Source: a virus
Length of the DNA: 34,333 bases
Strand: one strand, 5' to 3'
Virus record (IMG/VR): IMGVR_UViG_3300046665_000345
Span: 1-34,333 of that record
Part shown: in pieces, positions 1-34,333 of the stretch
Layout of the letters: every line of letters begins with the position of its first letter
Numbering within the stretch: the stretch's first letter is position 1
Notes under the pieces: generated by a model
The model's database searches: none
What the model saw: the letters and a program-made list of their open reading frames with translations, nothing else
What the model was told of the DNA's origin: nothing
Made by a program: the position numbers and the translations under genes

Positions 1-89
1 GCGATGATCTTCGCGAACTCCATGGCCTCGGCCAGGTTGCGGGGGGAAAGGGAGAACGTGGGTTCGCCCTGGATGGTCAGTTCGTTCAT
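1..89 (-). CDS. RecT-like recombinase, N-terminal part only
   Basis: This gene starts at 89 on the minus strand and runs off the window, so only about 29 residues are visible. They read as a short variable start, then a PTFSLSPRNLAEAMEFAKII segment. That pattern of T-F-S-L, P-x-N-L and A-M-E-F-A is typical of the N-terminus of phage RecT-type single-strand annealing proteins, which promote recombination of phage DNA. An AAGGA ribosome site lies just upstream of the ATG. It is the last visible gene of the leftward early operon, where recombination genes are expected. The assignment rests on a short match from memory and could be wrong. Confidence 0.5.
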   Translation of the reverse strand, partial: MNELTIQGEPTFSLSPRNLAEAMEFAKII

Positions 90-103
90 GGTTTCCTTCG
101 TGG

Positions 104-208
104 TTAAAAGCCGATCAGATAGCTGCTCACGGCGCGGGCGACGGCCTGGCGCGGCTGGAAGCCGGCGCGCAGGTACAGGCGGTACTGGTTAAAGATGTGG
201 CGGATCAT
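104..208 (-). CDS. Small basic phage protein, 34 aa
   Basis: This 34-residue protein has an AGGAG ribosome site 6-8 bases upstream of its ATG. The ATG overlaps the stop codon of the preceding zinc-finger gene in an ATGA arrangement, which argues for real, coupled translation. The product is basic and amphipathic, with alternating aromatic and arginine residues, and has no recognised domain. Its position between the zinc-finger protein and the probable recombinase suggests an early accessory role. Function is unknown. It could be a leader-type peptide, but the strong ribosome site makes expression likely. Confidence 0.6.
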   Translation of the reverse strand: MIRHIFNQYRLYLRAGFQPRQAVARAVSSYLIGF

Positions 209-483
209 GGATTGGCTCCTGGGTGTGAATCTTTCATGTGGTTGGGCAGCCCGATTTCCTTCACCTTGCGGTTGCAGATCGGGCACCTCGTTTTCTTCTG
301 GCGTGCCTGGTGCAGCTGGTGCGCAACCTGGCGCGCCTGCTTGCGCGTAGTGCTGTCGATCTTCTGGCGATCGCGTGCGCAGTCGGTGCAGTCGCACGGG
401 TAGCCGGGCGGCTCGTCGTTCAGGAAGACGCCGCAGCCCTGGCACATCGTTCCGTCGAGGATCATGTCTGCGTATTCGCCCAT
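205..483 (-). CDS. Zinc-binding early phage protein with C2H2 finger
   Basis: The product is 92 residues from the ATG at 483; a GTG at 492 is a less likely start. The N-terminal half has a C14-x2-C17 pair with a later C30, C32, C35 cluster, resembling small phage zinc-ribbon proteins that begin with an ADM-LDG-x-C-x2-CG motif. The C-terminal part has a clean C2H2 finger: C67-x2-C70-x11-H82-x4-H87. The middle, about residues 40-64, is a charged, Gln/Arg-rich helix. It probably binds nucleic acid or a host protein in the early phase, but no target can be named. It is coupled to the 34-aa gene downstream by an ATGA overlap. Confidence 0.75.
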   Translation of the reverse strand: MGEYADMILDGTMCQGCGVFLNDEPPGYPCDCTDCARDRQKIDSTTRKQARQVAHQLHQARQKKTRCPICNRKVKEIGLPNHMKDSHPGANP

Positions 484-485
484 GC

Positions 486-692
486 TCACCACTCGCGGAT
501 CTGGTTGCGGCGCGCGACCAGCACGACGGCGTGCACGCGCATGTCTTTTTCCATGCCGACCAGGTCGCCGCGCAGCTGCGCGTAGTGCTCGGCGTGCGCC
601 TCGGCCTCGGCGATCTGCAGGTCGGCCAGCCAGAGGGCGAAGGGCTTGATCAGCTTGCGCACCAGGCGGCGCGCGATGCGGGCGGCGATCAT
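486..692 (-). CDS. Unknown early protein, 68 aa
   Basis: The start at 692 overlaps the stop of the upstream 84-aa gene as ATGA, and a TGGAG ribosome site sits within that gene's end. The N-terminal 20 residues are strongly basic and amphipathic (an ARRLVRKLIKPFALWL run), followed by an acidic and His-rich helix and a basic end. This looks like a small helical protein that may touch membranes or nucleic acid. No family is recognised. It is part of the leftward early operon. Confidence 0.6.
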   Translation of the reverse strand: MIAARIARRLVRKLIKPFALWLADLQIAEAEAHAEHYAQLRGDLVGMEKDMRVHAVVLVARRNQIREW

Positions 693-943
693 GCCAACTC
701 CAGTTGTGCGAGCTTCTCTTCCGCCGCCTTGGCGCGTTCGGTCATTTCGGCGAGCGCGTCTTCGGCTGCTTCGGCACGCTGTTCCATCTCCTCGCCCCAG
801 CTGCGCAGAGCTGCATTGGCATCGCGCAGCTTTTCGAGCAAGCCACGGCTGTTGGTGATGGAGCTCAGCACGTTGACGCATTGGTCGATTTCGCCAATGA
901 CGGAATCGATATCAGGACAGGTAATTCCGACTGGTGCTCCCAT
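689..943 (-). CDS. Coiled-coil early phage protein, 84 aa
   Basis: From the ATG at 943, preceded by a strong GAGGAG ribosome site with seven-base spacing, the protein is 84 residues. Residues 1-30 form a mixed segment with two cysteines. Residues 38-84 are a long heptad-like helix rich in Glu, Ala and Leu, ending in repeated A-E-E/A-E-D units, so a coiled coil is likely. It resembles small accessory proteins common in phage early operons, but no specific family is recognised. Its stop overlaps the start of the next gene. Confidence 0.65.
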   Translation of the reverse strand: MGAPVGITCPDIDSVIGEIDQCVNVLSSITNSRGLLEKLRDANAALRSWGEEMEQRAEAAEDALAEMTERAKAAEEKLAQLELA

Positions 944-984
944 TGCTATGCTCCTCGTTCTGGCCGGCGCCGCCGGCGGTTGGT

Positions 985-1173
985 TTATTCGTGTGCTTCC
1001 GCTGCCGCGTCGGCCCCGGCCATCTGGATTTCCAGCGCGATCAGGCGAAGTGCGACGTCGATCCCGTCGTTGATGCCGGTGGCGTACTGCTCGCTGAGCA
1101 GCGGACCGCGCGGCAGCTTGCGCGCGGCCTGCAGGCTGTGACGCAACGCCTCGAGGTGTTCGATCGTGCTCAC
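985..1173 (-). CDS. Unknown early protein, 62 aa, GTG start
   Basis: The preferred start is a GTG at 1173 that overlaps the upstream stop codon as GTGA, with a GGGAG ribosome site inside the end of the preceding gene. A longer reading from 1203 would have no such support. The product is mostly alpha-helical in character, with an acidic C-terminus rich in Ala and Glu. No domain is recognised. The coupling to the first gene of the operon is the main evidence that it is real. Confidence 0.6.
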   Translation of the reverse strand: MSTIEHLEALRHSLQAARKLPRGPLLSEQYATGINDGIDVALRLIALEIQMAGADAAAEAHE

Positions 1174-1541
1174 GCCGGGCTCCCGGCGAAGAAGTGGTTC
1201 CACACGCGCTGCTCGATGCGGTTTTCGCGCTCTGACTCGGCGCGGCGGCGCTCCATGTCGGCGACGTCGCGCTCGGCCAGCGCCTCGGCTTCAAAGTAGA
1301 TGGCGGCCTCGACGGCCGCCGCGTTGTCGACGCCCACCACCGCGGAGTGGCCGACCACGGCCGCGCGTAGCACGTCGGCCGCGTCGCCCTCAAAGTCGCC
1401 CAGGTCGAGGCGTTCCAGCACGGCCGCGACGGTCGATGCGCGGTTCACGCGGATGTCGTGCTTGATGGCGTGGATACGGGCGTCAATCAGCTGGGCGAGC
1501 TGGTCTTCACGGTCTTCTATGCTGTAGGGGAAGCGGTCCAT
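1170..1541 (-). CDS. First gene of leftward early operon, 123 aa, unknown
   Basis: This is the promoter-proximal gene of the leftward early operon. Its ATG at 1541 lies about 38 bases from the predicted transcription start and has a GGAG ribosome site. The protein is acidic, mostly helical, with an AVVEAAIYFEAEALAERD-like Ala/Glu-rich stretch and a charged Arg/Glu helix near the end. No catalytic motif is visible. Genes in this position often modify host functions or antiterminate transcription, but nothing here identifies such a role. Confidence 0.7.
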   Translation of the reverse strand: MDRFPYSIEDREDQLAQLIDARIHAIKHDIRVNRASTVAAVLERLDLGDFEGDAADVLRAAVVGHSAVVGVDNAAAVEAAIYFEAEALAERDVADMERRRAESERENRIEQRVWNHFFAGSPA

Positions 1542-1585
1542 GTCAGGTCTCCATCCGCCCTGTCGGGCTCGGTTGCGTTGGAGAC

Positions 1586-1614
1586 ACTATACGATTGCGT
1601 ATTACGGATGTCAA
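1586..1614 (-). promoter_or_regulatory. Leftward early promoter (pL-like)
   Basis: On the minus strand a perfect -35 box TTGACA (1609-1614) is followed by exactly 17 bases and a TATAGT -10 box (1586-1591), a near-consensus sigma-70 promoter. The two operator palindromes at 1589-1602 and 1614-1627 overlap its -10 end and its -35 end, so CI binding should block it. It would drive the operon from 1541 down to the probable recombinase. Confidence 0.85.
1589..1602. promoter_or_regulatory. Left operator site 1
   Basis: A 14-bp inverted repeat, ATACG-ATTG-CGTAT, with perfect 5-bp arms. It overlaps the -10 box of the leftward early promoter and matches the three operators between the repressor and cro genes. 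Confidence 0.8.
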
Positions 1615-1627
1615 TGCGAAAGCGTAT
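1614..1627. promoter_or_regulatory. Left operator site 2
   Basis: A 14-bp inverted repeat, ATGCG-AAAG-CGTAT, with one arm mismatch. Its centre is 25 bp from left operator 1, and it touches the -35 box of the leftward promoter. Confidence 0.75.
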
Positions 1628-1690
1628 AATTTTTCGCGTTGAGGATGAGGATCCGTATCAAGCGGGGGGGGATGTGCTTTGTGATGGGCG

Positions 1691-1718
1691 AAAAAAAAAC
1701 CCGCTCGGAGGCGGGTTT
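1691..1718 (-). terminator. Terminator of the lysogeny operon
   Basis: On the minus strand an 8-bp stem (AAACCCGC paired with GCGGGTTT, six-base loop) runs into a tract of nine T residues. It lies just past the lipoprotein gene and separates the repressor operon from the leftward early promoter. Confidence 0.88.
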
Positions 1719-1738
1719 GATCGAATTACTGGCTCAGC

Positions 1739-2098
1739 CTACTGTTTCCACTCCACTGGTACCGTAGCTGAGCATGAGGTAATCCCGGCCAATCCATTAC
1801 GGCCCATGGATATCTTGATGCGTTGTTCGTTCACAGGCTGAATTTCCTTGCCGCGCTTTTTAGCGATTTCCCAGGCGGTACTGGTCAGGGCCGCCCTGCA
1901 GGCGGTGGCCACAGCTGCACTTTCCGGAATGAACTGATACCGCGAGTAGGCCACGGTCAAGTCGAATCCATCAGGGCGCTCGACAACTGCGTATTGCGTA
2001 TTTTTATCGAGCTGAATCATTGGCGTCTCGGTATAAATCTCAGGGGTGGCGCAGCCTGCGAGATTCAGTACGATAGTGAGCAATACAACTTTCTTCAT
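1739..2098 (-). CDS. Prophage lipoprotein, 119 aa
   Basis: The protein begins with a short lipoprotein signal peptide: two lysines, a hydrophobic core and an L-A-G-C lipobox with Cys16. Ala follows the cysteine, so outer-membrane sorting is expected if the standard +2 rule applies. The mature part, about 100 residues, is polar and has conserved-looking aromatic pairs and two further cysteines (about C67 and C108) that could form a disulfide. An AGGAG ribosome site precedes the ATG. It is the last gene before a terminator in the operon headed by the CI repressor, so it should be made in lysogens. Phage lipoproteins in this setting often alter the host surface or block superinfection, but this one is not recognised. 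Confidence 0.8.
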   Translation of the reverse strand: MKKVVLLTIVLNLAGCATPEIYTETPMIQLDKNTQYAVVERPDGFDLTVAYSRYQFIPESAAVATACRAALTSTAWEIAKKRGKEIQPVNEQRIKISMGRNGLAGITSCSATVPVEWKQ

Positions 2099-2109
2099 TC
2101 AAGAGTCTC

Positions 2110-2367
2110 CTAAAATGGTATTTCTGGCTCGCTTGGCATTTCAAACTCCCGCCAGGTCAAGTCCTCGTCGGTCAGCAAGCTCTCTCGGCATTCATGTCCG
2201 GCACACCTGAACTGGCCCGCCTGGTCCCAGTTCACGAGAATCACCGGGATCATGAAAAAGCGCTCAAGCTTAAAAAGCAGTTCAGCCCTTTCCTCGTCGC
2301 TCCCCGGCCATATCGGCACCTGTACAGCTACTACGGGCGGTGTCGTTGGAATAATCGCGTTGAACAT
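2110..2367 (-). CDS. Unknown lysogeny-operon protein B, 85 aa
   Basis: The ATG at 2367 overlaps the stop codon of the preceding gene by one base (TAATG), implying coupled translation. The 85-residue product has a hydrophobic beta-like start (PVVAVQVPIW), an amphipathic helix, a second hydrophobic strand containing PVILV, and an acidic C-terminus. Two cysteines (about 55 and 60) flank a CAGHEC motif that could bind metal. The pattern resembles the upstream 92-aa protein, suggesting a tandem duplication. No known family is recognised. Its place in the repressor operon argues for expression in the lysogen. Confidence 0.68.
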   Translation of the reverse strand: MFNAIIPTTPPVVAVQVPIWPGSDEERAELLFKLERFFMIPVILVNWDQAGQFRCAGHECRESLLTDEDLTWREFEMPSEPEIPF

Positions 2368-2645
2368 TACGACGCTTCCTCCGTCTCACAGCGGCGGCGC
2401 AATGGCGACCATTCGATATCCCGCAGGCCCAGCAAGGCATAGATATACGGTTCAGGGTCGAATTCCGCACGTGCACGAATCCCCAGCCACCCATCGCTAT
2501 CGCGCGCCACCAGCATTACTGGCACCGAAAGCTCGTCTCGCAGCTGCCGAAGCAGGCCACTGGCCCGAGGCTCGGACAGCGCGCGGCGCTCTACCAACAC
2601 AACTGCAACGCGTTCGTCGCACAAACGTTGAACCGAATACATCAT
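2367..2645 (-). CDS. Unknown lysogeny-operon protein A, 92 aa
   Basis: The start at 2645 overlaps the CI stop codon by one base (TGATG), so translation should be coupled to the repressor. The protein has a valine-rich strand (RVAVVLVERR), an amphipathic helix (residues about 28-42), a second strand with PVMLVARD, and a charged end. It contains no transmembrane helix or catalytic motif I can name. Similarity in length, order of elements and the PV-x-LV strand to the next gene suggests the two are paralogues. It may be a host-protective or exclusion gene; that is inference from position only. Confidence 0.68.
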   Translation of the reverse strand: MMYSVQRLCDERVAVVLVERRALSEPRASGLLRQLRDELSVPVMLVARDSDGWLGIRARAEFDPEPYIYALLGLRDIEWSPLRRRCETEEAS

Positions 2646-3355
2646 CAAAGCCGATCGCTTTCCCTACGCACTACGCGGCCGATGATCTTCGTACTCTCGT
2701 CGCACGTCCTTCGGTAGTACCGGCGCTGATCCGGATTGTCCGACGTCAACCACCACTGCCCAGCATCGCGCGTCAGGCGCTTTACGACGGGCTCCCCCTC
2801 GTAATTGATCGCGTACACGGCGCCGTCGACCAATTTCTGGTCAGCCGTATTTACCACTACCAGGTCGCCCTCGTAGAGAGTTGTCTCCATGCTCTCCCCT
2901 CGCACGACGATGGAAATGAGTTTGCTGCGGTCGTATCCATTCCTCTCGATCCATCCGGTCGGAAGCGCCGCTGTCGTCCCGTCAAACGGTTCCGGCTCAA
3001 CGTCGTACCCGCTGATGCCGGCCGTCAGTCGCAAGCGCACCTTCGGGATGAGGGTAAAACGTTGGTCCCCCTGAGCCGCCTCGCTGATACGCATGAATGA
3101 CCCTGGCTTGAGCCCTTCGAGCACATCGGCAGGCGCCGCAAGATCCCGCTCGCGCAGGTCCGCCAACGGCACGCCGAAATAGTCGGCCAGCGGTTGTAGT
3201 GTCTTCGTCCTGGGGTCGTTGCTCTCCCCCGTCAGTATGCGATGGATGGTTGGCTGCGGCACGCCGGTCGCGCGCTGCAGTTCGTACGGGTTCGTCTTCC
3301 GCTGGTCCATCAACCATTGGATGTTCTTCGCGACGATAGATGAAGAGTTGCTCAT
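2645..3355 (-). CDS. CI-type self-cleaving repressor (HTH plus S24 peptidase)
   Basis: This 236-residue protein maintains lysogeny by binding the palindromic operators. The N-terminus (about 8-62) is a Cro/CI-type helix-turn-helix with a TGVPQPTIHRILTGES recognition region. The C-terminus is a LexA/S24 autoprotease: the likely cleavage site is Ala112-Gly113 in LTAGISG, the nucleophile is Ser155 in RGESME and the general base is Lys192 in VVKRL. The 37-residue Ser-Lys spacing equals that of E. coli LexA. RecA filaments formed after DNA damage should trigger cleavage and induction. The ATG at 3355 is chosen because the only upstream alternative, at 3382, would place an operator inside the gene. 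There is no usable ribosome site, so the message may be leaderless. Confidence 0.95.
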   Translation of the reverse strand: MSNSSSIVAKNIQWLMDQRKTNPYELQRATGVPQPTIHRILTGESNDPRTKTLQPLADYFGVPLADLRERDLAAPADVLEGLKPGSFMRISEAAQGDQRFTLIPKVRLRLTAGISGYDVEPEPFDGTTAALPTGWIERNGYDRSKLISIVVRGESMETTLYEGDLVVVNTADQKLVDGAVYAINYEGEPVVKRLTRDAGQWWLTSDNPDQRRYYRRTCDESTKIIGRVVRRESDRL

Positions 3356-3361
3356 CCTACG

Positions 3362-3390
3362 AATATGCGTTAACGCATACATTCATGCAA
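3362..3390 (-). promoter_or_regulatory. Candidate repressor-maintenance promoter (pRM-like)
   Basis: On the minus strand a weak TTGCAT (3385-3390) is separated by 17 bases from CATATT (3362-3367), with the CI start codon six bases further on. That geometry would start transcription at or near the A of the ATG, giving a leaderless mRNA as for lambda pRM. The boxes are poor matches (3/6 and 4/6), which fits a promoter needing activation, but also means the call is tentative. Confidence 0.45.
3365..3378. promoter_or_regulatory. Right operator, cI-proximal
   Basis: A perfect 14-bp palindrome, ATGCGTTAACGCAT. It lies just upstream of the repressor start and within the spacer of the candidate repressor promoter, so filling it should shut off repressor synthesis. 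Confidence 0.82.
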
Positions 3391-3396
3391 TCCTTT

Positions 3397-3410
3397 ATGC
3401 GGTTGCGCAT
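3397..3410. promoter_or_regulatory. Right operator, middle
   Basis: A 14-bp inverted repeat, ATGCG-GTTG-CGCAT, with perfect arms. It abuts the -35 box of the rightward promoter. Centre-to-centre distances are 32 bp to the cI-proximal site and 22 bp to the cro-proximal site. Confidence 0.82.
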
Positions 3411-3437
3411 TGACTACAATACGAATTCGTATAGAAT
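3410..3437 (+). promoter_or_regulatory. Rightward early promoter (pR-like)
   Basis: TTGACT (3410-3415), a 16-base spacer and TAGAAT (3432-3437), each 5/6 to consensus. It overlaps two operator palindromes and points to cro, with a leader of about 22 bases lacking a clear ribosome site. Confidence 0.78.
3419..3432. promoter_or_regulatory. Right operator, cro-proximal
   Basis: A perfect 14-bp palindrome, ATACGAATTCGTAT, filling most of the spacer and touching the -10 box of the rightward early promoter. Occupation should block cro transcription directly. Confidence 0.84.
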
Positions 3438-3465
3438 GATCGAAAACAACTTACCGACTCCGACC

Positions 3466-3681
3466 ATGACCCTACGTACAGCTCAGCAGGCCACCCAGTT
3501 CCTTGTATCGGCTGGCCACTCTCAAGCAGCGATCGCGAAACGCGCCGGCGTCAGCCAGGCAACCATCAGCCGGATCCTGTCCGGGGAGTTCAAGGATCCG
3601 GCTGGATCCACCCTGATCAAGCTGAACGAATTCGCCGACCAGGTCGAAGCGGAACCGAAGCCCGAATCCCAGCCGCAGTAA
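3466..3681 (+). CDS. Cro-like regulator, 71 aa
   Basis: A small helix-turn-helix protein transcribed divergently from the repressor. The HTH spans about residues 18-44 (SQAAIAKRAGVSQATISRIL), followed by a helix and a Pro/Glu-rich tail. The ATG at 3466 is used because an ATG at 3436 overlaps the -10 box and cannot be in the transcript. Cro proteins bind the same operators as the repressor and favour lytic growth. A terminator overlaps the stop codon, so cro may be the only unconditional product of this promoter. Confidence 0.88.
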   Translation: MTLRTAQQATQFLVSAGHSQAAIAKRAGVSQATISRILSGEFKDPAGSTLIKLNEFADQVEAEPKPESQPQ

Positions 3682-3695
3682 CCCTGCGGCTTTTT
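3672..3695 (+). terminator. Terminator immediately after cro (tR1-like)
   Basis: A 7-bp perfect stem (GCCGCAG with CTGCGGC, five-base loop containing the cro stop codon) followed by five T residues. It stands between the rightward promoter and all replication genes, so those genes probably depend on read-through or antitermination. Confidence 0.85.
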
Positions 3696-3711
3696 CTCTA
3701 CCCAAAAAGTT

Positions 3712-3735
3712 GCTCAAGGGAAGTTGCCCTTGAGC
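3712..3735 (+). other. Perfect 9-bp hairpin without T-tract
   Basis: GCTCAAGGG pairs with CCCTTGAGC around a six-base AAGTTG loop, 16 bases past the cro terminator. It lacks a T-tract, so it is not a simple terminator. It could act in the RNA as an antitermination, pausing or processing element. Confidence 0.55.
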
Positions 3736-3785
3736 GATTGCAGCACCCCCGAAGTCCTGAACCGCCGCATCAATAGGAGAAACAC

Positions 3786-4058
3786 ATGAGCACCACCACG
3801 AAGCCGAACCTGAAGCGCACCAAACCGTTGAAGGTCCCGTTGAACGATGTCGAGCGGGACCTGGTGCAGAAGTTCTGCCCTGGCCAGATCGCGCCGTTCG
3901 TTCGCAACCTGCTGCTGGCACACGTTCGCGGCGAAGCGAATCGTACCGTTGAGAAACCCCGGGCGGTACGTCCACGGCATGGCCATCAGCATGGCCATGT
4001 GCAGCGCTTCCCCGGCCGCGCAGCTGTGGCAGGTGGCTTTCGTCGCCTGCACCTTTAA
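3786..4058 (+). CDS. Small basic early protein, 90 aa
   Basis: A textbook AGGAGA ribosome site precedes the ATG at 3786. Residues 1-52 are Lys/Arg-rich, then carry a VERDLVQKFCPGQIAPFVRNLLL segment that looks like a folded helix pair. After about residue 55 the composition shifts to His/Gly/Arg with poor third-base bias, and the better coding signal moves to another frame (see the 3979 gene). The true C-terminus may therefore be shorter or affected by a frameshift. No family is recognised. Confidence 0.65.
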   Translation: MSTTTKPNLKRTKPLKVPLNDVERDLVQKFCPGQIAPFVRNLLLAHVRGEANRTVEKPRAVRPRHGHQHGHVQRFPGRAAVAGGFRRLHL

Positions 4059-4104
4059 AGGCGACTTCAAACCGCGCGCCCTTGCCTGGGCAGCACCCGA
4101 TTAG
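3979..4104 (+). CDS. Overlapping small ORF, 41 aa
   Basis: From an ATG at 3979 this frame has strongly GC-biased third positions and reads as a compact hydrophobic, aromatic protein with two cysteines and a QLWQVAFVACTFKGDF segment. It overlaps the tail of the 3786 gene in a different frame, where third-base bias is weak. There is no strong ribosome site. It may be a separate overlapping gene or the displaced C-terminus of the upstream gene after a frameshift. Confidence 0.38.
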   Translation: MAISMAMCSASPAAQLWQVAFVACTFKGDFKPRALAWAAPD

Positions 4105-4118
4105 AACGGAAGGATCAC

Positions 4119-4298
4119 ATGCAAGACCAAGAGACCGGAGCGGCGACGCCGGAAAAAAAGATCGCCGACCAGGCCAGGACCTGGAGAACGTTTGACCAGG
4201 CTGCGATTGCCGACAAAGGAGACCGGCAGAAGCAGCGCGAGGAGTACCGCGCCCGCCAGCACCTGCGTCGCGTGATCGACGACGCGGGAGGTCGCTGA
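4119..4298 (+). CDS. Small charged early protein, 59 aa
   Basis: An AAGGA ribosome site sits seven bases before the ATG at 4119, and the stop codon overlaps the next start (TGATG at 4296-4300). The product is highly charged: a Glu/Lys/Gln-rich start, a helix with RTWRTFDQAAIADKGDRQ, and an Arg-rich end. No domain is recognised. Tight spacing and coupling to the following gene support its reality. Confidence 0.62.
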   Translation: MQDQETGAATPEKKIADQARTWRTFDQAAIADKGDRQKQREEYRARQHLRRVIDDAGGR

Positions 4299-4504
4299 TG
4301 GACAACATCGTCTCCCGTGAAACCATTCGCGCACGCGCCCGAGCGGCGTACGCCCGTCGCGCCGGCCGCGACGACCACGGCATGAACTGGTTCACGCCGG
4401 CGGTCGTCGACTGGCAGGACGAATGGGACCGATGCGCAGCTGCGGAAGCGGCCGTGCTGAAGGTCAAGCCCATGCTGGCCCAGGCGGGAGTAACCCCGCC
4501 ATGA
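4298..4504 (+). CDS. Unknown early protein, 68 aa
   Basis: The ATG overlaps the previous stop, and its own stop overlaps the start of the replication gene (ATGA at 4501-4504). The first half is Arg/Ala-rich, the second half an acidic helix with W-x2-E-W-D-R. It has no recognised domain. It sits in a chain of coupled genes leading into the replication protein. Confidence 0.65.
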   Translation: MDNIVSRETIRARARAAYARRAGRDDHGMNWFTPAVVDWQDEWDRCAAAEAAVLKVKPMLAQAGVTPP

Positions 4505-5490
4505 CAAAGCCCGCCCCGCTTACCCCCGCCGACTGCAATCTGCAGGACTTCGCGTTCATGCCGCTGGACGTTGCTCGTTTGCGCGACAGCGACATGGCCG
4601 CGTACGAATCCCCCGAGGCATGCTGGGCCGCGGTGCTCCTTTGGAGCGTCGCATGGCACCAGGTGCCCGCCGCATCCCTTCCCGACGACGACCGCTTCCT
4701 GGCCAAGGCTGCCGGCTATGGCCGCGTGGTCAAGGAATGGATGAACGTCCGCGCTGGCGCCCTGCATGGCTGGGTGAAGTGCGCAGACGGCCGTCTCTAC
4801 CATCCTGTCGTCGCCGAGAAAGCCAACGAATCTTGGCGCGCGAAGCTGCACCACGCGTGGAAGAAAGAGTGCGACCGGATACGGAAAGCCAACAAGCAGC
4901 GGGAGCAGGAAGGCAAACCACTGCTTCCATTTCCACCGGAACCGTTCGCGGATTCCGCATCGATTCCACCGGAAGTTCCAAAAATTCCATCGGAAACGTC
5001 GCCGCCTTCCGTCGAAGACGGTGAATTCGACGATGGAAATCCAGCGGAAAACGCTCTTAAGGGACAGGGACAGGGAGAAGGACAGGGACAGGGAGAATTA
5101 AAACCTAACCCCGCTGGACCCCGCGCGTCTACTCAGCCGGAGTTGAGCGCGGAGCCCATCAATCCGACGCCCGTTGGCCAGCTCAGCAAGGCCATGCGCG
5201 ACCTCGGGATCATGGGCCAGCCTGCCGACCCGCGCCTGATCGCCCTGGCCCAGCAAGGCGTGTCCGTCGAGACCATGCGCGCCGCTTGCGAGGACGCGAA
5301 GCGTTCGAAGCCGAACGAGCGCATCGCACCGGCCTACGTCTTCGCGATCCTGGAGCGCTGGGCCCGCGAGGCCGCCGAGCTGAACGCCAAGGGCGCGACG
5401 CAACCGCAGCAGGTGAACGGCCACACCTACACGCCGACCGAGAAGTTCAACCCGACCGCCTACGTCAACCGCAACAGGATCAAGCCATGA
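4501..5490 (+). CDS. DUF1376 replication-initiation protein
   Basis: A 329-residue protein whose N-terminal 14-125 region matches the DUF1376 (YdaU) family: an F-M-P-L-D-V start, tryptophan-rich helices with LLWSVAWHQVPAASLPDDD, a GRVVKEW segment and an LYHPVV motif. In phages this family replaces lambda O as the origin-binding replication protein. A basic helix (about 115-140) is followed by a Pro/Ser/Glu linker with a perfect GQGQGE duplication at about 188-199. A helical C-terminal domain (about 220-329) probably contacts the helicase loader. It overlaps the P-like gene by four bases, a classical O-P style pair. Any origin would probably lie within this gene, but I could not identify iterons beyond the linker repeat. 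Confidence 0.82.
   Translation: MTKPAPLTPADCNLQDFAFMPLDVARLRDSDMAAYESPEACWAAVLLWSVAWHQVPAASLPDDDRFLAKAAGYGRVVKEWMNVRAGALHGWVKCADGRLYHPVVAEKANESWRAKLHHAWKKECDRIRKANKQREQEGKPLLPFPPEPFADSASIPPEVPKIPSETSPPSVEDGEFDDGNPAENALKGQGQGEGQGQGELKPNPAGPRASTQPELSAEPINPTPVGQLSKAMRDLGIMGQPADPRLIALAQQGVSVETMRAACEDAKRSKPNERIAPAYVFAILERWAREAAELNAKGATQPQQVNGHTYTPTEKFNPTAYVNRNRIKP
5062..5097 (+). repeat. Perfect 18-bp tandem duplication in replication gene
   Basis: Two adjacent identical 18-base copies of GGACAGGGACAGGGAGAA, each itself containing repeated GGACAG units. It encodes a flexible Gly/Gln/Glu linker. The position inside the replication gene matches where lambdoid origins lie, but the repeat looks like linker expansion, not iterons. 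Confidence 0.9.
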
Positions 5491-6236
5491 CCGACCTGTC
5501 CGAAGTCCGCAGCCTACCGCCTGCGTCCAGCACGCGCCCGCGGTCCCAATGGTTCGAGCCCGTCGAGAGCCTGGGCATTTCGATGATCGACCACCTGTAC
5601 AACCGCCTCGACGGCGCCTACCCGCACAAGTGGCGCAGCAACTTCGCCGACCAGCAGGCGATCGACAACTGGGCCGAGAGCTGGGTCGAAACCTTCGAGG
5701 AAGAAGGCATCACGCCGCAGGACGTCAAGGTCGGCCTGCGCGAATGCCGCCGCCGCTTTGCGTGGCCGCCGAGCGTTGCCGAGTTCGTGCAGGCATGCCG
5801 GCCGCAGGTCGATCCGGTGCGCGCGTACTACGAAGCCGTCGCAGGCGTGCAGGCCCGCTTCGCCGGCGAGCACGGCATTTGGTCGCACCCGGCGATCTAC
5901 TGGGCAGCCATGCCGATGGCCGTGGAGCTGCGCGAACAGACGTTCAGCGCCGTGAAAGCCCGGTGGGAATCCGCGCTCGAGCAGCAGCTGGCGAAAGGCG
6001 TGTGGGACGAGATTCCGGCGCCGATGCTGCAGCTCACGTCGCCGGGCAAGTCGACAACGTCACAGGAGCGCGCCGCCGAAGCCATTCATCAGCTCGCGGG
6101 CCTGGTCCTGAACCGGCCGACCGACACCGACCCGAGGGACTGGGCACGACGCATCGTCGCGCGACACGCGGCCGGCGACAAGATCACGCCGACGCAACTG
6201 CGGATGGCGCAGGAAGTGCTGAGCAGCACCCCATGA
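5487..6236 (+). CDS. Replication protein P-like helicase loader
   Basis: At 249 residues this is close to lambda P (233). The ATG overlaps the stop of the DUF1376 gene, matching the usual initiator-loader pairing. It carries the family pattern of a short N-terminal region, then LYNRLDGAYPHKWRSNF, an NWAESWVETF helix, an LRECRRRFAWPPSVAEFVQAC segment (about 90-112) and a variable C-terminal half. Lambda P-type proteins bring host DnaB helicase to the initiator at the origin. The match is by eye and rests mainly on the W-P-P-S-x-x-E-F region and context. Confidence 0.72.
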   Translation: MTDLSEVRSLPPASSTRPRSQWFEPVESLGISMIDHLYNRLDGAYPHKWRSNFADQQAIDNWAESWVETFEEEGITPQDVKVGLRECRRRFAWPPSVAEFVQACRPQVDPVRAYYEAVAGVQARFAGEHGIWSHPAIYWAAMPMAVELREQTFSAVKARWESALEQQLAKGVWDEIPAPMLQLTSPGKSTTSQERAAEAIHQLAGLVLNRPTDTDPRDWARRIVARHAAGDKITPTQLRMAQEVLSSTP

Positions 6237-6415
6237 ACCGAACGCCAGAGCCCTGCTCCACGTGCACACGCTTTCGCAAGGACCGATGCACCGGCTACGA
6301 CAAGCCCCGGCGCGCCGATGACACGAACGAGGCGTGTCCACTCTGGAACCGGACCACGGCCGAAACAAAGCCACTTCGCGCGCGAGCGCACCAACAACGA
6401 CAAGGGAGAACCTGA
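6233..6415 (+). CDS. Small Cys-rich early protein, 60 aa
   Basis: It begins in an ATGA overlap with the P-like gene. The N-terminal half has C-x2-C-x8-C and a later ACPLW cysteine, a likely zinc knuckle, and the C-terminal half is Arg/Gln/Thr-rich. Small proteins of this style between replication genes and a resolvase are common in phages of this group. Function is unknown. Confidence 0.65.
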   Translation: MNRTPEPCSTCTRFRKDRCTGYDKPRRADDTNEACPLWNRTTAETKPLRARAHQQRQGRT

Positions 6416-6418
6416 ACC

Positions 6419-6901
6419 ATGAACATCCTCGCCATCGACATCGGCACCCAGACCGGCTGGGCCCGCAGCTCGCGCGCCGGCACCGTCACCAGCGGCAGCG
6501 AGAACTTCGCGCCGCGCCGCATGGAGGCCCGAGGCCAGCGCTGGCTGAAATTCCGTGCCTTCCTGAACGAGCAGCGCGTCACCGGCGGCGAGATCAACGC
6601 AATCTACTTCGAAGACGTGAAAGACCACGCCGGCACCCTCGCGGCGCACGTGTACGGTGGCTTCCTCGCGTGCCTGGAGATGTGGTGCGCGGCGAACAAC
6701 GTGCCGCTGCGCCCGGTGGGCGTGGGCCAGGTCAAGAAGCACTGGACTGGTAAGGGCAACGCCGACAAGGCCGCGATGTGCGAGACCGCGCGCGCCCGCG
6801 GCTTCCGCCCGAAGGACAACAACGAGGCCGACGCGCTGGCGATCCTGTCGCTGGCCCAGCACCTGGAAGGCGTCGCGGCGCCGGTAGCGAAGGCGGCATG
6901 A
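6419..6901 (+). CDS. RuvC-like Holliday-junction resolvase
   Basis: A 160-residue RNase-H-fold nuclease. The first strand has the catalytic D7 in LAIDIGTQTGW, a second acidic site E65/D66 lies in IYFEDVKDH, and the C-terminal acidic pair is E137/D139 in the NNEADALAIL motif. These are the diagnostic positions of the RuvC superfamily. Phage members resolve branched DNA before packaging. It follows the Cys-rich gene by three bases and precedes the terminase region, a typical position. Confidence 0.88.
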   Translation: MNILAIDIGTQTGWARSSRAGTVTSGSENFAPRRMEARGQRWLKFRAFLNEQRVTGGEINAIYFEDVKDHAGTLAAHVYGGFLACLEMWCAANNVPLRPVGVGQVKKHWTGKGNADKAAMCETARARGFRPKDNNEADALAILSLAQHLEGVAAPVAKAA

Positions 6902-6984
6902 TCGCGCTCATCTGGCTGGGCGTCTCCGTCATCGCCGGGCTCCTCGCTGGTCGTTTCATCCGCGTGGGCATGGTCGACGCATGA
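6898..6984 (+). CDS. Possible 28-aa single-span membrane peptide
   Basis: It starts in an ATGA overlap with the resolvase stop and encodes a 28-residue peptide. Residues 2-20 are hydrophobic (IALIWLGVSVIAGLLAG) and followed by a short basic end, a single transmembrane span with the positive end inside. No family is recognised. It could be a real small membrane protein or a chance frame; the coupled start favours the former. Confidence 0.42.
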   Translation: MIALIWLGVSVIAGLLAGRFIRVGMVDA

Positions 6985-6989
6985 AACCA

Positions 6990-7029
6990 CGGCAGGCTTT
7001 GCGGATTACGCAATTTCCTGCCGATTTTT
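6990..7029 (+). terminator. Nested hairpin with T-tract before the late-regulator gene
   Basis: An outer 7-bp stem, CGGCAGG (6990-6996) with CCTGCCG (7017-7023), encloses an inner TTGCG/CGCAA stem and is followed by ATTTTT. It is a plausible end to the rightward early operon. Its inner stem is also the first of two repeated DNA sites, so it may act at both DNA and RNA level. Confidence 0.6.
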
Positions 7030-7044
7030 CTGCGAATCACGCAA
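6999..7044. repeat. Two TGCG-N5-CGCA sites, possible operators
   Basis: TTGCGGATTACGCAA at 6999-7013 and CTGCGAATCACGCAA at 7030-7044 match at 12 of 15 positions. Their centres are 31 bp apart, about three helical turns. They lie in an AT-richer gap upstream of an HTH gene. The five-base spacer differs from the four-base spacer of the repressor operators, so another protein may bind here, perhaps the adjacent HTH protein itself. Confidence 0.6.
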
Positions 7045-7113
7045 ATAACTGACACAATTTCCTCCTCGCAAGCGGTAAAATTTCCCAATTCCAATGACTA
7101 GGGGAATTTTCCG

Positions 7114-7443
7114 ATGGGCTCCAGGATCCCGCTTCAGGTCGAAGACATCGACCAGGTCGTACCGACCACCAGCCGCAAGGTGTTCATTGCGGTCGACGAA
7201 AACGGGTTGCGCATCGGCGAAACCCACCCGAACGCCAAGCTGACGGATTCTCAGGTCGACGAGATGCGCGACCTGCACGAGCGCGACGGCTTGACCTACG
7301 ACCAACTGGCCGCCCGCTTCGGGTGCGCCAAGACCACCGCCCAGATGATCTGCACCTACCAACGCCGTGCATCGACGATCGCGCGCTGGAAGGTGTTGCT
7401 GCTGCACTTCCCGATTTCCCTGACCAACACCCTGGAGGACTGA
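7114..7443 (+). CDS. HTH protein, candidate late transcription regulator
   Basis: A 109-residue protein with an AGGGGAA ribosome site before the ATG. Residues 40-85 form a sigma-70 region-4/resolvase-like helix-turn-helix: HPNAKLTDSQVDEMRDLHE, then GLTYDQLAARFGCAKTTAQM with a basic end (CTYQRRA). The C-terminus is hydrophobic and short. The gene stands alone after the early-operon hairpin and before the packaging genes, where lambdoid phages place their late regulator. It is the best candidate in the window to activate the GTACACGTAC promoters. That link is inference; HTH proteins of this kind also occur near HNH genes. Confidence 0.65.
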   Translation: MGSRIPLQVEDIDQVVPTTSRKVFIAVDENGLRIGETHPNAKLTDSQVDEMRDLHERDGLTYDQLAARFGCAKTTAQMICTYQRRASTIARWKVLLLHFPISLTNTLED

Positions 7444-7445
7444 CC

Positions 7446-7751
7446 ATGCACGCCCTGACCGCACCGACCACCCAGCCGGATGGAGCGCCCGCCCCCGCAT
7501 TGACCGCTGAGCAGCAGAAGGCGCAAGACACGATCGAGCGGCACGACTACTTGGCCATGCTGCGCAGCTGCCTGCCGACGCTGCGCGCCGAGGTGCTGGC
7601 CGCCGAATTCATGGAAGCCGAGCTGACCCGTTCCCGCGACGTGCAGGTTAAGAAGCGCCGCTTCCTGAAGGCTGCCGGGAAGATCACGGGCGGCCTGCCG
7701 CCGATGACCGACGCAGCGCTGTCCGTCATCCGCATGTCGCCCAAGGCGTAA
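7446..7751 (+). CDS. Unknown pre-terminase protein, 101 aa
   Basis: The ATG at 7446 is two bases after the previous stop, with GGAGG in the end of that gene as ribosome site. The product starts with a Thr/Pro/Ala-rich disordered region, then two helices containing HDYLAMLRSCLPTLRAEVLAAEF and a basic VKKRRFLKAAGK segment. It resembles no family I know. Operon position suggests a role near packaging. Confidence 0.62.
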   Translation: MHALTAPTTQPDGAPAPALTAEQQKAQDTIERHDYLAMLRSCLPTLRAEVLAAEFMEAELTRSRDVQVKKRRFLKAAGKITGGLPPMTDAALSVIRMSPKA

Positions 7752-7754
7752 ATC

Positions 7755-8222
7755 ATGGCCCGTACCGCCGGAGCTGTCGCGCTGACCGACCAGGATATCG
7801 TCGAGATCATCGAACGTCTGGCGGACGGGCTAACCCTGAAACAAAGTTGCAAGAAATCAAAGCGTGGGTACGCGAATGTCGTGCGGCGCATCAGTGAGAG
7901 CCCCGAACTTAAGAAACTCCACGCGCACGCGCGCGAAGAATACGTTCGCTCCCGCGTGCAAGACATGCACGACATTGCCAAGAACCCGAAGATCGAACCG
8001 GCGCGCGCCCGCCTGATGATGGACGCGATCAAGTGGGAAGCCGCCCGCGTGCTGCCCAAGGAATTCGGCGATCGCGTGCAGCAGGAAGTGATCCTGACCC
8101 AGAACACCACGCTGTCGACGCGCATGGGACAGGCCCGCCGACGTGCCATGCAGCGCCAGGCCGGCGAGGCGATCGCCACCCAGCTGCCGCCAGCCACTGG
8201 AGACGAAGATGATGACGAGTGA
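7755..8222 (+). CDS. Terminase small subunit
   Basis: A 155-residue protein that should recognise the packaging site and assist the large subunit. The N-terminal part is a helix-turn-helix with LTDQDIVEIIERLADGLTLK, then QSCKKSKRGYANVVRRI, typical of phage TerS proteins. The middle is a helical oligomerisation region with ARARLMMDAIKWEAARVLPKEFG, a strong family signature. The C-terminus is acidic (DEDDDE), a common place to contact TerL. It starts three bases after the upstream stop. Confidence 0.85.
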   Translation: MARTAGAVALTDQDIVEIIERLADGLTLKQSCKKSKRGYANVVRRISESPELKKLHAHAREEYVRSRVQDMHDIAKNPKIEPARARLMMDAIKWEAARVLPKEFGDRVQQEVILTQNTTLSTRMGQARRRAMQRQAGEAIATQLPPATGDEDDDE

Positions 8223-8424
8223 GATCAAGCCGGGCGACATCGTGCGCCGGCGCATCCACCCTGGCGGGCGCTTCGATTACTTCCACGTCGAGCATGTCCA
8301 CCGCAACGGCGCCCTGGATTGCATCGCCGACGCCGATGGAAAGCCGTGCGGGCTGAGCCTGAACGCTGGAGGCATCGAGAAGACCACCACGGCCGAGCTG
8401 CTAAACAGCCGCGACGCCGCATAA
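8209..8424 (+). CDS. Unknown small beta-rich protein, 71 aa
   Basis: The start at 8209 (or the adjacent ATG at 8212) lies inside the end of the terminase small-subunit gene and has a TGGAG site. The protein has a GDIVRRRIHPGGRFDYFHVEHVH segment and a polar C-terminus, like a small barrel fold. It may be a packaging or regulatory accessory protein. No family is recognised. Confidence 0.6.
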   Translation: MMTSEIKPGDIVRRRIHPGGRFDYFHVEHVHRNGALDCIADADGKPCGLSLNAGGIEKTTTAELLNSRDAA

Positions 8425-8447
8425 CCACCAACCTGAAGGAGAAAAGC

Positions 8448-8930
8448 ATGCAAACAGCCATCCCAGTCCGCAACAAGGTGCCGAAGTTCCGCGCCATCCT
8501 GTTCACGAGCAACCACGAAGCGGTGGTCGAGCTGCTGGGCGCCAGCGGTCAGAAGTACGTGCTGACCGATTCGCCGGGCCGTCGTGATCTGGTCGTGCAC
8601 ATGCCGGACGGCGAGCCCATCGTGGTGAAGTGGAACCAGTACGTGGTCCTGAAGGGGCGCGACATCGAGGTGCTGGATCAGGACGAGTACTTCCGCAAGT
8701 ACGAGATCGACCCCGAGGCGAAACCGGCCGAGCGGGGCGCCAAGGTCCAGCGTCAGGACACCGACGGTGGCGCGATGATGGCCATGTCGACCACCCGCAC
8801 CACGGCCGACGACCTGCACCTGCGCCACCAGGCGCTGGACTACGCGATCCGTAGCCATGCGGCAACCACGGATTCCGACGCCATCCTGCCGGCCGCCCGC
8901 GACTACCTGAAGTTCCTGAAGGGGGAATGA
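8448..8930 (+). CDS. Unknown protein, 160 aa, in packaging region
   Basis: An AAGGAG ribosome site precedes the ATG at 8448. The first half (1-85) is beta-rich, with VPKFRAILFTSNHEAVVELLG and a KYVLTDSPGRRDLVVHMPDG stretch. The second half is a charged linker and two helices ending DYLKFLKGE. It has no recognised domain. Its place between the terminase subunits suggests a packaging-associated role, without direct evidence. Confidence 0.68.
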   Translation: MQTAIPVRNKVPKFRAILFTSNHEAVVELLGASGQKYVLTDSPGRRDLVVHMPDGEPIVVKWNQYVVLKGRDIEVLDQDEYFRKYEIDPEAKPAERGAKVQRQDTDGGAMMAMSTTRTTADDLHLRHQALDYAIRSHAATTDSDAILPAARDYLKFLKGE

Positions 8931-8932
8931 CC

Positions 8933-9031
8933 ATGCCGCGCCTGAAATCCTCCGTGCTGGCCGTGCGATACGCCTGCTACGCGATCGGCCACCAGTGGCG
9001 CGCCGTGCGCGGCCTGGAGCAGCCGCGGTAA
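8933..9031 (+). CDS. Possible 32-aa basic peptide
   Basis: A short frame starting two bases after the upstream stop, with GGGGGAA as ribosome site. The 32-residue product is basic and helical (RLKSSVLAVRYACYAIGHQWRA). The good ribosome site and spacing favour expression, but the length is too short for certainty. It ends just before a terminator. Confidence 0.42.
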   Translation: MPRLKSSVLAVRYACYAIGHQWRAVRGLEQPR

Positions 9032-9057
9032 TCCGCCGCGCCGATCCCCAAAACCAC

Positions 9058-9079
9058 GCCGGCCCCGCGCCGGCTTTTT
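9058..9079 (+). terminator. Terminator upstream of terminase large subunit
   Basis: GCCGGC (9058-9063), a CCCGC loop and GCCGGC (9069-9074), then five T residues. It would end transcripts from the early/packaging genes just before the large subunit, so expression of terL may need antitermination or read-through. Confidence 0.8.
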
Positions 9080-9099
9080 CATTCATGGAGCCGCCACGC

Positions 9100-10611
9100 A
9101 TGACAGCCCACAATCGGGAACAGCAGCTGGAAGACCAGCTCGTCGAGGACATCGCCAGCTTCACCCACGACCCGCTGGGCTTCGTCCTGTACGCCTTCGA
9201 CTGGGGGAGTGGCGAATTGACGAATTTCCCCGACGGCCCCGATGTTTGGGCAACCGACGTCCTGACCGAAATTGGCGAGAAGCTGCGCGCTGGCGAACTG
9301 ACCGTCGACACGGTGATGACGTACGTGGGCGATGTGATACGGATCGCCACCGCGTCGGGCCACGGCATCGGCAAGTCGGCGCTGGTCGCATGGATCATCC
9401 TGTGGGCCGTTGCCACGTTCGAAGACACGAAGGGTGTGGTGACGGCGAACACGGACAACCAGCTGCGCACGAAGACGTGGGCCGAGGTGTCGAAGTGGTA
9501 TCGACTGTGCATCATCAAGCACTGGTTCAAGCTGACCGCCACCAGCATCTTCAGCACGGACCCCGAGCACGAGAAGACCTGGCGCATCGACATGATCCCG
9601 TGGTCGGTGTCGAACACCGAGGCGTTCGCCGGCCTGCACAATCAGGGCAAACGCATCCTGATCGTGTTCGACGAGGCATCCGCCATCCACGATGACATCT
9701 GGGAGGTGACTGAAGGCGCGCTGACGGACGCGAACACCGAAATCCTGTGGGTGGCGTTCGGCAACCCGACCCAGAACACTGGCCGGTTCCGCGAGTGCTT
9801 CCGCCGCTTCCGCCACCGCTGGAGCTGCCGCCAGGTCGACAGCCGCACCGTGCGCATCGCGAACAAGCGCCAAATCCAGATGTGGGTCGACGACTATGGC
9901 GAGGACAGCGACTTCGTCAAGGTGCGCGTGCGCGGCATGTTCCCGAAGGCCAGCGCCAAGCAGTTCATCAACACCGAGGACGTCGACGCGGCGATCGCGC
10001 GCGTGCTGCGCCCCGAGCAGTTCGACTTCGCGCCCAAGATCCTGACCTGCGATCCGGCATGGGAAGGCGGCGACGAGCTGGTCTTCGGCCTGCGCCAAGG
10101 GCTGAACTTCCGCGTGCTGCGCACCATCGAGAAGAACGACAACGACGTGCAGGTGGCCACAATCCTCGCCGGGCTGGAAGTCGAGCACGAGGCCGACGCG
10201 GTGTTCGTCGACGCCGGCTATGGCACGGGCATCGTCAGCGTTGGCCGCACGTGGGGCCGCACCTGGCAACTGGTCTGGTTCGGCGGTGCATCGTCGGACC
10301 CGGGATGCCTGAACAAGCGCGCCGAGATGTGGAACGCGACGAAGAAGTGGCTGAAGGACGGCGGCGCGATCGAGAAGAACGACCAGGTGCTTTACAACGA
10401 CCTGATCGGCCCCGAAACCGTGGCGCGATCGGACGGCAAGATACAGCTGGAATCGAAGACCGACATGAAGGCCCGCGGCCTGCCGTCGCCGGGCCGGGCC
10501 GATGCGCTGGCGCTGTCGTTCGCCTATCCCGTGGTGAAGAAGTCGCCGCTGGAGCGCATGGGGCTGGCCAGCACCGCCCAGCGCGAGCACGACCCCTACG
10601 CCAACATGTAG
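9100..10611 (+). CDS. Terminase large subunit (ATPase/nuclease)
   Basis: The 503-residue protein packages DNA into the procapsid using ATP and cuts the concatemer. The ATPase domain has a Walker A-type SGHGIGKSA (about 86-94) and Walker B VFDEAS (Asp191, Glu192). The nuclease domain has the expected acidic residues in TCDPAWEGGD (Asp318), VFVDAGYGTG (Asp371) and GRADALALSF (Asp468). The start at 9100 has a GGAG site inside the sequence just after the terminator; an in-frame ATG at 9085 has none. It differs from the lambda GpA type and fits the group found in BPP-1-like phages. Confidence 0.93.
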   Translation: MTAHNREQQLEDQLVEDIASFTHDPLGFVLYAFDWGSGELTNFPDGPDVWATDVLTEIGEKLRAGELTVDTVMTYVGDVIRIATASGHGIGKSALVAWIILWAVATFEDTKGVVTANTDNQLRTKTWAEVSKWYRLCIIKHWFKLTATSIFSTDPEHEKTWRIDMIPWSVSNTEAFAGLHNQGKRILIVFDEASAIHDDIWEVTEGALTDANTEILWVAFGNPTQNTGRFRECFRRFRHRWSCRQVDSRTVRIANKRQIQMWVDDYGEDSDFVKVRVRGMFPKASAKQFINTEDVDAAIARVLRPEQFDFAPKILTCDPAWEGGDELVFGLRQGLNFRVLRTIEKNDNDVQVATILAGLEVEHEADAVFVDAGYGTGIVSVGRTWGRTWQLVWFGGASSDPGCLNKRAEMWNATKKWLKDGGAIEKNDQVLYNDLIGPETVARSDGKIQLESKTDMKARGLPSPGRADALALSFAYPVVKKSPLERMGLASTAQREHDPYANM

Positions 10612-10613
10612 CG

Positions 10614-10645
10614 GTACACGTACCCGTGGCCCCCACTCCTACGAT
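10614..10645 (+). promoter_or_regulatory. Late promoter P1 (GTACACGTAC, 16 bp, TACGAT)
   Basis: GTACACGTAC (10614-10623), 16 bases, then TACGAT (10640-10645), directly after the terminase stop. It would drive the GNAT-portal-decoration unit. The same decamer and spacing recur at three other sites. Confidence 0.72.
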
Positions 10646-10669
10646 GCTCGTCCATAGGAGGGGGTGCCC

Positions 10670-11110
10670 ATGCTCGTCATACGTGAAGTTCAAGCCGCCG
10701 AATACCTCGGCAAGATCCAGCCGCTGCTGGCTGAAAACTGGGCCGAAACCGGCTTCGATTTCGACCTGTGCCCGGATGGCCAGATGATGCAGCGGCTGCA
10801 GGACGCCGACCTGCTGTTCGTCCTGGCCGCCTTCGACGACGGCGAACTGGTCGGCTACTCGTCCGCGCTGGTGTCCCCTCACACCTATAACCCCGCCGTC
10901 ATCTGCTGCAACAGCGACGCGCTGTTCGTGCGCCGCGCATGGCGCCCGCGTGGCGTCGGCGCCCGCCTGATCGTCGAGACCGAGCGCGTGGCCAAAGAGA
11001 AGGGCGCGTCGCGCATGCTCTGGCACACCCGCGCGGGCACGCCGCTGGCCGCCGCACTTGAACGTCGGGGTTATGAACCCGCCGATGTCATTGTCATGAA
11101 GGAAATCTAA
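10670..11110 (+). CDS. GNAT-family acetyltransferase-like protein
   Basis: This 146-residue protein has the GNAT fold pattern: an N-terminal REVQAAEY strand-helix, a central LVGYSSALV strand, motif A with RPRGVGARLI (about 92-101, the R-x-x-G-x-G/A acetyl-CoA loop) and a C-terminal AALERRGYEPAD helix-strand. GNATs transfer an acetyl group from acetyl-CoA to an amine. The gene sits between terminase and portal in a late unit, so the target could be a virion or host protein. The ribosome site GGAGGGGG precedes the ATG at 10670; a GTG at 10664 is an alternative start. Confidence 0.85.
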   Translation: MLVIREVQAAEYLGKIQPLLAENWAETGFDFDLCPDGQMMQRLQDADLLFVLAAFDDGELVGYSSALVSPHTYNPAVICCNSDALFVRRAWRPRGVGARLIVETERVAKEKGASRMLWHTRAGTPLAAALERRGYEPADVIVMKEI

Positions 11111-11113
11111 TCC

Positions 11114-11434
11114 ATGGGTATCGAAACCGGAACCGCCTTGCTTATCGCATCAGCCATTGGCGCAGGCACCGCTGCATACACCGCCAACAAGCAGGAAAAA
11201 GCGCAGGAAGCTGCAACCGAGCAGGCCACCAAGAACGCGAAGGCGACAGCCAAGGCGGCGGAAGAGGCCAGCAACAAGGCCAATAAGAAAGCCCCCGACA
11301 GTGGCGCGCTGCTGTCCGCGAACATCGCCGGCGGCAAGTCGGGCCAAGCCAGCACCATGCTGACGGGTGCCACCGGCATCGACCCGAGCGTGCTCCAACT
11401 TGGCAAGACCACGCTGCTGGGCGGGGGATCCTGA
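11114..11434 (+). CDS. Unknown virion-region protein with hydrophobic N-terminus
   Basis: A 106-residue protein with an N-terminal hydrophobic Ala/Gly segment (about 5-24), then a long Ala/Lys/Glu-rich helix (about 25-62) and a Gly/Ser-rich end. It looks like a small internal or connector-associated protein, comparable in style to the 183-aa internal protein further on. The stop overlaps the portal start (TGATG). No specific family is recognised. Confidence 0.7.
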   Translation: MGIETGTALLIASAIGAGTAAYTANKQEKAQEAATEQATKNAKATAKAAEEASNKANKKAPDSGALLSANIAGGKSGQASTMLTGATGIDPSVLQLGKTTLLGGGS

Positions 11435-13101
11435 TGGCGCCGCCGAACAACCGCAACCAGATCCTGATGCGCTGGGGCACGCTCAAGCGCGAGCGCGCCA
11501 GCTGGTTCGCGCACTGGCAGGACATCAGCCGCAACTTGCTGCCCCGTCAGGGGCGCTTCTTCATCGAGGACCGCAACAAGGGTGACAAGCGCCACAACGC
11601 AATCTACGACTCGACCGGCACGCGCGCGCTGCGCGTCCTGTCCGCCGGCATGATGGGCGGCGCCACCTCGCCGGCCCGGCCGTGGTTCCGCCTGAAGGTG
11701 AAGGACACCGAGGCCATGAAATCGCAGGCGGTGAAGCAGTGGCTGGACGACGTCACCGGCCTGATCCTGGCAGTCTTCCAGAAGTCGAACACCTACCGCT
11801 CGCTGCACAGCATCTACAACGAGATGGGCGGCTTCGGTACCGGCGCCGACCTGATCGTGCCCGACTATCGCGACGTGCTGCACCACACCCCGCTGACGAC
11901 CGGCGAATACTGCATCGCGACCGACTGGCGCGGCGAGGTGTGCACGATCTATCGCGAGTTCCAGACCACGGTGGGCGGCATGGTCAAGGAATTCGGGAAG
12001 GAAAAGGTCAGCAACACGGTGCGCTCGCTGTACGACCGTGGCAACCTCGATTCGTGGGTGACCGTCATCCATGCGATCGAGCCGCGCGAGGACCGCGACG
12101 TCACGAAGCTGGATTCGCTGAACATGGCGTGGTCCAGCACCTACTTCGAATCAGGCGTCAACGACAGCAAGTACCTGCGCGAATCCGGCTTCAAGCGCTT
12201 CCCCGCGATCTGCCCGCGCTGGGAGGTGGCCGGCGGCGACATCTACGGCAACGGCCCCGGCATGGAAGCGCTCGGCGACATCCGCCAGCTGCAGCACCAG
12301 AACCTGCGCAAGGGGCAGGCGATCGACTACCAGACGAAGCCACCGGTGCAGGTGCCCATCAGCATGAAGGGCCAGCCGATGGACATGCTGCCGGGCGGGA
12401 TCAGCTACTACGACCCGGCCACCGGCGGCGGCAAGGGCGCCATCCTGCCGGCGTGGCAGGTCAACTTGAACTTGGACCACCTGCGCCTCGACATGATCGA
12501 CGTGCGCGACCGCATCAAGGAATCGTTCTACTACGACCTGTTCCTGATGCTGTCGAACCTGGACAAGTCGGGCATGACTGCCACCGAGGTGGCCGAGCGT
12601 CACGAAGAAAAGCTGCTGATGCTGGGCCCGGTCATCGAGCGCCTGGACAACGAGGCGCTGAACCCGCTGGTGGACAACGCCTTCGACATGCTGCTGCAGG
12701 CGGGCGCTCTGCCGCCGCCCCCACCCGAGCTGCACGGCCAGCAGCTGGACGTCGAGTACACGTCGGTGCTGGCGCAGGCCCAGCGCGCTGTGGCCACGAA
12801 CGGCGTCGACCGCTTCGTCGGCAACCTCGGCCAGATCGCCACCTTTAAGCCGGATGTGCTCGACAAGTTCGATTCCGACAAGTGGGTCGACGCCTACAGC
12901 GACATGCTCGGCGTGCCGCCCAGCCTGATCACGCCATCGGACAAGGTAGCCATCATCCGCCAGCAGCGCGCACAGGCGCAGGCGCAGGCCGCCCAGCTCC
13001 AGGCTGCGGAGCAGGCGTCGGTCGCCGCGCGCAACCTCGGCGCCACCCCCACCGACGGAGGCAATGCAGCTTCCGACGTCATGAACATGTTCGCCCAGTA
13101 A
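11434..13101 (+). CDS. Portal / head-to-tail connecting protein
   Basis: The 555-residue product forms the dodecameric portal through which DNA enters and leaves the capsid. It is in the podovirus head-to-tail connector family: N-terminal RWGTLKRERASWFAHWQDISRNLLP, then DSTGTRALRVLSAGMMGGATSPARPWF, a central beta region, and a helical ALGDIRQLQHQNLRKGQAID segment. The C-terminus (about 500-555) is Gln/Ala-rich and coiled. It starts within the stop of the preceding gene. Length is typical for the family. Confidence 0.92.
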   Translation: MAPPNNRNQILMRWGTLKRERASWFAHWQDISRNLLPRQGRFFIEDRNKGDKRHNAIYDSTGTRALRVLSAGMMGGATSPARPWFRLKVKDTEAMKSQAVKQWLDDVTGLILAVFQKSNTYRSLHSIYNEMGGFGTGADLIVPDYRDVLHHTPLTTGEYCIATDWRGEVCTIYREFQTTVGGMVKEFGKEKVSNTVRSLYDRGNLDSWVTVIHAIEPREDRDVTKLDSLNMAWSSTYFESGVNDSKYLRESGFKRFPAICPRWEVAGGDIYGNGPGMEALGDIRQLQHQNLRKGQAIDYQTKPPVQVPISMKGQPMDMLPGGISYYDPATGGGKGAILPAWQVNLNLDHLRLDMIDVRDRIKESFYYDLFLMLSNLDKSGMTATEVAERHEEKLLMLGPVIERLDNEALNPLVDNAFDMLLQAGALPPPPPELHGQQLDVEYTSVLAQAQRAVATNGVDRFVGNLGQIATFKPDVLDKFDSDKWVDAYSDMLGVPPSLITPSDKVAIIRQQRAQAQAQAAQLQAAEQASVAARNLGATPTDGGNAASDVMNMFAQ

Positions 13102-13126
13102 CCCACCCACCAGAAGGAACCCACCC

Positions 13127-13462
13127 GTGCCAAACCTCGCAATGACCGCCGAAGAGGCGAAGAAAGAATACGGCTACGAGCCCAGCGACACCGACAACCT
13201 GCCGAAGTACCCGTACGGGCTGTCGCTGTACCTGGACGACGACACGCTGAAGAAGCTGGGCATCACCGACCTGCCGAAGGTGGGCACCTCGATGCCGGCC
13301 ACGATCACCGTCACGGTGACCGGCACCAGCCAGCGTGCCACGCAGTCCGGCAAGGAAGGCGAGAACATGCGCACCTGCGTCGATCTGCAGATCACGGACA
13401 TGGACATCACCATGCCCACGAAGTCGGCCGCAGAAGTGCTGTACGGCAGCCCCAAGTCCTAA
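13127..13462 (+). CDS. Capsid staple/decoration-like protein
   Basis: A 111-residue protein with a GTG start at 13127 supported by AAGGAA eight bases upstream. It has a YPYGLSLYLDDDTLKKLGI segment and a beta-rich middle ending in a CVDLQITDMDI strand, a pattern seen in small podovirus capsid-stapling or decoration proteins. The C-terminus ends SAAEVLYGSPKS, a motif also found at the end of the scaffold protein. It lies between portal and capsid genes. The staple role is inferred from similarity by eye and position. Confidence 0.68.
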   Translation: MPNLAMTAEEAKKEYGYEPSDTDNLPKYPYGLSLYLDDDTLKKLGITDLPKVGTSMPATITVTVTGTSQRATQSGKEGENMRTCVDLQITDMDITMPTKSAAEVLYGSPKS

Positions 13463-13469
13463 TCCCCTC

Positions 13470-13501
13470 GTACACGTCCCACCCACGGCCGCGCCTACAG
13501 T
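13470..13501 (+). promoter_or_regulatory. Late promoter P2 (GTACACGTCC, 16 bp, TACAGT)
   Basis: GTACACGTCC (13470-13479), one change from the other decamers, then 16 bases and TACAGT (13496-13501). It precedes the fibre-like gene. Confidence 0.66.
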
Positions 13502-13555
13502 GGCGGCCGTATCGCTGTCTTCCCCCTGCCGCACACACCGCAAAGAGACAACTTC

Positions 13556-14434
13556 ATGAGCAAATACAAAATCCTGAACACCCCGGCGCTGCACGACCCC
13601 GTGAGCGGCGCGCTGGTCGGCTTTCTCGGCGCCGACGGCAAGGAATACTTGATCGGCGCGGCGCCCGGTGGCGTCGACGGGAACCCGGGAACCACGACCG
13701 GCATCACCAGCCTGACCGTCCAGGCCGCAGGATCGGCCGCCGGCACCACGCTGACCAACCCGCTGATTCAGGCCACCACGACCGTGAACAACTTCACGCA
13801 GTCGTCCATCCAGAACTTGAGCACCGGCGCCAGCGCATCGTCGGATCACATCGCCTACCCGAACAACAACACGAACGACCTGACCGGCTTTGCCGACATG
13901 GGCATGACGGGTTCGAACTTCGCGGATGCGGCGTACACCGTCACCATCGGGAACGAGGCCTATGTGTTCGCTTCCGCACCCAGCGGATCGGGCAAGTCCG
14001 GTTCGCTGGTGCTGGCCACCGACTCGTCGGGCATCAACAACAACATCGATTTCTACACCAACGGCTTCAACAAGGCGAAGACCGCGTATTCCGCGCGCAT
14101 CCTGGGCACCAACGGGCTGTTCCAGATCGCTGAAGGCCTAGCGCTGTCCGGCAAGAGCATCGTGAACAACGGCGCGACGGCAACATACACCGTGGCTGCG
14201 AAGAAGAACTACGCCTACCTCACCACCACTGCGGCATCCATCGCATTCACACTGCCGGCCGGCGCTGCCGCGATCGACGGCCTGCTGGTCACCGTCGTGA
14301 CGGATACCGCCGTCGCCGCGCTGACGTGGGCCAGCGCCGGCGCCACGTTCGTCGGCGCGCCGACGGCATCGTCGGCCAACACGCCCATCCGGATGATCTA
14401 CGACCACGCCAGCCTGAAGTGGTACCCGGCCTGA
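13556..14434 (+). CDS. Fibre-like structural protein in head module
   Basis: A 292-residue Thr/Ser/Ala/Gly-rich protein of beta-structure type. The N-terminal 40 residues look like an anchoring domain (ILNTPALHDPVSGALVGFLG), followed by a collagen-free GNPGTTTGI linker, repeat-like beta segments and a C-terminal domain (about 220-292) with LPAGAAAIDGLLVTVV and IYDHASLKWYPA, reminiscent of phage tail-fibre heads. Its position between decoration and scaffold genes suggests a head or neck fibre and not the main tailspike, which is present elsewhere. It has its own late promoter. Confidence 0.65.
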   Translation: MSKYKILNTPALHDPVSGALVGFLGADGKEYLIGAAPGGVDGNPGTTTGITSLTVQAAGSAAGTTLTNPLIQATTTVNNFTQSSIQNLSTGASASSDHIAYPNNNTNDLTGFADMGMTGSNFADAAYTVTIGNEAYVFASAPSGSGKSGSLVLATDSSGINNNIDFYTNGFNKAKTAYSARILGTNGLFQIAEGLALSGKSIVNNGATATYTVAAKKNYAYLTTTAASIAFTLPAGAAAIDGLLVTVVTDTAVAALTWASAGATFVGAPTASSANTPIRMIYDHASLKWYPA

Positions 14435-14742
14435 TGGTTGACTTCGACCCGCTCACCCCCGAGCTGCAGGACGCCCAGCGCGAGGCCGAAGCCAAGCGCC
14501 AGGCGCTCGCGAAGAAGCAGGAAGCCGCTGACTTCCAGTGGCTGATGAACGACCCGCGCGGCCGGCGCTTCGTGTGGCGCCAGCTCGCCGCGGCCGGCGT
14601 CTTCCTGTCCAGTTTTGACCCCGCCGCCATGACTATGGCTTTCAACGAAGGACGCCGTTCCGAAGGCCTGCGCCTGCTGGCGCTGGTAATGGAGCAGTGC
14701 CCCGATCTCTACGCAACCATGATGAAGGAGCAATCGCAATGA
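14434..14742 (+). CDS. Bbp19-like phage protein
   Basis: A 102-residue protein matching the Bbp19-type domain: DFQWLMNDPRGRRFVWRQL, then an AAGVFLSS segment, MAFNEGRRSEGLRLLALV and a C-terminal PDLYATMMKE. The family is found just upstream of the scaffold in BPP-1-like phages; its exact role is not established. It overlaps the preceding stop (TGATG) and its own stop overlaps the next start (ATGA), so translation is coupled on both sides. Confidence 0.82.
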   Translation: MVDFDPLTPELQDAQREAEAKRQALAKKQEAADFQWLMNDPRGRRFVWRQLAAAGVFLSSFDPAAMTMAFNEGRRSEGLRLLALVMEQCPDLYATMMKEQSQ

Positions 14743-15479
14743 CCCTGATGACCGAAGCCGCAGCCGCTGCCCCTGCCACTGCAGCACCCGCAGCCCCTGC
14801 CGCCGCCGCACCGGCCGCCGGCGGTGCACCAGCAGCGCCAGAAGCTGGCCAGACCGATGCATCGGCCGCCGCTGGTGCCCCGGCCGCTGGCGCCCCTGCT
14901 GCCGGTGATGCTGGTGCTGCAGGTGGCGAGACCGGCCAGCCTGGCGAGAAGACCGACGACCAGAAAGCCGCCGACGAAGCCGCGGCGAAAGCAGCCGAGG
15001 AAGCCGCGAAGGCCGCCGGCGCCCCCGAGAAGTACGAGCCCTTCAAGGCGCCCGAAGGCGCCGCCCTGGATGCCGAGGTGATCACGCAGTTCGAACAGGC
15101 GGCGCGCGAACTGAACCTGCCGCAGGACAAGGCGCAGCAGCTGATCGACAAGATGGCGCCAGTCATCGCGCAGCAGCAGATCCAGCAGGTCGAGAAGTTC
15201 CGGACCGAGTGGCACGCGCAGTCCACGGCCGACAAGGAATTCGGCGGCGACAAGCTGGCCGAGAACTTGGGCTATGCGAACAAGGCGCTGACCGCGTTCG
15301 CGAGCGATGACCTCAAGACCTTCCTAAAAGACAGCGCGCTGGGCAACCACCCCGAGTTCGTGCGCTTCATGGTCCGCGCCGGCAAGGCCATGAGCGAAGA
15401 CAAGATCGTCATTGGCGGCGCCACCACCGCGCCGCGAACGGCCGCCGAAGTCCTGTACGGCGGCGGCGCGAAGAAGTAA
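14739..15479 (+). CDS. Capsid scaffolding protein
   Basis: This 246-residue protein is encoded immediately before the capsid gene, as scaffolds are. The N-terminal 65 residues are an Ala/Pro/Gly low-complexity tail, followed by acidic Lys/Ala helices, a PEKYEPFKAPEGAALDAEV segment, a QFEQAARELNLPQDKAQQLIDK helix and a C-terminal helical region. It ends RTAAEVLYGGGAKK, a likely capsid-binding tail. Scaffold proteins guide assembly of the shell and leave before or during packaging. The assignment is from composition, motif pattern and position. Confidence 0.83.
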   Translation: MTLMTEAAAAAPATAAPAAPAAAAPAAGGAPAAPEAGQTDASAAAGAPAAGAPAAGDAGAAGGETGQPGEKTDDQKAADEAAAKAAEEAAKAAGAPEKYEPFKAPEGAALDAEVITQFEQAARELNLPQDKAQQLIDKMAPVIAQQQIQQVEKFRTEWHAQSTADKEFGGDKLAENLGYANKALTAFASDDLKTFLKDSALGNHPEFVRFMVRAGKAMSEDKIVIGGATTAPRTAAEVLYGGGAKK

Positions 15480-15500
15480 TCCCATCCCCTGGCCACGGCG

Positions 15501-15532
15501 GTACACGTACCGCCGCGCGCCTTCTCTACTCT
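15501..15532 (+). promoter_or_regulatory. Late promoter P3 (GTACACGTAC, 16 bp, TACTCT)
   Basis: GTACACGTAC (15501-15510), 16 bases, then TACTCT (15527-15532). The leader of about 50 bases ends with a CCGGAG ribosome site for the major capsid gene. Confidence 0.72.
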
Positions 15533-15588
15533 TCAGGCTCACCGAACAGTAGATCGGTTTCATCCCTAAATTACCGGAGTATCCCAAT

Positions 15589-16608
15589 ATGGCACTTCTC
15601 GCAGCTGGCGCCCTCACCCTCGCCGACTGGGCAAAGCGTCTCGATCCCGACGGCCAGGTGCCGCAGGTGGCCGAGCTCCTGTCGCAGACGAACGAGATTC
15701 TGGAAGATGCAGTTTTCAAGGAAGGCAACCTGCCGACCGGTCATCGCGTCACCATCCGTACCGGCCTGCCGCAGGTCTTCTATCGCATGATCAACCAGGG
15801 CGTCCCGACGTCCAAGTCGACCAGCACGCAGGTGGACGAAGCATGCGGCATCCTCGAAGCCCGCTCGCACATCGACGTCGAGCTGGTCAAGCTGAACGGC
15901 AACGAAGCCGCGTTCCGCCTGTCAGAAGATGAAGCGTTCATCGAGGCGATGAACCAGACCATGGCCGGCGCCATGTTCTACGGTAACCCGGGCACGGACC
16001 CGCGCCAGTTCCTCGGCCTGCAAACCCGCTACAGCTCGCTGAGCGCAGGCAACGGCCAGAACATCCTGGACGCCGGCGGCACGGGTTCGAACAACACGTC
16101 GATCTACCTGGTGGTCTGGGGCGAGAACACCGTGTTCTGCCCTTTCCCGAAAGGTTCGAAAGCCGGCCTGCAGCACCAGGACCTGGGCGAAGAGTCGGTG
16201 CCGGACGCAAACGGCAACTTCTTCCAGGCTGTCCGCGCGCTGTACCAGTGGAAGAACGGTCTGGTGGTCAAGGACTGGCGCTACGTGGTCCGCATCTGCA
16301 ATATCAACGTGTCGGACCTGACCGGCCAGACGGCGACGCAGGCCGCCGCCGCCGCCACCGCGATCATCAACCTGATGATCCGCGCCATGGACCGCCCGCC
16401 CAACCTGGCGATGGGCCGCCCGGTGTTCTACGCGAATCGCACCGTGTACTCGATGCTGCGCGTGGCCGCGCTCAACAAATCGAGTAACGCGCTGTCGATC
16501 GAGAGCGCCACCAACCAGTTCGGCAACGCGTACAAGATGACCACGTTCATGGGCATCCCGCTTCGCAAGGTCGACCAGCTGCTGAACACCGAGTCGCGCG
16601 TCGTCTAA
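15589..16608 (+). CDS. Major capsid protein (BPP-1 Bbp17-like)
   Basis: A 339-residue HK97-fold shell protein of the BPP-1 type. Diagnostic segments are the N-terminal LTLADWAKRLDPDGQVPQVAELL, then NEILEDAVFKEGNLPTGHRVTIRTGLP, a central FYGNPGTDPRQFLGLQTRY and a C-terminal MGRPVFYANRTVYSML followed by MGIPLRKVDQLLNTE. It has its own promoter and a separate leader, fitting the need for high expression. There is no sign of an N-terminal cleaved scaffold; a separate scaffold gene precedes it. Confidence 0.94.
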   Translation: MALLAAGALTLADWAKRLDPDGQVPQVAELLSQTNEILEDAVFKEGNLPTGHRVTIRTGLPQVFYRMINQGVPTSKSTSTQVDEACGILEARSHIDVELVKLNGNEAAFRLSEDEAFIEAMNQTMAGAMFYGNPGTDPRQFLGLQTRYSSLSAGNGQNILDAGGTGSNNTSIYLVVWGENTVFCPFPKGSKAGLQHQDLGEESVPDANGNFFQAVRALYQWKNGLVVKDWRYVVRICNINVSDLTGQTATQAAAAATAIINLMIRAMDRPPNLAMGRPVFYANRTVYSMLRVAALNKSSNALSIESATNQFGNAYKMTTFMGIPLRKVDQLLNTESRVV

Positions 16609-16635
16609 GCCGGCTAACAGAATAAGGAACGAATC

Positions 16636-17124
16636 ATGATCCTCGATGCAGCAATGCTTCTCTCCGGTTCGATCAGCGCTTCGGGCGTCCTGACCGGCCA
16701 ATCCGTGAACGGTGCGGGTTCCATCCTGTCGTCCAACACGATCGACATGGCACCGTTGACCACTGGCGGCAATCAAGCCACCGACACCGGCGTCGGCGAA
16801 GAGTTGTATATCGACTTCTCGGTGCTGACCGCGCCGACCGTCGGTACCAGCGTGCGCTTCCAGCTGATCCAGGCCGATGACGCCGCGCTGACGTCGAACG
16901 TGCAGGTGATCAGCCAGACCGATGACATCCCGATCGCCAACCTGCCGGCCGGCACCATCGTGCCGTTGCACTGGGATCCGGCAGCGCCGTACCCGCCGAA
17001 GCGCTACGTGGGCGCGCGCTACGTGAACGTGGGCGCCATCGCTACCTTCTCGGTGGCCGCCGCCGTCACGAAGAACGTGCAGACCCGCCAGACCAGCCTG
17101 AAGTCGGGCTACACCGTCAGCTAA
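16636..17124 (+). CDS. Bbp16-like capsid cement protein
   Basis: The 162-residue product follows the capsid gene and matches the Bbp16 cement family: an N-terminal ILDAAMLLSGS start, a central ELYIDFSVLTAPT strand and a conserved PLHWDPAAPYPPKRYVGARY segment. Such proteins bind the outside of the mature shell and stabilise it. An AAGGAA-type site precedes the ATG. A G+C-rich hairpin lies just downstream. Confidence 0.88.
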   Translation: MILDAAMLLSGSISASGVLTGQSVNGAGSILSSNTIDMAPLTTGGNQATDTGVGEELYIDFSVLTAPTVGTSVRFQLIQADDAALTSNVQVISQTDDIPIANLPAGTIVPLHWDPAAPYPPKRYVGARYVNVGAIATFSVAAAVTKNVQTRQTSLKSGYTVS

Positions 17125-17138
17125 TCCATCAACCTGAT

Positions 17139-17156
17139 GCGGGGCTTCGGCCCCGC
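17139..17156 (+). other. UUCG-loop hairpin without T-tract
   Basis: GCGGGGC (17139-17145), a TTCG loop and GCCCCGC (17150-17156), a very stable RNA hairpin. It lacks a T-tract, so it may protect the 3' end of the capsid/cement message or weaken read-through into the next gene. Confidence 0.7.
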
Positions 17157-17175
17157 TCTCCCGTAGGAGAAAAGC

Positions 17176-17724
17176 ATGTCCAAAACCACCCGCCAGCCGG
17201 TCCAGTACCGCGTAAAGGAAAAGTCGCTGATCGGCAACCGCATTTACGAAGCCGGCGAGACCGCCGAATACGACGGCCTGCCGGCCGACAACCTGGAGCC
17301 GCTGTGCGACGAGGGCCGCGCCCGCGCCGCCGAGTACGAAGAATCGAACAAGCAGCGCGTGGCCACGATGATCGCCGCCAACAAGGAAAGCGCCGTCGGC
17401 GACCCGACCGCGTTCGCCGCCGCCTTCGCCAAGCAACTGGCCGAAGAGCGCGCCGAGCACCAGGCCCAGATGGAAAAGCAGCAGGAAGTGATGGCCCGCA
17501 TGGTGGAGATGCAACAGCAGTCCGCCCTGCAGCTGGCTGACGCGGCCAAGAACATGGCCCTGCTGGCCGCCGCGCTGACGCAGGCACAGACCGCACCGGC
17601 AGCTGCACCGGACGCCCCGGCCGTTCCGCAGGACGCTGTCACCGGCGATGCAGCAGCGCAGGCCACCGGCGACGAGAAGCCGGCCGAGGAAGTCGCGCCG
17701 GTCAAGCGCACCAAGGGCGGTTAA
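17176..17724 (+). CDS. Coiled-coil structural-region protein, 182 aa
   Basis: A GTAGGAGAAAAGC ribosome region precedes the ATG. Residues 1-48 form a small folded domain (YRVKEKSLIGNRIYEAGETAEYDG), as in other phage head-completion proteins. Residues 55-140 are a long Ala/Glu/Gln helix with MEKQQEVMARMVEMQQQ, a strong coiled coil, and the end is an Ala/Pro/Glu-rich tail. It could be a head-tail joining or internal protein. No exact family is recognised. It ends just before a strong terminator. Confidence 0.68.
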   Translation: MSKTTRQPVQYRVKEKSLIGNRIYEAGETAEYDGLPADNLEPLCDEGRARAAEYEESNKQRVATMIAANKESAVGDPTAFAAAFAKQLAEERAEHQAQMEKQQEVMARMVEMQQQSALQLADAAKNMALLAAALTQAQTAPAAAPDAPAVPQDAVTGDAAAQATGDEKPAEEVAPVKRTKGG

Positions 17725-17757
17725 TCCGGCACTTTTGCCAGCACCCCGACCATGAAT

Positions 17758-17786
17758 AAGGGCGATCTTTCGGGGTCGCCCTTTTT
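17758..17786 (+). terminator. Terminator between head and tail genes
   Basis: AAGGGCGA (17758-17765), a ten-base loop and TCGCCCTT (17776-17783), then a five-T run. It closes the capsid unit. No late-promoter motif stands between it and the tail gene, so tail expression may rely on partial read-through. Confidence 0.85.
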
Positions 17787-17803
17787 CCATTCTGGAGAAT
17801 CGT

Positions 17804-18469
17804 ATGTCGTCCGAAGTAGAAATCTGCAATCTCGCGCTGGCCCACTTGGGCGACAGCGCCACTGTCGCAAGCATCGACCCACCCGAAGGATCTGCCCAAG
17901 CCGAGCACTGCTCCCGCTGGTATCCGATCGCGCGCGACTCGCTGCTGGAGCTCTCCGACTGGAACTTCGCCACTACGCGAGCCCTGCTGGCCGAGCTGGT
18001 GAACCCCTTCCCGCAATGGGCGCACGCCTACGCCTACCCTACCGACTGCCTGAAAGTGCTGGGCATCCTGGCATCCGATGCCACGGGCGACGTCGCCGGC
18101 ACGTTCCCGCAGGACGGCTTCTATTACGGCGCCGTGCCGCAGCTGTACACCGCGTACACCCCGCAGGACTACACCACCGAGACCGACGCCACCACCGGGA
18201 ACATGGTCATCCTGACCAACCAGGCCGACGCGCTGGTGCGTTACACGCGCAAGGTCACCGATACCAGCAAGTTTTCCCCGCTGTTCCGCGACGCGCTCGC
18301 CTTCTACCTGGCGGGCTATCTGGCCGGGCCGGTCCTGAAAGGTGAAACCGGCATCAAGGTCGGGCTGGCGATGAAGCAGGAAGCCATGGGCCTGATCAGC
18401 GCGGCCGCAGTGTCCGCTGCCAACCAGTCCGGCCGGCAGCAGGTGCAAGCCTACCCGTGGAGCCGCTGA
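17804..18469 (+). CDS. Tail tubular protein A-like adaptor
   Basis: A 221-residue protein of the podovirus adaptor/tail tubular A type, starting with the characteristic EICNLALAHLGD and a C-x-x-WYP-x-ARD-x-LLE segment, then a LSDWNFAT helix and a central beta region. Such proteins ring the portal and join it to the nozzle. The last 40 residues are helical. It is followed by the nozzle gene with one intervening base. Confidence 0.86.
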   Translation: MSSEVEICNLALAHLGDSATVASIDPPEGSAQAEHCSRWYPIARDSLLELSDWNFATTRALLAELVNPFPQWAHAYAYPTDCLKVLGILASDATGDVAGTFPQDGFYYGAVPQLYTAYTPQDYTTETDATTGNMVILTNQADALVRYTRKVTDTSKFSPLFRDALAFYLAGYLAGPVLKGETGIKVGLAMKQEAMGLISAAAVSAANQSGRQQVQAYPWSR

Positions 18470-18470
18470 C

Positions 18471-20534
18471 ATGGGCGCCAACATCCGCACCTTCAAGGCC
18501 AGCTTCAACGGTGGCGAGCTCACACCCGAGTTTTACGGCCAGATCGGCGACGCCAAGTTCCAGACCGGCCTGGCGCTGTGCCGCAACTTTGTCGTCAAGC
18601 CGCAGGGGCCGATCGTGAATCGCGCCGGCACGCAATTCGTGCGCGAAGTGAAGGACTCGACGAAGGCCGTGCGCCTCCTGCCGTTCACCTACTCGACCAC
18701 CCAAACCATGGTGCTCGAGATGGGCGCCGGCTACTTCCGCTTCCATACGCAGGGCGCCACGGTGCTGAGCGGGGCCACGCCGTACGAGATTGCCAACCCG
18801 TACGCCGAAGCCGATCTCTTCGACATCCACACCACCCAGTCCGGCGACGTGGTCACGCTCGTGCACCCGAACTACGCCCCGAGGGAATTGCGCCGGCTGG
18901 GCCCGACAAACTGGACGCTGACCACTATTTCCTTCACGCCCACGATTCAGCCGCCGCCGAACGGCACCATTGCCGCGTCCAGCAGCGGCGCCGGTACGAA
19001 CTACGATTACAGCTATGTGATCACCACCTTTACGCCGGACCTTCTGACGCAGTCGGTGCCCAGCTTCGAGGTGACGTGCCAGAACAACCTGTACACGAAT
19101 GGCGCGAAGAACACGATCACCTGGGGCGCGCCGCCCGGCGTCCCTGCCGGCACTCAATACGCAGTGTACAAAAAGGTCGGCGGCACCTACGGCTACATCG
19201 GGCGCACGACGAGCCTGTCGCTGGTCGACGACAACATCGCGGCCGACCTGTCGCTGACGCCGCCGACGTACGATTCGGTGTTCCAGGCCGCCGGCGACTA
19301 CCCGGCCGCCATCAGCTACTACGAGCAGCGCCGCGTCTTCGGGGGCACGATCAACGCGCCGCAAAAAGTCTGGGGCACGCGCTCGGGCACGGAGTCGGAC
19401 ATGTCCTACTCGCTGCCGACGAAGGACGACGACCGGATCGCCTTCCGCATCGCCGCGCTGCAGGCGAACACGGTGCGCCATCTGGTCCCGCTGTCCGATC
19501 TGATCGTGCTGACGAGCTCGACCGAATTCCGTGTCACCTCTGTGAGCACGGACGCGCTGACGCCCACCAGCTTCTCGGTGAAGCCGCAGTCGTACATCGG
19601 CGCGAACAACGTGCAGCCCGTGCTGATCAACAGCAACCTACTGTACGGCGCGGCCCGCGGCGGCCACATGCAGGAAATGTCCTATTCGCGCGATGCCAAC
19701 GGATACATTTCCGGCGACCTGTCGCTGCGCGCCATCCACCTGTTCGACGATTACGAGCTGGTCGACATGGCATACGCGAAGGCGCCGCTGCCGATCGTGT
19801 GGGCCGTCAGCAGTTCCGGCAAGCTGCTGGGCCTGACGTACGTGCCCGAGCAGCAGGTGGGCGCGTGGCACCAGCACGACACCGATGGCACGTTCGAATC
19901 GTGCGCCGTGGTCGCCGAGGGGCGCGAAGACGTGCTGTATGTGATCGTGCGGCGCCTGATCAACGGCGTGCAGCGGCGCTATATCGAACGCTTCGCCAGC
20001 CGCAAGTTCACCACCTTGAGTACGGCCTTTTTCGTCGACTGCGGCATGACGTATACCGGCGCGCCTGCCGCCACGATCAGCGGCCTGTCGTGGCTGGAAG
20101 GTAAGACCGTCAGCATCCTGGCCGACGGCGCCGTGCACCCGCAGCGCGTGGTCGCGTCCGGCCAGATCACGCTGGACAACCCGGCCTCCGTGGTGACCAT
20201 CGGGCTGCCCATAACCGCTGACGCGCAGACCCTGCCGCTGGCCGCCCAGATTGACACCGGGTACGCCCAAGGCAGGGTCAAGAACGTGAACAAGGTGTGG
20301 ATCCGCGTCGTCTCCTCCAGCGGCATTTTCGCCGGACCAGACGTCGACCATCTCGTCCAGTTCAAGCAGCGCACGACTGAGCCCTACGGCACTCCGCCAA
20401 CGCTTCGCACCGATGAGATCGAGATCGATGTAAAGCCTGACTGGACCAACGACGCAGCAATCGTGGTGCGGCAATCCGATCCGTTGCCCATCACCATCAC
20501 CTCCATGACAATGGAAGTTTCTATCGCGAATTAA
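18471..20534 (+). CDS. Tail tubular protein B-like nozzle
   Basis: At 687 residues this is similar to T7 gp12-class nozzle proteins and larger BPP-1-type homologues. It starts with FKASFNGGELTPEFYGQ and RNFVVKPQGPIVNRAGTQFV, both typical of the family, then long beta-rich regions with QRRVFGGTINAPQKVWGTRSG and a DAQTLPLAAQIDTGYAQGRVK segment near the end. The protein forms the tail tube that opens for DNA ejection. The gene follows the adaptor gene directly. Confidence 0.9.
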   Translation: MGANIRTFKASFNGGELTPEFYGQIGDAKFQTGLALCRNFVVKPQGPIVNRAGTQFVREVKDSTKAVRLLPFTYSTTQTMVLEMGAGYFRFHTQGATVLSGATPYEIANPYAEADLFDIHTTQSGDVVTLVHPNYAPRELRRLGPTNWTLTTISFTPTIQPPPNGTIAASSSGAGTNYDYSYVITTFTPDLLTQSVPSFEVTCQNNLYTNGAKNTITWGAPPGVPAGTQYAVYKKVGGTYGYIGRTTSLSLVDDNIAADLSLTPPTYDSVFQAAGDYPAAISYYEQRRVFGGTINAPQKVWGTRSGTESDMSYSLPTKDDDRIAFRIAALQANTVRHLVPLSDLIVLTSSTEFRVTSVSTDALTPTSFSVKPQSYIGANNVQPVLINSNLLYGAARGGHMQEMSYSRDANGYISGDLSLRAIHLFDDYELVDMAYAKAPLPIVWAVSSSGKLLGLTYVPEQQVGAWHQHDTDGTFESCAVVAEGREDVLYVIVRRLINGVQRRYIERFASRKFTTLSTAFFVDCGMTYTGAPAATISGLSWLEGKTVSILADGAVHPQRVVASGQITLDNPASVVTIGLPITADAQTLPLAAQIDTGYAQGRVKNVNKVWIRVVSSSGIFAGPDVDHLVQFKQRTTEPYGTPPTLRTDEIEIDVKPDWTNDAAIVVRQSDPLPITITSMTMEVSIAN

Positions 20535-20544
20535 GGGGAAGAAC

Positions 20545-21096
20545 ATGGGAATCGGAACGGGGGCCATGAGCTCCAGCATTCTGGGGGCGCAAGCAGCGGG
20601 GGCCGCGGCGTCCGCCGTGGGCGCCTTCTACTCGGCGCGGTCGCAGAAGATTGCCGCGCGCGGCGCGGCCGAGATCGCCGACATCAACGCCGGGCAGTCC
20701 GAACTGGCCGCCCAGCAGGAACTGGCACGCGGCAATGCGCAGGTGGCTGCCGCTACAGCGCGCGCCGGCCAGGTGAAAGGCGCGCAGCGCACTGCGCTGG
20801 CCGCCAACGGCGTGGACCTGAGCGTCGGCAGCGCAGCCGAGATGCTGACGTCGACCGACCTCCAGAAGGAGGACGACATCAACACTATCACCGCCAACGC
20901 CGTCCGCGCCGCGTGGGGCCAGCGCATGCAGGCGACGAACTTCACGAACGAGGCGCTGACGAAGCGCGCGAGCGCCGATTCGATCAGTCCAGGCATGGCC
21001 GGGTTCACTTCCCTGCTCGGCGGCGCCACACAGGTGGCCAGCAGCTGGTACACGCTCAACAAGGCCGGCCTCATCACCACCCCGAAAGGAGCCTGA
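20545..21096 (+). CDS. Internal virion protein, small (gp14-like)
   Basis: A 183-residue Ala/Gln/Gly-rich helical protein with a hydrophobic N-terminus (AGAAASAVGAF), a central long helix with repeated A-A-Q-x-E, and a hydrophobic C-terminal helix. Position after the nozzle and before the transglycosylase protein matches the smallest internal core protein of T7-like ejection sets, which crosses the outer membrane. Sequence identity to T7 gp14 cannot be claimed; the call is by composition and order. Confidence 0.72.
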   Translation: MGIGTGAMSSSILGAQAAGAAASAVGAFYSARSQKIAARGAAEIADINAGQSELAAQQELARGNAQVAAATARAGQVKGAQRTALAANGVDLSVGSAAEMLTSTDLQKEDDINTITANAVRAAWGQRMQATNFTNEALTKRASADSISPGMAGFTSLLGGATQVASSWYTLNKAGLITTPKGA

Positions 21097-21099
21097 TCC

Positions 21100-23295
21100 A
21101 TGCCCACCGTCCCAACATACAACGGCACCGGCGTCGCGCCTTCTTCCGCGCCCGGTGGCGGCTTCGCCGCGCCACAAGCTGGGAACGCAGCGCCGCAGCA
21201 GTTGCAGCAACTGGGCGACGCCACGGTACGCGCAGGCGCCGTCGGCACCAACATCGTCAGCGACATCCAGATGATGGCCAACCAGCTGCCTGTCGACGCC
21301 AGCATAAACACGCTTCGCGAGTTCCAGCAGGACCGTACGTACAACACGCAGGACGGTTTCCTTGCGAAGCGGGGCCGCGCGGCGCTCGAACCGGACCCGC
21401 TAGGCCGATCGCTTCAACAGCAATACGGCGAAGAGATGCAGGACAAAATCAACGAGTTGTCCAGCAATCTCGCCAACGATGCGCAACGTCGTGTGTTCCT
21501 GCAGCAGGCAAGCCAGCTCGTTACCCACTTCAACGGCCAGGTCGAAAGCCACATGTTGCAGGAATACCGTTCTTACGGCTTGGAGACCCAGCAAGGTACG
21601 ATTAAATTAGCCGCCGACGCGGCAAAGCGGAACTGGTCCAATCCGGATGCGATCGGGGAACAGGTAAAAAGTGCGCAGGCGGCTGTGTGGAAGGCCGGCC
21701 AGATCGCCGGGGAGCCAGGAAACCTTACGGCAGCCAAGATCAAAGAAACGACGAGCGCTATCCACACGGGAGTAATTGACGCGGCGCTGCAGGAGAACAA
21801 CCCCGAATACGCGCTGGGATACATCGATCGCTATAAGGACCAGATGACGGCCGACGACCTGCTGAAGGTGCGCGGCGTCATCAACAAGGACGTCTACCAG
21901 CGCCTGGCCGACGGCATCGCCACCAACGTCGTCACCGGCGCCCGCAAGCAGGTCATGCCGTCGGACCTGTCGCGCATGGCCGAGATCACCGCCAGCAGCG
22001 AAAGCGGCGGCCGCGAGCGCGACTCGGCCGGCAACCTGATCACCTCGTCGAAGGGCGCGCAAGGTTCGATGCAGGTGATGCCGGGCACGCGGGTCGATCC
22101 CGGCTATGGCGTCACGCCTGCGAAGGACGACAGCGACGCCGAGCGCACGCGCGTCGGGCGCGACTACCTGCAGGCCTTGGTCAAGAACTACGCGGGCGAC
22201 CCAGCCAAGGCATGGGGCGCGTACAACTGGGGGCCGAAGAACGTGGATGCCGCGATCAAGGAACACGGCGCCGACTGGCTCAGCTTCGCGCCGAAGGAAA
22301 CGCAGGACTACGTGGCCAAGAACATGGCCGCGCTGGGCACAGGCGGCGGCGTGCGCAAGCCGACCCTGCAGGACGTGCACGACCAGGTGCGCGCGCAGGT
22401 CGAAGCGAAGTTCGGAGCCACGCCGCCGGCGGGCGTGCTGAAGCTGGCGCTGGCCAGCGCCACCCAGCAGTTCGAGGATCTCAACAAGGCCATCAAGGCG
22501 GAAGAAGAGGCGAACGTCACCGTGGCCTTCCAGGGGCTGATGCAGAACGGCGGGCGCTTCTCGGCACTGCCTTACGCGGTGAGGTCGAAGATTCCAGCCG
22601 ACAAGGTGGATAACGTGCTCAGCTTCGCCGCGCGCATCGCCAAGGGTGACGACATCACGAATCCGGCCGTGTACCAGCGGCTGAGCGATCCGGCCATGCT
22701 GCGCCGGCTGAGCGACGACCAGTTCTTCCATCTGCGCGCCGAGCTGTCCGAATCCGACTTCAAGCACTTCAGTGCGCAGCGCGCCGCGGCCATGGACAAG
22801 AGCACCAACAAGACCGAGGAGATCAACATGTCGGCGATGAACAACGCGCTGCGCGACCGCTTCCAGTCGCTGGGCATCGACCCGACGCCGAAGGATGGGA
22901 CCGACGAGGCCGCGCGCGTGGGCACCATCAAGAAATTCGTAACGGACACGATGCTGCAGCACCAGAAGACCACCGGCAAGCAGATGACCGACGCCGAGGT
23001 CGAAAAGCACATCGATTCACTGTTCGCAAAATCGGTCACGTTCCGCACCTCGGTGCTGGGCATCGACACCGGCACCACGAGCCAGCGCCTGCTGAGCATG
23101 CAGGCAGGCGACATCCCGGGCGCAACGCGCGACGCGCTGGTCGCGGACTTCAAGGCCGCCGGCATCGACAAGCCAACGGAATCCGATCTGCTGGGCGCCT
23201 ACCTGCGCCTGAAGCAGATTCCGCAGGTTACGCCGCGCCAGCAGGATAGCGCCCGCCGCAAGACCGGGAACATCACCATCGCGAAAGGAAACTAA
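21100..23295 (+). CDS. Internal virion protein with lytic transglycosylase
   Basis: A 731-residue ejection protein. Residues about 290-410 form an SLT lysozyme-like domain: catalytic Glu301 in ITASSESGG, then KGAQGSMQVMPGT and GAYNWGP, which are diagnostic. It should cut peptidoglycan during DNA entry. The N-terminal third is Gln/Ala-rich and helical, and the C-terminal half (about 430-731) is helical and acidic. In T7 the lytic domain is at the start of gp16; here it sits in the middle of the second internal protein. Confidence 0.9.
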   Translation: MPTVPTYNGTGVAPSSAPGGGFAAPQAGNAAPQQLQQLGDATVRAGAVGTNIVSDIQMMANQLPVDASINTLREFQQDRTYNTQDGFLAKRGRAALEPDPLGRSLQQQYGEEMQDKINELSSNLANDAQRRVFLQQASQLVTHFNGQVESHMLQEYRSYGLETQQGTIKLAADAAKRNWSNPDAIGEQVKSAQAAVWKAGQIAGEPGNLTAAKIKETTSAIHTGVIDAALQENNPEYALGYIDRYKDQMTADDLLKVRGVINKDVYQRLADGIATNVVTGARKQVMPSDLSRMAEITASSESGGRERDSAGNLITSSKGAQGSMQVMPGTRVDPGYGVTPAKDDSDAERTRVGRDYLQALVKNYAGDPAKAWGAYNWGPKNVDAAIKEHGADWLSFAPKETQDYVAKNMAALGTGGGVRKPTLQDVHDQVRAQVEAKFGATPPAGVLKLALASATQQFEDLNKAIKAEEEANVTVAFQGLMQNGGRFSALPYAVRSKIPADKVDNVLSFAARIAKGDDITNPAVYQRLSDPAMLRRLSDDQFFHLRAELSESDFKHFSAQRAAAMDKSTNKTEEINMSAMNNALRDRFQSLGIDPTPKDGTDEAARVGTIKKFVTDTMLQHQKTTGKQMTDAEVEKHIDSLFAKSVTFRTSVLGIDTGTTSQRLLSMQAGDIPGATRDALVADFKAAGIDKPTESDLLGAYLRLKQIPQVTPRQQDSARRKTGNITIAKGN

Positions 23296-26200
23296 ATGCC
23301 TGACGATCTGCAGCAAGACACCGCCGGCGCCGTCGCCGCCTACCTGGGCCAGCAGCAGGAACCGGCGCGCGCCGCGCAGGCATCGATGTCGTTGGCCGTC
23401 GATACCAATCCGGATTTCGAAGCCGAGCTGCGCCGCGTCAGCGCCCGCACCGGTGTGCCGCTGGAATCAGCGCGCGCGTATCCGGAAGACGTGAAACGCC
23501 AGGCCGCCGTGGCTGAGCACGACTATGCCGACTTGGCCGCGCGCTTCCCGACCACGACGAAGTTTCTGGCGGATCCGGATAATGCGCGGCTGGCGCACGA
23601 CGACGTGCAAAACCTGTCCAGCACCGAAGCGACCGTCGGCCCGATCGTCGGGCCCAAGCCGTCATTCTGGAACGTGGCGAGCGGCCTGCTGAAGTCGCTG
23701 CCGGTTGGCGCCGACATGGCGCGCCAAGGCATTCGCATGCAGCTCGCCGACCTGTTCGGCTTCAAGGCTGTGGGCGATGATGCCCGCAGCAAGTACGGCC
23801 AGCTTTCGTTCGAACAGCAGATTGAAACCCCCGCGTTCCAGAGCAGCACCGCGCAGGCGGTCTACGGCGGCGCTACCAGCACCGTGCGCGCCGTGCCCGG
23901 CCTGCTCGCATCGCTGGCCACCCGCAGCCCGACGCCAATGCTGGCCACGATCGGGCTGCAGACCGAGGCGGACGCCTACGGCAAGTATCGTTCGCGCGGC
24001 GCGACGCCTGGGCAAGCGCTGCTGGGCGGCGCGGCCGAAGGCGCCGTCGAGGTCGGCACCGAGCTGCTGCCCATGTCGTTCCTCGTGAACAACCTGGGCA
24101 AAACCGGCGCCGGCCACTTCCTGACCGGCCTGCTGGCGCGCGAGGTGCCCGGCGAGCAGATCGCCACGCTGGCGCAGGACGCGATCGACACCGCGATCGC
24201 CAACCCCGATAAGACGTGGGCGCAGTACGCGGCCGAGCGGCCGGAAGCCGCCTATCAGACGCTGGTGGCCACGGTTACACAAGCGGCGCTGATGGAAAGT
24301 GGGAACGCCGGGTTGGCGCGCGTGCACGGCCGCACGCAGGAAGCGCAGCGCGCCGTCGACGTCGGCGCGGCGCTGGGCCAACTGAACGACCTGGCCGCGG
24401 CGTCGAAGCTGCGCGAGCGCGACGCCAGTACGGCGCAAGCTTTCTTCCAGTCCCTGATGCAGGAGGGCCGCGACACCGTTTGGATTACCCCGAAGGCGCT
24501 GGCCGAATCGGGCATGCTTGAGCACGTGGCGCAGGCGTTGCCGGGCGTGGCCGCGCAGCTCAATCAGGCGGCGACGACGAACGCCGATATCCGGATCCCG
24601 GTCGCCGACCTGATGGCGAACATGGCCGGCCCCGAGTTGGCGCAGTCGATCATCCCTCACCTGTCCGACGAGCCGGGTGGATTCACCCAAACCACGGCCG
24701 CCGAATACCTACAGAGCGGCGCCGGGAAGGAACTCGCCGACGAGGTTGCCCGCGCGCTGACCACCAAGCAGGCGGACGACGCGTTCACGGCATCGCGCCA
24801 GAAGGTCGAGGCGGGCTTCCTCGATCAGCTAAACAGAATCGACCGGTTCGCGCCCGAGGTGAACCAGGCGTACGCGGCCATGATCAGCAACTTCTTTGCC
24901 GTGCAGGCCGCACGGCTGGGCGTCACCCCTGAAGAAATAGCGCAGCGGTACCCGCTGGAGATTCAGGCAGAACGGCTCGTAGGCCCCCGCACTCTCGACC
25001 AGGGCGCCACCGGCCTGGAGACGGTGCGACAAGCGTGGGATGCTGCCGGCATCGATCACTTCATCAGCGAGCGCAAAGGCGTCATCACCTTGGCCAAGAT
25101 CGTCGTGCCAGCGAACGAGCGCGAGGACGGCAGGGGTACTGCGGCGCTGCAGCAGCTCGTCGCGTATGCGGACCAGACCGGCCAGAAGATTGCCTTGACG
25201 CCGTCCGCCGACTTCGGCGGCAGCAAAAAGCGGCTGGTCGAGTTCTACAAACGCTTCGGCTTCGTCGAGAACAAGGGCAAAAACGCCGACCACGAGATTG
25301 GTGAATCAATGTACCGGCCGGCCAGCACCGTGCTCAACCAGCCGCGCGACACCCGGACCGAGCCGGATGCTCCGCGCGGATCGATCGCGCTGGCCGAGGA
25401 CATCACCGAAGCACCGAGCATCATCACCCTGCTGCGCGGCGCCGACCTGTCCACGTTCCTGCACGAATCCGGCCACTTCTTCCTGGAAGTGATGAGCGAT
25501 ATTTCGAACCGTCCGGACGCCCCGCAGGAAGTGAAGGACGACATGGCCAAGACGCTCGCGTGGTTCGGCGTGCCCGACCTGGCCACCTGGAACACCATGG
25601 AAATGGAAGAGAAGCGCCCCCTGCATGAGCAGTTCGCCCGGGGCTTCGAAGCGTACCTGTTCGAGGGCAGCGCGCCGGTGGCTGAGCTGCGCGGCGTGTT
25701 CGCGCGCTTCCGCAGCTGGCTGGTCAACGTGTACCGCACCCTGACCGCCCTGGACGTCGAGCTCACGCCCGAGGTGCGGGGCGTGTTCGGCCGCATGCTG
25801 GCCAGCACCGAGGCGATCAGCCAGGCCGAGCACGAAGCTGGGCTGGCCGGCATGTTCGGCACCAAGCCGGAGTTCATGACCGAAGAGGAATGGACCGCCT
25901 ACCGGACGCTGAGCATCGGCGCCACCGAGAAGGCTACACGCGACCTCGAGGCGCGCGCCCTGCACGACATGAAGTGGCTATCGAACGCCAAGGCCAAGGA
26001 ACTAGCCCGCCTGCAGCGCGACGCCGCGGCGAAGCGCAAGGCGATCCGGGACGAGGTCGGCGCGGAAGTGATGGCCAAGCCCATCAACGTGGCGCGCCGG
26101 TTCCTGACGCACGGCGAACTGCCTGACGCCGACCGCAACCGCACCCAGCGCCGCATCCTGGAAGACGCAGGCCTGAACGGTACGAAGCTGAACCTGGACG

Positions 26201-29200
26201 CACTGAAGGAAATGTATGGCGAGGGCTCGGCCGCCCCGTGGCGCTATCTGCCGACGGGCAAGCGCGGTCTGGTCACCGCCGAAGGCGGTCTGATGCCGGA
26301 CGTGGTGGCCGAGCTGTTCGGCTTCGACTCGGGCGACCAGCTGGTGCGCGAGCTGCTGGCGGCCGAGAAACCGGCCGACGAGATCTCGCGCCTGACCGAC
26401 CAGCGCATGTTGGAACGCCATGGCGACCTGGTGGACGAACAGGCCCTGGCGCGCGCCGTCGACGAAGCGGTATATTCGAACGCGCATGCGCGCTTCATCG
26501 CCACCGAGATGAACGCGCTGGCCAAGGCCGCCGGCAAGCCTGCCGTGCTGGCCAAGGCCGCCAAGATGTACGCCGAGCAGATCGTCGCTCGCACGCCGGT
26601 GAACCAATTGCGCCCCGATCAGTTCACCCGCGCGGCGGCGCGCGCCGGCAAAGCCGCCGATGCCGCTTTCAAGAAAGGCGACATCCAAACGGCCGCCGCT
26701 GAAAAGCAGACCCAGCTGATCAACACTTATGCAGCGAAGGCGGCGCTGGACGCGCGCAGCGACGTCGAAAAGATCATGGACCGCTTCGGCGCCATCACGC
26801 GCGGCAGCAACGAGAAGGTGTCGAAAACCCGCGACCTGGATGTGGTGATGGCCACGCGCGCGATCCTCGCCGAATTCGGGATTGGCACGCGCGGGAAAAA
26901 GGCGTCCGAGTACCTGGCATCGGTCGAGGCCTATGACCCCGGGATGGCTGCCGTACTGCGCGAGCGCATCGACGCCAGCACCGAGAACGCGAAGCCCTAC
27001 CAGGAACTGACCATCGAGCAAATGCGCGGTCTGCGCGACGAAATCGAATCGATGTGGTATCTGGCACGGCGCTCGCGCCAGATGGAAGTCGACGGCGACC
27101 TGATGGACCGACAGGACATTCAGGATGCGCTACGCGCGCGACTCGAGGAAATCGGTGTTCCGGACACGGTGCCGGGCGACGGCCGCGCGATCACGCCGGG
27201 AGAAGTCAACCTGTCGAAGCTGCAGTCGCTGCGCGCCGCACTGCGCCGCGTCGAAGCCTGGGCCGATGCGAAGGACGGCGCCGGCACGAAGATGGGCCCA
27301 TTCCGCCGCTTCATCTGGAACACGATCAAAGACCCGGCCGACGCCTACCGCGTCGACAAGGCCAAGTACCTGAAGAAACTGCGCGACCTGCTCGCGCCGA
27401 TCGCGCCCACGCTCAAGCAGGTGAAGATCGACGCGCCGGAGCTGGGCTACACGTTCGGGTTCGACAAGGGCGGTATGGGCAAGGTCGAACTGCTGCACGC
27501 GATCCTACACACCGGCAACGCCGGCAACAAGAAAAAGCTGCTGCTGGGCCGGAACTGGGCCGACGTGCTACCGAACGGCGAAATGGACACCAGCCGCTGG
27601 GATGCGTTCGTCGACCGCATGATCAACCAGGGCGTGCTCACCAAGGCCGACTTCGACTTCGCGCAAGGGGTTTGGGATCTGCTGGAAGAGATGAAGCCGC
27701 TGGCGCAGAAGGCCCACCGCGAGGCCTTCGGCCGCTACTTCGACGAGGTGACCGCCGACGCCTTCGACACCCCCTTCGGCAAGTACCGCGGCGGCTACGT
27801 GCCGGCGATCGCGGATTCGCGCATCGTGGCCGATGCCAAGACCCGCAGCATCATGGAAGAAGAGAACGCCACGTTGATGAACGCGCTGCCCAGCACCACC
27901 AAGGGCTTCACGAAAGCGCGCGTCGAATATAACCGCCCGCTGCTGCTGGACCTGCGCACGCTGGCCCAGCACATCGACAAGGTGCTGCTTTTCGCGCACC
28001 TGGAAATGCCGGTGCGCGACGTCCGCCGGATCCTCGGGCACAGCTCGGTGGCCACGCCGCTGCATCGCATCGACCCGGCCGCATACGACGGGCTGCTGAC
28101 CCCGTGGTTGAACCGCGCCGCGCGCCAGCAGGTTGAAACGCAGGTGTCCGGATCGAATGGCCTGATGCGCTTTTTCTCGGTCGTGCGCTCGCGCGCCGGC
28201 ATGGCGGCCATGTTCGCGAACATCTCCAACACGGCCCAGCAGATCACGGGCTTCTCCATCGCCGCGCTGCGCGTGAAGCCGTCGCACCTGGCCAGCGCGG
28301 CCGTCGACTTCATCCGCTCGCCGCGCGCGATGGCGGACGCCGTGGCCGAGGCATCGCCCTATATGGCCAACCGGATGGAAAACGAGGTGGGCGCGATGAC
28401 CGACGCCATCAACGAAATCCTGTTGAACCCGAGTGTGTACCAGAAGGCCGTGGCGTGGACCCAGAAGCACACCTACTTCCTGCAGTCGGCGGTCGACAAT
28501 GTGATGGGCCCGATAATCTGGCACGGCGCCTACAATCAGGCGATCGAGGAAGCGCCGGCCGGCATGAGCGAAGACGAGGTGAAGACGTACGCGCGGCGCC
28601 TCGCCGACTCGGCGGTGCGCGAGACGCAGGGCAGCACCCTGCCCGAGGACATCAGCCGCATCGAGACCGGCAACGCGTTCGTGCGGATGTTCACCCAGTT
28701 CGCCGGCTACTTCAACATGCAGGCCAACATCCTGGGCACCGAGTTCGCCAAGGTGGCGCAGGATACCGGCCTGCGCAAGGGCGCCGGACGCGGTCTGTAC
28801 ATCCTGCTGTTCGGCTTCTTCGCACCGGCCTGGGTGGCGCAGGCGATCGCGCTGGCGTTCCGTGGCGGTCCGGACGACGACGACAAGGACGGCAGCTACC
28901 TGGACGACTGGATCGCGCAGACATTCGGGTGGGGCACACTGCGCGCGGGCACGGCGCTGGTGCCGGTGGCCGGGCAGACGATCAACGCGCTGGCGAACAG
29001 CTTCAACGGCAAGCCGTACGACGACCGGATCAGCACCAGCCCGGCCATCAGCATGATCGAAAGCGCGGTCAGCGTGCCGGCCGACGTGTACAAGCTGGCC
29101 ACCGGTACCGGATCGAAGACGAAGACCGTGCGCGACGTGGCCAGCCTCATTTCGCTGACGGTCGGCGTGCCGGCCAGCGCCGCAGCCCGTCCGGCTGCCT

Positions 29201-29304
29201 ACCTGACCGACGTGGCAACCGGCAAAGCCCGTCCGACTGGCCCAGTAGACGTCACGCGCGGGGTGGTCACGGGGGCAGCCAGTCCGGCCAGCAAGGGCCG
29301 ATAG
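23296..29304 (+). CDS. Giant polyvalent ejection protein with zincin and GNAT-like domains
   Basis: A 2002-residue protein, the last of the ejection set. Around residues 575-665 is a GNAT-like domain with ITLAKIVVPANEREDGRGTA and FYKRFGFVENKG. Around 715-800 is a zinc metallopeptidase core: H723-E-S-G-H727, with a likely third ligand Glu785 in HEQFARGFEAYLFEG. The middle (about 860-1300) is long helices with Lys/Ala-rich stretches. The C-terminal region has a hydrophobic span (about 1834-1856) and a Gly/Ala-rich end. It probably enters the host with the DNA, as T7 gp16 does. The enzymatic claims are motif-based. The domains may modify or cleave host factors or other virion proteins. Confidence 0.87.
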   Translation: MPDDLQQDTAGAVAAYLGQQQEPARAAQASMSLAVDTNPDFEAELRRVSARTGVPLESARAYPEDVKRQAAVAEHDYADLAARFPTTTKFLADPDNARLAHDDVQNLSSTEATVGPIVGPKPSFWNVASGLLKSLPVGADMARQGIRMQLADLFGFKAVGDDARSKYGQLSFEQQIETPAFQSSTAQAVYGGATSTVRAVPGLLASLATRSPTPMLATIGLQTEADAYGKYRSRGATPGQALLGGAAEGAVEVGTELLPMSFLVNNLGKTGAGHFLTGLLAREVPGEQIATLAQDAIDTAIANPDKTWAQYAAERPEAAYQTLVATVTQAALMESGNAGLARVHGRTQEAQRAVDVGAALGQLNDLAAASKLRERDASTAQAFFQSLMQEGRDTVWITPKALAESGMLEHVAQALPGVAAQLNQAATTNADIRIPVADLMANMAGPELAQSIIPHLSDEPGGFTQTTAAEYLQSGAGKELADEVARALTTKQADDAFTASRQKVEAGFLDQLNRIDRFAPEVNQAYAAMISNFFAVQAARLGVTPEEIAQRYPLEIQAERLVGPRTLDQGATGLETVRQAWDAAGIDHFISERKGVITLAKIVVPANEREDGRGTAALQQLVAYADQTGQKIALTPSADFGGSKKRLVEFYKRFGFVENKGKNADHEIGESMYRPASTVLNQPRDTRTEPDAPRGSIALAEDITEAPSIITLLRGADLSTFLHESGHFFLEVMSDISNRPDAPQEVKDDMAKTLAWFGVPDLATWNTMEMEEKRPLHEQFARGFEAYLFEGSAPVAELRGVFARFRSWLVNVYRTLTALDVELTPEVRGVFGRMLASTEAISQAEHEAGLAGMFGTKPEFMTEEEWTAYRTLSIGATEKATRDLEARALHDMKWLSNAKAKELARLQRDAAAKRKAIRDEVGAEVMAKPINVARRFLTHGELPDADRNRTQRRILEDAGLNGTKLNLDALKEMYGEGSAAPWRYLPTGKRGLVTAEGGLMPDVVAELFGFDSGDQLVRELLAAEKPADEISRLTDQRMLERHGDLVDEQALARAVDEAVYSNAHARFIATEMNALAKAAGKPAVLAKAAKMYAEQIVARTPVNQLRPDQFTRAAARAGKAADAAFKKGDIQTAAAEKQTQLINTYAAKAALDARSDVEKIMDRFGAITRGSNEKVSKTRDLDVVMATRAILAEFGIGTRGKKASEYLASVEAYDPGMAAVLRERIDASTENAKPYQELTIEQMRGLRDEIESMWYLARRSRQMEVDGDLMDRQDIQDALRARLEEIGVPDTVPGDGRAITPGEVNLSKLQSLRAALRRVEAWADAKDGAGTKMGPFRRFIWNTIKDPADAYRVDKAKYLKKLRDLLAPIAPTLKQVKIDAPELGYTFGFDKGGMGKVELLHAILHTGNAGNKKKLLLGRNWADVLPNGEMDTSRWDAFVDRMINQGVLTKADFDFAQGVWDLLEEMKPLAQKAHREAFGRYFDEVTADAFDTPFGKYRGGYVPAIADSRIVADAKTRSIMEEENATLMNALPSTTKGFTKARVEYNRPLLLDLRTLAQHIDKVLLFAHLEMPVRDVRRILGHSSVATPLHRIDPAAYDGLLTPWLNRAARQQVETQVSGSNGLMRFFSVVRSRAGMAAMFANISNTAQQITGFSIAALRVKPSHLASAAVDFIRSPRAMADAVAEASPYMANRMENEVGAMTDAINEILLNPSVYQKAVAWTQKHTYFLQSAVDNVMGPIIWHGAYNQAIEEAPAGMSEDEVKTYARRLADSAVRETQGSTLPEDISRIETGNAFVRMFTQFAGYFNMQANILGTEFAKVAQDTGLRKGAGRGLYILLFGFFAPAWVAQAIALAFRGGPDDDDKDGSYLDDWIAQTFGWGTLRAGTALVPVAGQTINALANSFNGKPYDDRISTSPAISMIESAVSVPADVYKLATGTGSKTKTVRDVASLISLTVGVPASAAARPAAYLTDVATGKARPTGPVDVTRGVVTGAASPASKGR

Positions 29305-29306
29305 CC

Positions 29307-29338
29307 GTACACGTACCAGGGGCGCCACTGCTGAGAAT
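29307..29338 (+). promoter_or_regulatory. Late promoter P4 (GTACACGTAC, 16 bp, GAGAAT)
   Basis: GTACACGTAC (29307-29316), 16 bases, then GAGAAT (29333-29338), right after the giant ejection gene stop and in front of the tailspike gene. Confidence 0.68.
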
Positions 29339-29352
29339 GCAGCTTTCTCAGC
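29330..29352 (+). other. Hairpin across tailspike promoter and leader
   Basis: GCTGAGAA (29330-29337) pairs with TTCTCAGC (29345-29352) around a seven-base loop. It spans the -10-like box and ends beside the GGAG ribosome site of the tailspike. As DNA it is a symmetric element; as RNA only read-through transcripts would contain the whole stem. Confidence 0.55.
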
Positions 29353-29366
29353 GGAGCGCCCCGACC

Positions 29367-31691
29367 ATGACCATCACCAATACCCTCCGAACGGCTGGCC
29401 CGTTCGTCGGTAACGGCATCACAAAAGACTTTCCATTTTCATACAAGGTTTTCGACCGCGCCGACGTGCTCGTCGCGCTGACCGTCACGGCCACGGACGT
29501 CGAAACCGAGCTCACGCTGGATTCCGATTACACCGTCACGCTGAACCCAAACCAGAATTCGACGCCGGGCGGCGTCATCCACATGAACGTCGCGCCACCG
29601 GTCGGCAACACGCTGGCGGCAACCAGCGACATTCCCATCATGCAGACGCTGGACCTGACCAACAACGGCGGGTTCTATCCGGCAGCGATCAACTCGGCAC
29701 TCGACCGCATCGTCATCAGCATCCAGCAGCTGGCCACGCGCGTCGGCTTTGGCCAGCTGAACGTCGGGATGGCTGCCAAGCTGGCCAGCGTGTTGGCGTT
29801 CATCGAAACGATGGCCTCGACGATTGGCGCATCGCTGATCGGCTACATCCTCGACGCCACGGGCGCCTTCGCATCAACGCTGCAGCGCAAGGCGCGCGAA
29901 CGTAAAAGCCTGCTCGACTTCATACCGCCACCGGAACACGCGGCGATTCAGGCCAAGACGTCGACGTACGATTGCCGCGCCGCCATCCAGGCCGCCATCG
30001 ACTATTCATCCGCGAACGGCATCGAGATCGACGCGCCCGAAGGCCAGTACATGATTCTGTCGTTCGCGGCACCCACGGGCTACAGCACGGTGATGCCCAA
30101 GTCGAACACCGGGCTGATCGGCCGGGGCCGCGGCAAGACCATTTTCAAGATCGGCAACAACATGCGCGTCAGGTCGCGCGGCGGCATCGGCTTCCTGTAC
30201 GACCACGTGAACCCGCTGGAAAACATCACGTACCGCGACTTCACGGTCGACTGGAACGGTGCCAACAACCTGAACACCCAGGCCAATCTGGCGGACCTGG
30301 CCGGCAACGTGAACCGAATGGGCGGCAGCGGCGGGTGCTGGAAAATCACGGTCGACGGCTGCGAATTCCTGAACGCCGCCGGTCACCACTTCCTCGTGTT
30401 GTCGCGCACGACGGCTGCCGACAAGTCGGGCATGTGCCGGATCACCAATAACCACTTCGAAAACTGCGGCACCTCGATCGCCGGCAATCAGAATTTCGAC
30501 CATAGCTCGATCTACATATCGGCGCCCTACTCGATCATCACCGGCAACTCGCTGCGCACCGAAAACGGTAACACCGATGCCACCGCGATCGAGATGGTGA
30601 CGGGCCCGTACCTGTGCGCCAACAACACGATCTACGGCTACAACGTCAGCGCGATCTGTTCGCTGGACTATTCAAGCGGCCGCGGCTGGGACATCACCAG
30701 CAACATCTTCGACTCCGTGAACTTCGGCGTGGAGATCTGGGGCAACTACGGCAGCGGCGACATCACCATCTCGGACAACCTGTACACCCAGCGCGCGGGC
30801 GTCAGCGGCCGTTTCGTCAGCACCTTGAACTACACGGGCACCGTGTCGAAGAGTCTGCGCAACGTGGCCATCCGTGGCAACACCGTGGTCGGCAATGGCG
30901 CGATCGCGACCGACAGCCTAGCCGTGTTCCTGACCATCGGCACCAACATCCAGATCCAGAACAATTTTTTCCAGAACTGGGCGTCGGAATGCGTACGGTT
31001 TGAGCCCGGCTTCACGCAGGCGAACATCACCAGCGTGAAGATCAACGGCAACGTGTTCGACACCTTCGGCTTCTCGACCACCATTTCGGCCAGCCGGAAG
31101 TGCGCCATCTTCGCCACGGGCGACAACACGAACATGCTGACGCAGCTGAACATCGACAACAACACGTTCCGCGCCAGCACGCCCGCCGGCGCCACGGTCG
31201 CTGCGGCCTGCATCAAGCTGAACGCGGACCCGACCTACATTCAGATCAGCGACAACGACTATCTGGACCGCTCCGTGCTGCCGCTGGATGTCTCGACGTT
31301 CACCCAGATGAGCACGCTGACCGTCAACGAGTACCGGGAGGGCACCTGGACGCCGGGCGACCTGAGCGCCGGTGCGCTGGCCTTCACGGTCGCCACCGGC
31401 ACCTATACGAAGAACGGGCGCCTGTGCGTGGCCACGTTCGACATTACGTTCCCGACCACCGCGAACAGTGCGTCGAACAAGATCAGCTTGCCGTTCGTGT
31501 CGAAGACGCTGACGCGCAACGCGTACGGCGGTGTCGTGAGCGTGACCGACCTGGGCGCCGTGCCCAACGTTTCGGTCTTCAACGCACAAGCGGCGCTGAC
31601 GTTCACGAAGTCGACTGGCACTTCGTACACGAACGCAGAGCTGTCAGGCAAGCGCCTTTCCGGCATGGCGATCTTCGAAGCCCCCTTTTAA
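29367..31691 (+). CDS. Tailspike with T7-fibre-type N-terminus and beta-helix
   Basis: The 774-residue product is the host-recognition spike. Residues 1-145 are a T7-fibre-like virion attachment domain (GPFVGNGITKDFPFSYKVFD, typical). Residues about 200-620 are a right-handed beta-helix of repeated Asn/Gly/Ile strands, such as ITNNHFENCGTS and TISDNLYTQ, as in capsule-degrading spikes. The C-terminus (about 650-774) starts YREGTWTPGDL and is a trimer-capping beta domain common in phage spikes. Catalytic residues cannot be assigned by eye; substrate is probably a capsule or O-antigen polysaccharide. A read-through frame starting upstream in the giant gene is not used. Confidence 0.9.
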   Translation: MTITNTLRTAGPFVGNGITKDFPFSYKVFDRADVLVALTVTATDVETELTLDSDYTVTLNPNQNSTPGGVIHMNVAPPVGNTLAATSDIPIMQTLDLTNNGGFYPAAINSALDRIVISIQQLATRVGFGQLNVGMAAKLASVLAFIETMASTIGASLIGYILDATGAFASTLQRKARERKSLLDFIPPPEHAAIQAKTSTYDCRAAIQAAIDYSSANGIEIDAPEGQYMILSFAAPTGYSTVMPKSNTGLIGRGRGKTIFKIGNNMRVRSRGGIGFLYDHVNPLENITYRDFTVDWNGANNLNTQANLADLAGNVNRMGGSGGCWKITVDGCEFLNAAGHHFLVLSRTTAADKSGMCRITNNHFENCGTSIAGNQNFDHSSIYISAPYSIITGNSLRTENGNTDATAIEMVTGPYLCANNTIYGYNVSAICSLDYSSGRGWDITSNIFDSVNFGVEIWGNYGSGDITISDNLYTQRAGVSGRFVSTLNYTGTVSKSLRNVAIRGNTVVGNGAIATDSLAVFLTIGTNIQIQNNFFQNWASECVRFEPGFTQANITSVKINGNVFDTFGFSTTISASRKCAIFATGDNTNMLTQLNIDNNTFRASTPAGATVAAACIKLNADPTYIQISDNDYLDRSVLPLDVSTFTQMSTLTVNEYREGTWTPGDLSAGALAFTVATGTYTKNGRLCVATFDITFPTTANSASNKISLPFVSKTLTRNAYGGVVSVTDLGAVPNVSVFNAQAALTFTKSTGTSYTNAELSGKRLSGMAIFEAPF

Positions 31692-31716
31692 TCCCCCACC
31701 CACGAAAGGCTGTTCA

Positions 31717-32043
31717 ATGAATCAGCTATGGCAACAAGAAGCAATGCGATTGGGCGGCCAGTCTCTGGTCGAAGTCCTGACCGAAATGCGCGACAACCAG
31801 CGCACCTTGATCGAAGAGGTGGCGCAGCTGGAAACGACGACGGCGAAGCTGATGTCGGGCTTCCCGGCCGACGACGTCGACGGGCACCGGCGCTATCACG
31901 AGTCGGTAATCGAGTGGCGCGAGCTGCGCAACAAGATGGTCCGCGAAGCCCTCGTCAACGTGGCCAAGGCGGGCACGCTGGGGGCGCTGGGCTGGCTCGC
32001 GCTGGCGATCTGGAAGGCCTTTCAAATTTCGGTGACGCGATGA
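31717..32043 (+). CDS. Single-span membrane protein, lysis module (holin-like)
   Basis: A 108-residue protein with a long N-terminal helix containing VEVLTEMRDNQRTLIEEVAQLE, a polar middle and a C-terminal hydrophobic segment (about 85-103, LGALGWLALAIWKAF). The layout is like XhlA-type membrane lysis accessory proteins: cytoplasmic coiled coil and one membrane anchor. The stop overlaps the start of the endolysin gene. It may be a holin or holin partner. Confidence 0.65.
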   Translation: MNQLWQQEAMRLGGQSLVEVLTEMRDNQRTLIEEVAQLETTTAKLMSGFPADDVDGHRRYHESVIEWRELRNKMVREALVNVAKAGTLGALGWLALAIWKAFQISVTR

Positions 32044-32534
32044 AGCCGGTCCGTTTGCTGAATCTGGCCATCGTCCCGGCCCTGGCCGAGCTGTCGCGCT
32101 GCGGCATCCCCGACACCGTCGACGCGCGCCGCATCATGCTGGCGATCGCCCTGCAGGAATCCGGTCTTACGAACCGCCGCCAGGTCGTCGGCGGCACCGA
32201 GTCGGGCCCAGCCGCATCGTTCTGGCAGTTCGAAGCCGGTGGCGGGTGCAAGGGGGTGCTGACGCACTACCTTACCGCGCAAACCATGCGCAACCTGTGC
32301 TTCGAGTTCAACGTCGACGCCACGCCCGCGGCGCTGTGGGAAGCGATGCGGTACCACGACATCATTGCCGCGATCGCCGCGCGCCTGCTGATCTACACCC
32401 TGCCGTCGAAGCTTCCCACCACGGCCGCCGAAGGCTGGGCCCAGTACACCGCCGCGTGGCGCCCTGGCAAGCCTCACCCCGATAAATGGCAATCCTGCTG
32501 GGATCTCGCCACCCTCACCACTGGAGCAAAATAA
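32040..32534 (+). CDS. Probable endolysin (lysozyme-like transglycosylase)
   Basis: The 164-residue protein begins with an unusual hydrophobic start and then IMLAIALQESGL, where Glu40 is a good catalytic Glu of the lysozyme/transglycosylase fold. It continues with GPAASFWQFEAGGGCKGVL, equivalent to the substrate-cleft segment of such enzymes. It should degrade peptidoglycan at the end of infection. It lies between two membrane proteins, overlapping both by 1-4 bases, the normal lysis-cassette arrangement. No typical export signal is obvious. Confidence 0.78.
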   Translation: MKPVRLLNLAIVPALAELSRCGIPDTVDARRIMLAIALQESGLTNRRQVVGGTESGPAASFWQFEAGGGCKGVLTHYLTAQTMRNLCFEFNVDATPAALWEAMRYHDIIAAIAARLLIYTLPSKLPTTAAEGWAQYTAAWRPGKPHPDKWQSCWDLATLTTGAK

Positions 32535-33055
32535 TGGAACCTGTTTCCCTCGCCCTGGCGCTGGCCCAGTTCGCGCCGTCCCTGATCAAATTCTTCACCG
32601 GCAGCGACAAGGCCGCCGACGTGGCCACCAAGGTGATCGACATCGCCAAGACGGTCACCGGCGCCCCCACGGGCGACGCCGCGCTGGAAGTGCTGAAGGC
32701 GGATCCCGCCAAGGTGCTCGAGTTCCAACAGGCCGCCATGCTGAACGATGCCGACCTGACGAAGGCCTTTTTGGCCGACGTGCAGAACGCACGCGCACGC
32801 GACATCGAGCTGCACAAGGCCGGCTTCGGCAACCGCCGCGCCGACATCATGGTGGCGCTGGACGTGCTGGGCCTGATCGCATGCCTGCTGGTGCTGGTGC
32901 TGTATCGCGAGAAGCTGCCGGGTGAAGTGGTCGGCCTGCTGTCGGCCATCTCGGGCATTTTCGGCGCCTGCCTACGCGACGCCCACCAGTTCGAGTTCGG
33001 CAGCTCGCGCAGCTCGCAGGTCAAGGACGCGACGATCAGCAAACTGGTGGCGTAA
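32534..33055 (+). CDS. Holin-type membrane protein (GTA/3TM-like)
   Basis: A 173-residue protein with a first hydrophobic helix (about 3-22, LALALAQFAPSLIKFFTG), a charged helical middle with FQQAAMLNDADLTKAFLADVQNARARD, and two closely spaced hydrophobic segments (about 110-123 and 130-145). The C-terminus is charged. The pattern fits the holin family of three transmembrane segments known from gene-transfer agents and phages. The start overlaps the endolysin stop (TAATG). Confidence 0.75.
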   Translation: MEPVSLALALAQFAPSLIKFFTGSDKAADVATKVIDIAKTVTGAPTGDAALEVLKADPAKVLEFQQAAMLNDADLTKAFLADVQNARARDIELHKAGFGNRRADIMVALDVLGLIACLLVLVLYREKLPGEVVGLLSAISGIFGACLRDAHQFEFGSSRSSQVKDATISKLVA

Positions 33056-33056
33056 C

Positions 33057-33197
33057 GTGGACTTCCACGTCAGCACCCCGGTCGAAACCGAGCTCGTCAT
33101 GCGGACGGAGAACGGCCGCGTGGTTGAGGTCTGGCCGGCGCCGCTGTCGTCTCGGCCTGACGACGCCGTGCCGGCTCAGCCAGTACCCGGCAGATGA
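33057..33197 (+). CDS. Possible small protein after lysis genes, 46 aa
   Basis: A GTG start at 33057 with a GGTGG site gives a 46-residue product with a beta-like first half (VETELVMRTENGRVVEVW) and a Pro-rich tail. It overlaps the end of an opposite-strand frame by about 100 bases. A 16-bp near-palindrome covers its start codon. Either frame could be the real gene; this one has the better position in the lysis operon. Confidence 0.42.
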   Translation: MDFHVSTPVETELVMRTENGRVVEVWPAPLSSRPDDAVPAQPVPGR

Positions 33198-33306
33198 GCG
33201 CGAAGCCCGCGCCGTAGACCGCCAGGAAGGAGGCCGCGACGTGCACGTCGTCCATGGTCAGCGCGTGGTCAACGGCTGCAGCGAGTTCGGTATTTGGGCG
33301 GTCCAT
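33097..33306 (-). CDS. Possible opposite-strand small membrane protein, 69 aa
   Basis: From an ATG at 33306 on the minus strand, a 69-residue product has an amphipathic start (NTELAAAVDHALTMDDVHV), a hydrophobic stretch (about 23-40, AASFLAVYGAGFALICRVL) and a basic Pro/Arg-rich end. It would be the only leftward gene after the switch region. No strong ribosome site or promoter is seen, so confidence is limited. Confidence 0.42.
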   Translation of the reverse strand: MDRPNTELAAAVDHALTMDDVHVAASFLAVYGAGFALICRVLAEPARRRQAETTAAPARPQPRGRSPSA

Positions 33307-33368
33307 GCGCCCATCATGCCGTTGACGCACGGTACGTCACTGAAGTTGATCAAACTTTAAATCGGACC

Positions 33369-33398
33369 TTGATATACTGTACACGCATACAGTATTTT
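33369..33398 (+). promoter_or_regulatory. SOS promoter of imuA
   Basis: TTGATA (33369-33374), an 18-base spacer and TATTTT (33393-33398), with the LexA box lying in the spacer. A GAGG ribosome site and the imuA ATG follow, so the gene should be silent until LexA is cleaved. Confidence 0.7.
33375..33394. promoter_or_regulatory. Perfect LexA (SOS) box
   Basis: TACTGTACACGCATACAGTA matches the proteobacterial LexA box at every conserved position (TACTGT, N8, ACAGTA with CTGT/ACAG core). It lies 15 bases upstream of imuA. Confidence 0.92.
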
Positions 33399-33408
33399 TG
33401 AGGTATCA

Positions 33409-34146
33409 ATGACAACACTTCCCGATCCCGAAGCACTTCATCCGTCGCTGTGGCGCGCGTCGCAGCTCGCGCGCAGTCACACGCGCTGCGTCGACACCGG
33501 GTTCCCCAGCCTGTCGAATCAGCTGCCGGGCGGCGGATGGCCGGTGAGTACGATGGTCGACCTGCTGCTGAAACAGAACGGGATCGGGGAAATGCGCCTG
33601 CTCGCGCCCGCTCTGCGCACGGTGGCTGAGCGCCGCGTGGTGCTGCTCCAGCCGCCGCATGCGCCGCAGGCGCTCGCCCTGGCCGCGCTGGGCCTACCGC
33701 CGGCGTCCGTGATCTGGCTCCGCGCCGAGCGCACGGGCGACATGATGTGGGCGGCCGAGCAGGTGCTGCGCAGTGGAAGCTGCGGCGCGCTGCTGTTCTG
33801 GCCGGATCAGGTCGGATCGGGTAGCGCGCGGTACCGGCCGGTACGCTCGGACAACCTGCGGCGTCTGCACCTGGCCGCGCAGGCCGGCGAGACGCTGTTC
33901 TTCATGATGCGCCCGCTCGCGTCCGCGACGGACTCGTCGCCCGCGCCGCTGCGCCTGAGCTTGGAGCCGGCCAGAGGCGGGATCAACGTCGGGTTCTTGA
34001 AGAGGCAGGGGCCCGTGCGCGACGAGCCGCTCTTCCTGCCGATGCAGATTGGGCACGTTCGGCCCGCGCAGCCGCAGCTCGAGGTGGTGCCGGAACACGC
34101 TCATTACAGCGTTGCGGCAGTGGCCGCGATGGCGAGCGCTGGATAG
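33409..34146 (+). CDS. imuA: ImuA-like SOS mutagenesis protein
   Basis: The 245-residue product matches ImuA, a RecA/SulA-like protein that normally partners ImuB and DnaE2 in translesion synthesis. Recognisable segments are HPSLWRASQL at the start, GFPSLSNQLPGGGWPVSTM (about 31-49), LLAPALRTVAERRVVLLQPP, WAAEQVLRSGSCGALLFWP and SPAPLRLSLEPARGG near the end. It lacks a Walker A motif, as usual for ImuA. No imuB or dnaE2 follows; the prophage ends about 60 bases later. In Myxococcus, ImuA binds RecA and ImuB, so the phage copy might tune RecA activity, host mutagenesis or prophage induction. That is inference. Confidence 0.87.
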   Translation: MTTLPDPEALHPSLWRASQLARSHTRCVDTGFPSLSNQLPGGGWPVSTMVDLLLKQNGIGEMRLLAPALRTVAERRVVLLQPPHAPQALALAALGLPPASVIWLRAERTGDMMWAAEQVLRSGSCGALLFWPDQVGSGSARYRPVRSDNLRRLHLAAQAGETLFFMMRPLASATDSSPAPLRLSLEPARGGINVGFLKRQGPVRDEPLFLPMQIGHVRPAQPQLEVVPEHAHYSVAAVAAMASAG

Positions 34147-34206
34147 GAAATGGCGGCTTTTTGCCAACATGCCGCCTGAAACCCGCATGGCTGCTCAAAT
34201 TCCGCA

Positions 34207-34231
34207 GGTTCGATTCCCTCCGCCTCCACCA
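34207..34231 (+). other. Probable attR: 3' end of tmRNA/tRNA gene
   Basis: The sequence GGTTCGATTCC (34207-34217) followed by CTCCGCCTCCACCA (34218-34231) is the T-loop and acceptor end, with CCA, of a tRNA-like gene. The 5' half of the T-stem (GCAGG, 34204-34208) does not pair properly with CCCTC, which places the phage-host junction at about this point. The acceptor half CGCCTCC would pair with a GGGGGCG start, as in tmRNA of related bacteria. No complete tRNA gene is present upstream, so this is a displaced 3' fragment. Confidence 0.75.
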
Positions 34232-34241
34232 GTATTCAAAT

Positions 34242-34280
34242 AAAAGCCCCGCCGGCGCAAGCCGGTGGGGCTTTTGTTTT
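34242..34280 (+). terminator. Strong terminator after the attachment site
   Basis: A long hairpin, AAAAGCCCC then GCCGGC, with a GCAA tetraloop, pairs with GCCGG and GGGGCTTTT, and runs into TTTT-rich sequence. It is probably the original terminator of the tmRNA/tRNA gene. Confidence 0.88.
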
Positions 34281-34333
34281 GTGCGATTGCGCATGCGGGC
34301 GGCGATACTAGCCGCTCACGTCTGCGCAATTTC
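34281..34333. other. Short host flank, nothing identified
   Basis: About 50 bases beyond the terminator with no gene, RNA or repeat I can support. A 14-base element at 34281-34294 resembles the repressor operator with one arm mismatch and is probably chance. Confidence 0.4.

Follow-up and report, generated by a model that had tools for sequence, protein, structure and literature searches.

The stretch of viral DNA analysed here is 34,333 nucleotides long (IMG/VR record IMGVR_UViG_3300046665_000345, referred to below as the window). It carries four copies of a short motif, each lying just ahead of late genes. The question is whether these are promoters of a single regulon and, if so, which protein reads them. 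Its terminase, portal, protease, major head protein and tail families mark the window as an epsilon15/BPP-1-like podovirus. Massilia sp. PDC64 harbours a closely related prophage with a capsid protein 97% identical.

Four sites and their counterparts in relatives

The decamer GTACACGTMC occurs four times in the window, always on the plus strand, at 10614, 13470, 15501 and 29307 (chance expectation 0.05 copies; 0 of 100 shuffles reached four). Exactly 16 bp past each copy starts a hexamer resembling a -10 box. Site 1 (GTACACGTAC, 10614-10623, with TACGAT at 10640-10645) precedes the GNAT/portal unit, and its decamer lies 2-3 bp past the stop of terL, which ends at 10611. Site 2 (GTACACGTCC, 13470-13479, with TACAGT at 13496-13501) is of the Bbp19 type discussed below. 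Site 3 (GTACACGTAC, 15501-15510, with TACTCT at 15527-15532) precedes the major capsid gene (15589-16608). Site 4 (GTACACGTAC, 29307-29316, with GAGAAT at 29333-29338) precedes the tailspike gene (29367-31691), 2-3 bp past the stop of a 2002-aa ORF that ends at 29304. All four hexamers keep A at position 2 and T at position 6, the two most important bases of a sigma-70 -10 box.

The initial annotation had described four intergenic decamers on the plus strand, 16 bp from a -10-like box, and pattern search and shuffles confirm every part of this. It had noticed no other intergenic copy, which also holds: the only copies with one mismatch are at 6646 (minus strand), 13207 and 31625, all within ORFs, and none has a -10 at the 16-bp distance. 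A sigma-70 consensus scan found no promoter at sites 1-3, in agreement with the proposed lack of a normal -35 box. An Rfam scan returned nothing at the four sites. A terminator-like hairpin followed by TTTTT (9058-9074) lies immediately ahead of terL, past the early genes and before the first putative late promoter; terminator-like matches in this region are close to the chance number.

Relatives in the epsilon15/BPP-1 group of podoviruses, including Bordetella phage BPP-1, have three to four predicted promoters, and the genes that follow them are the same. The decamer of close relatives is GTATACGTNC, always at 16 bp, before the GNAT, Bbp19-like, capsid and tailspike genes, and a control with the reversed pattern gave 0 matches among relatives. 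Sites orthologous to 1 and 3 are present in relatives, the site 2 promoter is present family-wide, and site 4 has an orthologue in eight other phages. The site 1 hexamer is TACGAT, TAGGAT or TAGCAT in relatives. At the tailspike site it is GAGAAT in seven relatives and TACAAT at the same place in an eighth, which supports GAGAAT as a real -10. An exact search for the decamer in 80 relatives had suggested that the motif was absent from them, a reading that was dropped because allowing other bases revealed the variants described in the next section. Decamer, spacing and genes are all kept in relatives, where the initial annotation had named their loss as a finding that would speak against its proposal. 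It had also called the decamer near-palindromic, implying a dimer. In this respect it is not supported: the palindrome is not kept in relatives (GTATACGTAC, GTGCGCGTGA, GTGCCCGTGC), and the site is thus asymmetric with a fixed orientation.

In L006, L011, L048, L051 and L055 the protease gene extends at its 3' end into the capsid-site motif. The overlapped stretch encodes a conserved C-terminal peptide, and conservation of the site in these relatives could therefore be partly coding. A coding origin of the motif itself is ruled out, since the other sites are mostly intergenic and have the same form of decamer.

It is worth adding that two neighbouring head genes, 13127-13462 (Gp10-like coat protein family) and 14697-15479 (protease/scaffold), have near-identical C-terminal peptides, SAAEVLYGSPKS and RTAAEVLYGGGAKK, and that the versions of these genes in many relatives end ...LYPNQ. 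The peptide could be a docking or processing tag shared by the two proteins.

Decamer dialects and a candidate reader

Each phage has its own dialect of the decamer, GTACACGT in the window and GTATACGT, GTGCGCGT or GTGCCCGT elsewhere. Sites agree within a phage and differ between phages; both sites of L051/L052 are GTATTCGTTC, and those of L055 are GTTCACGTAC. A de novo search was run in which no decamer was supplied, only the requirement for similar 10-mers each followed by N16-TANNNT. The same genes in distant relatives and in named phages proved to have other dialects, including GTGCCCGTGC before bbp24 (GNAT), bbp19 and bbp9 of BPP-1, and four GTACCCGTAW sites in Limnohabitans phage DC33. 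Anchoring solely on the -10 and the start codon of the Bbp19-like gene recovered a decamer family GT-R-Y-N-C-G-T. In phiV10, epsilon15 and Tr60_Ab31 neither a homologue of the HTH protein described below nor a comparable set of sites was found. L149, an Asaia MAG with a capsid protein 49% identical, has two AATCGTCGAT-N16-TANNNT sites, each with an ATG after 7 nt; the layout is the same and the decamer unrelated, and there are two such sites only.

The loci are related to one another, and the dialect and spacing counts are to be read as non-independent trials: a phage's own dialect gave 41 further sites in 32 phages, and a foreign dialect with the 16-bp spacing gave 0 in 820 tests; in a larger set the own dialect was repeated in 85 of 99 loci, compared with 179 of 1980 for control 8-mers serving as pseudo-dialects; and, with anchored sites excluded, 106 of 195 dialect copies had TANNNT at a distance of precisely 16 bp, with 0-3 at each of 29 other distances. 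Dialect copies number 298 on the plus (coding) strand and 12 on the minus strand, and none of the 12 has a -10. The -10 begins with T in 75% of sites, only A at position 2 and T at position 6 having been required.

The most likely partner of the decamer sites, and the best activator candidate, is a small HTH protein of 109 aa encoded at 7114-7443 on the plus strand, a gene that the initial annotation had passed over, with a predicted recognition helix at about residues 73-80 and M78 as the putative specificity residue. Its gene directly precedes the terminase genes (terS, 7755-8222), and HMM homologues are present in 35 of 40 related contigs. The predicted structure is a three-helix HTH between two strands (pLDDT about 90). 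Pfam gives weak matches to HTH and sigma-70 region 4 families, and sequence and fold searches of the PDB gave generic HTH matches only, none of them significant (best E 0.19). The counterpart in BPP-1 is Bbp27, annotated as an 'endonuclease'. An HNH endonuclease identity was rejected, as Pfam finds no HNH domain and the model consists of the HTH and two strands only. PHROG endonuclease matches are confined to the HTH part, which suggests that the 'endonuclease' annotation of Bbp27 and its like is mistaken. The region 6985-7113, upstream of the HTH gene, contains TGCGNATNACGCAA-like repeats together with a conserved stretch, TAAAATTTCC, that is also found in relatives; these are possibly operators or the promoter of the candidate activator gene.

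Homologues of the HTH protein also occur in phages in which no dialect was found, such as the L178/L182/L185/L193 group. In L178, L179, L182, L185, L190-L193, L196, L197 and L200 the helix reads SKSTIRDII or SKSTVRDII and the Bbp19 site has no recognisable decamer; either these phages have another layout or the system has been lost.

Residue 78 of the HTH protein varies in step with base 5 of the decamer. The 63 distinct decamer/protein pairs with decamers beginning GT give 26/0/0/37 without exception, counts for which a Fisher value is no clean test because the residue classes were defined after part of the data had been viewed. Where base 5 is G, residue 78 is D, G, S or A (26/26); where it is another base, residue 78 is K, R, M, N, Y or H (37/37), with K or R only for C, and K/R/M/N/Y/H for A. 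The excess mutual information is 1.06 bits, compared with 0.42 for the next pair of positions, in a scan that used residues from about 58 onwards, the numbering to the left of this being unreliable. On the capsid tree, residue class and base 5 change 11 times each, and 6 of 6 well-supported independent pairs are concordant (p 0.03, the minimum reachable). BPP-1 and L223 have capsid proteins that are 98% identical and a 5-kb tail segment that is 97.6% identical, yet all located promoters differ (GTGCCCGT vs GTGCGCGT), and so does the helix (AKIC vs RDIC). We infer that residue 78, in the recognition helix, reads base 5. Since the tag varies in step with one amino acid, the proposed lock and key is directly testable. 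The earlier suggestion of an activator site that replaces the -35 box within a coordinated late regulon is thereby strengthened, the same decamer, 16-bp spacing and genes recurring in relatives together with a co-varying candidate activator gene.

Hairpins and start codons at the promoters

The -10 of site 4 lies within a hairpin with a 17-bp stem (29319-29362, plus strand), whose 3' arm holds the tailspike Shine-Dalgarno sequence GGAG (ATG 29367). Its predicted stability is -32.3 kcal/mol (z -5.1), and 0 of 200 shuffles were as stable. All nine phages have a strong hairpin at this site, from -17 to -35 kcal/mol, with differing stem sequences; covariation of the stem columns is modest because the stem register shifts. 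At site 1 an inverted repeat (10625-10672, plus strand) surrounds the -10 and the predicted start, and its 3' arm contains the GNAT Shine-Dalgarno sequence AGGAGG (ATG 10670). This fold is weaker (-24.1 kcal/mol, z -2.2), 6 of 200 shuffles folding as well, and hairpins at the GNAT site are similar in close relatives. Site 2 has an inverted repeat ACGGCCGC...GCGGCCGT around its -10 (13485-13510, plus strand). The fold in the window alone is not significant (z -0.6). Across nine phages the stem covaries with a score of 0.256; shuffles give 0.084, and 0 of 500 reached the observed score. The ATG of the Bbp19-like gene falls within the 3' arm of this repeat in close relatives. At the capsid site there is no such hairpin, and the single-site fold statistic shows no signal. 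No T-run follows the hairpins of the window. A promoter within a stem, with the Shine-Dalgarno sequence or AUG in the 3' arm, is thus found at the tailspike and GNAT sites and at the Bbp19 sites of relatives.

The Bbp19-like gene of the window is at 14434-14742 on the plus strand (Pfam PF25181 Phage_Bbp19, E 1.2e-15). At sites of the Bbp19 type the start codon is 6-7 nt past the -10 in 129 of 163 anchored loci, where the anchor permitted 5 to 10 nt. This places the predicted start of transcription at or beside the ATG, and implies that the Bbp19-like mRNA is leaderless in most relatives. The GNAT gene of BPP-1, bbp24, has the same layout, with its start codon just past the -10.

In the window a 292-aa ORF (13556-14434, plus strand) lies between site 2 and the Bbp19-like gene, and for this reason the mRNA of that gene would not be leaderless here. 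The ORF has no PHROG match, and its single partial match is to a protein annotated as tail fibre. Most relatives lack it at this position and have the promoter directly adjoining the Bbp19-like gene. The initial annotation assigned site 2 to a fibre-like gene, which is correct in so far as such an ORF follows in the window and does not extend to most relatives, where the promoter appears to serve the Bbp19-like gene directly. The junction of the ORF is common to L011, and L051/L052 have a different sequence there; the position may be a cargo slot under late control.

BPP-1 (L136/L222) has a further dialect copy at L222:3409, within the annotated 5' end of terS (bbp26), with AAAACT as -10 and an in-frame ATG 6 nt later; it is also present in L226 and L227. 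The start annotated for terS may be in error, or the gene may have a late start that is leaderless.

A proposed late regulon and its relation to known systems

On the basis of these observations, we consider it very likely that the four sites are late promoters of one regulon, in which the HTH protein binds the decamer and loads sigma-70 polymerase, the dialects co-evolve with it, and hairpins act as a switch. The sites, their spacing and conservation, the dialects, the co-variation and the potential for base pairing are observed in the sequences; from these we infer binding by the HTH protein, activation rather than repression, the start sites and a switch formed by the hairpins. The HTH protein, encoded early, would act late in infection or after induction. 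It would bind the decamer, an asymmetric element spanning about -38 to -29 (assuming a -10 box at -12 to -7), which would stand in for the -35 box. In the simplest model it would act as a single HTH reader, so that the decamer probably loads the host sigma-70 RNA polymerase; this would read the -10 box exactly 16 bp past the decamer and start transcription about 7 nt beyond it. At the GNAT and tailspike sites the transcript would start inside the hairpin and so lack the 5' arm. Transcripts born at the promoter would expose the Shine-Dalgarno sequence, and read-through transcripts would keep it buried. Decamer and HTH protein would co-evolve, with base 5 read by residue 78, giving each phage its private dialect.

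Other readings have to be weighed against this. The decamers might be operators at which the HTH protein represses the late promoters until induction. They do cover the -35 position, so that a protein bound there can obstruct polymerase, and small phage HTH proteins are often repressors. However, no site has a -35 hexamer able to work unaided and sites 1-3 have no sigma-70 promoter; the spacing of 16 bp is exact across dialects, as is typical of an activator or promoter element, while operators tolerate shifts; and a separate CI-like repressor is encoded by the prophage (2645-3382, minus strand). We therefore regard repression as improbable. It is about equally improbable that an alternative sigma factor or another phage protein reads the decamer, with the HTH protein merely linked. 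A decamer plus -10 does resemble a two-part sigma promoter, but the -10 is sigma-70-like, with its frequent T at position 1, residue 78 tracks base 5 without exception and with the highest mutual information, and a host sigma cannot set dialects that are private to each phage. As for the motif being a product of chance, a low-complexity repeat or a signal for packaging or methylation, four sites alone would be few; the strong depletion at other spacings and on the other strand, the conserved gene positions in many phages and the exclusivity of the dialects mean that the comparative data have already refuted it, and we give it practically no weight.

The hairpins call for separate consideration, because they might be transcription terminators or RNase processing sites that isolate operons, and not a translation switch. 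The tail-fibre site of BPP-1, CCCCTGGGGAAG..CTTCCCCAGGGG followed by TTTTT, is terminator-like with a promoter inside. Against this, the window hairpins are without a T-run, the 3' arms hold a Shine-Dalgarno sequence or start codon, and the paired arms vary in sequence between phages. A terminator or processing role is possible but on the whole unlikely, and the two effects could coexist.

If the sites are indeed late promoters read by the HTH protein, there are several consequences. The private dialects would stop co-resident phages from firing each other's late genes, and would supply promoter-activator pairs that are orthogonal by nature; DNA recognition would have a readable code of one residue, and leaderless late-gene mRNAs are predicted. 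BPP-1 is the model for diversity-generating retroelements, and late gene control in its group is undescribed in the literature searched, which contained no description of BPP-1 late promoters, of Bbp27 or of leaderless late genes in the group. Subscription literature lay outside the search, and the novelty of the regulon is therefore provisional. We think it reasonably probable that these proteins form a hitherto unknown family of small phage HTH activators, acting as plug-in -35 readers with many private dialects, a one-residue code for base 5, and leaderless starts or hairpins that bury the Shine-Dalgarno sequence.

In phage T4, MotA and AsiA act at many phage promoters in which an activator site takes the place of the -35, with a fixed interval to a sigma-70 -10. 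The feature common to Mu C-like and MotA-like regulons, a shared late-promoter element at fixed spacing from a sigma-70-like -10, is present here. Compared with sigma appropriation by MotA/AsiA (PMC6755090, PMC2988021), the protein family is different, and here the genes are late and not middle ones. The C protein of phage Mu is a dimer that binds upstream of or overlapping the -35 of four late promoters (PMC4461284). The likeness lies in one phage activator (a candidate here) for four scattered late promoters, host RNA polymerase, non-consensus elements, and a site beside or over the -35 region (PMC4461284). The decamer here differs in being asymmetric and in occupying the -35 position itself, with a constant spacing of 16 bp; hairpins and predicted leaderless starts come in addition, and the HTH protein has no match to Mor/C in Pfam or PHROGs at E 0.1. 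RinA/Ltr late regulators of Gram-positive phages act at one main promoter with several repeats further upstream, four in phi13 and TP901-1 (PMC13123087). They too are HTH proteins encoded just upstream of the packaging genes (PMC13123087), but here there is a single decamer at each of three to four promoters. RinA/Ltr families are absent from the Pfam and PHROG matches of the HTH protein, and no phage RNA polymerase gene of T7 or N4 type was found among the proteins examined.

Transcription of lambda cI from PRM starts at the A of the ATG and gives a leaderless mRNA. Here, by contrast, the leaderless start is predicted for a late head-region gene belonging to the Bbp19 family; the GNAT gene is a second predicted case in BPP-1. 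In T4, genes e, soc, 49 and I-TevI have a late promoter in the 5' arm of a hairpin, which buries the Shine-Dalgarno sequence of read-through transcripts and from which promoter-born transcripts escape; late transcripts of gene e thus avoid the structure that blocks the early ones (PMC3014915). By its anatomy, a promoter within a hairpin that buries the Shine-Dalgarno sequence, the arrangement described here resembles that of gene e, although T4 uses gp55 and a TATAAATA late promoter (PMC3014915).

Follow-up and report, generated by a model that had tools for sequence, protein, structure and literature searches.

The short C-terminal tail A-x-x-[L/F/M/I]-Tyr-[G/P/S], found on both the scaffold and the Gp10-like protein of a BPP-1/epsilon15-type phage head, is probably a docking tag for one common site, most likely one on the inward-facing side of the major capsid protein (MCP). 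The observations behind this reading are the conservation of the tail, its co-variation within phages, its presence on several unrelated carriers and the existence of untagged homologues of the small carriers in the other phages examined.

The DNA analysed, hereafter the window, is the 34 kb virus record IMGVR_UViG_3300046665_000345, positions 1 to 34,333. Profile and PHROG matches identified its head genes as a cassette of the BPP-1/epsilon15 type:

11434..13101, + strand, portal protein (PF12236, E 2.8e-175)
13127..13462, + strand, Gp10-like ('staple-like') protein, 111 aa, homologue of epsilon15 gp10 and BPP-1 Bbp20 (PF21628, phrog_825)
13424..13459, + strand, C-terminal tag of the Gp10-like protein, SAAEVLYGSPKS (direct reading of the sequence)
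13556-14434, 292-aa protein without family match, C-terminus ...SLKWYPA
14434..14742, + strand, Bbp19-like protein (PF25181, E 1.2e-15)
14739..15479, + strand, scaffold-like protein, 246 aa, homologue of Bbp18 and epsilon15 gp6 (phrog_458, E 2.1e-56, and gene order)
15438..15476, + strand, C-terminal tag of the scaffold, TAAEVLYGGGAKK (direct reading of the sequence)
15589..16608, + strand, MCP of the GP7/Bbp17 family (PF20911, E 2.4e-136; phmmer to 3j4u_A, E 4e-96)
16636..17124, + strand, protein of the Bbp16/e15 gp8 PHROG, likely the cement protein (phrog_427, E 2e-9)

The 14739-15479 product is a member of phrog_458 (profile E 2.1e-56) and is encoded directly before the MCP gene; taken with its helical model, this points to a scaffold role. 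The AF2 model (mean pLDDT 72.9) contains helices only and has a low-confidence N-terminus; residues 222-234 are helix-free and are followed by a short helix (235-239) and then by Tyr240. A PDB search for relatives of the window scaffold found none (best E 0.24).

The Gp10-like protein had been described in the initial annotation as a surface decoration or staple protein. It belongs to the Gp10-like/Bbp20 family (PF21628, 53.9 bits against a gathering score of 27, E 2.3e-14) and to phrog_825 (E 1.5e-20), matches gp10 chain 3j40_N by phmmer (E 5.8e-7) and bbp20 by tblastn, and has its tail placed as in epsilon15 gp10 (DAFYP) and BPP-1 Bbp20 (AQRLYG), without essential difference. If it were an outer staple, it would compete with the scaffold for one capsid surface, or succeed it there, during maturation. 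The family member deposited as gp10 in 3J40 is in favour of such a role, and a common tail would fit competition for one site; scaffolds, however, lie inside the shell and staples outside. In addition, PMC9207676 reports that a model of the 111-aa gp10 misfits the staple density while a 130-aa protein fits it, and that the original staple assignment is likely incorrect; gp8 is not named in the main text of that paper. The e15 gp8 protein has 130 aa and matches decoration protein 8cjz_B (8e-33) and cement protein 3j4u_H (1e-14), whereas the Gp10-like profile, searched against the PDB at E<=1, hit only gp10 of 3j40 and neither of these two chains. Mass spectrometry and gene deletion showed the cement protein of BPP-1 to be Bbp16 (PMC3863775). 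The window Gp10-like protein showed no homology to Bbp16 or e15 gp8 in these searches: it falls in phrog_825 and they fall in phrog_427. The latter takes in Bbp16 (3e-41), e15 gp8 (2e-44) and the product of a separate window gene, 16636-17124 (2e-9), which, judged by this membership, is likely the cement protein, although its pairwise BLASTP match to Bbp16 was not significant (E 0.11). The Gp10-like family is thus probably not the outer staple, the description of the first protein as such is not upheld, and maturation by staple competition is a very improbable explanation of the tails. Following PMC9207676, the 'major coat' label of the PF21628/phrog_825 family is also doubtful. With the jellyroll fold of cement proteins such as Bbp16 in view, the AF2 model of the Gp10-like protein (mean pLDDT 81.7) shows a pair of long strands; Foldseek retrieved no PDB fold for it at E<=0.001. 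Since proteomics of infectious particles putatively found gp10 (PMC9207676), the Gp10-like protein may remain in the virion.

As had been noted initially, both window proteins carry AAEVLYG followed by a few residues. The Gp10-like protein ends ...KSAAEVLYGSPKS, with the AAEVLYG codons at 13427-13447, and the scaffold ends ...RTAAEVLYGGGAKK, with these codons at 15441-15461. The two sets of codons are identical at 19 of 21 bases and the preceding 60 bases at 22 only, which gives no sign of a recent duplication of whole gene ends. When 13 window genes were compared, one further pair was also found to have a 7-residue string in common; a common heptamer within one genome is therefore weak evidence, and the weight has to come from relatives. 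The 292-aa protein was considered as a third tagged protein of the window and rejected, since its SLKWYPA end lacks the Ala at -4 and has Trp in front of the Tyr.

Relatives were gathered and translated in all frames, and homologues were picked with core profiles that exclude the tails, because whole-protein iterated HMMs drifted into out-of-frame GC-rich ORFs; the lists from the latter were discarded. Some contigs contributed more than one locus (e.g. L001 and L083); redundancy was judged from the sequences rather than from contig names. For the tail counts, proteins with identical last 90 residues were merged, which reduced the Gp10-like set from 124 to 93 and the scaffold set from 223 to 145. 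The motif A..[LFMIV]Y was found behind the core in 91/93 unique Gp10-like proteins and 135/145 unique scaffolds, and the looser [LFMIV]Y in 93/93 and 144/145, respectively.

For comparison with other proteins counting was confined to the last 22 residues. There A..[LFMIV]Y occurred in 84/93 Gp10-like proteins and 135/145 scaffolds, against 1/786 tails from seven control families taken from these loci (homologues of portal, Bbp19, MCP, decoration, tail tubular, stabilisation and terminase), with 0/129 for portal and 0/127 for Bbp19-like homologues; shuffled 22-residue tails gave mean counts of 2.7 (of 93) and 2.8 (of 145). The conservation in both proteins that the initial annotation had called for was thus present among the relatives examined, and from neither protein is the tail missing in most of them. 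The looser pair is frequent in decoration (78/124) and Bbp19-like (32/127) tails, and for this reason only the full motif was counted. Decoration proteins were rejected as tagged on the same grounds: their frequent KFYASGF ends fit the looser motif, but A..[LFMIV]Y occurs in 1/124.

Alignments gave the same picture. Among 66 Gp10-like proteins (the window protein and 65 of the 84 contig proteins listed) the tail Tyr is the sole invariant column, more conserved than any position of the folded part, and among 58 scaffolds (the window protein and 57 of 134 contig proteins) the tail Ala, Leu and Tyr (A236, L239 and Y240) are at least 90% conserved. Some Gp10-like proteins, those of L219, L225, L324 and ctEw122, have two tandem tag segments.

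The tails of the two proteins also resemble each other within a phage. Over 93 pairs, aligned on the first hydrophobic-aromatic pair after the core end, own-phage tails were more alike than cross-phage tails (score 15.56 vs 12.56, p=0.0002). The result held when one phage was retained per cluster of scaffold cores. With 33 clusters the values were p=0.0026 for positions -6..+4 and 0.0044 without the anchor positions; with 14 clusters, 0.0166 (-6..+4), 0.0068 (-5..+1) and 0.0154 (no anchors); and with 7 clusters, 0.030, 0.0176 and 0.0272, all p values being uncorrected and drawn from 25 tests. Positions -3 and -2 gave the strongest signal; co-variation at +1..+4 was not significant. Around the Tyr, Gp10-like tails mostly read LYG and scaffold tails mostly LYP or LYS. 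The own tail ranked on average at a percentile of about 0.60 over the 93 pairs, where 0.5 is expected; the effect is modest.

Individual phages illustrate this likeness. The epsilon15 scaffold ends ...SAFYPKK and gp10 ...DAFYPDGEDD; phiV10 has SAAEVLYGK on the scaffold and SAAETLYGNGGE on the Gp10-like protein; BPP-1 has ARRLYAASNMNP (ARRLYAASNM) on the scaffold and AQRLYGASSMSA (AQRLYGASSM) on Bbp20. In BcepC6B, whose scaffold fits phrog_3742 better than phrog_458, the tails are AAKLYDKS and AAKFYANTPTT, and in the IMG/VR locus L164 they are NDARSLYPNSDLK (scaffold) and TDARSLYPNSTLI (Gp10-like). In BL94 and ctQRb9 the tails of the two proteins are less alike. Such co-variation is compatible with one partner common to both tails.

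The likeness could instead be due to convergence or compositional bias, with no common partner. Ala- and Gly-rich ends in high-GC genomes, the missing co-variation at +1..+4 and the modest own-pair percentile fit this explanation; against it, only one of the 786 control tails carries the motif, shuffling gives means close to 3 in the sets of 93 and 145, the tail Tyr is invariant, and the tag occurs on homologues of untagged proteins (see below). It is accordingly hardly probable at all. Instead of docking, the tail might serve as a signal to a phage protease or mark the protein for turnover in the host. Short C-terminal signals for host proteases exist, phrog_458 is labelled 'protease' in PHROGs, and database records often carry protease or endoprotease for such proteins. 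The phrog_458 members Bbp18 and epsilon15 gp6 have the same kind of tail as the window scaffold, whose model looks like a helical scaffold despite these labels: it is all-helical, with an N-terminus of low confidence. Turnover alone would not predict matching tails within a phage, and the BPP-1 MCP and cement protein were reported to be uncleaved, a result that concerns those two proteins (PMC3863775). A signal of either kind is very unlikely.

The scaffold tail was found also where a Gp10-like gene is missing. Full loci, which comprise portal, scaffold and MCP genes and at least 2.5 kb beyond, numbered 77 after removal of duplicates, and 22 of them had no Gp10-like gene by profile, although at least one of these, L039, has a homologue below the profile threshold. 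Scaffolds of the 22 loci retain A..[hyd]Y in 20 cases and [hyd]Y in all 22, which indicates that binding of the Gp10-like protein is not what the scaffold tail is for. Seven named phages likewise had no Gp10-like gene within the stretch fetched; four of their scaffolds end in RMYP (Ab31), VFYG (Shamal), VLYP (vir555) and LWYG (Acinetobacter 4316). The other three are exceptions: the Tyr is replaced by Phe in HU1 (VMFG) and by Trp in BUCT708 (RMWP), and the PfDIW6 scaffold ends in TIVDAFS, none of the three frames read showing a hydrophobic-Tyr pair. A further exception is L275, which encodes a distant Gp10-like core (E 5.8e-8) without a tag. T7 gp9 has no tag.

Gene order bears on a further possibility, namely that the partner of the tag is the portal vertex, or some other head component of low copy number, to which scaffold and accessory proteins would be drawn. 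In 50/55 full loci the Gp10-like gene lies between the portal and scaffold genes, and the co-variation needs just one common partner, which could be of this kind. In the other 5/55, including epsilon15 and phiV10, the gene follows the MCP gene and the tail is still present; gene order is in any case weak evidence either way. The shared tail in the precedent of phage 80alpha binds the capsid protein (PMC5644958). We consider a portal partner unlikely and favour the MCP.

The tag is more general than first stated, as it occurs also beyond the Gp10-like protein and the scaffold. Three small families, of 55, 52 and 142 aa, are tagged in phages with a BPP-1-type head, and the homologues read elsewhere are untagged. 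The 55-aa family corresponds to phrog_16028 and has matches in 84 phage records, mostly of cyanophages and pelagiphages. Among the 60 of 84 matches listed, three align past residue 44: those of DC33 and ctQRb9, which are tagged and come from phages with a BPP-1-type MCP, and that of P-RSP2, which aligns over residues 1-53 and is untagged. Three further homologues have SAKTAK where the tag would sit.

Association with the head type was counted in loci with 3.5 kb flanks, so that more distant head genes are missed. These loci were drawn from the best 80 of 101 and the best 80 of 592 confirmed stretches; 6/80 and 1/85 were dropped as having no closed ORF, and proteins with identical last 60 residues were merged. 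The 55-aa protein was tagged in 6/6 unique loci with BPP-1-type head genes and in 0/62 without (Fisher 9e-9), and the 142-aa protein in 2/3 and 0/58, respectively (p=0.0016), both values assuming an independence that does not hold for related loci. Five loci (L153, L174, L130, L224 and L235) had been added to the 55-aa count on a known or believed tag, and L130 proved to have no such ORF; the scan itself yielded L322 (merged with L224, one contig), L323 and L324, all tagged and all beside BPP-1-type head genes. One or two events may be behind the tagged 55-aa proteins. In the 142-aa count, L010 is the query and L245 the independent case (together with L246, which has an identical scaffold tail); the 'with' column includes L275 by a partial Gp10-like core hit only, and the 'without' column includes L257, which has a portal homologue only and no tag.

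The 142-aa protein of L010 ends STAKTLYPNDN and its own scaffold NTAKSLYPNQS, with 2 of 146 scaffold tails matching better. That of L245, KDIAKKMYPSMKK (DIAKKMYPSM), has in its own scaffold, KDLAKSMFPNMN (DLAKSMFPNM), the best match of the 146. The 52-aa family corresponds to phrog_16759 and matches mainly jumbo phages; among the 60 of 88 matches listed, alignments cover no more than residues 1-35 to 1-37, and the tail is lacking in the copies of phiKZ and BUCT555. The tagged 52-aa copies were met in loci that had been retrieved through their MCP or scaffold. The tags of the 55-aa and 52-aa proteins do not track the scaffold of their own phage: for them, 116, 125 and 136 of the 146 tails are closer matches. 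Judged from these distributions, the tag appears to be portable among unrelated proteins of BPP-1-type heads.

The closest parallel is the C-terminal RIIK tail that the 80alpha scaffold and SaPI1 CpmB have in common and that binds one capsid-protein site, between the A and P domains and at the N-arm; in 80alpha the last 16 scaffold residues were modelled as a helix and a hook that reach a capsid-protein cleft, and the motif follows an amphipathic helix (PMC5644958). In both cases a short C-terminal motif sits on otherwise unrelated proteins. In the models presented here, the scaffold tail and the Gp10-like tail (short helix 101-106 up to the Tyr, of low confidence, block mean 61) are reminiscent of that helix and hook. 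The motifs differ, RIIK there and AxxLY here, and no RIIK was found among the tails examined. The present tag, a putative binding tail, is shared by proteins of one phage and by several small proteins of relatives. Other short peptides bring cargo into HK97-fold shells: the T4 capsid targeting sequence, which is N-terminal and cleaved, and the cargo-loading peptide of encapsulins, which is terminal and of other sequence. A similar function of the tag would be by inference only. In the literature searched (titles and beginnings of abstracts, with most subscription papers outside the scope) no description of this tag was found.

We propose that the scaffold, the Gp10-like protein and, in some relatives, small proteins each bear the tag on a flexible end, and that all would bind at one and the same place in the machinery that forms the capsid, most probably on the inward side of the GP7-type MCP in the procapsid. 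The scaffold would use this site to nucleate and hold the shell; the Gp10-like and small proteins would use it to enter the same shell or to be retained inside it as cargo. The initial proposal that both proteins dock on one capsid surface is retained in part: the co-variation fits one common partner, while the outer staple role is given up. With that role unsupported and a separate Bbp16-type gene present, the surface on which both dock is more probably the internal one, where the scaffold also sits. The scaffold and the Gp10-like protein may compete or hand over to one another.

More tentatively, and short of what we would call probable, AxxLY[G/P/S] may be a portable address tag of epsilon15/BPP-1-type heads. 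A protein that gained it would enter the procapsid via the scaffold's MCP pocket, small proteins from the cyanophage and jumbo-phage gene pool would become internal by acquiring about 10 residues, and the tag would list the cargo of each head.

The docking tag would give a testable function to a family doubtfully called staple, and it would indicate where the scaffold makes contact in the model heads of epsilon15 and BPP-1, for which no solved scaffold relative was found. It would also provide a sequence rule for finding the proteins loaded into epsilon15/BPP-1-type heads and, if it works on foreign proteins, a simple means of packing cargo of choice into a phage shell.

The C-terminal tag, A-x-x-[hydrophobic]-Tyr, by which the Gp10-like (staple-like, PF21628) protein and the scaffold of the window end, was found as a tandem pair of tail segments in the Gp10-like proteins of four related loci: L219, L225, L324 and ctEw122 (L236); one example is KSLYGDDSEGTRIDNISNALYGGN. 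Two tail segments are also present in the Gp10-like proteins of the relatives L154, L120 and L167, where the second lacks the Tyr and ends in MLG or LLG.

Analysis of the relatives and of the window also identified the following features:

L153, 3850-4248: two small basic genes side by side, both tagged
L224, 4425-4916: two small basic genes side by side, both tagged
L275, ORF from 3856, + strand: distant Gp10-like core, partial (E 5.8e-8)
Window, 11114-11434: small protein before the portal, with a conserved C-terminal motif distinct from the tag

The tagged neighbours in L153 and L224 belong to families unrelated to each other: elsewhere, one occurs mostly in cyanophages and pelagiphages and the other in jumbo phages. 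In L275 the Gp10-like core adjoins a protein of the 142-aa family, which is tag-bearing in some relatives' head cassettes; the tag is absent from both proteins, and no BPP-1-type major capsid protein was found within the 3.5 kb flanks.

The small window protein and its homologues upstream of the portal share the C-terminal motif ...TMLTGxxGxdpxxLxLGkxTLLGg; similar ends were observed in BPP-1 Bbp22, epsilon15 gp3, Ab31 and HU1.

The scaffold-like protein of the window (phrog_458, 14739-15479) is labelled "protease" or "endoprotease" in databases, whereas its predicted structure is all-helical and scaffold-like.

In PDB 3J40, the chains named gp10 (epsilon15 staple) were probably deposited with the wrong sequence; epsilon15 gp8 fits the staple better than gp10 does, both in length and in homology to the deposited cement (3j4u_H) and decoration (8cjz_B) proteins. 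The name of PF21628, "Major coat protein-like", may have been inherited from this probable misassignment.
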